Shown: positions 1 through 64,000 of the stretch, piece by piece
How positions within the stretch are numbered: the first letter of the stretch is position 1
Layout: each line of letters starts with the position of its first letter
Assembly (NCBI GenBank): GCA_948567375.1
Contig: OX419758.1
Span: 62,897,965 to 62,961,964 of the forward strand
Source: Lunularia cruciata
Lineage: Eukaryota; Streptophyta; Marchantiopsida; Lunulariales; Lunulariaceae
Direction of reading: 5' to 3'
DNA length: 64,000 nucleotides
Program-made: the position numbers and the translations under genes
The notes under the pieces: model-generated
What the model was told of the DNA's origin: nothing
The model's database searches: none
What the model saw: the letters and a program-made list of their open reading frames with translations, nothing else

Positions 1-574
1 TATCCAAGTTATGCAAGTTCGTAAGTTCTATAAATATATAAATCAAATCAAATTATAATATTATTCAGATAATCTAACTAAAATATAATAATATGATTTA
101 TGTTGGTTTTGAGTATCTAATTTTGAAAAGGTGTTCATATGAAACTGGTGCATATTATTTTCATACTTTTCTGTGAATTTTTTTTAATGAAATTACTAAA
201 ATTTATAATTGTGGGAACTAGTTTTTGAGTTCGAGCAACCTGCATCCTCTAGCTAGAAGTGTTATACTTTCTCTTTTAATTTTCGTTATAACTTTAGAAA
301 CTATGTAATGTCTTCTTTTAAATTAAGAGACCTAGGTCTAAATAGATTTCAGATTCAGAGTTCCAAAGAAAAACATGTGACAAATCATTTCCCGGAATCA
401 ATTTTTTCTACAAGACTCATACTGTAGCACGAGGTAAGTCTTAGATATGACATACCATGCTTAAGAATACGAGAAAATTGGAATATGGGATCATAGGTGG
501 TCAATATAACTGTGAAGCACAGATTATTATTCAAATATTACAAGTTTTAGCTAAAAAGGAATAAAATTTGGAGA

Positions 575-577
<3 letters not shown>

Positions 578-643
<66 letters not shown>
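578..643. repeat. (AT)n microsatellite, 66 bases
   Basis: Uninterrupted alternating AT run, read directly from the sequence. Runs of this length are unstable in copy number, and the assembled length may not be exact. Confidence 0.97.
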
Positions 644-645
<2 letters not shown>

Positions 646-1160
646 ATAGCAGATGGCTTAAATAAGGTAGTGATGGAGGGCTCTCACTGGCCCATATAAA
701 AAAATAAACATTATATTTTTATGATCTTTAGAAAACAAAGTTAAAATTTCAAATTTCAAATTTCAAATATATTTTAGATCTATAATAGAAGTATAAAAGT
801 AGTTTATAGTAGGTTCATTTTAGAATTTATTTTATCTTATTTTACTGATTTTCCTATATAATCTCCGTAATTATCATAAAATAAGCACTAGTAAAAGATG
901 AAAGAGAAGTTTGTTATGATATAAAAATATAATGTACAAGCTTTTTATTTTATTTTAGAATAATATATCTGATAAATCCTAAGATACACTATATTTACTA
1001 TCTCCTACTTAATTGTATCGTGATCATCCTCCTCAATCTACTCCTCAATCTTCCCCTTTGGCATAGACTGACTAAACAATTTGAATAAAATTTTAATTTA
1101 CCATCCATTATATTTAGTATCTATACATTTACTAAAATTAGCTACACCTTAGATGCAATC

Positions 1161-1165
<5 letters not shown>

Positions 1166-1214
<49 letters not shown>
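1166..1214. repeat. (AT)n microsatellite, 49 bases
   Basis: Uninterrupted alternating AT run, about 520 bases beyond the first one. Confidence 0.97.
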
Positions 1215-1216
<2 letters not shown>

Positions 1217-2199
1217 ATTTTAGAACTGATTCATTATGGAAATTGACCATAAAAGTAAGTGTGTACTTATGATATAGGTGGAGATTTTATTGTCAATATT
1301 TCTTGCCAAATGTAGATACCACCTTGCACATCCAACTCCACTACTCATTCATCCAATCCTAGTAAGATTGAGCACAATAGTAGATTCTACCTACACATAG
1401 GTTTGACACTTAATCATTTGCTCTAGAGCATATATCATCAAATACTACATTGAAGCTTGAGATTGATTTATATTCACTTGTCAACTTTGATGCTTGAGAT
1501 TTTATGCCACAATGGGATACCACACATTTAACTTGTAACTTGCTTCACTCTCTTTCTGTTTTCAAAGTAAAATTAGATATTTCAATGAAGATTAATCAAT
1601 TAAAGGATCAACTACACTCCATTCTCATCTTGAACTAGAGTAAATTGCTCATATATTGGGTTTTTTATTGAATAATACTTGATCATGATATACTTGTAGT
1701 CGTAGTTGAGTTGAGATAAAATATAATCATAAAATTATCTTATTTCTATAGGAAAAACCAAGTCATAATGTTAAATATGAAATGTAAAAACCAGTACATT
1801 TATTCAGTACCTCATCCACGCACTCTTCTTCCATACCTTGGTAATATTGCAACAAATAATCTAAGCAAGAGGAAAAAATATTCCATTAAGGTTAGGCTTA
1901 ACAATAATCTTTTTTACAAACTCTCTTCCTTCTTACTTTGACTTTTCACTTCAAGACTTGGGTTTTGTAGTAATAACTACTTCTTAATATCCTTGTCATC
2001 CTTGCATTGGAGATGGTTATAGTGGTTAAAACCTAATTAACAGTGCACCAAAACATCACACTTGATAACTTTAACTACATCTGGTGGGAAGTTTGCCTTT
2101 GAGTATTACCTTCCGGTATTTGTAATGCTCTAGAAAATTTTCAAAGGTTTAAGAACAAGATATTTGAACCATTCATTGGAATTTTATGACAACTAAGTA

Positions 2200-5100
2200 T
2201 AGATGTACTAATAGTATATTTGGTAAGACTGGATCATTCCCTTGAAGATATAGGTCAAAAATCACTGAAAACCAGATAAAAGTATCACTATGATGACTGT
2301 CTATTATTTTTTGTTTAACCTTTGGGCAAAGTCAATTCCAAGAAGAGTGTAATGTCACCAACCTTGGAACACTACAAAAATGTATCTAACAAACAATGAG
2401 GCTCATTTAGATTGAGTCCAAAAGACTCTTGAAGGTAATGATTCATTTAGAATAAAGGTCACTTTACCATGAAATTTTTGCACCTTCCCGTTTTGCCCGA
2501 TCAAATTCTAATAAGCTATCATTGAAGTATTCCCCAAAACTATGATCTATATTTACATCAAAGGGTTTTGTTTGTATGAGATTGTTAGTGCTATGGTGCC
2601 TTACAAATAGGGTCCACGAACACATGAATTGAGGGGGAAATCAAATCTTCCTTGGGTCCAATTACCTTGACAACTAAGATAGTGACATAGTATTCACCTT
2701 TCATGGAAGGTACCACATCACATGAGTTGAAGTGATCACAATACTCAATCTCATATGGTGGTGTTATTTTATGATACTCCAAGTGTTTGGTCACCTCTCT
2801 TTGTATAGTACCTAGGGTTGCACTCCATTTCCACATGAATGATCTCTCTCACTCAAATGCTTCTACTCATGCATCAAGATTCCTTACTTCCACTCAAATA
2901 AGCATGTAGCTTCTCTTACAAAGTTCAGACTAATACACATACACCATTTTGAGAATCTTGATAGTGTAAAATTTGTTTTAAACCAAAAGAACTATACACC
3001 AAATGGACATGGTGGTCATCAAGCTTAAGCCACTTATACATTTCCTACTTAGCCACAAAGCAATCCAATGGTTACAAAGAGCTAGCAATCTCCTAGTTAC
3101 ATCCAAAACACTTACTGCTAATAACATCCTATCCACTAACCCTAAACCTAATCCATAAGCATGGGTGGGCCATGCTTATGCCACCTTAGTGCATTATTGT
3201 CTACCATTAGTTTATCCACTTCTAGACTAATACAAGGCCTTTGTATTGTGTCCTAGCTATTATGTACAAAGTATACATAGGAACAAAAGTTCTTGGTTTA
3301 TGCTTACAAAAGCTAATATATCCTACCCATGAGATAACACTTAGTCATTTTTGACAAAGCTACCCGCTGTTTGTTTTGTATGAGGTTGTTGGTGAGGTTA
3401 TGCTTTCTGAGTATGAATGGATGTTACTGGTGACAAACTGCTTGCTCCTTTACACATGTGGATTAAATTTGTGAGTTTCTTACGATATGCTTGAACTATT
3501 CATTGAAGCTAGCATGGATGGTGGTAACTTGCAAAATTTTGTGACCTTGGTGGTGGATGCTCCTTACAATTCGATTGATGTTGCAATGAGTTGGTCATTT
3601 TATACACTTTTTGTTCCAACATGTTAATCTGCATGTGAAGATCCTTCATCCTTTGTATGTTAGTGGTTCTTATTAGTCATTTATTCCAATTGGTCTAATA
3701 ATTGTGTCATTGCCTGCCTGATCATTACAAGCAACCTTGTTTGTTAATTTTCTAGGCTATTTCATTTGTTGAAGAGCTTTTTTTGCTCCTCTACCTCCTT
3801 CTTGCCATTTAAAATTTTTCATCAAGTCCAAGATAAGAAGGTTAAATATAGTCTTGAGATTCTTGTATCTTGTTTCTATTGTTGCCATTTTAGAACAAGC
3901 CTCTTCAAGTTTGGTTTGTAGGCTCTTGAATTTGTCAGTTCATGCACATAGCTTGTCCTTACACTTCTCTTGTTGGTGGAAAACCTTAAGATTGTGTTTG
4001 TCACCTTTGGCCTTCAGTTGTGCAAGTATAGTTTTGTAGTGTTGGTATTGTTGTTGCTCATCCTTCTAAAACTTCTCCAACTCCTTATCCTTCTTTGCCC
4101 TCTAGGCCTTAGCTTTGTTCTTCATTGCAGAGGAATGGCTTCTCTTGGGCCATTGATTGTGCCGTTTTATAGAGGTGTCAAACCAACATCATTGGTTTGT
4201 TAATTATTGCATTGGGTTCTTTGTGCAACAAAAAGAACTCCTCCGAGGCCTCCATCTTAAGCGTTACAATATTTACCATATATACCATTGTTAACCACAT
4301 GATGGACTTTCCTTCATTTTGTACTTGTTTTTAGCAAGGTTTTGGTCACAATTGTTCTTTGTTATTTGCCTAAGCTAGTGCTACTTGTGTCAATTTTCCC
4401 TCTATGCTAGCCAAACTTGTATCATTTGCCTCTTTCACCTCCATCTCCACCAGTTGTTGTTCACTTTGCAGCTTCCACCTATATGGAGACTAATTTGTTT
4501 CTGTAAAATGATTCTTGATTCTTGGTTTGGGCAGCATTTTGGGTTTGTTGCTTTGGGCACTTCTTGTCGTGTGTTGTTCTCCTTGACTAACTCCTTCACT
4601 TCCTCATTCCAAATCCCTAGAATGAGATTGATGATGGCTAAGCTTTGTGTCGGAATTTGCCTCAACTTGGTTACAAGAGTTCCCTCATCTCCCACCTTTG
4701 GCCCTTTCTCCTCTAATGAGAATAACTCTACACTCTTATTAACTATAGGTGGTGACAACTAGGCTTCATCTTTGCTTGCCTCCACCTATACCTCCTCATT
4801 GTCTATCTCCATCCTACTTGTCTATGGGATGGATTTCTCAAATTCACCTCTTTTTTTCCCCAGAATTCTAGAGTGCATACCGGCTTCCAGTATTGCTAGA
4901 AAATACATCTATCATTGGCACCAATTGTTGGTGCTTCTTGGAAGCCTAAATCTTTGGCTTGGCCCCAATCTCCTTCTTGTGTTTTAGGATTGGGTTGTAG
5001 GTCTCTATAATAGGTAAAAATTCCATGGTACAAGCAGACTCCTTGTTTGCCTTGTGGTACTCTATAATTTCCTTGGGCAGATCAAGATGCCCGCCGAAAT

Positions 5101-5900
5101 ACACAAGGTGGTAGAAGTTGCTGAGGTATTTCTTCTTCTTTTGATTAAGAGGTTCATCCTAATCTAGAAGTGAAAAATGAAGGGGGCCACACTTGCAGGT
5201 GTACCCTCACCCATGTTGTCCAACAGGTCATTGACCCACTCCAAACCATCCTTGCCCAACTCACAAGTGGTTGTTTGTGCAAGTGCTAAAAGAAGATTGC
5301 ATTGTTGAGGTTCATGTAGGCTAGACTCTTCAATCTAAACAACTTCATGATGGTTTTGGTGATGACCCATCAAACCGGGTCCAAAACATCTTCTATTTTA
5401 TATCTGTTTGCCAAATTTCCTCCTACAAACAAGTTATCAATCCTGTTCTTCTTCAAGTCTTGGCTCGGATGACCATGGGGTGTTTCAATGTGGATTTTCC
5501 AAATGGTGAGCAATCTTCTCCCAACACTTGCTTCCAATGATCCTCCATCTATATGGTCAGACATTGGTGTAGTTGCAACTCTTTTCTAATAAGGAGATGT
5601 CCAAAAGACTCCAATCCCATAGCAAGAATTCAAGCTTTTGACTCTTGAGGTAATCCGGTAATACAAACCCCATTGTAAAACCTCAAAGAGGTTTGCTCAC
5701 TATCTCTACAAAAAGAACTTCTGTTTTCAGTCCTTAGCATTTTTTTGTGCCATTGCTAAAATATTCAGACTTGCAAAGCTAACCTATAACCTACACCCTC
5801 TTAGATTGTCTCTTGAACTTGTTCCGCACTTTGTTGGTGAAAAGGCAAGTCATGTCAATAATAGTGATGTTCTCATGCAATGCAACAAAACCTCAACCAT
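2200..5900 (-). mobile_element. Unclassified repeat family, copy A (fossil)
   Basis: Read on the minus strand, this segment is colinear with the plus-strand copy B1. Matching blocks, in order from about 5640 downwards, are: a motif like YLKSQKLEFLLWDWSLLDIS, a block around TIWKIHIETPHGHPS, a block around NDLLDNMGEG, a block like HLVYFGGHLDLPKEIIEYH, a long Lys/Glu/Gln-rich coiled-coil stretch near 4300-3700, a non-coding block near 3200-2950 and a second coding-like block that includes FMWKWSATLGTIQREVTK near 2836. The frames are much broken, so it is a fossil. I do not recognise the protein family and cannot place it in a transposon superfamily. Outer ends are approximate. Homology to B1 is clear from short shared blocks; function is unknown. 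Confidence 0.6.
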
Positions 5901-6420
5901 GAAGAAAGTAAATTAAAATTTCTCCTTGTGGTATGGACCTACATTTTATAGTCTTATAGAACTAGTCCATCCTTCATCCCTTGTGGCACTTGATGAGCGG
6001 TCAACGGTCATGCATTAAACACATGTTGCTTGCTACCAAATGGTCTGAATTACTTCCTCTAGCTGCACGTTCATCCATGAAGCATGAATTTTGTTGTTGG
6101 CATTGAATTTGACAGCTCTTCTAAACTTCATAATGACATGACCTCGTGTCAACATATCTTTGTAGAATTACAATTCTTAACAAAGGAGCTTTGTAGTGAG
6201 ATTGTTGTAAGAATAATAGGCTGTCAAGGAAACCTTGTTACAATATGAACCCAAAAACCTTATCCTTTGGATCTGGGTCATATTTTTTATATGATGGAAT
6301 GGTTCACTTTGTGAGGCTTTTGTCTAACTAATAAAAAAATAATTTGTTAATATATTTTTTCATGCTATTTGCTAGGATTTCTAAAATTAACTAAAACAAT
6401 AAGTTTGGCTACATAGCACA
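5900..6420. other. Junction between copy A and the Ty3/gypsy fossil; nothing seen
   Basis: No coding signal is supported here. The stretch separates a minus-strand fossil from a plus-strand one, so at least one insertion boundary should lie within it, but I see no clear terminal repeat. Confidence 0.4.
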
Positions 6421-7805
6421 CTAGAGTTAATGGGAGCAAGTAAGAACATTTTTATCAATGTATCTAGATGTTTAAAAAGATTAGACAAAGCTAATGCTTC
6501 ATAGAAGGTGCATCAATTGATTAACAAACATGAAGAAGATATCAGAATTACCATTTCCTATCATTTTATCAAAGTTGAGATTCTTTCTAGGAATGGTAGA
6601 ATATTATTGGAGATTTATCCCCTCTTTCTAACATAAAGCTCATGTTTTGACCTTTTATATAAGAAAGGAATATATCAAGCTCTTGTCTTTGTAGTTAAGG
6701 CAACTTGGATGGCTTATGAAGAGTTGAAGAAGGTTCTTAATACTAACCCAATTTTAGCTCAGCTTGATTGCCTAGGAAAATTTTCATCCTTATAAATGCA
6801 ACTAACATGGTAATTAGGTGGACCCTTATCCAAAATGATGATGAAGTGCATGATCATACTTGTAGTGCTAGTAAATAAATGGCTCTTGTAAAAGTAAACT
6901 ACTTTCTCATGAAGAAAGAAGATTTAGAAATTATCTTTGCATTGAGGAAGTTTAAGCACTACTTGGTGGAAGGCAAGTTCAACATTATTATTGATCACAA
7001 GGCTTTGTTGTGTGTAGACCATACAACTTGCATAGCTCAAATATCTTACGTGCAGTAGGGCAGATTTCTCATAAAGACTCTATTGGAACTTACCTCCATT
7101 TTACCTTTTTTGTCTCTCCCTTGTACGGCTTGATGGGGTCTTCCTATCCTTTGTTTTTTCTAAGCAGTCGTCTCCTTCCCAATATTGATAGAGTATCATC
7201 ATACCATGAAAGCTTCAACAATATATTTTCCTTGAGAATGGCTTATGGATTGGAGTCCAAACTACCAATCTGCTTTGATATTCAAAAGTTTTAGATTCTC
7301 CAAGTTGGCTTAAGGAAAGAAAACAGAAGACTCAAAGAATTCATACCAAAAAAATTTCATGGAGTTGGAGGAAGCTAAAGCTATTGGTTTAGTTTGCATT
7401 CAAAAAGCTTGTGCTTAATCAAAGAGGAGTTATGACAAGTAACTCAAAAGGAGAACATTACCATATTTAAAGAAGATTGGATGATGCCATTTGATTCTAT
7501 TGCTACAAGAAAGCAAAGAAGAGGTTCTAACTTTGGTACTTTGGTCCTTGTATCATATCATAGAGAAATCCTATAGTAATCATACTTACTTTAAATGGAA
7601 AATGCCATTTGATTCTATTGGTACAAGAGAGCAAAGAAAAGGTTCTAACTTTGGTACTTTGTGCCTTGTATCATATCATAGAGAAATCCTATAGTAATCA
7701 TACTTATGATATTAAGGACATTGAAGGTAGATATGTTGATAGACTCAACTATGCTAGGTTGAAGGAAGTGATACTTCAATTTGAGAATAGAGTGAAAACT
7801 TAGTC
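6420..7805 (+). mobile_element. Ty3/gypsy retrotransposon pol fossil
   Basis: Parts appear in the order expected for Ty3/gypsy pol. The end of reverse transcriptase lies near 6570-6620 (motif FLGMVEYYWRFIP). An RNase H-like block lies near 6720-7010, with LKKVL early and HYLVEGKFNIIIDHKALL late. The integrase C-terminal part lies near 7200-7800, with AYGLESKLPICFDI, a block of the MELEEAK type, and a GNY/LNYARLK-like ending that matches the usual VNGxRLK tail. Gag, protease, the first part of reverse transcriptase and clear long terminal repeats were not found. The frame is interrupted many times (more than ten), so this is an old, inactive remnant. Confidence 0.75.
7484..7700 (+). repeat. 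Direct duplication of about 114 bases inside the Ty3/gypsy fossil
   Basis: Two nearly identical units, starting near 7484 and 7598, both carry the stretch from the ATGCCATTTGATTCTATT-like start to the TCATACTTA-like end. The high similarity of the two units compared with the decay of the surrounding fossil suggests that the duplication is younger than the element. Confidence 0.9.
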
Positions 7806-7942
7806 AGATTGTAAATATAACACTCTAGGATGCACATTAGTAACTATATAGAGTGAAAATAGATACATAGAGTGAAATATATACAGTGAAAACTTAGTCA
7901 GATTGTAAATGTAACACTCTAGGATGCACATTAGTAACTATA
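7793..7942 (+). repeat. Direct repeat of about 60 bases, two copies
   Basis: The sequence around AACTTAGTCAGATTGTAAAT recurs about 83 bases later with the same following block (to about 7853 and 7940). Short GAGTGAAA-containing units lie between the two copies. It marks the tail of the Ty3/gypsy fossil. Confidence 0.85.
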
Positions 7943-7949
7943 AATATTT

Positions 7950-10620
7950 TGGTGGTTTTGAGATAGTTAGATAACTAATTCTAGTTATGATTACCTTAGT
8001 ATTTCTTGATAAGGAGAAGGATAAAAGATTTCTTTTTGGACCCTTAGTGAATTTTAAATAAGATTATATTAGATTGGGACCTCTTTAGAGAACTTTATAT
8101 TAGAGTATGATCCTTAATGGAATTTTATATTAGAATACATTGGTTGGAGTGAGACTTCAATCTTAGACATTGCATGGTCAAATTGACTTAGCATATAGGA
8201 GGTGTCAAACTTCCATTGGCTAACCAAATTAAGTGACCTTTAGTAGTGGAGGTACAATATATGCTCGCTTAAGTCTGCATTATGATCTGGAAAGTTTGAT
8301 GCAGACTTAACTAAGATATGGGCTTAAAGAATATTGGGGACCTCTCATATAGTAAATGTATATATGTGGAAAAATCAATTTTTAAATTTACCAAACTTGC
8401 CATGGTGCCTAGAGTAGAATGTCTCCGCCTTTTGGTGAAAAAGGGGCTCATAGTTTACCAAGGCATGTTCAATATCAGAGTAGGCCAAGGCTTGGTAGAC
8501 AACCATTGGATAGAGTCCTAATACCTTGTACGACTTGTGGATATATTTGGCATAAAACTTATCAATAGCTCACATGTCACTGTTTGGAAAGGGTGCTTCC
8601 TCGGGTTCATTTATGGTATACTCGTTATTGAGGGTCCAGTCTCTCTTTATCTTATCTGTGATAGAATTATATTGTACATTAATTCAGAAAGATGTAACAA
8701 TGTGTGGTCAAGGTGCTAGTTAATTGCAGGGTCATGTCATTTTCTCGATAGTCAGTGGGGCCGTGGAAACCAAATACAACAGGTCAAATTCAGGAAAGGT
8801 GTAGTTACATAATTTCACAATCTGTTGATAAACAGATTGAAAAATAAATTTTGCAAGATATTGATCTTGGAAAATTTATCTATGGAATTGTGGACTTAAG
8901 CAAGATGCGGACTTAAGCAAGAGTATATTGTAGGTCAATTTAAGTAGATTTGACTTGAATGTTATAATTTTTAAATAGAAGAAGGTCCAAGATGGACCTT
9001 GATGGATTATGCTTAGAAGCTCCCAAAGAGACATATTTCCTATGTGATTGCACATTGACCAAACATTTCTTGATGTTATTTATGAAAAGTGGAGATTTTA
9101 TAAAGTTACCAAGGCACTTATTATAGTAATTTTAGTGGGTAAATAAGGAGGAGTTTAGGAAGTGAAATGAATGGATTCCTAAGTTAGCTTAGAGTTTGTA
9201 TTAGGTAAGGTGAATGAAGCTTTGAGACTACTATCTATATTTGCTAAGTAAAGAGTGAAATTTTCTACTTGAGAGAACTTTGATTATTATGTTGATCTTG
9301 GAAGAACTCAAACTCTTGAGGACCTTTTTGTGAGTATGAGAGAAGTGTCTTTTGTCTTGACATTTTTAAATGTAGTTGTGTTGATCTTGAAGGAACCTCT
9401 AACTTTCGAGGACACTTTTATGAGTATGAGGGAAGGGAATTTTTTGTTGAGATTTTTAAAGTCCTCTCTTAGAGGCTATTTTGGCATAAGATAGAGATTT
9501 CAGTCATTTGAGGGAAGAATGAGAGAGTTAAGAAGTAATGGGTGTTCTCTTATTGATTTTCTTTTATCCTTGATGGTACCTAATTCCAAAGTGTTCTTCC
9601 TTTGAGCACACTATACATATAAGAATAGTCCCTATAGGTATCTATTGGGTGAGAGACAAGCTTGGCACAATTTTTATTTGTAGGTCATATGAGTCTTCTT
9701 CAACTTTTTTGTTTGTAGCATCTCTCTTCTAGCAATTATTGGTACAAGTACTTGATCTTTAAGATGTGCAACATCTGAAGCTTAAATTTTTGGTATGTAT
9801 TACAATCCATTATTAAGATATAAGTCTTGATCTTGCTAAGCACAACATAAAAGACACAAGAGTAAAACTCCAAGGAAGGATGAAAGGCGGTAAACTTGGT
9901 AGCACTTTTGTCACAATATTTATAGCACCAAAGCTAGTTTGCTTTATGCTAGAGTGGTGATGTTTGTAATCATAGGTATTGTGGTCATGGTCTACTTGTT
10001 GAAGGTTCATGTTAGGGATACTTATCACATGGTAGGACCCACAATTACTTGCACCATTCCCACCATTGGATGTGCCATTAGCAGTGCCATTAGGGCTGGA
10101 GATCTAGGTCAAGCATTGGGGTATACCTTTGAAGTGCAACTCCACAAAGCTCACTTCTTTGATGTTGAGCCTTTGCGTTCTTGGCTATGGTAGACAAAGA
10201 GTGGTAAGCGTCACTAGGAGTCTTTGAGCTAGAGTGGGTGTGGTTTGACTATAATCAATGCCTGATTGTTGGTAGATTGTTAAGTGAAGGATCGAGGACA
10301 GATCTGATTTGAGTGTGATTGGAATAGAAGGATGAACTGATGGTTGTGGCACTTTAGAGTTCATGTATAACTTATTTGTGAGTTGTGCTTCTATATTGTA
10401 TGATGACAACTATGTATGTTGTGTAGCAATGTATATATGCATGACACTTTTGACTTATTTATGGTGGTATGTTAAATATATACACACACTTACTTATTGG
10501 GATCTAAACCATCAAAGTACTCCCAACAATGCTAATTACTTGCCTAGATCTACCACCACAATGACATGTTATGTGTTCCCGTTAGCTCTCCCTGTCATGT
10601 AAATTAGCAAGTCCAAAAAA
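7950..10620. other. Intergenic repeat-derived DNA, no gene seen
   Basis: No open frame here shows protein-like content. Two related stretches at about 9292-9370 and 9380-9465 share a GTTGATCTTG...GAGGAC...TATGAG pattern, which indicates another local duplication. The stretch may be the downstream flank of the Ty3/gypsy element, but no terminal repeat pair was established. Confidence 0.5.
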
Positions 10621-11200
10621 TCCTTTGTACTTGACCAAGTCTAGAATTTTAGCTAATTCTATTTCATTGGTCTAATGATATGCATCTTGCTCATTTGAAC
10701 ATCAATGTGTTTGTCTTTGCCAAGCAATTTTTTTTATTACAGCATAGATTCTTAGATTTATTGAGATTTGAGAGCTCTCCTTGTCTAGCTCCTTGAAGGT
10801 TTTTGAAGCTTATGTAAGGTCTATGGAGCTTGTGTGATCCTTATTAAATTGAAAAAAATACTGACCTTTGCACTCACGCCATCACCCAAAATTTACAACC
10901 TCTTCCTTTAAAGATGTCCAAATAAGCACAATAGTCTTTGCTTAGTTGAGAGCCTTCATTAACTTCTTGCTTCCATCTTTATATGCTTATCTTCTTGCCC
11001 TTGTATTTAGTTGATAGCCCAACTTCCTCGTCCTTAAGCCTCTTCTTGCATCTCTAGATGGCATTGGCTCCTACTTCCTCCTTGTTTGCTTATTTCTTAA
11101 AATAGGCCATGTACCTTTTGTATACTTTCAACCTCTAAGCCTCCAACCACTTCAGATGAAGCAGATTAAGATACTCAAAGTCAAGTAGTGGAAGCTAGTA
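10620..11200 (-). mobile_element. Possible small fragment of the unclassified repeat family
   Basis: On the minus strand this stretch reads as a broken Lys/Glu-rich coiled-coil sequence, with pieces such as VYKRYMAYFKK and CKKRLKDEEVGLSTKYK. Its composition and phrasing resemble the coiled-coil portions of copies A, B1 and B2. Similarity of low-complexity coiled coils is weak evidence, so this may be coincidental. Confidence 0.3.
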
Positions 11201-12380
11201 CCCATGCAACTTTGGTTAAAATCTTTGAAACTAATACTAGCTTTGCACTCTAAGAAAAAATGCTTGGGATACAAGTCCAAGAAGATATTAAGAGAGGTTA
11301 TAACTTAAAAATTACAAGGGTTTTAATTAAATTAAAGCGTACATTGGATTTTGTACACAAAACTAATAAATATTTGCACAAATATGCATGCAAGGACACA
11401 CACCAACTAAAAAGATACTAGAAAATATATGCACCCAAAATAAGTCCAGATGTTATTATACGGATAAAGGTATGCACATTTACGTGCAAATTTATGCTTG
11501 TAAAATGCAAAAGTCCAAGAAATCTTGGCTTTAAGCTTGCTTTATGACTTTGAGGAAAAAATTTGGTATATTTACTTTTGAAACTCTAAAAGATTTACAC
11601 AAACATAGCACAATTTCACTAGATATTGTGAAATTGAAATTTATGCCAATAAATAGTAGAATTCCTTACAAAAATTGGTTTTTATGTGCAAAGATTATAT
11701 TAATATGCAATAAAATACAATATGCTTCCCTTCATGCAATTGTACTATTCCCTTTTGCTATTGGTTTGGCTTCTTATCTTGTAGATTTAGTTATTCTTAA
11801 CACCTTAAGGGGATTTTCAGATTGAATGTTTGTATCTAAATGGTTGTTTTCCTCGTGTGCTTTATATTTATATATTTGTCTTGCAAAGAATGCAGATCAT
11901 ATACTGCGTATGCACAAGAGAAATTAAATGGATGACTAAGCATAAACTAAAATACGATGTGAACAGGCAAAAATATCTTAGCATAGTTATAGAATCAAGC
12001 AAAAACTACCTTCCCTAATCACATCTAATAGAAACATTTTTACGTGAAGTGCATATAGTGGGCATATTGATCATCAACCCTACTTTACAAGCAAACTAAC
12101 TTTTCATAAAAGAGAATATCAAAAGCAATACAACTCTCACCATTGCCATGACCAAATAGTTTTTAAGGTAAATTGATTTAATGTTGTATGTACAACTCGA
12201 GAACACTAGATAAAAAAACACAGAAATCTAAGGAAGAGGAAATAAAAGTAACTTTTTCTTATGGATGTAGCCGGAAGGACTGAAAACAATGAGATAAAGC
12301 CTCTCTTTGTAAATCTCCTATTATAATCCGGTGATTTAGATGGAAATGATAAATTACATCATATATAAAATATGTGTATG
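11200..12380. other. AT-rich intergenic DNA, no gene seen
   Basis: The stretch has short open frames without recognisable domains and an AT-rich composition. Nothing can be supported. Confidence 0.5.
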
Positions 12381-12381
12381 A

Positions 12382-13085
12382 TCATATGATTTTGCCGTCA
12401 TACTTCCCTTCGTAGATTTGCGGATGACAGGTCCGACACACCGGAATTCTTTCCCGGTTGAATTGGACCATTAGTTTTCCGAATCGAAGGTGCTTCATAT
12501 GGTGCACTTGCATGTTTTCCTGGCTCCCGCATACATGTGCACAAGGGCTCTCAATCCAGATGTGACCATTTGTACTCCAGCGTTCTGGAACATTATGGCA
12601 CGAAAAAAAGCTCGTTAGTGAAACCCGTGCAGAAAACACTGTCAGATTGATAGTACACTAGACTGATTGATATCACTAACACAAGAATTTGAACCAACAG
12701 ACACAATTCCATCTGGTAAAGTGAGTAGATTCTGGACGAATTTACCTTTTGATGGAGCAGGTGTGGAGACAGGAGTGGTCAATGGAGCAAGCCTAAGAGC
12801 CTTAAATGGAGATGGAACAGGTGCAGAAATAGGAGTGGTGACTGGGCTCGACCAGTGACAGGAGCAACCACTGGGGTTGCGCTTCACATGGTGCATGTCG
12901 ATGTTTCCTTGGTTCCCGCATATACAGCAAGAGCTAGTTAGCCCCAGATCGTACTCCCCGGGCGGAATGTTTAGCGTGTTAGCTCAGGCCCTGATCATCA
13001 CATACTTGTCACGATTGTTGGAGCTTGAAGAAAACAATCGAGCCACACTACCTTTGCAGTAATTTAAGCAGTAAGCCGAGCTTAA
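12382..13085 (-). pseudogene. HNH endonuclease remnant of group II intron-encoded type, duplicated
   Basis: On the minus strand, 12639-12382 encodes an HNH-like pattern: CAHVCGSQENMQVHHMKH followed by NRERIPVCRTCHPQIYEGKY and DG. The order C-x-x-(x)-C-G-x-x-x-x-[IVM]-x-x-H-H, then N-R-x-x-I-P-V-C-x-x-C-H, then G-x-Y-D-G, is typical of the HNH endonuclease domain at the C-terminus of group II intron-encoded maturases. A second, upstream copy of its first half (CCICGNQGNIDMHHVKR) lies at about 12950-12880, preceded by a short stretch that could be maturase-like. The two halves are about 410 bases apart and separated by a Pro/Ser/Thr-rich stretch with an internal 63-base repeat. No reverse transcriptase or full maturase domain is present and the frame is interrupted, so I call it a remnant. 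It could derive from transferred organelle DNA, from a decayed paralogue of a nuclear maturase, or from another HNH family. Confidence 0.55.
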
Positions 13086-14250
13086 GTTAGACCAAACGAG
13101 TGCGATATCAGTCGACCAAGAACGCACACTCATCGTTTACAGCATGCACTACCGGGGTATCATGTTCGAATGTTTATCGTTTATACATCAAATGAGAGGT
13201 TTTTGCAAAATTAACGTGAGAATTTTATTAATGGGACACATACATGATAAAACCCTCAAATATTTGGTAGGATAGCAAGAATTTGAGATGAGAGAAATGC
13301 TTTATTCTACCAATTCTCATAACCTCACCTAAGGCATCTTACAATCCTAAACAAAATGTTATACTACTCATAACAGAAGAGGACATTAACTCATGGTTGA
13401 AGTACCTAACCCCACTTGTCAATCAATAGTTCAAGGTCAAGGTGATAAATGGCGAGGCTTACATTTGGAGTAAATAGTTTTCGTTGAACAAGTATCAGCT
13501 AAGTCTTATGAAGTGAAACAATTTCTATATTGCCTTCAGGAGGAAAAGGTGGTACTTAGCTCAAACTTGGTTAGCTTGAAAATACTCGTAAATCAAGTGT
13601 GTAGATAAGAAAGGTCAAATGGTAAATGCCGTGTAGTTGATTTTTATTTTTAAGAATAGCGTGTTTAATTTTTATTTTTTTTATTGAATATCTTAGTGTA
13701 AATTATATTTTGTCTTCCCAAAATATTTAGAGGAATCCATCTCCACTAAAAAATGGATTCCACTACATATCCTCTTTTGTTTCAACTTGAAAAAATAAAG
13801 AGGTGATAAATAGTCAGCCTAGTGTTGAGCGGAGGGATGTTAATGTTGTTTCAGTAGTATCTTTGTAAAAAAGTATAATGACTTTACTCTGGCTTGATTA
13901 GGGCTTATATTGGAGAGCCTTTACTATTTAGTCTTCATCTTCGTGATTTCAAAGGAATAGCCAGTGATATATTTATATGTGTGGTTACAATATAGAGGCC
14001 ATTTTAGATTATGAGTAATGCGTTTAGCTCCTAGAATCATATATTTCAAATTAAAACAAATATAATCAAAAAAGACATCATATAAGAATATATAATCATA
14101 AATGTCCCAGTGAAATATTAGGGAGTCCTAGAATTGGACAAAATTTTTGACTATTTAATAACTTGGTAGAATTTGAAAACTGTAACCATTGAAAACTCAC
14201 TACACCACCCTTGAGTTCAATAAAAATAAATCATTAAATCCATATATGTC
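13085..14250. other. AT-rich intergenic DNA, no gene seen
   Basis: No open frame above background and no recognisable repeat structure beyond A/T tracts. Confidence 0.5.
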
Positions 14251-16690
14251 ACGGCAAGGCTTGCAGGGGGTCGACCTCCAAAGAAATGACTCACTCAACC
14301 GGCCCTTCGAAGCCATCAAGCAAAGGGAATTTATTCAATCCCAATAAATATATATTCGATTTGATACGGGACGAAAATAGTCTGGACAGACACCGATATA
14401 TTTACAATATTCCGCCCATTACACGAAATGTCAAATGAACGGTCTAGGTATGAAATTCACTTCAAATTATTCCCCTCAGTAGGAGCCACCGTCTTGTTGT
14501 AGCCCTGGTCTAGACCCACTCCTTGCCGAGGACATTTCTACCGCTGTAGTCTACCCAGTCTTACTAGTGTAGTCAGAATACGTATGGTGGAAGCAAGCAA
14601 CATTGTACTCTCGTAGCTGATCTTCTTTTGACTTGGCAGTTGGTTTACGGTTTACGTGGTTTGCCTGTTGACTTACCGTGAACTCCACTATCGTGGGTGC
14701 GGTTAAGGTGTGAGACTGGCAGTCAATTTAGAGACTTAGGTCCAGTCTACCGCTACAGTAGAGCACTTGCACCTAACGAGTTCTGTTTCCTTAGTCGTGT
14801 GAAGAGGAAACATTGGCTGTCCGGAGAACCCGACTATTTTAGTAGCTTGACGCAGGGGCTTACGTAACTCTCTTGGAACGAGGAATATGTAGCGGATGGA
14901 GAGAGAGAGGTTCCGGCTCTAACGTTTCAATCCAACCTCACGCAATTTGTCCTTTCCTCCCAACTGTTGGCAGTAGCAGGAACACGGAAGGTCTGTCCAC
15001 GAGGGTCCATAGTTGACGGTGGAGAGGACCAACATGTGGCAAGCTGCGAAGAGCGAGTACGAGATAGGAACTCTAGGGGAGCAGCAAAAGATACGAGGTC
15101 AGCTGTATAGCGGGCAGCTGGTCGGGCATCTGCCGAGGTGGCTTGCACGCTCTGGAGCGTGCTGTCCAGGCTCCAAGTTGCCCGCGGGCACTGGGGACAC
15201 GGTTTAGCAAAAGTCCCCAGTTTATCGTGGCAATGTAGTTGGGATGTCTGGCAGCGGTTTCAGGATGGAATCCCCTGCTACCACACAGATGGACTCATCA
15301 ACTTCCTTCTGGATCTCGAGGGACCAGCCGGACAATTGTCTTCCTCATTACCCAGGACAAGGCCGGAAAGTGCAGTGCCTTTGTTGACGAGCTCTACCCT
15401 GGCGGTGCTGTGAGGTGCTAGTTTGTACAGTCACAGAGACATGAGTTTAATACGCGGAGGACAGGTGACCGAGTTTGTCAATCGCGTCGCTTGGAGGGTC
15501 CCCACTCAGTTTTTCTACGGCTTGAACGACTGCAGCCATACGTTTAATCGATCCGCCACGTAGTGGAAGTTCCGGGTATGCAACCGAGTTGGAGCTGAAG
15601 CAAGCTGGAGTTGGAGTTGGAGTTATGTTAGCGGACAGGCTAGTTTTAGATCAACCACAGTTTTGTTTTTAACCATGGTGGTTGTCTAATCCCCACAAGG
15701 CATCCAACAGAATTGAGTTGAATTCCTGTACCACGTTAATTAGACTGGATATCTTTGTCACCCCATCTCTCCGTAAGGGTCGTTTCAGTGCTAGTTCTTG
15801 CTACTGCCTTCTTGTGTCATTTTGAGTTGAATCCTTGTGCCGGTAGACAAGTATGTCTTAACGCTCTTTCTGTACCTCGAATGGAATTCTTGTCTCGAAA
15901 GAGTTCTCTTGATCGTAATTTATGATACTCATATCTGAATGACTCTCGAAACAAGGAAGGAAAACCTATGATGAAATACTGCTTTAGCAACTTTGAATTA
16001 CGTTTCTTAATCGTTCACTTCTAGCAGAGATAAAAAACACTCTTGACTTGTGTCATCAATATGCATGCAAAGGCTGTAGTGTCAGTTTTGTAAATTGAAG
16101 TACGACTGCAAGCAAAGGAGGTCTGCTGGAATAAACTCAACGTGGGACATTCATTGCTTCTAGTTCCCTTCACTTGAATATATGGCTAAAACTCTTCAAC
16201 ACTCGGCCATCCACTTGTACAGCTCTCATCCTACTCCATGCATACTTCATGGTTGTGGAGACACCCTTTGGACTTTTCAGAAGCTTTGCAATGTGGCCAC
16301 TATAACAGGTTATAATGGTCACTCGTACCCATCATGGGGCATTTTCTGTCTTCTACAGTATGTTCAGCTGGCGTGAGATTTGTTCCTACTTGCCTCCGTT
16401 CTCTCAATGATCGCCTTTGCTGTTGCTTCATGAAACTGTATACAGTACGTACTTTGTCATGGGAGGAGTGCTCCAGATTCGCATACTAAGATGGGTCTTC
16501 TGCCAAGGCTTAGACTTGAGCGACATGGTGATGATAAGAGTTACTTGCTGTAGACTAGTTCTCTGAAAAGGGAGTGATAAAACTCCCCAAAGTACCACAT
16601 AGAACACATAAAGGAGGGGAAGACCCCCTCAAGTACAAAGGAGAAACAAAAGAGGTAAAATGGAGCTAAGTTCCAATAATATTGATATGA
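14250..16690. other. GC-balanced region without an assignable gene
   Basis: Composition changes here to the GC-balanced level of the gene islands. Several short overlapping frames occur between 14930 and 15420, and a frame near 15240-15390 reads like SGSGFRMESPATTQMDSSTS before it stops. None matches a family I recognise, and frames are open on both strands at once, which is common in GC-balanced non-coding DNA. It may be a decayed gene, a long non-coding transcript or a regulatory region. Confidence 0.35.
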
Positions 16691-16896
16691 AAAATCTTCT
16701 CACCTAAGATATCCGAGCTGTGCAAGTCCGTGAGGTCTATAAATTACCGGAGAGCCTGAAGAAGCATTACCTAGCGTGATGTGGGCTCTCCTATGTATTG
16801 CACCAGCCAATGCTCTCTGTAGAGAAATGCACACACGCTGTTTAAAAAATGCTACAAAGTATGAGAGTGAGAATGGTATCCTTGATCTCTAATAGT

Positions 16897-17214
16897 GTAA
16901 GTTCTTGTATAGTCCCCAACAAATGCATAGAACTTCATGTCCATCCCTCTTTATAACTTTAAAGCTAGAGGAACAAAGAGGTGACCTCTCTGCATACTAC
17001 AATAAAGAACATTTGCAGATTTAGTTTAATAGGATAAGTTCTTGTGCACTTTCAAACAAATAAGTCAGAACAGCATTTCCATCACTCCATATAACTCTAA
17101 AGGTAGAGGAACAAAGAAGTGACCTTCACTCCATATAACTCTAAAGGTAGAGGAACAAAGAAGTGACCTTCACTCCATATAACTTTAAAGGTAGAAGAAC
17201 AAAGAAGGGACCTT
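16897..17214. repeat. 134-base duplication followed by a 44-base tandem repeat, three units
   Basis: Units at 17083-17126, 17127-17170 and 17171-17214 are 44 bases each and nearly identical (core CACTCCATATAACTCTAAAG). An older, more diverged unit lies at about 16950-16994. It is part of a larger duplication in which the block from about 16897 recurs from about 17031, both beginning TAAGTTCTTGT. Confidence 0.93.
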
Positions 17215-17408
17215 GCCGTAGTATAAGCTATTCAAATCAAACCGGTTAGTTTATCGAGTAAATCGCAGGAAAAGTACCACTATGTGTATAGCGTTAATTT
17301 GGGATAATTGTGTATTTGATCATTATCGTACTTTCGACTCTGTTCTTTTCGTTTCATCTCATAGACTTTTGTTTTACTCAAATGCATTTACCCCATCCGA
17401 GTACCAGT

Positions 17409-17546
17409 CTGAATAGACAAGAAAAACCCCATCTTTACCTGGTAAGATATTCAAGGATCAAACGAAATGATCCAAGTACAAAGGCTGAATAGATAAGAAA
17501 AGCCCCATCTTTACCCGGTAAGATATTCAAGGATCAAACGAAATGG
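17409..17546. repeat. Direct repeat of 62 bases, two copies 76 bases apart
   Basis: Blocks 17409-17470 and 17485-17546 both start CTGAATAGA and share the stretch through GATATTCAAGGATCAAACG; they differ at about five positions. Confidence 0.93.
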
Positions 17547-18425
17547 GGAAGAGATGATCCACGAACTTTTGAGGAAACGAATGAACATTAACCAAAGTTC
17601 CCCAGATCAAAAAAGGAGTACATATTTGAGCAGGAGAAATTGAATAGGGTAGATGGAAGGGTAGTGAAAACCACGTACTTAGTGCACAGTACAATGCTGC
17701 AATTTAATATTACATGGTAGGCAGGGAACCATGTCACAACGCCTATGCTCGTTAACCATGTCATCTGACCATCCCGCAGGGGCCACGTGGTACCCAGTAC
17801 AGCATATAGAGGGTAATTCTCGTTCTCTTCGGTACCGAGATATTTCGGAGCCCCTCCAGAAGTAGAGGTTCTCCTAACCACGCAACGGCGATCGCACCCA
17901 GTTCAGTCAGATAGCTCTGTTATTGCGAGGACGAGAACGGAGGCGAGGTCCTCTCGTGTGCCAAACTGCCCGCTGGCCCCGCTGCCTCGTGGTTCCTTCT
18001 GGGTCTGTGACGCGTCGCTTTCAGGTGCGTTTTCCTCTCGCCATAGCCGCCCACTCTTTTTTGGCGCTCTACTCTTCCTTCCGGTTGCCCATACTCACCG
18101 CATTCCTACTCCCAAAGTCTTCAGTATAATCGCTTAGACTTCACACAACTGTAGAAGTACCCTTGAACTATCAATCGCGCGAAGAAATTTCCATCTCTTC
18201 TCACCGTTTCAACATTTTATCTCTAGTCCTTCTGCTCCTCGCGAAGAACCTTGGTCGAGTCACTTTGCTCGATCAATTTTCATCAGTAGATACGGAACTG
18301 TGTTGCTGATCTGCTACAGAATCAGGTTTGAGGTCGGCGATTTTGGGAGTCGGGAACACCGATTCCTTCGAGATTTTGCGAGTTCTTGCGGGTTGAGAGT
18401 ATTGTTGTAGGCAAGATTTAAAAGG

Positions 18426-18737
18426 ATGTCGCCAGGAATTATGGTCACGCAGCTTGCACAGGGTATTGGAGTCATCGCTGGGGCGTGGGCAATTAAATCG
18501 ATTATGGATGCAGAGAATGAGAAGCCGATGGCAGGGGGCTACTCTCGGTGCCCTACTTGTAATGGATCACGAAGGGTTCCGTGCTTGTGCAACCGTTGGT
18601 CCGATAAGGATGTAGGGTGCAGCACGTGTAGTGGCAGCGGGCAGATGAGATGCAACAGCTGCGGTGGAAGTGGAACTGGAAGGCCTCTCCCCGTGCAAAT
18701 TCAGGCTTCAAATATTCCCGGAGGATCGCGGCAGTAA
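18426..18737 (+). CDS. DnaJ-type cysteine-rich zinc-finger protein (BSD2/PSA2-like family)
   Basis: A single open frame of 103 residues. Residues 6-27 form a hydrophobic stretch (VTQLAQGIGVIAGAWAIKSI) that could be a membrane anchor or the end of a targeting sequence. Residues 42-84 carry eight cysteines (42, 45, 53, 55, 65, 68, 76, 79) in CxxCxGxG-like repeats (CPTCNGS, CSTCSGSG, CNSCGGSGTG), the zinc-binding pattern of the DnaJ central domain without a J domain. The ending GTGRPLPVQI is, as I recall, shared with a conserved small plant family. Plant proteins with this isolated domain often act as chaperones or disulfide-handling factors, many of them in chloroplasts; that role is inference here. 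The first ATG of the frame lies in an AAAGGATG context, and the length fits the family. The upstream 17900-18420 is GC-balanced and is the likely promoter and leader. No introns are needed. Confidence 0.85.
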   Translation: MSPGIMVTQLAQGIGVIAGAWAIKSIMDAENEKPMAGGYSRCPTCNGSRRVPCLCNRWSDKDVGCSTCSGSGQMRCNSCGGSGTGRPLPVQIQASNIPGGSRQ

Positions 18738-20617
18738 GAGTTCCATCCATTAGTTTCTTCACCCTATGTGTCTGTCACTTGCTAGAATTGTTGAACTCAC
18801 GACATGCATCATCTGGATGCCGTTCCGATGTTGAGGCAAGCTCGACTATAACCTTGCGTACAGTAGCGTACTCTGGATTGGGGTATGAGGAAAGCCATAT
18901 CTAGGTTCACAAGCCCGAAATCCATCCTAACGGATGGGGGTTGACAGTCGCAAGTTGTTCAAATCGACGCAGGGCTGTAGTTGGAATTTTCTGTAGTTGG
19001 ATTTCGGCCTGTCGTGCTCACAGCATGTGCTCTACCCGTGGATATAGATGCTGAAATTTATTCTCTCGGAGCTGGGTGTAACCAGCTGTAGGGTGGCTGT
19101 ATTGTGTATATGTATCATGGGTAGGAGTTATCACAAATCCAATGTCGTGAAGTGAAACAATTTTGGCCTCTTCACAGTGAGCAGTTTCTACCACTATTTA
19201 TCTGCACGTTATCCACGTGCCTCGTAGGTGCAGCCGAAGTCTGTTGTAAAGTAACATTGTAATTTAGAGATTGTCAATTGGGAAGTCGATGAGCAATCAA
19301 ACATTGAAGAAGTGTACTGGGTATTTTGCCTCGCACATTTTTTATTCCGCAGATTCGTGTTGGATGCTATGCCATTCTGTCAAATTTGTGCGAAGTGTCC
19401 TCTCTTCAGAGCAGTTTGTGTGCTTCAGCCTTTCCATCCTTGGCTTTGGGGATTCTTCTCTGGCTGTTTCGAAACGGAAAGAAGTGACGTGACTTGACTC
19501 CAAGCACAAAGTATGTTGTGCTTGTTTGCTCGAGATTGGTTTACATTTGCCTGATGTTTGCCTGATGTGCTAGTCCGTGGGAGACAACCAAATTGAACAG
19601 GTGGAACGCGATGTGCATAAACTTTATATGACGTCGACAGGGTCTTTTGAGCTGGAGCTTCATTTCAAGCATACTTTCTGATCATTGGGGCATGCACTGT
19701 CCTGAGTTGACATGTATATCTCGTGAAGTTCTAATTCGCAATATAGTTGTTCTCCTCTCCTCTGAACTCACAATGGTAGAAGATACGTTGAGCCGTACGA
19801 CAGGTACTCCAGAGTAGTGTGAGCAGTGGGGCGAAAACACTTTGTGAAGTTCAGAGTCGGCGAAATGGTTTCTAAATTGGAAATTTGCGACGACAGGAAT
19901 CCCAATGGATGGGGTGGGAGAGATGGATAATTGAACTCGTTTACAAATTACAAGAACTCTTGGTCGAGGAAGAGCCCGATTATACATTTTAGCTTGTAGT
20001 TATTTTCACTCTTCTGTTCGGCAACTGGTGAAAGAAACTTCTGGGTGATACGGAAATAGGCAATGTGTATGTCAGTTGAATTCATATTCATCGTGGAAAC
20101 ATCAGAGCATCAGTTACACAGTTTTTGCACGGATTTACATGAAGTTGATATCAACTAGCACGAAAACTAACACGAATTCGTCGGCAACCATCATTAGGTC
20201 CTGTTTGCCGAAAACCCTTGATATAATTAATCTTCGTCTCCAGTTTGCAAACGTCTTACTCATAGATAACTCACAAACTTCGTATAGAAACCATTCGTTA
20301 TCAACACATTTAATCTGCGAAAGAAATTTGGGCAAGTACAGAAGTGTATAAAACAGATTATTAGACGTTTTCACTACGGTATGTGGGTATTAATCTGACT
20401 CATCGAGACGACCAGCCAGGTCTGGAAAAACATGACGTCGGTTTCTTCTTCAGTATGTCCGCTTAAGGCCTCACTCTGCAATGTTGACAGATACTCTTAA
20501 AACTCCAACGAGTCTATTCCTACATCGTTTGATTCAGCAGCAAGACGGAGTTCTCTGCACAATTGTACCCACAACCCAACGGAGCAAGGAGTTCCCAAAA
20601 TGGATAGATGAAAACAG
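18738..20617. other. Intergenic DNA and likely 3' untranslated region of the zinc-finger gene
   Basis: The stretch has GC-balanced composition and no open frame with recognisable domains. The first several hundred bases are probably the 3' untranslated region of the upstream gene. Nothing else can be supported. Confidence 0.5.
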
Positions 20618-21191
20618 TAGGGCGTTCCAAAAATGAATTTGACGCGAATTGGACATTCCTTCCTGTAAAGATCTCATAATTTATCTATTCATGGGTCCAT
20701 TAACCAAAAAAGGAACATTCATGAAACATTCCCTAACAATTTAGGGTTTGAATTGGTATTTTTTCGATCACTTTATCGGGCTGTAGTTAATTTTCGGTTG
20801 TTAAGTGTTATGGACCACTTCGTAGCCCGTAAAAGTTGACTGGTCACGCTTTCGTGACCATAGATTTATTTATTCATGGGTCCACTAATCACACTAGGTA
20901 CATTTATGAAACATCCCTTATCAATTTAGGGTTTAAATTGGTATTTTTCGAACACTTTTTCGTGCTGTAGTTAGTTTTCGGTAATTAACTGTTATGGACC
21001 ACCCGTAGCCTCTAAAAGTTTACAGGTCACGCTTTTCATGACCGATATCATCTCAGGAGGCAACGGGAGTTCTTACCAGAATATTGATGGATTCTCCTCC
21101 CACTCCCCGTAACACTTTGCGGGGTCTCTTATCATTTCCCCGTAATTTTATTTATTATTACTTTCGGCCCGCCGAGTTTTGGAACGCCCCC
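20618..21191. mobile_element. Small non-coding element with terminal inverted repeats
   Basis: GGGCGTTCCAAAA at 20620-20632 is matched by its exact inverse TTTTGGAACGCCC at 21177-21189. The interior is a 185-base tandem duplication (20679-20863 and 20864-21049) that shares blocks such as ATTCATGGGTCCA, CAATTTAGGGTTT and TTATGGACCAC. Each unit ends in a small hairpin. No transposase is encoded, so it would be a non-autonomous DNA transposon. I see no convincing target-site duplication, and the superfamily is undetermined. Confidence 0.65.
20841..20860. repeat. Perfect hairpin, 8-base arms and 4-base loop
   Basis: TGGTCACG, loop CTTT, CGTGACCA. The second tandem unit has a slightly decayed equivalent near 21025-21044. 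Confidence 0.9.
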
Positions 21192-22150
21192 ATCTTCTTT
21201 TTCTAGCCCAAGCAAATGCTGCGAATGTTCGAGCTGCATGAAACCATCAGCCTATTCTGCTCTCACACTGCATCGTAGTATTGAACAACACGAATTGTTC
21301 TTTAGCTGATTTGACCATTGAGGAACTAAGCACGGGACTTTCAAGCCGTTGGCAGTCGAGTAAACTTCAGTCATGTAGTTGACCTCTGCTATTATTCCAC
21401 ACAAGAAGCTTCGTATTTGTTTTTGGTGGCTGCCTAAGGTACTTGGTCGATCGTTGACCTATGCGTGAAGCAGACATTTTGATTTCTGGCTACGATAGTC
21501 TTTTCACTGCCGATCTTTAATTACGGTAGATATAATTGTATATGATTGCGGTAGGTAGTTAAAATTATTATTTTTGCAGAAGATTAGCTTTAATTTGAGA
21601 TTTAATTTCGGATCTACGATCACTCTATTATATAGTCTATCACTAGGAAAACCGAGAAAGATGAGGCTCTAGATGGGACAGGTAGTTATCTTGTAAGAAT
21701 ATCATGCTCTTTGTGAAAATTATATTAAATTGATCGAGAATCATAAGATACCGGAAAATATTTCATTATTATCATCTAAATGAGAAGTAACTTTGAATAA
21801 TATATTCTACTTGAGAAACATTACTTTTATCCTTAAAGTAGAAATATACAAATTGAAACAAAAATATTCTACAAAATCTCATATATTCTCATTTGATATT
21901 TATTTGATCTGTGGGGCTTTAATTTGTAATCTTATTATGTGAAACAACAAAGATCATCTTAGGTTGTATAATATTACCTAAATTCATAAATTAATACTCT
22001 TAAATACAAAAATAAAAATTCCTTTTTTATGATGTTATCATTTTAAAAAAAAACCTGAAACAAAATTTCAATAGGAAAATGAATCATTTAGAGTAAATAA
22101 TCAATTTTCTAAAAGAATATCTCTTTTGCAGATTCATGAAAGAGTACCGT
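21192..22150. other. Transition to AT-rich DNA, no gene seen
   Basis: Composition drops to AT-rich after about 21520. No coding frame is supported. Confidence 0.5.
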
Positions 22151-22222
22151 TAACAGATGTTCCAAAATGCTAAAAGTCATTATAACGTAAAATAGAAATT
22201 ACTATTTCATACCATACCAAGG

Positions 22223-22225
<3 letters not shown>

Positions 22226-22275
<50 letters not shown>
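22226..22275. repeat. (AT)n microsatellite inside copy 1
   Basis: Fifty bases of alternating AT that are absent from the equivalent place in copy 2, so the run expanded after the copies separated. Confidence 0.95.
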
Positions 22276-22278
<3 letters not shown>

Positions 22279-23336
22279 TGATATGGATAGGTTCCGCCTT
22301 ATAATTATAAAATTTGCCAACTATTACAAGTTAGTTCACCGAAAGTTCTTAACCAACATAGCTTCTTATCTTACTAAGTAAAACTTCTCCTTAAGATTTG
22401 GTAAAATCGCACCAAACTACTGTAAATGAAAAAAGCTATCACAATTTCTTTCGGGGATATACTAAGGTCCCAAGTAAACTTACGGGGACATCTTATATCA
22501 GTAATTCTTTTATAATTCTGTCCGCTAACTAGTCATGATGAGACAGTTCTTTTGTGACTTTAATAATGAGAGATCAACCATCCAAATCAATATCGAACTT
22601 AATTATTTGTCATATATCTCATGTCGCGTGTAGGAGGTACTCATTCCATGAAGTATAATAAATAAATAAAATCGTTTATTTCATTCAATTTTTAGTTTTT
22701 AATTATTCTCCTTGTAAATTTATGATCATTATACAATTCTTTAATTCTCTTGTTTTAGTGGATAATACCTCATAGTGTATAAGCTAGAGAATTACATATT
22801 CACATATATACATATTATACTAGAAGAAAGATGAATATTATTATAAATAGGTACAACGAGGGGGAATTACCTTGGTATAAAAGTACGCAATTCGAGCTAT
22901 TTAAGTTTTGAGCTACGTATGCCCATCTCACTCGAAAAACCAATGGTGCTATCGATTCATATTATATGAGATCACATTCTTTTAATGGAGAAAGAGAACT
23001 TCGCATCTTATATCACTTTATGAGTTATGGTGATAAGTTGTGCTTTAATGATGGAAAGAAAATATGTTTATAGTACAATTGCTTTGGGAGACGAGTTTCT
23101 ACTCTAAAACAATCTCGAGCTATTATAATATGTTGTGTTTTAATATTGAAGAGAAAGAGTACCAATGTACAGAAGAGTAAGAGTGCATGACTCGTAAAAA
23201 TAGGTACATGTCAAAATAGAAATCTCTAAGCAAATAATATCATGTCAAAATGTGGAAAATTTCTTAACCAAAAAGTCAATGCTTAACTACATATGTAAAT
23301 AATAAAGGAATCATATAAATTCTTTAATCTTGCATT

Positions 23337-23425
23337 TGCATTTGCATTTTTGGTTACAGAAAGTTTGAGACATTTTCATTTTTGGTTATAGAAAGTTTGA
23401 GACATTTGCATTTTTGGTTATGAAA
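23337..23425. repeat. Short tandem repeat inside copy 1
   Basis: About 33-base units with the pattern CATTTTTGGTTA, GAAAGTTTGAGA repeat roughly three times. Copy 2 has a single diverged unit near 28568-28595. Confidence 0.85.
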
Positions 23426-24035
23426 GTTTGAGAAAATATATAAGAACTTGGGTGTGCATCATGTCGTTCAAGCTTGACACGTCCTTTGAGCTTCAAATTT
23501 ATGATGGTGCATGAAACATCCAAACTCTTCAAACATGTGAAAGCATAAAAGAAATCCTCTACGTCTTTTAGAAAAGCGTACAATATTAATATCATAAGAT
23601 AAGATATTAAACGGCTGATAATAAAGGTAAATATTAAGGAAAAGAAGGAATCTGCACCTCCCTCGTGGTAGTGAAGTGTGCTATGCCAAACAAAGAACCT
23701 CGTAATGGATATCTGGGTGAATGCACATACAATGATAAATGGTAATCGTGCACTATGGAACTATTACAAGCCTAATGCCATTTTTAACATTCATATCTTT
23801 TTAGCAACTCGTGTCTCCTTGCTTCCACTGGGATAAAAAGAACATCTACTGTGGCAATGGGTTAGTAAGGTCAATCTTATTATTACAATGAGATACTTCT
23901 ATACTTGGTTTTGAAGGTTGTCTATTTTTATATTTTACATATATTCCTATATTAGTTTGTAAGGTATATACTTAAAGTTGTTGTGAGATAATTGCTGTAA
24001 GCATTATAATAAATCTAGGAAGATTTTCACAAGTA

Positions 24036-24379
24036 GATTATTTATACAGCAGTGCTCACATCCAATCAAAGGAAGACGTTTATGGCTCAGATATTAGATC
24101 GATAGAAGCCAAGTTACGTCAAGACCTAGAAGGCCAGATCTTGAGGCGCTTAATAAAAATATGCGCATGTTCTACCAGATCCATGTTTTAAACTGGTGTG
24201 ATGAAGATCTCTCGTAGGAGTCATATATATTATTGTACCGGCACTTCGAGTAATGTAGCGGCAAAGATGACAAACAGCTCTAGGATATCATGTGCATTGA
24301 AGTTCTATCAATGTTTGGATTGATGTTCACAGCCGAATCAGCAATGTGGTTCTTTTCAAGTTCAATCCTGAGAGTGTCA
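24036..24379. other. Intergenic DNA, no gene seen
   Basis: Nothing can be supported. Composition is intermediate between the repeat on the left and the coding-like frame on the right. Confidence 0.45.
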
Positions 24380-24892
24380 CTATTTTGAGGAACGGAGATC
24401 AGGACTGGAATATAAGACGCGGAGGGCCATGGCAGAGGTGAATAACCTCGGCATAGTGTTTGTGCCTCCCTGAAAAGGTTTTCTTGAAGGAGTAGAATTG
24501 CAACCTGTACGTGCTCGGTGTCCTTTTATAACCTGTGGGATGTCCGTTGACAGTTCCACAGTTAACAGTAGGACTGAGGCAAAGTCCTGAACAAATCTCC
24601 TTATGTACACCACTGGGTATGCTGATGGATCTACACCTCTATCCTGCAGATTTCTATCGATGCGCACATTCCCTGCCCTCCCGCTTTTGGCTCTAGTTTC
24701 TCCTTGCCATGGTGCTACCGGACTAGCGAGCCAAATGTAGCCATGCTTGGGATTCTCCTCAAGCAGGAATCTGATGCATGGTGCTGTTATTGACTTCTTG
24801 GATTGAAAATTGAGTTTGTCCCTATTGTGTTCGGTTATCGGGCATTGCCATACAGTTAACGTTTCTGATCCGAGGTGGGAGATCCAGTTTAT
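24380..24892 (-). other. Open, protein-like frame on the minus strand (unassigned exon or gene remnant)
   Basis: About 170 codons are open without interruption from just after an in-frame stop at 24895-24893 down to the stop at 24380. The first two thirds read like real protein, with segments such as CPITEHNRDKLNFQSKKS, APCIRFLLEENPKHGYIW and VDPSAYPVVYIRRFVQDF. A weak splice-donor-like CAG/GT occurs at 24533-24531. I recognise no family. No convincing partner exons were found on either side, so this could be an isolated exon of a split gene, a decayed gene or a chance open frame. It lies on the same strand as, and about 760 bases downstream of, the secreted cysteine-rich gene. Confidence 0.35.
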
Positions 24893-25654
24893 TTAGCAAT
24901 TTGTAGCTCATTGATATCCAATCCCAACAGATTTTATTTATATAGACAACGCGATAAGTGACCGGAAGTCTTATGAGACCTGGACGAGGACTTTTAGGGG
25001 TGTTGCGAATTTTCATGTTTGATTTCCTGCAGGTATCGGTAGTTGCTAACATTGGCCCCTCTTAGCACGAAAGATTACCCTGCGTCCCTACTTGATATCT
25101 GCGAAGTAACTATCAATGGTGCATTGAGCTTGGAGGACGGAGCTGCTAAGGAGTTCCAATGTGCGACGAATGATCCAGGAAAGATCAAGATTTTCAAATA
25201 CAAGATCACAAGAACATCTAGAAAGGACTCAAGTAGAGACAAATTTCATCAACTGTGAGAATATTTCTCGTGTACGTCTCAGAAGAAACAGGATGAACCT
25301 TACACTTCTAGATCTCATTCTACCCAAACATTTACATTTGTGATTTACATGGCCCAGAACCAGAATGCCCAAACCCTCCAGATTCTACTTTACGAGGAAC
25401 ATCAACAACGACACTTGATATAGAGATGTACAGGAACATAACTGTATAATCTTATAATGGAAATATAGTGAGATTTTGGGAATTTATTATTATATCTCTA
25501 AACGGAGGCTCTCGGAACAGGCGGAAGGCTAAGCTTATTAAGAATTCAGCTTATCATCTATGACAATCTCGAAAAGTAGAAAGTAATAGTATTTGCATCA
25601 TATCCAGCCACGAAAGCAATATATCCGGATGCAAATCAACTATCATGTACATAT

Positions 25655-26083
25655 TTAATCCCTCCGTCCATCTCGAGATTTAGGTTCGATACGATAGAAG
25701 AATCCGTTTCGTGCCAGGGTACCCTGAACTCGAGTCTTCTCATCAACGTCTCTGTAGCACGTATTCACTATCTCCGTAAACCTACGGGCAACTCGGTCGC
25801 AGGAGACGCAATCTGCGTTACTACAAGATGTAAGTCCACATAGTTTCAGGACAGCCTGTCCATGAGTGGCCAACACGGTGCAAAGATCACCACTGCAATT
25901 TTCTTGGCAGCAGCTCTTTAAATTCTTCACTGCAGCAATAGCATCCCTTACATCCCCTATCTTTGGACTACTCCGAACTGTCCGGCAGATCACAGGCTGC
26001 GCTGCCGTGCTTGGTAATTTGACTGCAACAGCTACTATGATCGCCAGGAGAACAAAGAGGACATTTTTCTTCATAAAAGCCAT
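25655..26083 (-). CDS. Secreted cysteine-rich protein, 142 residues, family not recognised
   Basis: A single open frame. I start at the ATG at 26083-26081 (MAFMKKN), not the in-frame ATG 69 bases upstream, because it gives a classical signal peptide and sits in a GGAAGATGGC context. Residues 1-28 are basic then hydrophobic (VLFVLLAIIVAVAV) and end STAA, so cleavage before Gln29 is likely. The mature part of about 114 residues has ten cysteines (33, 58, 59, 63, 68, 82, 87, 92, 95, 109), enough for five disulfides, and a Cys-free, charged C-terminal tail. The cysteine spacing, and the ending RVQGTLARNGFFYRIE, suggest a compact extracellular fold like those of small plant and fungal secreted proteins, but I cannot name the family. 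It lies between the two copies of the long non-coding repeat. A CTATATAAG-type box is present near 26387-26395, but its link to this gene is unproven. Confidence 0.7.
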   Translation of the reverse strand: MAFMKKNVLFVLLAIIVAVAVKLPSTAAQPVICRTVRSSPKIGDVRDAIAAVKNLKSCCQENCSGDLCTVLATHGQAVLKLCGLTSCSNADCVSCDRVARRFTEIVNTCYRDVDEKTRVQGTLARNGFFYRIEPKSRDGRRD

Positions 26084-27190
26084 CTTCCACGTCGATTCTT
26101 TTGACAGTATCAAACCTGTACTGGAGAAGTCAACATTTGAACATGTTAGCAAATGAATAGATTTTATTGCACCAATATTCTAACGCTGGAGGAGGCCATA
26201 TACAAAACACAATCAATTTGAGTTTTGTATTACTTTCAGACAAATTACGTTAGACTAATGACAATCCAAGCTCAAACACAACCTGAGTATCTCAAGTATA
26301 TCCTGGGCCTTAAGCTTGAAGAAACTATGCGTTGAGGATAAACTCCGAATTGAGTGATTGTTCATGATTTGGTTCGGTGGTGAGGCTCTATATAAGCTCC
26401 CGATTAGCTCTGAATCCCGGTCCAGGAGATCATCAGAATCATGCACGAGATTATCAGAATCGATCATGACATGTAAACGCTGTACTATCTTGAGCAGCGG
26501 ACAACAACTCCAAGAGAAGTTTCTTGTAGCTAGGTGATAGGGAGACGGGAGTGACAAGTACTCCTTTACTATTGACGGCATGTAAAGCAGACAGGCAGCT
26601 GTGGCACCACTGTGGGCAACTGCAGAAATCTACCAATCATTCGAATTTTCACGATCAGCATGTGAGACATACACATACCCACTCCTTACATTTCAGACGT
26701 TCTGAAGTGAGAAAATTACCAGCACCAAAGCATTAACTTGAAGTTTCTTGACAACAAAATCCCAATGCACAATGTCGTGCACGTGCACGCTGCATATGTC
26801 TTCATTATTTGGGAATATGTAGATATTTAGTCATCTTCACATAAACGGGGCTCTTAAGAATCAAAATACAAGTTTCGTTTGTCCTCTCCAGATGTACTAG
26901 CTCGAGGATGAATTTATTTGGCATCAACTAGAGTTCCCGGAGACCAGGGTTTCTATTCAAACTCTAAAGTGAACAATCTAATGCTCATCAGAACTGCAGA
27001 AAAGCAATCCTGCGACATTTAAATCACTGGCCGGATACTTTGTATATGTTGTCAACATCGTCCAGGGCAATAATCACCCACCAATAATGATCACCATTGT
27101 ACGGACTATCTCGGGCTCAATTATTCGCAGTCGTGCCACATTCCGGTTCATTCATAAGTAGCGAATAACAACACCAGATATACCTCTCTT
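26084..27190. other. Upstream region of the secreted-protein gene, otherwise nothing seen
   Basis: The stretch is expected to hold the promoter and leader of the minus-strand gene. A short repeated AGATTATCAGAATC-like motif occurs near 26426-26464. Open frames here have no recognisable content. Confidence 0.4.
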
Positions 27191-27349
27191 GAGACCTGTA
27201 ATGGACTGAAATCCATTCGCAATATTCAGACTAACTGGTCCTATGCATGAAGAGCAAAACCTTGTGTACCGTTTAATTCGTTTTATATATTTATTTATTT
27301 ATTTATTTATTTATTTATTGTGAATGGATTTCAGTCCATTCTAGGTCTC
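27191..27349. mobile_element. 159-base element with terminal inverted repeats around an ATTT microsatellite
   Basis: The left end, GAGACCTGTAATGGACTGAA and on to 27219, is the near-perfect inverse of the right end at 27320-27349 (about 27 of 30 positions). Each arm contains an imperfect internal palindrome, ATGGACTGAAATCCAT. The centre holds an (ATTT)n run at 27289-27319. It has no coding capacity and resembles a tiny non-autonomous element. No target-site duplication was recognised. Confidence 0.6.
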
Positions 27350-27374
27350 TTGAGACGTGTAAATAAAATAATTT

Positions 27375-29345
27375 AATATCAACTAGATGTTTCAAAAATA
27401 TAAAGGTATTATAACTTTAAACTAGCAATTACTATTTCCTATCAAGAATAGAATATCAATACTAAATAATAAATATTGGTAAGTTCCCTTTGATAATTAT
27501 AAAATGCCAACTATTGCAAGTTGGATCAATACTAAGTAATCAATAGTGATAGGTTCCCCTTGATAATTATAGAATTTGCCAACTATTACAAAGTTAGTTC
27601 ACGTGAAGTTCTTAAACAACATAACTTCTATTCTTCCTCGGTGAAAAGTCTCCTTCAGATTTGATAAAATTTCACCACACTAAATGAAAACCTATCACAA
27701 TTTCTCTTTGATATATATCAAGGTCCCAAGTAAAGTTAGTGAGACGTCTTATATATATTAATTCCTTTGTAATTTGGTCACATAGTCTAGATAGCTCTTT
27801 TATAACTTTGGTAATGAGATATCAACCATCCACGTTTAAATGCTTGTAATACATTCCATATTGTGTGCAGTAGGTATTTGTTCTATAAATTACAATAGAT
27901 GAAGCTTTTTATTTCATATAATTTATGGTTTATGATTTTTCTTTTGTAAAGTTATGATTATTATGCAATTCTTTTAACTCTCTTGTTTTAGTGGATACTA
28001 CTCATAGTATAAAAGCTAGAGATCCACATACATATACATATTATATTAGAAGAACGATGAATATTTTTTTAAATAGTTACAAGGAGGGGGGATTACCTTG
28101 GTATAAGAACCACTCAACTAAGTTTCAGTTGCTTATGCACATCTCACTAGGAAAACCAATGGTGCTATCTAGATTATATAAGATCACGTTCCTTTAATGG
28201 AGGAAGAGAAAATCGCGTCTTATATCACTTTTTGAGTTATGATAATAAGTTGTACTTTAATAAAGCAAAGAAAATTTGTTTATAGTACATATGCTTTCCG
28301 GAGACGAATTTCTAGTTTACAACAATGTTGAGCTATTGTAATAGGTTGTGTTTTAATACTGAAGAGAAAGAAAGCCAATCGGATTAACGCATGTAGAGAA
28401 CACGGTAAGAGTGCATGACTAGTAAAATTATGTACATGCCAAACTAGAAATCTCCAAGCAAATAGTATTATATCAAAATGTGGAAAATTTCTTAACCAAA
28501 AAGTAAATGGCCTAAGCTGCAGCTGTTAATAATAAAGCAGTCATATAAATTCTTTAACTCCAACTTTGCACATTTGGTTATAGAAAACTTGAGAAAGCGT
28601 CATGTCGTTCAAGCTTGACGTTTCCTTTAAGATTGACATCTACGATGGCAAATTTGAATATCCAAACACCTCAAACATGTGAAATCATAACAGAAATCCT
28701 CTGCCTCTTTTAATAAACTTAGAATATTAATATCATAAGATAAGATAATAAACGACTGATAGTAAAGGTAAATATTATGAAAAAGAAGGATGATGCACCT
28801 CCCTCGAGGTAGTGAAGTGTACTATACCAAATAAAGAACCTCCTAATAGATCTCTGGGTGAATGCACAAAAAATATGATATATGGTAGTGGTGCAATATA
28901 TATAAAAATAAGGATTATTCTATACTTTAAATTGGATTTACAAATAGACTCTGATTTTTTCAAGTTAGAATACGGGAATAATTCAATTTAAGAAAGTATA
29001 AAATGGAATTGAGACTGCCATCTATTTATGATAAAGATCTAAGAATGTTTCTATATTTACTATAATGCTTGCGGTAAATATATCTCACAACTTTAAGGAT
29101 ATCCAATACAAACTAGTATAGGGATATATATATATTAATAAATACTAGCATTATTATAAACAGATAACCTTCCAGACCAAGTATAGAATAACATCTCTTT
29201 GTAATAATAAGATAGACCCTAATAACCCATTGCCATAGTACCTTTTCTTTTATCCTAGTGGGAGCAAGGAGACAAGAGTTGTTGAAAAAGTATGCATTTT
29301 CAAAATGGCATTGGGCTTGTAATAGTTCGATTAGAAATGTTAATT
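27375..29345 (+). repeat. Long non-coding repeat, copy 2, with inverted terminal part
   Basis: Positions 27385 to about 28870 are colinear with 22155 to about 23740 of copy 1. After a junction near 28880-28960, positions 28985-29345 match copy 1 (23760-24035) in inverted orientation; examples are ACCAAGTATAGAA, AACCCATTGCCA and GCAAGGAGACA on the plus strand here against their complements in copy 1. Local duplications have arisen within this copy near 27490-27590 (the GATAATTATA..TTTGCCAACTATT block twice) and near 29297-29385 (the GGCATT.GGCTTGTAATA block twice). Confidence 0.8.
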
Positions 29346-30712
29346 CACATTTTCAAAGTGGCATTAGGCTTGTAATAACTCATAAATGTAACATGAAACT
29401 TCAAGAAGATATTGATGAAAGTGAAAATTTGGAGGAAGTGTCATAGAAGAATAGCTGGAAGAAACCTACCAGCTTTCCTAAAGATTGAGTAGTCTAAAAA
29501 AGATACTCGTAAACCTTTCTTTTTGGTTGGATTATAATGTATGCGAGTACCTTCCTTTGTGCTTGACAGTGATGTGTAAGAGAACTTATAGAGATCGAGT
29601 AACTTTTCAAAGAAATTAAAAGCTAACTTCTTGAAGATGTTTAGCAAATACTTGTCTGAAGAAATGGTAATAGAGCCTTGAACTACCTCTATCATTTTGA
29701 CTGCACTTCGTTTAGTAGTTTTCCTTTTTCTATTCTCTCTACTTTTCCCATAATTGTTTCCTTCGATGAAGCCAAAAAATAAGATGATAACAGAAAGACT
29801 AACCAGGAGGAGAAATGAGAATCTGCAATATCTAAAAATGAAACTTGAGCAAATTATGGCTTGATAAGCATTAACTCCTCCATTTATGAAGAAAAGAATA
29901 AGCTAATCAATAGCTAAAGGATGGACGCTCTATAAGGTTATCAAGGTATCATTATAAAGGGAAAAGGAATAAGGTAAGCAATAATAGCAGGAGTTCTAAA
30001 AGACAATCAATATTTTGGTATAGAGGAAAAGGTAAATTTAGTAATAACTAGAGGATACAGACTATATGAGGTATCTATGCAAGTCAAGTGGATGAGAGCT
30101 CCAGTTATGCACTTATACTCTGTTTCTTGGCCTAACTTTAGAAAGCTACTAAAATAGCCATGCTTTGGAAGTGGTGCTTGAGAAAATGGAGGGCTCACAA
30201 GTATGATGGTCATTACAAGTGCCCTTTAATATCCTTTTCTCATAAGGATATCCAATTCCTGCGAAAACCCATAAATCTGAGAGGTAGTATTGGATGCAAA
30301 AATTACTCCATGATTAAGTAAGAGAAGCATCGTTTGAGAAATAGAGCTAGTAAAGTCAAAGAAGATATATATTTTGAGAAACATATAGCTCGTAATATTA
30401 CAAGGAGTGCAAAGCCAAATACCAAGTAACATAGAGGTATAAGAATTTTGTTATACATCTAAGCTCTTTCAAGCTTCGAGAAAAGACATGAATCTGGTCA
30501 ATAGAATGTAGCCAAGAAGAGGTCTCCTTTAGGGCTAAAGAGAAAGTACTTATATACGAAATGAATTTAAGATGGAGTGGTGCACCCTATCTTCTTCTTA
30601 GGGTCATTAGACATGGTATTTGAATGTAGCAAAAGCTTACACTGGTTAGGCCACAAACGAGTATTATGTTAATTAAGCCATAAAAATCACATTGGCTAAT
30701 TAAGCACCCACC

Positions 30713-30970
30713 GATACCTCCACTTATAGTTTTGGCCTAGGCCACCTCTCAAGCTCAAAAAATGTCAAGTATAGTGGATACTTACTCTTTATAGTTCTGG
30801 TCTAGGCCACCCTTCAAACACAAAAGCTTGCAATTGTACTGGGTACTTACTCTTCTTAGTTCTGGACTAGGCAATCCTTCAACCTCGATTAATTACAACT
30901 CTATGATTGGTTCTATCTTTTTGCTCAATGGTTACGCACCCACGATACTTACTCTCAGGCTCAAGCTGCC
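30713..30970. repeat. Diverged tandem repeat, about 65-base unit, three to four copies
   Basis: Each unit holds GGATACTTACTC, AGTTCTGG.CTAGGC and CC.TTCAA blocks (around 30720, 30780, 30843 and a more decayed one near 30944). Confidence 0.8.
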
Positions 30971-32009
30971 CTTCAAGCCTAATTCAAGGAATACACACGA
31001 TGCTTTATTCCTTATTGTGTATTGTTAATCATATAAACATGTTAATCATGTTTTTCACATAAACGTCATTTATAAATAGCTTCCTTTACCTTATACCCTT
31101 ATAGCTAGTGGCTCAACTGACCATGGAGTTTATTTGGGTCTCAAACCTCTTACTTAGTGAACCAATTTATTTGCTTCAAATCTTTTACCCATAAGGAATC
31201 CATGGGTTTCCTTATAGGTCAAAGTTTTAGTTTTCAGTGTGTCATGGTTTATGATCAATACATGGCAATTTGGCATTGCACTATTTCAAAATTTGGGCCT
31301 AAAATAAGAACTATTTATAATCTCTACCATGTGAGCTGCTTCGTGCAATTAGATCAGCTCAAATAGTTGGTAGGGATAGGCTTGGGTTATAAGCCACCTT
31401 AGGCACTCTGTTCCCTACGATATAGTTAGTGATGAATATATATCCTTCCTCTCTTTTGGTGATATAATACCATACCTAGCCATATGAAGTATTTTCCTAA
31501 AAACTAGAAGTTGAGCTTGTTGGAAAGTTGTTTATTAGTACACAGGTTAAAAATTTATATATCAATAATTTGGGTAGTTCTAAGAAGCAGGTTATTAACT
31601 GAAGTATATTGACTAAATTATCACAGTTTATAATATGTTTTTTCATGCAAAGAATTTCTCAATTGATTCCTCTCTTATTTTTTATCCTAGTCACATGTTG
31701 TTTTGATAAGTCATTTGCATTTTGACACCCCAACCGTGGTGAACTTGCACCTAGTAACCGAGCACTTTTATTTAGAATTCCTCTCAAATTGCACTTAATC
31801 TTATTCTAGTATCAATATCGCTTACCGGTAAGATTTATGAGCACCAGCACCTAAAAAGTGATCTTTTTATATTGAGCACTCCGTAGGCATCAAAACCTCC
31901 CTCTACATCATGTCTACCCTACTCCCGTCCAGGGATAACCAAGATATGATTTTGTAAGACGATCATAATTTTATTACATTATGATATGGTGGTAAAACTT
32001 GCATACATT

Positions 32010-32745
32010 ATTGGGAGGAAGAAAAAGCAAAGGAGATGGATATTGAGGAGGTGTAAATTAGCTCAAAAGGGATCATATGATGAGGTATATTAAAGTATGA
32101 AGAAATGGGACTATGAGACGTCACCCAAAGGGATATGAAGAGTTACTAGTGCGTTACTATCCTAAAAGCGTGTCATCCATGGAAGTACAGTCGAGTACAA
32201 GGCACTCTTGTGTGAAGAGTGAAGGATATGAACGTGGGTACAATGCACTCTTGTATCAAGAGCGACGGATATAAACTTGGGTGAAAGGATGGGTTGGAGC
32301 TCTTGTGTCAAGAGCAGAGGATATACTAACTTGAGTGGAAAAGGGGATTCCATCCCATCCTTATGAATCGAAGTGGATGGGTGCTTGGGATATTGGATCT
32401 ATTATAAAGGAAGGCAAAAAGTGGAGGAGATTGATCTTAAGGAGGTACAGATTAACTCAAAAGGGTAGATAATGTGATATCTCTTGTTCAGGGAGAAAGG
32501 GACCATGATTGATCTGATGGGCTTACGATGTCACCCATGAGGACATTGGAAGCCATTGGTGGATTGAATCTAATTGTATTCTGTCACTTATGGGAGTATC
32601 GGCAAGTACAAGATTGTGTGGAGGGGAAAAGACTGAGTTTACCCCTGTGCACTCGAGCGAGTAAGAGTTCATGACAAGAGCAAGAATGTAACTTGGGTGA
32701 GAAGATAGGACTGCAATCCTTATGAATTTTGGACAGTGCTGTTTC
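32010..32745. repeat. Tandem duplication with about 393-base unit
   Basis: Unit one starts near 32015 and unit two near 32408. Shared blocks in order are a GGAGATGGATATTGAGGAGGT-like start, ATTAGCTCAAAAGGG, ACGTCACCCA, GGAAGTACAG or its equivalent, TGTGAAGAG and AACTTGGGTGA, then CATCCTTATGAAT. Unit one additionally contains a minisatellite of about 50 bases (32200-32345; CTCTTGTGTCAAGAGC-like core, three copies). Confidence 0.75.
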
Positions 32746-33615
32746 GGATTGAAAGAGCCTTCGATGAGAGGAGGTAATCGAGCGTACGTAGTGTGATCTA
32801 GTGTCGATGTGGAGTGGAATGGAAAGTGTTCAAAAAGGTTGGATAACTGAATGTACATTGGAAATGTGAAGGGACAGATAAAGAGTACATCTATAGGAGT
32901 CCACTCAATCCAAAAGTCAATGAATGCAAGGTGACATCTTCAAAGAGTGGATACTAGACAGGCTACAACGACAAGATGACGATGATGATAAGAATCAATG
33001 AGAAAAAGTAAAATTAGACATATTGTATGCAACATGTAGAACTATCAAACATAGTCCAAGCAAAGACTAACTATAAAAAAGATGACTTCAGAAATAGAAA
33101 ATAGAAAGAACTGCAGATCATTGTAGCCCTGATCCTGAAGCTCAAATCTGACGAACAGGGTATCCAATTGGAGCATCTCTGGTACTTGGTTCAGTCCATG
33201 CTAATCTCCTGATCAGCCGATGGTCTGCTTTCAATGATATTGATGTATTGACCATGTGACCTAGTGATATACGTGTAGTGATGCTCAGGGAATTGACAAC
33301 GCAATTGACAAAGCAGATCCCATAACGGATTTGACTCAGAGTATAGTGCAACGAGGTACCAACTTCAGTGCTATTAACATCATGCATATTATATTGAAAA
33401 ACGAGAATAGAAGTCGTTCGTTGAACGAAAAATCATGATCCCATTAAAAGTGCAAATGATATGTAAATGATATGTGAAATGAAGATCATGGATATTATAT
33501 ATGTAGTAATATGAAATCTGAATGTCAACACTAAATTAACCTGACTCAACCCGAGCCATACTAGAAAAAACAAAGAACTTTTTTATTTTGATACATTTGT
33601 TGTTGCATTCTATTT

Positions 33616-33950
33616 TGTAATTAAGTTAATCTTTAGTTTAGGTATTTCTTTTGTTTTTAAAGTTTTGTTAGAATCCTCTAGAAACACTGCTAAATATCTT
33701 CTACTTAGAGCAAAGAGGAGCACAACTCTAATTAGGGTTAAGCAAAGCAACCCCCTAGGGTTTGCTTAAGTGTTTATAAGAGTGCTTTCTGCTCTTGTTT
33801 TAGTTAGTTCTTCAACAAGGGTGATTCTCAACACCTCTTCCTTGCATTTTGTGAAATCCTGAGCTGCCTACCATCATCTTAGTATTGGAGGCTACTAGTG
33901 CTGTGTGAGAGAACCTATTTGATGCTTGTGAGTTGTGATACAAAGAGAGG
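33616..33950 (+). repeat. Left long terminal repeat of the copia fossil
   Basis: Homologous to 38236-38572. It starts at a TG and holds an AACTCTAATTAGGGTTAAGC-type near-palindrome and a CACCTCTTCCTTGCATTT block. The exact right edge is uncertain because similarity to the right copy continues through the leader and into the start of gag. Confidence 0.8.
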
Positions 33951-36900
33951 TCTAGTATTGCAGTAGTGATGTTTGATACATCAGAGATAAGAGGGAGTGA
34001 TAGACCTTCCACTTCAAAGAGTAGGAAGCATGGTTCTCATCAGGTTATGGGCAGACAATCACCATTGGGGTTGATAGGAGAACTCAAAGAGCTAGAGAAA
34101 CTAGGAAACACTAATTACAAAGCTTGGGCTTTGGATGTGATGTGTATCCTAGACAATTATGACTGTTTAGACTTGGCATTAGAAGCTCATGATATAGATG
34201 AGCTTGAGTCCAACAAGGAGGAGAGAATCAAGCATTCTACTACTAGGAGGTTTCTGCTAAGGGCTATGCAAGAGCCAGTCAAGACCTAGTAGACACTTAT
34301 GCTTGGTGTTGGGAGATCTGGCTCAAACTCAAAAAATTTTACTCTGTTGAGAGGCTGGAAAGTTTCAATAGGATTTGGGATGGGATGTGGAACACTAAAC
34401 TTGCAGATGGTGAAGACTTTACTTTGCATTTGTCAAAGATACAAAAGGTCTTCAAGAGTGTCAAGGAGGATGGGTGTCCCCTTACAGAGAAATATGAGAT
34501 CAACCATCTCTTGAAGACTCTCCCTCCAAGCTACCAGCCTATCAAAGTAGCTCTAAAAGTTCTACCTGTTGAAGTTGTCACATGGGATTATGTGATAAAT
34601 AGATTGCTGGTGTTTAGCAGAGACAAAGAGTACATAGAGATGAAGTTTAATGATTTGGGAGATTCTGCTCTGTTCAATGCTTCTTCTCAGTCAAGGAGAG
34701 TGCCAGATAGAAGAATGAGCAAACCAGAGCAATCCAGAGTGAGTAAATCTGGTAAAGGGGTTAGTAGTGTTGCTAACATGATCTGTTATTTCTGTCATGA
34801 GAAAAGTCATGTTGCACCTATATGTCCCAAGAGAGGAGAAAGGAGAGAACAAGAGCTGAAGAAGGTAGCCAAGGGACCTCAACAAGTAAGAGGTCGAAAA
34901 TTTGTGAGTTCAGCTTACAACACAAAGGAGTGCAATGAGATAAAAAGTGATGAGGAGGGGTACTCAACAGAAGAGCTAGATTGTGGAATGTTGGCAAAAT
35001 TGCAGTTGTCCACAAACGGTTCTAGATGGTTCTTGGATTTTGAAGCCACCTCTCATATCTGTTACCAAAAGGAGCTGTTCTCAACTCTTCAACCTTTGAA
35101 GATTCCCAAGAGTGTCCGTTGTGGACCTGGGATTCTGAATCCAATGTTAGGAACTGGCAAAGTTCCTGTTACCTTCATGGGAAGATCTAACACAAGTTCT
35201 TGTAAGAGCTATTTGGAAGATGTGCTCTATGTTCCAGATTACACCAAGAACTTGATATCAGTACATCAACTCATGGAGCATGGAGTGGATGTTCTGTTTG
35301 AGAGCAACAAAAATTAATGCACTTTGAAGCAAGGAGAGCTGGTCCTTGGATATGGCACTGCCAAAAGGAAGTTGTTCAAGTTGATGGAAGCTGATTGTTC
35401 TGATTCTGCATTAGTAGCAGAAAACAGAAATGATATCCATATGTGGCATTTGAGGTTAGGGCGCTTGTCAGTGCAAAACCTATATGCTTGAGAGAAGGTA
35501 GTGGATGGGTTGAAATTGGATCCAAAGGAAAACTTGAGTTCTGTATTGGGTGTGCAGAAGGTAAGGCACACAAGGCTCCTATCCCCAAGAAATCTTCATC
35601 TAGAGCTCTTGGTCTTCTAGATGTCATACATTCTGATGTATGTGGATGCATGACTGAGAAGTCATTGAGTGGAGCAGCCTACTATATTTCCTTTTTAGAT
35701 GATTACAATAAAAAGCGCTTTATCTATCTCATGAAAAGCAAGGATGAGTGCTGCAAAAATTCCAGAAGTTTGTAGCTATGGCTGAGTTGCAGATTGGGAA
35801 GAAAGTCAAGCAATTGAAACAGATGGAGGCAGAGAGTACAGGAATGAGAAATTCCTCTCTTTTCTATTAGAGAAAGGAATTCTCCTTGATCATACTGCCA
35901 GAGATAGTCCTGCATAGAATGGAGTTGCAAGAAGGTTGAATAGGACACAGGTGGACAAAGCATTGTCCATGCTCTAACATGCCAAGTTGGAGAGAAAGTT
36001 TTGGGGTGTTGCAATTAGCACTGCAAATTACCTTAGAAATATTTGTGGTACCACAGCATTGCAAGGAAGAACTCCTAAAGAATGTTGGAGTGGTAAGAAG
36101 CCTAATCTTTTAGCTTTGAAAGTTTTTGGATGTATTGCATATGTTCATATTCCCAAAGAGCAAAGGAGGAAGTTCACAAAGAAGGCTGAGAGAATGCTCT
36201 TTGGAGGATATGAAGAGGGACTGAAAGGATATCTTCTGTACAATCCTAAGTCTAGACAGATTATCAGAAGTAAAGATGTACTCTTTGATAAATTGAGGAC
36301 TTGGAGTGAGAATAGTGATGAGTTGTAGAAGCAAGCTGATCAGTTTGATCAACCTATCTTCCCAAGCTGCAGAGTCAGTTTCTCAGATCAATCATCAGAA
36401 GAGCAATCTCTACCTGAAGCTGATGGTTCACCAAAGGAGAGTCTGAAGGTGTACCAAAGAAGGCCTATACAGATGGTGGTTTCTAATCCTGATACTACAA
36501 AAGATGACTCCCAGAAGCAGACTGCAGGTGCAGAATCTCTGAGTGAGATTCCAGAGATGTCAAGAGATGACATGAGACTTCTAGGCACAGAGCCAAGAAG
36601 ATCACAGAGAGATAGAAAACCTATTGACAGATTTGGCTTTAAATCAGAAGAGATGTTAAATGAATCTTACATCTATCATGAAGATTGTGATCCAAAAACT
36701 CTGCATGAAGTTATGCTCAGACCACATTTGAGTCAGTGGGAGTTGGCTATAGTAGAAGAGAAGAAGCCTCTTCAGACTAATGGTACATGGGTACTAGCTG
36801 ACTTACCACCAGGTAGGAAAGCAATTGGCTGTAAATGGGTTTTCAAGGTCAAACGTGGAGCTAAGAATGAGGTCTTGAAGTACAAGGCAAGACTTGTTGC

Positions 36901-38235
36901 AAAGGGCTTCAATTAGAGAGCATCATTAGATTATTCAAAAAAAATTGCACAAGTTGCCAGGTATGGATCTATTTGCATGCTTCTAGCTCTTGCAGCAAAG
37001 AGAGATTGGGAAGTGGAGCAGTCAGATGTGAAAACAGCTTTTCTCAATGGAGATTTGGGAGAGACTATCTACATGGATGTTCCATATGGATATTTTGAAG
37101 GCAAAGGAAAAGTATGCTTGCTTAAGAAGGCTTTATATGGTCTTAATCAAGCTCCTAGAGCTTGGTATGAGAAACTAGACTCATACTTGAGAGAGCAAGG
37201 TTTCAATCGAGCAGATTTTGACATGTGTGTATACTGGAGATGATGTATACATAGTTGTATATGTAGATGATCTACTACTGTTGGGGAATAGAGAATCTAT
37301 CAAAGGAGTGATAGATTTCTTGTGCTCTGTTTTTGAGATGACTATCCTTGGTCCTATAAAACTCATTTTGGGAATCAAAGTGAGCAGAGACATAGAAGCA
37401 AGATGGATCCGGATCAGTCAACCATAGTATGTGAGATGCATACTAGCTAAGTATCAGATGATAGAGGCGAATCCTGTCTCTACACCTCATGATATGGGGT
37501 GGAAGCACAACAAAATCATAGATAAGGAGGTGAATCTTTGTGACAAAGTGTTGTATCAGAGTGTTCTTGGTTCTCTAATGTTTATCATGGTCTGTACAAG
37601 ACCAGATATATGTTATGCAATGGGAGCACTAGCTAGATATACTAGCAGCCCTTCACAAGTACATTGGAAAGGTATAAAGAGAGTATTCAGGTACTTAAAG
37701 GGTACTCAAGATGCATCCTTGGAGTACAGAAAGCAAGGGAACATACTTGCTTCTAAACTTAAAGCATATACAAATGTTAGTTGGGGAGACATAGATAACA
37801 GCAGATCAACTAGTGGATATGTAATCATGCTTAGTGGTGGAGCAATCAGCTGGCGTAGTAAATAGCAAACATTTGTTGCATTGTCTACTACTGAGGCAGC
37901 ATTTATGGCTGCCTCAAATGCTACTCAAGAAGTCATCTAGAATAGGAGACTTCTTAAGAAGCTTGGTTTTGAGCATGAAAATCCTACTACATTGTATTGT
38001 GACAATACAAGAAGTATAGCACTCAGCAAAACTCCTATACATCACCCAAGGACTAAGCACATTGAGATTAGAAGAAGATTTGTAGAGGAGAAAGAAAAGG
38101 AGAATGTTGCGAAGTTAGTTTACTGTCCTACACAAGAAATGACAGCAGATGTGTTTACAAAAACATTACCTAAAGATAAACACATAAAATGTGTAGTAGA
38201 AATGGGAATAGTCCTAAACTCTCATTAAGTGTGAA

Positions 38236-38911
38236 TGTTAGTTTCATTAATCTCTAATTTAGGGACTTCTTTTGTTTTTAAAGTTTTGTTAAAATCCTCT
38301 AAAAACACTTCTAAATATCTTCTACTTAAGGTAAAGAGGAGCACAACCCTAATTAGGGTTAAGCAAAGCAACCCCCTAGGGTTTGCTTAAGTGTTTATAA
38401 GAGTGCTTTCTGCTCTTGTTTCAATTAGTTCTTCAACAAGAATGATTCCCAACACCTCTTCCTTGCATTTCGTGAAATATTGAACTGCCTACCATCATCT
38501 CTGTATTGGAGGCTACTAGTGTTGCATGAGAGAACCTATTTGATGCTTGTGAGCTGTGATACAAAGAGAGAGACCATCATCTCAATATTGGAGGCTACTA
38601 GTGTTGCATGAGAGAACCTATTTGATGCTTGTGAGCTGTGATACAAAGAGAGAGACCATCATGTCAATATTGGAAGGTACTAGTGTTGCATGAGAGAATT
38701 TATTTGATGCTTGTGAGCTGTGATACAAAGAGAGAGACCATCATGTCAATATTGGAAGCTACTAGTGTTGCATGAGAGAACCTATTTGATACTTGTGAGC
38801 TGTGATTCAAAGAGAGAGTTCTAGTATTGCAGTAGTGATGTCTGATACATCAGAGATAAGAGGGAGTGAGAGACCTTCCACTTCAAAGAGTAGGAAGCAT
38901 GGTTCTCATCA
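38236..38911 (+). repeat. Right end repeat of the copia fossil, extended into leader and gag start
   Basis: Similarity to the left end begins at 38236 and runs, with a tandem expansion in between, to about 38911, so it covers the terminal repeat, the leader and about the first 75 bases of the gag region (equivalent to 33951-34040). An ordinary right LTR would stop near 38572. Confidence 0.8.
38491..38818. repeat. 82-base tandem repeat, four units, in the copia right end
   Basis: Units begin ACCATCAT at 38491, 38573, 38655 and 38737. Each contains TATTGGA.GCTACTAGTG and TGAGCTGTGAT. The left end of the element has one unit only. The units are very alike, so the expansion is younger than the insertion. 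Confidence 0.95.
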
Positions 38912-39515
38912 TATTTGATGAGATGAATTTCAATACCCCTAGAGTGGTCTTTAAATTCATTCGTTTCAATTTCATTCAATTTTATTTAAACCATAAGCCC
39001 TAAAACTCTTGCCAAGCGTTCAAACTTTATCTACAATAATCCCTCTTGAGACTACGATGCTACAATACTAATTTGAACAAGAATCAAACTCAAGCCCATG
39101 GGAAAATCAGAACACACTTGCAGTTTGATTGTTAGAGAGCTTAACCACACTTAACTCGTACAGATATTCAAATGGTATCATGGTTTCATCTTGATCGTGA
39201 GCATTGATGCAACACTTTGTAAACCGGCAAAGCTAAATATCATGATTTGCTTGAAGTCGCAGAAACCAAAACTTTTTTCAAATTACTGATAGATCCATCT
39301 CCTACTTAAAAGTAACAAAGTAACTGCAAGGGAATGGTCCACTTCAGGAATTGGCAAATGCAGGACTCGAGGACTTCGCAATTATCAGCCTACATCTCTC
39401 AACTTTACATCTATGCCTTTTCTATCCACGCTTGAAGGTGTTTCTAAACACACACCTTGTATTCAATTCACATGATGTACAGAGAACCTAATATTTATAC
39501 AAGACAGTCAATTTT
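38912..39515. other. 3' flank of the PTST-like gene
   Basis: No coding content. The stretch lies between the copia fossil and the stop codon of the minus-strand gene and probably includes that gene's 3' untranslated region. Confidence 0.5.
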
Positions 39516-42500
39516 TTACTGTACAACGAGTAGATTGTTCATGGTGAGCCCTTCTCCGATTATTGGGAGAAAGTTAGAGAGTCGCCATTCCCCGTCAACC
39601 TGAAATTTAATTTCATACCTGCAGAGGTAGAGGTCAATATGGATCCAGAGATACTCTTCAAGCCAGGAAGCCGCAAGACACCTTATTCCCTTTCTAGTTG
39701 TTCAGAAACACTCAACCTTGTTAACTCAACCAATAGCTACATCCTCAAACATAAAGTAGTTCCTAGGAACACATGAAAGCGACAAGGAACGACCCAAGCT
39801 AAATAATAAGAAAAGGTCAGAAAGAAACCCAGAACTCCTGGTCGTTTCCCCACTATGCCAGGTACCGAATATGTGTATGATCGACTCACCGTCCAGGGAG
39901 AAGCTTCAAGGTAGCAGAGAACTTGGTAAATGTTCCTGTAGTCTCGGGTGACATTGCTTCACCATGACTCCAATTATCGAACGTGCCCATTACATTAACG
40001 TTCTGTTGATGACCAGCATGCACATCAATAAGTACGTTCGGACATCTAGAAAAGCACGAAACTTCCACATTCTAATCTCTAGTTGTGTGAAAATATATTC
40101 TACCAAGAGAACATACATAGGACATAACACGCCAGGAGTCCAACAAGTGAGACATGCGGAGAGGCACTGATGAGGGAACGCAGAGAAATAACTGCAAGTT
40201 AACCCAACGGAATTTGTCTGAGAAACTAACCTCGGCCACTCCATACCATACACACTCTACTTCTCTAGATCGAACTCCTTCAATTTGTTCTAATTGTTTG
40301 AGTAACGTTTGCTGGAGATCTGTGTGATACCAATAACATTTGTGTCAGATATGTCAAACACTCTGTATATAGTCAATGACTTAGCTATTGTTTGAAGATA
40401 TGTCGAAGATAGTGAACTTACCCCAGTATTCGAACATTTGCAAGAACTAGTGGGTGTTGAAGTGTCTACGTAATAAACAATGCTTTTCGGTTGTCATTAC
40501 CAGATGCTTCAGCTGCAAGAGACGTAGTGAACTCGGAAAGCAGGTTCTCATCACCACCCCAGGTTTGATATTTAGAAAGAAGCGCACAAACACACTCTAC
40601 ACACAGGAGAACCCAGAAGACACGACAGAAGAGGCTTCATTACTAAGCTGCATAGGTTACAGACCTAGCACACTCACCCACCCAGAGTAAGGCAACTTCT
40701 AAGTACTGGGACAATCCAATCGATTTGGTTTTCCACACACGGAGACATGTCTAAATTTGATGAACTAGACTTGGTAGACAAGCAAGAAAGGTAGATCACA
40801 CAATCTTGTCTTCGACTTCGATGCAGGTGTGTCATGCGTCGTACAATTTTAATGAACCTCAGTTAAACCAACTGATTACCTTCGAGCCTAAATGCCAAGT
40901 GAGAGTGAATGTATCTTCCATTGATTTTCCTGGTTCCAGGTTTGCCGCCATATCTTGCGATCTCCTGGGCTATGTTCACAAGTACCTACAGGCAAACAGA
41001 TACTATTGAAACTTAAGACCTAATAACTTCAACCAATGAAGTTACAGTTTCGTACTCACCAACCATAACTGAAGACAAATTAATCCTTAATGATCTCACT
41101 GAACCAAAATTCACAGAATAGATTGAACTCAGGTGACATATAGAACAACTGGAACCCAGAAGATGGCATATAGCTTACCCCAAGCTCAAGCTCAAGAGCA
41201 GACATTTGTATTTTTGCCTGCTGTATGGCCTTCTCACGGATTTGCACCTGTGAGGCATGCAGAAATACGAACATCAAAGCATATAAGAAGAACATAGCTA
41301 TTCATACTTCTGGTTTCTGACACGCGAATGCCATAAATCTCCGTAGGTATCCTGGAGACCTGATTTGGAAAACCTTCTAAAAACAGATGTGTGGATATAT
41401 TGGTATCAGTCCATGAAGTGATAGACCTTCTATGGAAAGAATTTGTTATTGCTTGTGAAATTTCTATTATTTGATTGCTTACGTATACTTAGAGGGTACA
41501 ATCTGCTGAGTGCTTTAGCAAGATTTAATTCAGAATCAAACGAATTTGGAAGCCAAACGAATATTCTCTCCATAATTGGGGTCAAAGTTACCCTGGCATG
41601 TGAAAAAGGAACAGTAGCACTGGCAACAAAAAACGTTAGGAAGCATATAAAATTCACTTGAGTTTGTTGTCTTCGCTTCGAGGAACAGGGAACTATCGTG
41701 CCCTGAACTTTGACATATGTATCCAACTGGGCACATGTATGTTTCGACTTAAAAGTTTGTAATTGTAGTTAAGTCTTATCCAAGGAATTACTCATTTTAG
41801 GTACGTGGAAGACCATCTGCCGATTAATAAGCAGAAGCAAGGGTATGGAACGAACTGGTCTCACCTGTCGAAGAAGATGACGATTGAACTGGTTGGCTTC
41901 ACTCAGTTTCTTGATGAGCCTTGACCGAATTGGATCTGCACGAACAGCTGCCAACTGCAACCACAACCAATATGATAGACTGAGTTGTTACAGAGCAACA
42001 AACGCATCATATCATGTGCTCTTAAATACGCTCTGGGAAGGCAATATATTATGTATACAATGATTTTCAAATCCTTGTGGAGCACGATATGTAGAGTTTC
42101 GCAGAGTATCCAACCTGAGATGCGGTTAACAACTGATTGTCCGGATCTGGCGATGATGCACCGTTCTGAGAGTCAGCAGTTGAATCTCCAAGATCATGAG
42201 TTGTCACTCCTCCGAGCAACCTTGCTGCCTGAGGAGGTTCGGCAGGTTTTTGATTACCATCAGCGTTGTCCACAACCAAATGGCACAACCGACTTTGTTG
42301 TTGCAAACTCGAAGAAACCCCAAAATTTGGAAAAGTCGGTCTAAAGAGCATGATAGAATTTCTTCTCGCCAAATTCAAATCCCGTCTTGTACATCTAGCT
42401 TGAAAGCTTGAAGGATAAGCTGGTCCGTAAGACCTGATTTTAAGCGGGCTGCAACACACAGAGGTTGGTTAATGGATACACTGGTTACTGTACCCAAGTA

Positions 42501-43108
42501 AAACATAATTCTTGCTAGCTCATTCTGAAATAGTAATGCCACTTCTCACACACTCAATACTTTTCCAGTGCTTTCGATGAATCCTATTTGCATCCTTTCA
42601 GGGCACGCTAATAAATAGTGGTAAGTTCACCACCAAGAAGATTATCAAAAGAACCAAGTAACACAATTGCACCCGAATTCAAACCAACAATTGGCATTGG
42701 CTTTAAACTTGACCTCTGACTTCCTAGGACCTTATTGTGGTGTGCAGAATACGTTCAAAACGAGGACTCGAGCCCCTGCATTTGAAGTCTGAGAGATGTC
42801 ATCTACAAAGAGAATACAGACCACAGGCTCTTCGAACAGAAAACTATACTTCTAAAACAGTATCGCCCTTCGTGTCTCTAAATTCTTGGTATATAGGCGA
42901 CTTTGGATTTCCAACGCGTGCACCCACAGCAAGCACATTCTACAAACACTCTGTGAAACAGAGAGCCCCATAGATACAATGTGCAATTCTCCACCCACCA
43001 ATCCCTCTTTCAACCAAATGGAAACCGAAAGTATCAATCCGTCAATGCCAATTAAGTCACTTGAACTTACTCGAATAAGCACACACGAAAATCCGCCAGC
43101 ACGCCCAT
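39516..43108 (-). CDS. PTST: PROTEIN TARGETING TO STARCH (PTST)-like protein with C-terminal CBM48
   Basis: Eight exons on the minus strand: 43108-43071, 42448-42115, 41954-41865, 41247-41179, 40985-40880, 40319-40231, 40002-39890 and 39618-39516. All introns are GT-AG and every phase agrees, giving 942 bases and 313 residues. Residues 1 to about 60 are Arg/Ser-rich and fit a plastid transit peptide. Residues 125-232 are helical and coiled-coil-like (RSRLIKKLSEANQFNRHLLR; GTRKINGRYIHSHLAFRLE). Residues 237-313 form a CBM48 domain: VWYGVAE, then GTFDNWSHGEAMSPETTGTF, then GRYEIKFQVDGEWRLS, ending NNLLVV. The Trp of FDNWS and the aromatic/Lys residues of YEIKF are the usual glucan-contact and core positions. 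In Arabidopsis the short PTST1 (about 275 residues) brings granule-bound starch synthase to starch granules in plastids; PTST2 and PTST3 are longer. The layout fits PTST1 best. Exon 1 is short and is inferred from a GTAAGT donor and matching phase, so the start is the least certain part. Confidence 0.88.
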
Positions 43109-43640
43109 TTCCACTGTGATTCCTGCCCCCCAAGATCCGATCTCCAAAAATCACAGTATTTCCTGCAGAGTCCCAACCCCAGCACCCACCGGGCAGCAGC
43201 AGAAGACGTCAGATTTTAATTTACACCTGTTTCACCATTTCTATCAGATGTCGCCTGTCAAGAACAAGCAGAAGGAGCATCCTCACGGCCACACTCTCGC
43301 TTCCAAGTCCCATCACTCAAACTCCCTTTCAATGAAAAGAAGCAGTCAGACGACAAATATCATCAGATTATTTCAATTGTCGCCTCCCATAGCCTTTGTT
43401 GCTGCCAAAACCAACGTGAAACATGAGGAGATCACACCTGACCATGGTTGGCCTAACCGCGGTCCGGTCAGTTTCACGAAGAACCGTTATTGTTGCTACG
43501 CGGCTACACTCCCTTATCTGCGGCTTTCTGGGTTACTACCTATCTACTGCTACGTGGATGGCCCGCCTTTGACTTCACTTAAGAAACAAGGCTTGAGGTG
43601 GTTCTAATTTTGTCCTATTTGTTGCAGCTATCAGATTATT
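43109..43640. other. Upstream region of the PTST-like gene
   Basis: GC-balanced DNA that should hold the promoter and leader. A 163-codon plus-strand frame here (43116-43607) has no recognisable domain and looks like a chance frame. Confidence 0.45.
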
Positions 43641-46388
43641 AGGATCTAAAATTACTTTTTTATTTATTTTATTTTATTTTATGAATAATTATGATAACAC
43701 TTTACCCTAGCTTTATTATATATGGATATAAATTTTTTAACAATAAAATAAATTAATAAGTTTAAAAAATAAATTCAATGAATATTTTCTGGTAATGGTT
43801 TATGTAGAGTTTAGTTTGGTAACATCATTTATATAAACACTAAAAAAATACTGCAATGATATATCTAGTAAGCACTAAATTATTATTGATCAATAAATAT
43901 TCCATTTTTTATGTTACTTATCAATACTACTTCTTGCACACTTCTCTAGAATAAATTCTTTTATCCCACTCTTAAGAGAACTACAATAGAATAAGTAGGA
44001 TTGAATATCAAAATTTTTAAGTGATAGGAACCTCTCATACTTTGATCGTATTCCCCACTTAAAAAAATTTCTATATATTTTATATTTTGTGGTTTAGATA
44101 ATCTATAAATTTATAATATAATTTTAATCTTATAAATATATTTACAATATTTTATTGAAATATAAAAATATTATCAATAAATTCATATAAATTTACATAC
44201 TATAAAATTATATCAATCACCTAAAAGTATTCAAATTTACTCCAAACATAATAGATTTGAATAGATCTTGCCCCATACGAGAAGCCGAGATATCCCGTCA
44301 TCTTATAGAGATCTCCAAGAAATCTATCCTACTATACTTAGGATATGAAGACCTATATAAAACATCATATTGGTTATTTATTGGAACATCCAAATAAATA
44401 TCACAATAGTTATCTCAAGTAAGCTAGAATTTTAAAAAGTGATATTTTATTGCCTAGTATGGTTAGTTACCTAAGATAAGGTTTTATATAAAAAGAAGTT
44501 GTAGCGATACCTTATTTCCTAATATTCTTCTTGCTCCATATAATAAAGCCCCTTGTTGCTTTGTTACGTACCATTACTCCACTCGCCATTTATCTTGATG
44601 ATGGATAATCACTCATTTCAAAATTGCAACTTGTATGAGATCTAAAAATAATGTAACGTATTTCTATAACTAAATTGCGGAATTCTCCAAATATATCTTT
44701 ACTATATTTGGAGATTTTACTTCTTTTTTCTATATAAGAGATATCTCCAAGAATACTTAGGTCAGATCTATTCTAAACTAAAATATGTACATTTTAGAAC
44801 AAAATTTACCATTTAATAATAAAAGAGTAGTAATCTATTGGTTATAAATATATAATAAGACCTGTTGGCCTAAAAACTGCATACGTTCAAGTCTACCAAA
44901 GTAGCCATTTGTTCGAGCACTAAGGACGTCTATGCTCATATGTATAGTCGTTTCGGGCTAATGCACGGTAAGGTAAAATTTGAGTGGGTATCTTTGGAGA
45001 AAATCGTGACAAATACTGATACAAATAAAATAATAAGACTCTCATTCTTCACTTATTTCTCTAACCGTTATATTTAACAGACTTACTCTTTCTTTTTAGA
45101 AATATGAATTATTAATCCAAATACCAATATTTTCTTAACGCATCAATTTTCAGCGTTTTTAAATGTTTTATATTGGATTGAGGCTGGTTCATAATTGTAA
45201 CTTTCAAAATAGTAGAAATGTATTCCGTATAATATAGAGTCTATGCACTACTAGTTATGAAAGTGTAAATTTTCATGAGTTGTTTCTCGTAATGTGTACA
45301 CTACTACCTCAAATACAAATTTCCACAAACCTTAGCGTGCTAAGACTTTGATTTGTTAGTAGTGATTTATTTCTCTAGAGACTACAAATGTTAGTTTTAG
45401 ATTCTAACAAGCATAAATTATTATGAACAAGTGATTAAAAAGTTAATCAATAATAATTTCTAAATTAATAGTTATAAATTATTAAAATTTGCTAATAAAA
45501 TTCTCATATTTTCACTTTTATATGCGTTTATGTTTAATTTTTACAAATTGGATCTCAACACCGTTATAGACAAGGAGCTCTTATTTATGTCTTGACTCTC
45601 TCCGAGACTCTATTTCTTTTTCCTTTTTTTACCCTCAGAAGCTAGTCAGCAATACTACAATACTTACTTACAGCTGGCTAGGATGATCGCTCTTTCTTAT
45701 TATGAGGTGTATTTATAACTAGTATACACGTGTTTTGATAACCATTCTATAACCTTCTAGTTTGGATATCGCAATCCATTTACGACTATATATAATTAAT
45801 TATGAATCAAATCTAGGTACTTTAAATCTTTTGCGGATTTGGATTTGGGAAGCACAAACCTAATCTATGGTAACTCTTTGATGATTTCAATCTCTTCTGC
45901 TAGCATTCCTTGTTTGCAAGTGTTTTGTAGTTTATTTGTAAATTCTCTCTATATGAAAGTCTAAAGTATACTTGCTTTTTTTTTGTCGTTTCTCTTTTGT
46001 CCAAAAGTTCTCTTTTTTTGTGAAAGTTGAAAGTAAAATACATATGGCTATATTCTTTACCTTTATGGCTTTGGACTCCACAACAATATAATACTTTTTC
46101 TGATACTTTTTTTGTGCCCAAAAATAGATAGGCAAAGATAGAGTCCAAATTATATATTGAGCTTGATGTTTTGTAAAGACTGTCTTTTACTTGACAGATC
46201 AAAAGTTTGGAGATGGACTTTACATCCGCAATGAAACTTTAGATTAGATTAGTGTATAACTTCTATTTGTCTAAATAACAATTATAGATATGGTTTCCAG
46301 TTCCAATAATACCCATCAACTTGATCCATGTCCTCTCTTTATTGATTACATAACCTTAATTAGAACAAACTCCACATACGTGAAATTG
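43641..46388. other. AT-rich DNA, no gene seen
   Basis: Strongly AT-rich, with TTTTA-type runs near 43660-43685. No supported gene or clear repeat structure. Confidence 0.55.
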
Positions 46389-46638
46389 TAAACCCACCTT
46401 ACCTTTTCTACTCATCCACCTCATCCCTCTCATGCTAATACTTCCAGCCAATTAGAGCGACTAATTGTGTAAAATTTGTCGCTCTTGCATGCTAGGACCA
46501 TAGGATACTTTTTACATCATGTTCCAACATTGTAGCCAAGTTCATAACATAGTGAGAGTGGTTTGATTGGTTTATTTGCATCTTGAATAGTATTGTAGGG
46601 AGTAAGGTGAATGAGCAAAAAAAAGTGAGGTGGGTTTA
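46389..46638. mobile_element. MITE-like element, 250 bases
   Basis: The ends TAAACCCACC (46389-46398) and GGTGGGTTTA (46629-46638) are exact inverses, and the inverted similarity continues inward for about 40 bases at roughly 75 percent. The interior carries a second inverted pair, AGAGCGAC at 46454-46461 and GTCGCTCT at 46478-46485. No coding capacity. The TA at the very ends would fit a TA or TAA/TTA target site, but the superfamily is undecided. Confidence 0.7.
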
Positions 46639-46879
46639 TTGTTTCACTTGATTTATTTCTATTTCCAGACTTTTTTCAATTATAGATAGTGAGTTTGGGT
46701 CCAAAATGAAACTTTGTGTAAATTCATACATAATTTTTAATGGCTATAAAGTATTCATCAATTCTAAAAATATACATCTACTCATATGATTGATTTAACT
46801 TCAAGTTATCACATAATGGTAGTAACCTTATTTTCACTAAAAACTTTGTTTTGATTAGTTTTACACCTTTTTTATTAAG

Positions 46880-49800
46880 TTTATACCAAGTTATAAATAT
46901 ATCAAAGATAGAATGTGGTTTGGTACCGCTCACACTTGGAATGGAAGGCAATTACATGGGTAAGAAGAATGAGCATAAAGGAGGAAGTGCACAAGTGAGA
47001 GATGAACCCAAAGGAGATGAGATGGAAGCTGATTCGTGCCAAAAGGACGGAAGTTTGAAGATCTTCTCTACCTACAACCTTTGGGATAAAGACTATCATC
47101 CCAGACCTTTGGCCTTAAATAAAGAACAATTTTTTGAATGTGCAACCACCAAGAAATGTAACTACCATAGGGATTTATTTGCCAGCCATCAAAACCTTTG
47201 CATGTGCGGATTGAGATTGCTCCACCGCAATTCAATCAATAAATGCAAGTAACAAACAAACCAAGGCTATAGGTTGAAGTGTGCAATATTTCAATTTACT
47301 CATAGGACAAAGAGTTAGTTCAAGGACAAAGATAGTTCATCTCACCTTTGTTGTCAAGACTTAGGGACATTCATAATAGAAATTCCTTTTGGATTTCATA
47401 TGGAGAAGAGAGAACTAATATGATGAGAGGGGTTGAAATAGTGCACGTACCAAGGCATTGAAAGTGCATAGATGAGATGATTCTTAGATCACCAAGAGTA
47501 TATATCATTGGAAGTAAACATGAAGAACATTGACTATAGAGTCAATGTACTTCATAGCAAGAAGTTGACATTCTTGTTGTGGAATTGAAATTTGAGCCAT
47601 CCCAAACTGATTTATGAAATTAGAGACAATAAGGATCATGGTATAAGGAATTTGAGAGTTAGCCTATTTGCTTGGACCAAGGATCATTGGACCACTATCC
47701 TCTATCCTTGGCCTAAGGAATTCTACATGAAAGGCGATAACCTTAAAGACCCAATGGCACCGTCCAAACAAGAATTTGGAGAAGTTGTTGATGGCTTTCT
47801 TCAACAAGACCAAAAATGGATGGAGCATGGCCAATTACAAGGACCCCATGTGCAGGGCAATAGTCAAAGCCATCATGGAGTTATTCAAGTTAAAGAGTAC
47901 TACTAGCCTCAACAACAACTAGATAATCTTCTTCCATTTTATGTATGATGGGCAGTTAGTAAACTACATCTATATGTTCTATAGGCTAGCTAGGACCATG
48001 TGTGGAGATATGAAAAAGGATGGAGGGAACATATCTATCTCCATTCATTATATACTTTTACATGGGATTGAATCTCCTTATCAAGGAAGAGAGGAAGAAA
48101 TTCCTTAATTACTTCCACCCAAAGGCTATTTTGCATCATAGCCAAAGGTGAAGGTGATGTGCTCAAATTACACCTTGCCAAATGCCAAATACATAAAAGT
48201 AAGCTTCCTCTACTTTGTAAGAGTAGAAGAAGCTCCAAACACTATTGGTTATGTTAAAAAACCAAAAAAGAGTAGCACTTGCAAGGCTAAAGGTGAAGTC
48301 CAAGAAGAGTCTTTGGAGGAGGAAGCCATAGATCAAATGGGAGTGAGAAGTGTAGAACTTCCTCATGTTGGTGGGATTGTCTTTACAGGAAGAGGAAGAT
48401 GATGAACAAGTTGAAGACACCCAATCTGCCCCATTAGGAGAAGAGTAGATGGCAAATAAGGAGAGATTGTAAGAGGAGGAGAAATTCAAGAAGATCTCTA
48501 TCATGAACTTCTTGTTCATGCCAAAGGTATATGTCACGATTCACTTTTTCTTTATGTCCCAATTTTCCTCATTTTTGTAGGTTTGTAGTGTTATAAAAAA
48601 TATATAAAGCCCTAAGGTAGTCATAAGTAGGAAAAAGTGACTAGTTTGGGTCAAGTACTTTATGAAGTTAGGATGTCAAAACCCGGTGTGATGAACCTCT
48701 TAGCAAATACAGTTTAAAAAATGACTATAGGAATTCTTATACCTATAACCAGAAGGTATTGGCATTGCAATGTAATCTCCATTTTACTAAATGACCATCC
48801 CAACAAGGCTTATGATATAAGTTGGCTCACGATAATATTAGTGGTTTCTTGGAGCTCCTCCATACAAGTAATAGGACAACAAAAATCAGCCAAAATGAAG
48901 TTTTGGCAGTTTTTGCCACCATTTCAAAACAAAATCATGGCTTTCAATGTGCTGCCAAAGACCCATTTACAAACATTTCAAGAAAAAGATTCAAATGTAC
49001 GGTGTTTGACCATGACCTTCACCAATTCTTGCAATCATTGAGGAATGAATGATGGATTGGATCTATAAATGTGCAACCCCACCCCAAAAGAAGTTACTTT
49101 TCACTTTGCAATTTTCTATTCTTCTCATGCAAGAAACTGCTCAAACATCCATCCAAGGTTTGCTATAAATTCAAGTGTAGATTTGGGAGAGTTCAAGAGG
49201 GGTGGGATTCAAGAGTTCAAGAGGGGTGGGGATATGGTCACAAATACCCTTTGTCAATTGAATAATAGTAGACATGGAAATGGTAGTCAAGATAGAATTC
49301 AAGCAACAAAAGCAAGATGAGATTGTTTGAAAACCACCCAAACTATCCAAGTGGGAATTGCATTGTATGGTTGAGTACTTAAAGAGGAGAAATCTAGACT
49401 TCTTGCTATGGGATTGAAGCTTGAAGGATGTATCACTACTATAAGAAATTAAGAGCAACACTTATACAGTTGGCAAGACATTGAGAGCCGAATCCAATCA
49501 TGTAGATAGAAGACCAGTGGCAATGAGTCTTAGGAGAGAAGTGTGCACCATTTGGGCATATTTACATCAATACTCCTCATGGTAGACCAAGTGAGAACCT
49601 TAAGGCTAAGATAGATGATTTTTTTAGAAGGAAGTCCACAAATGATATAAGTTACAATACCTCCACTTGTTAGATGAGGTCTCCATTTACAAGTTGTAAT
49701 AGAATTAGTGATGAAACTATTTTGAGAAAAATGAACCTCATACATAAATCTTAACCAAGCCATTTTCTTCCAATTCCTACACATAAGGAACCATGTGAGT

Positions 49801-52800
49801 AGCGGATGGATGTTCCATGAATTCATAAAAGAGCTCTTGGAGGACATAGTTGAAGGAATGGCCATGATTGTAACCCCTTCATCATTGATTAACTTCTTGA
49901 TAAAAGAAGAGAAGGAGAAATCTCAATCCACTTTCACTATCTAGCTTACTTTAATGGAGATCCACATCTTGCAAAGGAAAACACTAAATATCATGAGGCA
50001 TACAAGGAGTATGGTTGAACCAAGAAGTTAGTACCCATTGAAGAATCATACAACATGATTATAAGATGTTAGAAGGTGTCTACTACAAAAACTAAAACTC
50101 ATGTTTCAAAGAAGCAAAAATAAACTCAAATTATCAATTTTTTATCAAGAGGAAGTAGAAGTGGTGGGGAGACTAGAAGATAGGTGGAAATGAAGCCTCC
50201 ATGATTAACAAAGGACATTTTGGTTCCAACAAAGGAAAGGAACCTCTTGAAACAAGGACAAGCCCGTCAATGATGACTTGTTTATGTAGATTTTGTCACT
50301 AGACGCCACCAACAAAGCCACTAGGGAAATGATGAATGATAAAGCGCAATCATCATCACCACCCAAAGAAGCACCTGAGGACAAGGTAAGGTAACGATGG
50401 GAGAAGATGAAGATGCCTTTATTGCAAGTCTAAGGAAAATACACATGAACTCAACAATCTTCTTAAATGAACCTCCCAGGCTTAAGAACCTAGAGTAGAC
50501 CTTGTTGATGTCATTTTTGGTGCATGAACCAACAAAGCAAGATTTTCCAAACAAAGCCCAATAACAACCAAGGAAATTACTTAGAAGATGCTTGAAGTAG
50601 GATACCAAAATTTAAAGAAGAATATTCCTCAATGTGCTAACTATTGTAGGAAGGAGACAAACTCACAATTGTAGCCAACAAAATGATGTCAAAACATATC
50701 AAGATGGATAGTACTCCTAATTATACACCTCAAGCTCAATTTCCTATACAAGAGGACTAGACAATGGTAACAAACAAGATAGTTGATACTCTTTTGTCAT
50801 TTGAAGTACAACGATAATTTGTTGGTGTAGTTAATGTTGGTGTATTTTGTACATGCAATTACTATGGTGATGTTGGAAATGTTGGAGAATATCTTGCCAT
50901 ACTACAAAGATCTGGATTCCTTAACTGAAAAGCCATTAATGCTTGTAAATTACCTACATGACAAGTCAAGTGTAATCATGAAGGACCAAGTAGTGCTTTC
51001 TACCAAATTGAACAAGGTCAAAGAATGACTTACAAAGGAGATCACATTGTCACAATAGAAGGTAGATTGCTAGAGAAGTTCCAAATGGAAGAACTAGCAT
51101 GACAAGAACAACACAAGGTCATCTTATGATACCTTAAAAATAGAGGTTGATCTAGTACAAGACAAGGTCATTAAGCAATGAGACCAACATGAAGAAAAAA
51201 TTAGGGCAAGAGACAAAGAGATGATGATTGGCATGACAGAATTAGAGGACACCAACATTAAGGCAACTATGCTAGAGGTTTAGTACAGGAACTTGAAAGA
51301 GCCCACCAACCTTTTTATTTAAGAACTCACAATAAACCTAAAATGATCACAAGATAAGGAACAGGAAATCAAAACATAGTTACAAGAAGACTTAATGAAC
51401 AAGCATACTAGGCTTCTCACAATTGTAGAGCATATAGTCATACAACTTGTGGAACAATTGGAATAACTAGCCAACAAAACAAAAAACTAAACAAAGATCA
51501 AGGACTTCATAATGTAGATCAAGGCTCTTGAGAAGAAGTTCTATACAAATGACCAACTAATAGCACTATCTTTGATTGCAAAGTCATACAAACTCCAAGT
51601 TCAAGGAGGCACAAATGAGCTTCACCATTGAGGTCACTGTTACAATAAGGAGCTTGTAGAGCTCATTCAAATTTCTAAAGGCATAGGTAGTCTGTCATAG
51701 GTGCTGCCAATTGTTGTGCAACCAAGTAATAATCCTAACGGTGTTGTAGAAACAAAGTTACAGCAAACTTTGTAACAAGCAATTTATCTCATAGTTGTTT
51801 ACATCTTGTAGTTTCTTCACATTCCATATTTTTTTTAGATCTTGTACTCATAGCCAAGACACTTTGTATCTGTAAATAATTCATAAACCTTAGTGTAAAT
51901 ATAAAATCCAAGTGGACACCTATATGACAAATGAAGATATGACAAATCCACTAAGGTGGTAACTCCATATCAGATGTGCCTACTTGGAGATGAGATTAGG
52001 ATAAGATTAAGATAAAATTAATGAGGATAAATGTAATTAGGTGATCTCCATCACTCTATAGCTATTGGATCTCTTTGGCGGCTAAGTAGGAAATGCATAC
52101 AAAACTTACACTTGATGTTCACTATGTTTATTTGGTGCATCTTTCCATTTCAATAAATGAGCTTATACCATTAAGATTTTCAAGTTATTGTATATTTATT
52201 TGTCTTTTCTCTATATGAATATTTTCATACTTAGTCAATTAGTCACAAGGAATCTTGGCATAGAGGTATAAGAATTGGAGTAAAGGAATCATTCATGTGG
52301 AATTAGAAGGTGGACCTCTAGGTGCTCTACATATGTTAGCTTATTTTGGTTTCAAATCCTTATACTGGTGGAATGATATAGTAATGGACTCTTACAGGCT
52401 GAGGTATCATTAAATACCATGCGCTATGAGACTAAGCAATATGCACCAGTCTAATCTCTTGTAAAGTAGTGCCTTCAAGGAAAGTTGGACCTATATGTTA
52501 TAGTTGTAGATAATAGAGAGATAAAACCCTTGGGTGATCTAGTTCCAATTAGTTTGTATGTTCCATCCTACTACTTGTGAGATATTATGATAACTATCTA
52601 TCTTGTATGACCCACAGTTTGTAATGGTGGAACAAAGGGTAGATCATAAAACTATCATGACAATTGTAGGGAAGAATTTGGTTGGAATAATTGAAGATAA
52701 TAAAATTCTAAGGCAAAGTGACCTTTGTTCCAAATGATCCATCACCTTTAGTAGTCCTCTAGATTATATCCTTATTGAAGTAATTTGTGGTTGTTTATAT

Positions 52801-52900
52801 TTCCATAGTATGCCAATAAGGGTGATAATACATTCTTTTGGAAATTATTTCACCCAAGTGGTTAAATAAAAATTAATAGATTGTCTTTTTGATATACTTG
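46880..52900 (+). mobile_element. Unclassified repeat family, copy B1 (fossil)
   Basis: The longest copy of the family that is also present at 2200-5900 (minus strand). Coding-like blocks in order are: a Lys-rich start near 46956 (MGKKNEHKGGSAQVRDEPKG); a block near 47590-47800 with AWTKDHWTTILYPWPKEFYM; a block near 48822-49050 with KDPFTNISRKRFKCTVFDHD; a block near 49360-49600 with EYLKRRNLDFLLWD; a block near 49800-50030 with FIKELLEDIVEGM and AYFNGDPHLAKENTKYHEAY; and Lys/Glu-rich coiled-coil stretches near 51000-51780. A non-coding block at 51920-52230 with an AATAAA follows, then a second coding-like block from about 52260. Many interruptions; inactive. I do not recognise the proteins. 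No reverse transcriptase, integrase or transposase motif was found in it. Confidence 0.6.
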
Positions 52901-52949
52901 TACCTTGTTTTTTAGTCATACCAACTTGAATCCTAGGATCAACCAGTTC

Positions 52950-55190
52950 TTCTTGCAATATTAAAAAAATTTAACAACACCATGTCATTACAATATGCAC
53001 AACTAAGAAGCAAGGCTTTCAAGTACCAAGTAGAGGTCAAAAGAGTAGGTAAAGATGAGGGACTAGCACTCAAGGCCAACAAATGCCACTCAACCAAAGT
53101 AGAACAAGGACAAAGGCAAGTAATCAAGGCCAAAAGTAAGGTATGTGAAGCCAAAGATCTAGCATCCAAAGGCAACCAACAAGTAGATATCATGGAAGAA
53201 GAAGGAGGACCTTTGGTAGAGACAAGGAAGATCAAGGAAGAAGAACTTACCCAAAGATAAGCTATCCAAACATAGGATAGGACATTTGATACGTTAGGTG
53301 GATCCACCTATCCTATCAGATCATTAATTTGGTGGTGCCAATGATAACATTGCTAGAGTAACTTCTAATTGAGTACAAAGGGCACTACAAGAAGGTAATT
53401 GCTTACACTTCCTTGGTAAGGTATGTGCATGATACCTCCTACCAAGCCAAGGCACAAAAGGAGAAGGTGGCAGCAAAAGTCACCAAGATGCATGAGTAAT
53501 ACAAGGAAGAAGGTCGTAAAGTGAACCACATGATGCAAGAGAACTTCAAGGAGAAGAGACAAAATACCTCAATTGAAGCTATGTAGAGTAGGATCAAAGG
53601 AGAAATCATAAGATCCTTTACTTCAAGTAGAACAAGAAGCAATAGGAGTTTGAGGAGCAACTATGGCTCAAGATGAGGAGGTGGCCAACATCCAAAGCAC
53701 ATTGGATGCAAAAAATGTAAATATGGTAGAATAAAAATTGAAGTGAATAATTATCACACCAATGCATCCCTTCAATCCAAGAATTTTCAAGAGGAGCTAA
53801 AGAAGAGGGAGGAAAATTTGACAAAGTAGGAGGAAGAGAAGGAGGCCAATCAAGGCTAGATGAAGGAGGAGTTGATAGTGGAGATACAAGCAATTTACAT
53901 CAACCAAAAAAATAAAAGGCAAAGATCCTCCAATAAATGGAGGACATAAGGAATTGATTGATGGGTATCAAAAAGAAGGTGATTCAAGTTAAGCTGCATG
54001 AGATAAAGATCCACAAATTAAGTTGTAGCTTCAAACTCCAAAAGCAAAGGTCCACTCAAATAAATAACTTGATTAGTTAATGATTTGACTAAGAGAGCAT
54101 ATCAACATGATGTTTGAGAAATCAACAAACACCCTTCTCTTCCAGTTTGTAGATTATAAGTGGAAGGCAACATGTTGATTAGAATTTTGTGAGATGAATG
54201 TAATTCTTTGTGATAGAACAGTCAAATATCTTCATAATTGAAGACCTTTGGGTTGTAAGATGAGGTAGTCAAAGGTAAGATAAGGATAAATATACTGAGC
54301 ATAGGTGTTCTTTGGATTAAAGGATCTGTTGGTGTGGAAACCACCTTTGGCATGGAAGATCTTTAGGTGAAACTCCTTTGTAGTGGTTGGAAACCTTTAG
54401 GGTCATAAGTACAAAGGAGAGTAAAATTTGTCAATTGTAAACATGGAAGATCTCACAACTTCCTTGATATACTAGATGTACTTAATTAGGCTGCATTATG
54501 GATAAGATGAGGTAAATAAATAAGATAAGCAATGTACCTTTTAGACTATAAACCCAAAATTTTATGGAGATTCTAACCATTAGATCTCTTTGAGGTGGAG
54601 TTAAGAAAAATTCTTAAGGCTTAAAACCAATGTAAATTATGTTTAATTTTTAATCAAGGAAATTCGCAAAGGGACTTTCAAAACTCTCTTCCACTTTTTA
54701 TCTACACATTGAGTATGGATTGACTAATTTTGTTGAGTAATGAGGAGGAACCTCAAAGTAGGAACATATGCGCTTCAGTTTAGAGAGACATTTGAACTTG
54801 TTTGGGATGTTGGATCCTTGTGTTTCCAAAGAAGGTACGTAATGTATGGAAGAGTTTTAAGTAACCTAGAGTATTGAGACAAAATCAAAATAAAAAAGCA
54901 AGTTATTTGAATTGATGCCAAGAATCCTTAAGGGTTATGACTTTTGGGAATAATATGGCCTTTAAGGTAGACGCTTTTTGTGCAAAAGGAGAAATCACCT
55001 TCAGGAGTAATTTGGAAAATATTTTATCACTTTCACTTGAGTGAAAGTGATATTTTTTTTCCCTTTTTTGTAATACCTCTTTTGGAAATTTTTTTGCCCA
55101 AAAGGTTAAATAGGAAATGATAAAAATGAACTACAAGATAGTGATAGTTTTCGTCACTTCTAGCAAGTTCTGACCCAAATCCTTGAATGA
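52950..55190 (+). mobile_element. Unclassified repeat family, partial copy B2 (fossil)
   Basis: A second, shorter unit directly after B1. It repeats the coiled-coil part (52982-53950), a diverged equivalent of the non-coding block (near 54560-54640, with ACCATTAGATCTCTTTGAGG) and the tail block (near 55000-55180). The tail GCCCAA.GGTTAAA..AAATGATA is shared by B2 (near 55096), B1 (near 52850) and copy A (complement, near 2300-2330). Confidence 0.5.
55026..55051. repeat. Perfect hairpin, 12-base arms
   Basis: ATCACTTTCACT, TG, AGTGAAAGTGAT, followed by a T run. It lies in the tail block of B2. Confidence 0.9.
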
Positions 55191-57296
55191 ATGACCTATT
55201 CTTACTATTTTACTATTAGTACGTTGATACTAGGCTAACACAACAATCTCCAAATTAGAGCAAAAACTCAATTCATATATATATCTTGTTTTTAATGCAA
55301 TTTTTTACAAAGAAAATTTACAAAAAAATTGCATAATCCTTTTATAACAAGGTTGATAATACTATAATATCAAGTGGAATTATGAAATTACTTAACATAT
55401 TTCTCACTAATGTCATGTTAGTAAACTCCTCTATCAAATAGAGATTCGTAAAATATTTGATGTGAATAATTTATTTTTCTAATGAGGCATATTTGTATTT
55501 TAACAATTAGAGAACACTCTAAATTTCAAGAGATAGTCAATAAAAAAAATCACGTATATCACTGAAATGTGGAGAGCTCCCAATATCTCATTTACTACTC
55601 AAGTATACCTTTATAGATCCAAAGCACATTCTTTATACAAGGTTACTCCTTAGAGCCAGACTTGGTAATAATGCTAAGAACCTATAAACTACTATGCAAT
55701 TAGCTTTCATATTGTAATTACTAAAAATATAATAAAATATACAGACATGTCTACTATTATTAAATTGCTTGATACATCTAAATTTGTCTTCACTAATAAT
55801 TGTAAGAGATTATATATGTTGTTCAACTCATCCGATATGATGAGTACGGTATGATCCATCTATGTAGTATGCATAGATGCACTAAATATATGATATGTGA
55901 TTTCTCTTCCTACTCATTCTTATGGTAGATAAACATAAAGAAGTAACATTTATCTTGTAAATTAGATGTACCAAGGTGTTTTTTATTTATAAAATTAAGT
56001 GTAGACTCCAAAAGGATGTGATCTATCAACCAATATTTTGACTTGCAAACATGAACCAATGTTTTGCATGAAAATTTGAAATTTTTTTCCTAAGAATTGG
56101 CTAATCACACAATCTTGATTTGTATCCATTCATCAACTAAAATAGAATGTGCATTAGACTTTGGTATTAATCATACTTTGAATTTGATAATTATTTTGAT
56201 TGGGATTTTGATTCTGATCTCCAATATTTGAAAAATCATCTTATTTAATTGAGGGATATAAGGTCTAAATACATGAGTATGATATCAACAATCTTGCATG
56301 GATTTGGAGTTTAAATTCACGAGCTTCACAAATTGCTTCATACTTGATCTTTTGAAATCCAAATCTATTTGGCCTATTAAGACATCCTCTTAAGTCAAAA
56401 GTCAACAATGAAGTTTTTTTTATAGTCACTTGCCATCTATTTTATGGACTTTTAAGTTTTAGATTTCAAGCTTTAGGCTTCACATTTCCTATTTCATGCT
56501 TTTTGACTTCAAATTTCTTGGCTCATCAAAACAATCATCCTAGTTAGAGCCAAATAGATGTGTGTTCTAGATCCTTTAGTTCATACAGATCAAGAGTTTT
56601 GACTTTATTCTACTATCATAAATTCCTCAAGATTAATATATTTGACTTTTGAATCTACTAGGAATCACTCATCGTTTAACATCCTTAACCAACTCAAATA
56701 ATTGTACTCCCTTCTCCATAATCATACCTGCATTTTTTAATATCAAGAAAATACTTTAAATATTAATAGAACCAAATATTTTATTTTAAATTATGCATAG
56801 TTTCAGTTATTTTAAAATAAATAAGCCAAAGAATATATGTTTCCCCTATATCTTTTTAGAATTTATTAAAAAATAAAGATATATCCTATATGTATTAGAG
56901 AAGATGCAATATTAGTGCTCTTCTATAGTTGTAAGTTGCCTAGTAGTTTAAATATATTATATTCCTTTTTCTCATAAGAAACACCGTGTGACAACAAAGA
57001 GAAACAATTTTCCCAAATTGTGAATAGGAGGAGTCTTCTTGTGTTCTATGTGGTCGCCTTCTCTCAAAAAGCTTTTTCACATAAGAGCTATAACTATTTC
57101 CGCTAAGTGAAATGGCGATTGGCATCAATAACAAGAATGATGAACGATGGGAAGGTCTCTTCAAGCCATTCAAGAATAAAACCTAGACTGATAAACGAGG
57201 CTAAGCCTCAATAGCATCGGTAAAAAAATTGTGTCCTAATATATCTAGGAAATCAAATTCACTTAGGTGATACGATTTATCCGAATACGAATACTC
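55191..57296. other. AT-rich DNA, no gene seen
   Basis: No supported gene or large repeat. Small frames near 56940-57170 have no recognisable content. Confidence 0.5.
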
Positions 57297-57545
57297 AAAG
57301 AAGCCTCGCCTCCTGTGATTGCATGGTGTGATTATACCAAGAGTGCTAATTGCAACAGACAATTAATAATGTCCAAAGAAACATAACCTCATGTGATTGC
57401 CACAAAGAGTTCTAATTAGGAATACAACTTAATACCCAAAAGAACATCACCTAGTGTGATTGCTCCGAGAGTGCTAATTGGGACATACAACTGAAATACC
57501 CGAAGAAACATAAACTAGCGTCATTAGAAATAGAGTCCTAAGTGG
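57297..57545. repeat. Diverged tandem repeat, about 63-base unit, four copies
   Basis: Units share AAGAAACATAACCT, GTGTGATTGC and GAG(T/A)GCTAATT blocks, near 57297, 57376, 57439 and 57502. It marks the boundary between AT-rich DNA and the gene island to the right. Confidence 0.8.
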
Positions 57546-57629
57546 TGCAATGCTCTTTGTGGAGAGCTAAGAGTGATTGTTCTCTCTTATAGATTACCCC
57601 AATCACAACAACAAGTGTTTTCTCTCTCA

Positions 57630-57709
57630 CGCAGTCCAAAGTAAGCTACAATTTCAGTTCGACAAGAAACCATTAAAGCAAGCTACAGTTTCAGCTCGAC
57701 AAGAAATCA
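57630..57709. repeat. Direct repeat of about 38 bases, two copies
   Basis: AAGCTACAATTTCAGTTCGA and AAGCTACAGTTTCAGCTCGA with the following GACAAGAAA, about 41 bases apart. Confidence 0.85.
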
Positions 57710-57849
57710 GTATCAATAAGAACAAACGTATTTGCAATTGCATGGGGTCCACGCACATAACACGGAAATTGCATACACGACTTTTAGTTATCCTCATCGT
57801 TATCAAAAGGCCCGCAAGTTTAGGGAAAAAGAAGTCCGTCCGGTCATGA

Positions 57850-58450
57850 ACCCAAGTTCAGCTAATCTGACGGCTTACCAGCTAACTGGGAGCAGGATTG
57901 AGGATAGAGCGGAGATGGTGGAAAAGAAGGCGCGATGGTGGAAGTGGTAGTAAGTAGCGGGAGTCACGTGTGATAGGGATATGTTGTGATTCTTCTGCAG
58001 TTTTGGATGCCTGCAGGAAAGGAAAGGACCTACTGCAATATGCTGATTGATCGATTGATTGATGAAAGATCGTGGAGCTGCTCCAGTTGAGTCGGGAAGC
58101 ACAATACTGTAACCAGCGGATGAGGATCTGAGAGAGAGCGGAAGGAATGACGAGACTCGGGATCGAGTACCATACGTTCTTCATTTCGGGCGCCGTTCTT
58201 GTACAAACTGTGCTTTGTCTCAGACCTTCTCTCCATCTCTGGTGCTTCACGGAGTGCTTATTACATGGGCGCTGATGCTTCTCAAGCGAATGGATTCCTC
58301 CGTTTCGGAATTATCGCGGTTTGTCTTTCTGGTACGTTGCATTTCCGTCCACGCGTCCATTTGGCCCCTTTTCTAACGAACTGCCTGCTGTGGAACTGAG
58401 ACTTTTGTAGTTAGGGGATACCAGTAACGGAATTGCTGCGCAGGACCAGT
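57850..58450 (+). promoter_or_regulatory. GC-richer stretch, possible 5' end of a plus-strand transcript
   Basis: The stretch shows a local GC rise, several short ATG frames and possible donor and acceptor sites (for example GCGCAG before GACCAG near 58441). It may be the non-coding first exon of the IDM-like gene, whose coding exon follows a good acceptor (TTGTACAG near 60733-60740), or the start of an independent small gene. I cannot decide between these from sequence alone. Confidence 0.3.
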
Positions 58451-59950
58451 ATAAGTTTAACGTGTTTGGTGTTTCTTCGGTGGTGAGAATGTCCGAAAGT
58501 TTATTGCAGTATTAAGTTACATTAATTCTAAGCTACATTTTGAAGTACTGAAATTGACGTAGTAATTTATTCCGACGTGAGTCGAGTAGGGATTGACTGT
58601 TAGGTCGGAACATTAGCTTCTGAATTGAAGCTATGCTTTGAGGTTTTGCGAATTTACTTCAGTGCAGTCGGGAAGCCTGTCTCCAGTTTGATCTGATGTG
58701 AACGCAGCTGGAGGACTATGGTTCATTGCGTTGCTACCAGCGGAATATGTAGTTTGCCTTTGTTGTGTTGCAAGTGGTGATTTCATAGACCACTATTTGG
58801 TTCCTGCCCTAACGCGTTTCCTGAACCAACTCAGCGGGATGAAGTTTACAGAGAAATGCTTTGCAGTGGACTTTGTAGGATTTCGCACAATGTAGACTCT
58901 TGTGAACAAAATTAAAAGGAGGGATGGGAAAATTTCTCGGGATCTTCTAAACTCTTGGTGTTTCCGCAATCTGGAGGGGGCGATGGCCTGTTTTTGTCCA
59001 AAGTGCATTTTTGGTCTGTGGGTCCAGTGAACGGTAAATTTTGTAGAAGGTCTAACTTAGATCATTTCGTGAAAACAGCCAATATATCTCTGTACTCAAG
59101 TGGTATAGTCGATAGTGACAATTTTCATTCAATCTGGTCGTTGTCGGCATCTCATGACGTACCGATTTGTAAATGGTGCCCTTTCTCGAGGAATCGGAAT
59201 GGCCTAAATTGAAGAAACAGAAAGCTATGTACTGCTTACCTGCACAAACTGTAACAATCTATGTTAACAGTTTATGCATGTTAGTGTACTGGACGAAGAC
59301 CTGCGTTTTCTCCTCAAAATCACGTTGCTCTTAGGAGTTATTGTAATTCAATGAGATGTGTCCCATACATGAAGATAAGTAGGAGCAGTATCAATGTTGA
59401 TGGCACTGTGGTCTGACAAAGTCATTCTAAAGGGCGAAAATGAAGTTTTGACTTTGGGAAGAAAGTTTATCTTTTGTTGCAAAACTACTCTGGTGCAAGT
59501 ATGTGGTGCTGCTGGAGTGCATTTATTCTCATCGCTGCCCCTCCCTTGATCTCGGAACTTTGATGTTAGAGTCTCTCGGAAGTAGGTCTTAGGAGCGAGT
59601 GCGCTTATATTTGTCACCTAGCGTACTCACTGCGCAGCAACAAGGGTCAAAGTGACAGGTGCGCTCCTTATTGGATGCGATCTCTCTAGTGTAACGGCAA
59701 ATTTTTTATCCATGCGAAGGCCCTACATTCGGTTCCTGTATCTCAACTTGTTTCACATTAATTAGGTTCTTCACAAGTGACTGATATGCGTGAATTTTTG
59801 CATCGTAAGGTCTACATTGACACTGCGTAATTTTCTTCTCATGTTCCCTTATCCTTTATTCTTCTCATTGATTCACACTCGTGATTCTCGTGTGTGTTAA
59901 AACTCGCAACACGCGGAAGTAATCTGCGTTCTTGCTGGAATGAGAGAGTG
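58451..59950. other. No gene assigned; possible leader intron of the IDM-like gene
   Basis: GC-balanced DNA with short plus-strand frames only. No recognisable domain. Confidence 0.35.
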
Positions 59951-60156
59951 TTAGAACACGCATGACGTTGAAGGAATCTCCGCTCTTGGAATTCGCCAGA
60001 GGCTGGTAACTATCATTTTCCCTGCATTCATTCTTTGCTGGACTCCCATGGGAGAGACTAGGTCGTCGAAGGGGTTGAGAAGGTGAAGGTCCTTGGCGTC
60101 CATGACCGAAGGATGGTAGCCGAAGGTATTGGGATATGACTGATCAAATGCGGAAT
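59951..60156 (-). other. Exon-like open frame on the minus strand, unassigned
   Basis: A strong acceptor-like tract (CCTTTGTGTTTCACAG) is followed at 60156 by a frame of about 68 codons with host-gene-like codon use, including YPNTFGYHPSVMDAKDLHLL and NPFDDLVSPMGVQQRMNAGK, ending at a stop at 59951. It would be a last exon, or an exon with an unrecognised donor, of a minus-strand gene overlapping the leader region of the IDM-like gene. No partner exon was identified. Confidence 0.35.
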
Positions 60157-60774
60157 CTGTGAAACACAAAGGAAGAACTATGTTTTTAAAACAGATATCC
60201 TTATGGTTCAGTTAGTGGTTAAATTGCATTGGATTTATCTACAGCGATTTATCTTCTTAGCCCTTGGCTACTGCTATGTCCAACATCCATCTAATATCAG
60301 TACTTGATTATCACCATCTAACAATCTCTTATACACGTCTCCTGAAGACGTTTTAACTTCCAATCATCAAGTTCTGACTCCCTATCAGACAGTACTTTTA
60401 ACATCAATATAGGCTTCTTCCAATCACTGCAGAAATAGATATAACTGATTTACACTTTTCCTGATCTCACTGGTTCTAATGGTGTTGATGAATCCTTTTC
60501 ATTCATTTGCGAAGATTAGAAAGTACAGAAATTAGCACTTACAGTATAGTAAACTAAACTTGCTCCTTTACTTTGTGGGCCTTACTATTCGAGAGTGATT
60601 TTTCTTTACGATTATCTTTACATATGCTCACCATTGGTGGTGAGCATATTTAAGATGTCAGCAGTTGGGCTTTGACGAGTTTGTATAAGTATGCTGATCT
60701 TTGTATTCACATGGTTGCTCCAGTCACTATTATTGTACAGAAATAACAGGAACAGCGAAACAGAATAGTACAAG
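60157..60774 (+). other. Region just upstream of the IDM-like coding sequence
   Basis: The stretch contains a perfect hairpin at 60622-60649 and a splice-acceptor-like TTGTACAG at 60733-60740, about 34 bases before the start codon. It is probably leader intron followed by a short leader exon. Confidence 0.4.
60622..60649. repeat. Perfect hairpin, 12-base arms and TTGG loop
   Basis: ATATGCTCACCA, TTGG, TGGTGAGCATAT, 126 bases upstream of the IDM-like start codon. Confidence 0.9.
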
Positions 60775-62334
60775 ATGGAAGGAGATTTCCAAGTAGAGCT
60801 TTTGCAAAACTCCTTCGTGCCAGAGACCCTTAGCCTTTCAAAGCCCAGGGTTGGAGCATCAACCAATGACCAGCGTTTCCTACTAGTGTTCATTCTTGGG
60901 ACCTACTTCGGTCCCGACGTAAGGGATGAACTGCCAAGGAAGTCTGCGCTGCAAAGAGAGGCCGAGCAGTTGCCTCCCTATACGTCCGAAATGCTGGGTG
61001 GGTCTGTGTGCAAGCTTTCAGAAATTGAAAGCGTTTACTATTATTTACTTCGCAATTCTCATCCCAGCGCCAAAGTGAAGCTGCAGTCTCTATACAAATT
61101 CCTCCAGGGCCATCTTGCACCTCCAGTTAAGGAGACATTGGAAGACGATCGACAGTTTCCGAGTTTCTTCCCTCCACACTTACACAGACACGCCCGATAC
61201 AAGGGAACCTATAAGGTCGTCGAAAACCTTGTATTTATCGATGATCCCTACTTGCCGACAATGAAGATGGAGGACGTTGAGCGCTTTAAGAAGCTCAGTG
61301 GGCTGATCGAGCTCTCTGTGGAGAGAGACGAAGCACGAGGTTTTCAGCATGGGTTGAGGTCGGACAGAGATGAGGAGAGGCAAGCCCGCTTTGATATAGG
61401 TCAAGAATCTGGCCAACTAAGTGGTACATTTCTGGATGGTCTTGGAGTTAGGAAGAAGCGGAAGAAGAAAGGGCAGATGGATTTTCTTCCACCCCCACCG
61501 ATAGTAGCCCCAGTGGCTGATAGGACTGCTGCCACGCCAAAGACAATGGTGGGTCCTGCTATGATGCTGCTTCCAACACTCCTCACAGTGGAGCAGTGGA
61601 ATAATGTTGTAAACGCAGCCAAACCGGCAATTGTATTCACAGGAACTGCTGCTGCCAGGCAGGCAGGCCCTTTGATCGGGCTAGTGGACATTGGTGTTTC
61701 CGACGATGCTTATCTTTTCCGCACAGCCTTGCCTGGAGTTAAGAAGGAGGAAGGTGAGGGTTACTGACTCTGACAGAAGTTAAAATGTCTACCTTTCGTT
61801 GTACGTAAAGCGTTTCATTTACATCAGAATCATCTGCTGGCGATGTACGTTGGAAATGATGAGAAGTACTACCCATAGAGAAGTCTTGTTTCCTTTCCCT
61901 GCTTAGCCTGTCGGATAGCTAATTCAAAAATCATTACGTCGACCAAGTAAATATCTCTACTTTGAGCTGAGCAAATTATGACGGAAGAAATTGCATTTAG
62001 TTTCAACGTTGACGCCTTGTCATGTCTGATGGGATATGGTGTGTGGTTAATGCACACAGGTGATTTCAAGTGTGAGGTAGAAGGAGACGGGAAGGTGACC
62101 ATTAAAGGGTCGACAACAACAGGCGAGGCTCGTGTATTGAAAGGTCAAAGGGTGTTCAACATGATGTCTCAGTTTTTGTGTCCTCCAGGACCTTTCAGTG
62201 TCTCATTCCGCCTTCCCGGAGCAGTGGAGCCAACTCAGTTTACTGGCACATTTGGATCTGATGGAATATTGGAAGGGATTGTGATGAAACAGAGAGCAAG
62301 ATCAGGAGCAGCATCCCTGACATTTGAATCTTAA
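60775..62334 (+). CDS. IDM2/IDM3-like alpha-crystallin domain protein
   Basis: Two exons, 60775-61753 and 62060-62334, joined by a GT-AG intron (phase 1) that restores the motif KKEEGDFKCEVEGDGKVTI; 417 residues. An N-terminal region of about 220 residues holds FLLVFILGTYFGPDV and the FPSFFPPHLHRHARYKGTYK and VVENLVFIDDP motifs, which are plant-specific. A basic, nuclear-localisation-like RKKRKKKGQ follows near residues 225-233, then a Pro-rich linker and a C-terminal alpha-crystallin (Hsp20-like) domain at about 297-410 with GPLIGLVDIGVSDDAYLFRT and FSVSFRLPGAVEP. In Arabidopsis, IDM2 (about 350 residues) and IDM3 (about 460) work in the nucleus with IDM1, MBD7 and the demethylase ROS1 to protect genes from DNA-methylation silencing; the length here lies between the two. 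I leave the symbol blank because one bryophyte copy may equal both. A leader intron is likely. Confidence 0.9.
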
Positions 62335-64000
62335 ATGTCATCACGACGGCTGTGACGCCTGTGTCTTCGGCTTTCTACAGATTCGGAAGTCTCTAGGCCT
62401 GTGTTTAGTCAATATAGATTCCTTCCTCCTTATAGTTCTAATCAGCGAAGGCGACAGTGGGTGAATCTCGACAAAAATCGTCTGCCCGTCGGATGCACCT
62501 GTTGGTCCAGACAGGGGGACTTTGTCACCCATTTTGATCATATTGAAGGACTTGTACAGAGAACCCTCCTGAGAAGATTTGGTTCACTGACCATGTTTTG
62601 GTCCGGTTGACCAGGAGAGGAGATGTACAGAAAGGAGTTTGGGAAAACCCAGATTGAGGTCACGTTAAATGGTGGATACGTGGGACCATGTCTTTGCGAG
62701 GTGAGCGTCGAAGTCGGTCACCTTTGATTAGTTGTAATGCCTTGAACTCTTATGCTCTAGTCTTTTGTATGGGGAAAAGCTCAAAGCTCAGTAGTCGGTC
62801 CCTGGTGGCACTCTAATGTTTACAGACTTAGTTTGTGATAATTTTGACGCTTACAGAAATTTGTGGATTTGTTGATCTCCAGATGTAGGGACTGCGGCCC
62901 AAAGAAATGATCGGATTCTTCACGGGGAAGTTTATACAGGTGTTCGAAGCAGCTTGCTTGAGTTCTCATGCTCATCTGCCTGATTTGATTCTGAAAGAAA
63001 GACTTTGTCGCTTGCTCTTCTGGGTTGTATTATGCTGACTGCGGTGAATATGTCAGGTAACGATTTTCCAGTCAGTTTCAGCTACAAGAGAACAGATTCC
63101 AGATACTTCCCGATTGCTTTCATGTTAGTCCGCGATGCCATCAATCTACCATCCATTCGTTGTTTCTCGGTTAGCAGACGCTACTTGTAAATATGTATGT
63201 TAATCTTTTTTGTAGAACGGTGAATCTGAATAATACGAAGGCCCAGGTATGGAATATGGGCATGAAGTAGTCTGTACTATGCAGGTTTGAGTAGACTGTG
63301 TGTACCAATTTTGGCGGCCATCACAGCCTTGTTCACATTAATGTAAACAGGACGGTATCCCTTTGTACAGTTTGTCGAAAATCGATGGTAGTCTTTTGCT
63401 GAACAAGCACATGCAAGAATGAGCGTTGGATTGTGTTTTTTATCATCCTTCTGCCATGGATTATTAATGAACTGGCAGCCTGCCAAAATGGAAAAGCACT
63501 GTGTATGTCAAGCAGAACTGTATGTACAGACTTAACGAGATGGAGTATATCCCGCTTTTATCCCCTGATCCAGGTTCTCATTTACATTGACTCGGCATCT
63601 CTGGAATTTGTCTCCTATTTGGTTGTCATTATTCACAAGATCCTAGGTTTTGGTGTCAATGAGGAGCAAGCCTGAACTTAGTAGATCCAAAACATCCACT
63701 TACCTCTTCCACCTTACTGAGAATTCACATTCACGATTATTTCACGTAGGTTCTTAAACCGTGTGTCTACGAGATGTAGCTAAATCGTGAACCTTCAGTG
63801 AGACTAAGATATGCAGGCTAACTATGGACCCCTAATGTTTCTACGAGATGTAGACAAATTCTGAACTTTCAGTTTGAAGCCTTGAAGCCCAACTTTCCGT
63901 CTTCGATCCAGATTCCCCAGATGAATGCCAGCATTCCGAATCATATAAGCACATGATTATTGTCCTGGGCGAGAAGATGAGCGTCTCTCATCGTGGTTCA
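62335..64000. other. 3' flank of the IDM-like gene, nothing else supported
   Basis: The first several hundred bases are probably 3' untranslated region. Small frames (for example 63005-63190) show no recognisable domain. A short repeat, TTTCTACGAGATGTAG against TGTCTACGAGATGTAG, occurs near 63763 and 63838. Confidence 0.45.

Follow-up and report, generated by a model that had tools for sequence, protein, structure and literature searches.

Decayed copies of a protein-coding repeat family in a 64-kb stretch of the Lunularia cruciata genome

Copies of the family

The window, that is, the whole stretch of 64,000 nucleotides analysed here (Lunularia cruciata, contig OX419758.1, positions 62,897,965 to 62,961,964), contains several decayed copies of a single protein-coding repeat of about 4 kb, and the family is real. 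Three to four copies are counted by nhmmer in these 64 kb. Copy A, a single near-complete decayed element, occupies 2176..6141 on the minus strand, as delimited by nhmmer and by local alignments to B1 and B2, so that its limits are limits of homology; copy B1, likewise near-complete and decayed, occupies 48886..52963 on the plus strand (blastn, nhmmer, local alignment). The two are oppositely oriented and separated by about 43 kb, and A 6141-2176 and B1 from 48886 to about 52963 form one colinear homology. With B1 as query nhmmer recovers A 6094-2260 (E 2e-137, whole extent joined) and with A as query B1 48928-52916 (E 3e-115), while the reversed window used as control yields zero matches. By blastn, A 2268-3843 matches B1 52911-51308 with 58.7% identity over 1673 columns (E 2e-61) and A 4850-5655 matches B1 50195-49373 with 58.6% over 853 columns (E 1e-34), against a best match for A of only E 0.021 when the B region is reversed. 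The 5' block of A (5954..6141, minus strand), common to B1 48886-49068 (local alignment score 113, equalled by 1 of 100 shuffles), contains TATAAAATG, and its counterpart in B1 is TATAAATG.

Two partial copies flank B1 on the same strand. B0, the N-terminal domain of a further copy, lies 5' of B1 at 47547..48120 and is found by nhmmer with an A+B1 model (47549-48120, E 8e-13); it matches A with E 2e-16 and B1 with just E 0.34. Downstream, B2 comprises a coiled-coil-like part (53308..53620) and a 3' end block (54963..55253). The former is recognised by a weak protein-level match to B1 from 50837 (equalled by 1 of 200 shuffles) and by a heptad test over 53401-53589 (6 of 500 shuffles), its match to A being non-significant (197 of 200). 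No DNA-level match of the B2 coding part to A or B1 is found by nhmmer or local alignment. The 3' end block is common to A and B1 at the DNA level: the last 290 bases of B2, 54963-55253, align with A 2466-2176, and B2 54879-55212 aligns with B1 52632-52963, each with a score reached by none of 100 shuffles. An earlier note on this DNA had described three colinear copies with coding and non-coding blocks, A at 2200-5900, B1 at 46880-52900 and B2. Colinearity, across coding and non-coding DNA alike, holds for A and B1 in blastn and nhmmer; B2 is not a full third copy and clearly has in common with them just the 3' end; local alignments extend A to about 6141, and the stretch taken as one copy B1 contains two things, B0 and B1 proper from about 48886.

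Traces of a protein

The remains of a conserved N-terminal protein domain, interrupted in A by several frameshifts and stops, are recognised from translations and codon positions at 4934..5657 (minus strand) in A and at 49371..50114 (plus strand) in B1. Peptides that the earlier note had paired between the two copies are present in the translations of both. The proportions of identical bases between A and B1 at codon positions 1, 2 and 3 are 181/345, 231/345 and 118/345 (52, 67 and 34%), the last lying close to the 26% expected once sites are saturated. Between A and B1, selection at the protein level in the past is shown, and the codon pattern backs the claim that the family was formerly protein-coding for this pair; in B0 against A (30/58, 44/58 and 29/58), a smaller sample, the low third position is absent. 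The N-terminal domain is probably alpha-helical. A structure prediction for part of it is all helical, with a mean pLDDT of 43.5 and a pTM of 0.31, too poor for a fold search.

The remains of the C-terminal part lie at 3573..4270 (minus strand) in A, where translations and codon positions reveal them, and 50858..51725 (plus strand) in B1. In A it is coiled-coil-like by its own sequence (a heptad score over 4017-3742 equalled by 6 of 500 shuffles), whereas B1 is so described solely through homology to A, since 192 of 500 shuffles equal its own heptad score.

The 3' non-coding part

Beyond the coding remains, a conserved 3' non-coding part extends over 2176..3316 (minus strand) in A, as defined by core search, local alignment and identity counts, and over 51835..52919 (plus strand) in B1, with a local alignment score of 915 that none of 100 shuffles equals. 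Both contain the core GGCTAAGTAGGAAATG, at 3039-3054 in A and 52080-52095 in B1, so that the shared core noticed earlier is present in both copies, at coordinates one base from those first given. Allowing up to 3 mismatches, it occurs at 4 sites in the window against 0.41 expected. Identity between A and B1 is 60% (307/512 in four ungapped blocks; 643/1061 over all aligned columns), above that of third codon positions, with the qualification that gapped alignment yields 47–50% on shuffled or reversed sequence and part of the non-coding excess is therefore the aligner's. The retention of this part above third positions speaks for a mobile element whose DNA or RNA acts in cis rather than for a host gene.

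All three of A, B1 and B2 contain the 3' end block, which has the lowest fold z within each copy's series, with 4, 3 and 2 of 200 shuffles folding as well in the three copies. Remeasured with 40 shuffles its z values are -2.1, -2.0 and -2.5, a modest signal given that 6.9% of 320 background windows reach z -2 and 4.7% reach z -2.5. The signal is not general across the 3' part, because folds around the GGCTAAGTAGGAAATG core have z values of +1.1 and +0.5. A consensus fold of the three end-block sequences has 42 pairs, 12 of them with changes on both sides; its covariation term is just -0.76, and with three sequences it was dropped as evidence.

A possible nested arrangement

B0 and B2 may derive from a single older copy: B1 would have inserted into that copy, leaving its 5' half, B0, and its 3' half, B2, on either side. 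One split copy fits because the anchor spacing is about 900 bases in B1 and 5188 in the array, which implies that about 4.29 kb has been inserted, a length matching that of one element; if nested, B1 would extend over about 48630-52960. Against nesting, strict scoring gives the tail of B0 no significant match in the part of A or B1 where one would be needed, and the middle of B2 matches B1 without matching A. A permissive alignment was set aside as support because its outcome was mixed and its scoring let alignments run on. In it, B0 ends at A 4605 and B2 starts at A 4547, both beating all 60 shuffles, which suits nesting; B0 against B1 scores 1270 with the best shuffle at 1282, so that shuffles are unbeaten, and B2 against B1 exceeds shuffles yet starts at 50031, which does not suit nesting.

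Searches for enzymes and relatives

A Pfam scan in and upstream of the copies gives no accepted domain, gag and pol included, and no helicase in the copies; the same scan finds a Copia element nearby in the window as positive control, although decay has gone further in A and B1 than in this control and could hide a weak domain. Within the reach of Pfam, the absence of a known enzyme both inside the blocks and next to them is supported. A motif scan of the copies finds neither zinc knuckle nor reverse transcriptase motifs; its integrase and protease patterns also miss the Copia control and carry little weight. Neither Pfam, applied to sense-strand frames, nor the motif scan detects a SWIM, BED or transposase domain or a LINE-type reverse transcriptase or endonuclease frame. 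Two HUH-like words occur in the B region (49926 and 55025) against 0.27 expected, where element ends are not base-precise; considered as a sign of a Helitron Rep protein, they are taken as chance.

Peptide-pattern searches return 92 stretches in IMG/VR and 291 in GTDB contigs, none confirmed by tblastn, and the exact 18-base core in the form found in A has no match in IMG/VR; the lack of a relative in viral and prokaryote collections is expected for a plant repeat. A single PDB match (E 1.2) is ascribed to chance. Rfam gives no match at the gathering score, no tRNA genes are found, and the open-access literature yields no published description of such a family, which is not proof of its absence from print.

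Element ends and alternative explanations

No poly(A) or repeat tail is clear at the 3' homology ends, and no target-site duplication stands out at B1, the longest word shared by its flanks being 8 bases (equalled or bettered in 167 of 291 random place pairs). CACTA-type termini were also considered and rejected: TTGTAGTG, with five occurrences in the window, and CACTACAA, with two, do not stand at ends that match.

The copies could represent an LTR retrotransposon of known type (Gypsy or Copia, or a TR-GAG or LARD derivative with gag alone) that has lost its enzyme part and at least one LTR, the 3' non-coding DNA being the 3' LTR or the spacer before it. The helical N-terminal and coiled-coil-like C-terminal parts of the protein could, we presume, be gag, and a Copia element is present in the same window. 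LTR elements are the major transposable-element component in the moss Niphotrichum japonicum (PMC10619864) and a TR-GAG element with a single GAG frame transposes in Arabidopsis (PMC8704663). Against this, none of nine pairings of the A, B1 and B0 5' regions with the A, B1 and B2 3' regions reveals a terminal direct repeat clearly beyond shuffles (the best, B0 with B1, is equalled by 5 of 100), and neither an accepted gag or pol domain nor a zinc knuckle or reverse transcriptase motif is found, the integrase and protease patterns being of little weight. We regard this explanation as unlikely.

Less likely again is a decayed host gene family, in which tandem B0, B1 and B2 and dispersed A would be duplicates of an ordinary gene whose function is not known, all now pseudogenes. 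A TATA-like 5' block with a single long frame, the presence of several adjacent copies in the same orientation, and the failure to find either an enzyme or terminal repeats agree with this account. Against it, the 3' non-coding part outlasts third codon positions, the opposite of what would be expected of untranslated tails in old duplicates; in addition, B0 is a 5' part alone and B2 a 3' part alone, with a full copy in between.

A third alternative is that the copies are the half of a DNA transposon (Mutator-like, CACTA or Helitron) that carries accessory genes and is mobilised by a transposase encoded separately. In its favour, the 9-base word AATTAGAGC adjoins the 3' homology end of B2 (55253-55261) and has just one other occurrence, upstream of B0 at 46450-46458, and Mutator-like elements have target duplications of 9 bases. 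The explanation is nevertheless improbable. The two zones searched have four 9-base matches in common, AATTAGAGC among them, and two occurrences in the window are not rare (22 of 100 shuffles). No inverted repeat is clear in nine pairings (the best three are equalled by 2, 4 and 4 of 100 shuffles, uncorrected for 18 comparisons), at the ends implied by AATTAGAGC (132 of 300 shuffles) or in A, whose best score of 81 lies below the shuffle mean of 91, and no SWIM, BED or transposase domain is found.

Interpretation

The explanation that we favour, at about even chances, is that the copies are fossils of an interspersed mobile element of about 4.3 kb whose single encoded protein was helical and in part coiled-coil-like, and which relied on an enzyme from elsewhere. 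Such an element would have comprised a 5' block containing a TATA-like box, then one long frame and, beyond it, 3' non-coding DNA of about 1.1 kb. The predicted protein would consist of an N-terminal, probably alpha-helical domain and, after it, a C-terminal part that is charged and coiled-coil-like. More tentatively, the element may have moved as RNA, its protein, gag- or ORF1-like, might have bound the element's RNA by way of the conserved 3' part, and copying might have been carried out by a reverse transcriptase supplied in trans from another element; no helper element is identified.

LINEs have no terminal repeats, their ORF1 proteins often contain a coiled coil, and their 3' end is a conserved cis part. 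The family resembles them in that no terminal repeats are found and in having a coiled-coil-like part and a conserved 3' part, and differs in lacking a detected reverse transcriptase or endonuclease domain and a clear poly(A) or repeat tail. TR-GAG non-autonomous LTR retrotransposons, as described in PMC8704663, likewise have one protein-coding frame and neither polymerase nor integrase; unlike the family, for which neither terminal repeats nor a Pfam gag domain are found, they have two LTRs and a recognisable GAG. Large retrotransposon derivatives (LARDs; PMC9033089) are kilobase-sized, enzyme-free and mobilised in trans, the last being a proposal for the family here, and they lie between two LTRs, none of which is found in the present case.

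A bolder version of the mobile-element explanation, which we consider doubtful and place below the host gene family in likelihood and above the DNA transposon, would make the family a plant mobile-element lineage with neither terminal repeats nor an enzyme, old enough for third positions to be nearly saturated, with selection on its own protein and on a 3' cis region; it would have kept a private RNA- or DNA-binding protein and borrowed only the copying enzyme.

Should the copies prove to belong to a decayed family of host genes or to an LTR element that has broken up, the finding would have little importance. Non-autonomous elements usually lose their own proteins. If the favoured explanation is true, an enzyme-free family that kept one selected protein, with a 3' cis part outlasting synonymous sites, would mean that retaining a helper protein by itself can be worthwhile, and part of the host's unclassified repeats would receive a name.

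Homology and number of copies

Two decayed copies of the repeat, A (6141–2176, minus strand) and B1 (48886 to ∼52963, plus strand), are colinear in self-comparison over ∼4 kb on opposite strands, confirming the shared family core proposed in the earlier note. They match in blastn at 58.7% identity over 1673 columns (E 2e-61) and at 58.6% over a further 853 columns (E 1e-34), and nhmmer joins them in single matches (E 2e-137 and 3e-115); in the control with the B region reversed, the top blastn match of A reaches only E 0.021. The non-coding core GGCTAAGTAGGAAATG, also pointed out from the sequence, is exact in A (3039–3054) and B1 (52080–52095). An nhmmer profile built from A and B1 has four matches within the 64 kb. 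Besides A and B1 themselves, these are the end (54963–55248, plus strand, E 7e-17) of B2, the segment 3′ of B1, and B0, an N-terminal copy 5′ of B1 (47549–48120, plus strand, E 8e-13). Run on the reversed window, the profile has no match with E of 1 or less.

The three copies originally drawn stand as regards the homology of A and B1, but B1 as drawn (46880–52900) included the separate copy B0. In nhmmer, B0 matches A at E 2e-16 and is barely a match to B1 (E 0.34), and only the N-terminal protein domain is recognised in it. The claim that B2 is a copy holds for its last 290 bases, common to A and, more weakly, B1 (0 of 100 shuffles as good for each), and, at the protein level, for its middle compared with B1 (score 62; as good in 1 of 200 shuffles). 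It does not hold for the middle compared with A, where the protein-level score of 39 does not exceed shuffles (197 of 200 as good). In nhmmer the stretch 52951–54300 matches nothing else in the window, only its own short palindrome (E 0.05), and between 54300 and the B2 end block the top nhmmer match (E 0.1) is to B1 51924–52133.

Coding part

The family coded for a protein, as had been supposed. In ten ungapped A–B1 protein matches comprising 345 codons, 181, 231, and 118 are identical at positions 1, 2, and 3, respectively; selection of these matches at the protein level raises positions 1 and 2 but not position 3, which at 34% is close to the 26% expected at saturation. A test independent of that selection used mafft alignments and their ungapped blocks no shorter than 75 bases: identity is uneven by phase (p below 0.06) in 6 of 10 blocks from the coding part and in none of the four from the 3′ part. 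Between B0 and A the identities are 30, 44, and 29 of 58 codons, with position 2 high and position 3 not below position 1, which makes this small sample less clear support for coding. A and B1 are both defunct: the 345 codons contain 10 stops in A and 13 in B1, one common to both, where ∼26 are expected of random codons, and there are several frameshifts in A and B1. An alignment of the N-terminal domain is possible across A, B1, and B0, with identities to A of 41 and 32% in hand-joined pieces. In A and B2 the charged C-terminal part resembles a coiled coil (6 of 500 shuffles as good in each), a character not measurable in B1 (192 of 500). AlphaFold predicts an entirely helical structure for part of the N-terminal domain, with poor confidence (mean pLDDT 43.5).

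3′ non-coding part

Conservation of the 3′ non-coding part is unusually high. Its four ungapped blocks that reach 75 bases are identical between A and B1 at 307 of 512 positions (61–65% in three, 47% in the fourth), and the full set of aligned columns at 643 of 1061, compared with 118 of 345 third codon positions (p 1e-13 and 1e-17, respectively), but since the aligner alone yields 47–50% over all columns of shuffled or reversed sequence and 40–47% in shuffled-sequence blocks, the real excess must be less than the raw difference suggests. Yet when aligned in this way, coding blocks fall to 32–50% in their lowest phase, whereas three of the four non-coding blocks have 57–69% in every phase. The 3′ end block is also present in B2, where the coding part is not alignable as DNA. 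Its sense-strand fold beats nearly all shuffles in all three copies (z −2.5, −2.5, and −2.7; 200 shuffles), and on remeasurement with 40 shuffles (z −2.1, −2.0, and −2.5) each is the lowest in its own copy's series; among 320 background windows, 6.9% reach z −2 and 4.7% reach −2.5. The fold is suggestive of a cis-acting signal, and no more.

Proposed nesting of B1 in an older copy

B0 (a 5′ half), B1 (whole), and B2 (a 3′ half) follow one another on the same strand, and we infer that B0 and B2 may be one older copy split by the inserted B1. The end of B0 (48120) corresponds to ∼49935–49942 in B1, and 53308 in B2 corresponds to 50837; these anchors lie ∼900 bases apart in B1 versus 5188 in the array. 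B0 and B2 would therefore form a single copy if ∼4.29 kb had been inserted, a length close to that of B1. Counting against nesting, the last 470 bases of B0 match neither A nor B1 beyond shuffles at the DNA or protein level. A permissive alignment gives mixed signs. Also against nesting, no target-site duplication of B1 above chance is found, the longest shared word being 8 bases (at least 8 in 167 of 291 random place pairs).

The 9-base word AATTAGAGC adjoins the end of B2's 3′ homology (55253–55261) and recurs upstream of B0 (46450–46458). These are its only two sites in the window, which is not an unusual number (22 of 100 shuffles); the zones searched have four 9-base matches in all, this word among them, and no inverted repeat accompanies it. 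As a pair, the two sites would fit the termini of the older copy, but they are a lead only: a possible target-site duplication, or chance. Immediately upstream of B0 is a stop-to-stop frame of 152 aa (46794–47252), with no Pfam match in the scan of most of the frame and no counterpart in A or B1 by the B0 model.

Other features of the window

A Copia retrotransposon (33600–38900, plus strand) carries RVT_2, SH3_retrovirus, Pol_BBD, and Retrotran_gag_2 domains. Its region contains a 300-base block twice (33626–33925 and 38247–38546, 92%) and a tandem array of an 82-base unit (38409–38900). A series of direct-repeat pairs (22155–23733 and 27385–28874) lies ∼5.2 kb apart, 72–90% alike in pieces, with an inverted pair nearby (23755–23838/29248–29331) and a 174-aa open frame between the two stretches (25655–26179, minus strand). 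Long AT dinucleotide runs occur at 572–650, 1166–1225, and 22215–22275.

Enzyme domains, termini and classification

The earlier observation that the repeat has no known enzyme motif is borne out in the sequence and frames scanned: Pfam returns no accepted domain for separately scanned pieces or for the three sense-strand frames, stops read through, of 1–13000 (minus) and 39001–55300 (plus). Two sub-threshold matches (E 0.062 and 0.078) were taken as chance. The same procedure detects RVT_2 in the Copia control at 2.5e-47 along with three more domains, but that element is less decayed than A and B, so a missing domain match is weaker evidence for them. The motif scan detects the zinc knuckle and YVDD in the control, and in A and B only two HUH-like words, both in B, where 0.27 are expected. 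The scan's patterns for integrase and protease go unmatched in the control as well. Rfam returns nothing at its thresholds, scans of IMG/VR and GTDB contigs find no relatives, and a PDB match, whose query included a wrong stretch, was chance only.

When three 5′ regions were compared with three 3′ regions in both direct and inverted orientation, no clear LTR or TIR emerged. A and B1 have in common a 5′ block that includes a TATA-like box, and no match to this block is seen at the 3′ end. An LTR element that has lost its enzymes and an LTR is an unlikely alternative, if the foremost one. Slightly less probable is a decayed host gene family. That the repeat is a DNA transposon's accessory half is improbable.

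The repeat family is filed as unclassified. Its likeliest reading, to which we give about an even chance, is that it is the fossil of a non-autonomous mobile element that encoded a protein of its own and was mobilised in trans, probably by way of RNA.
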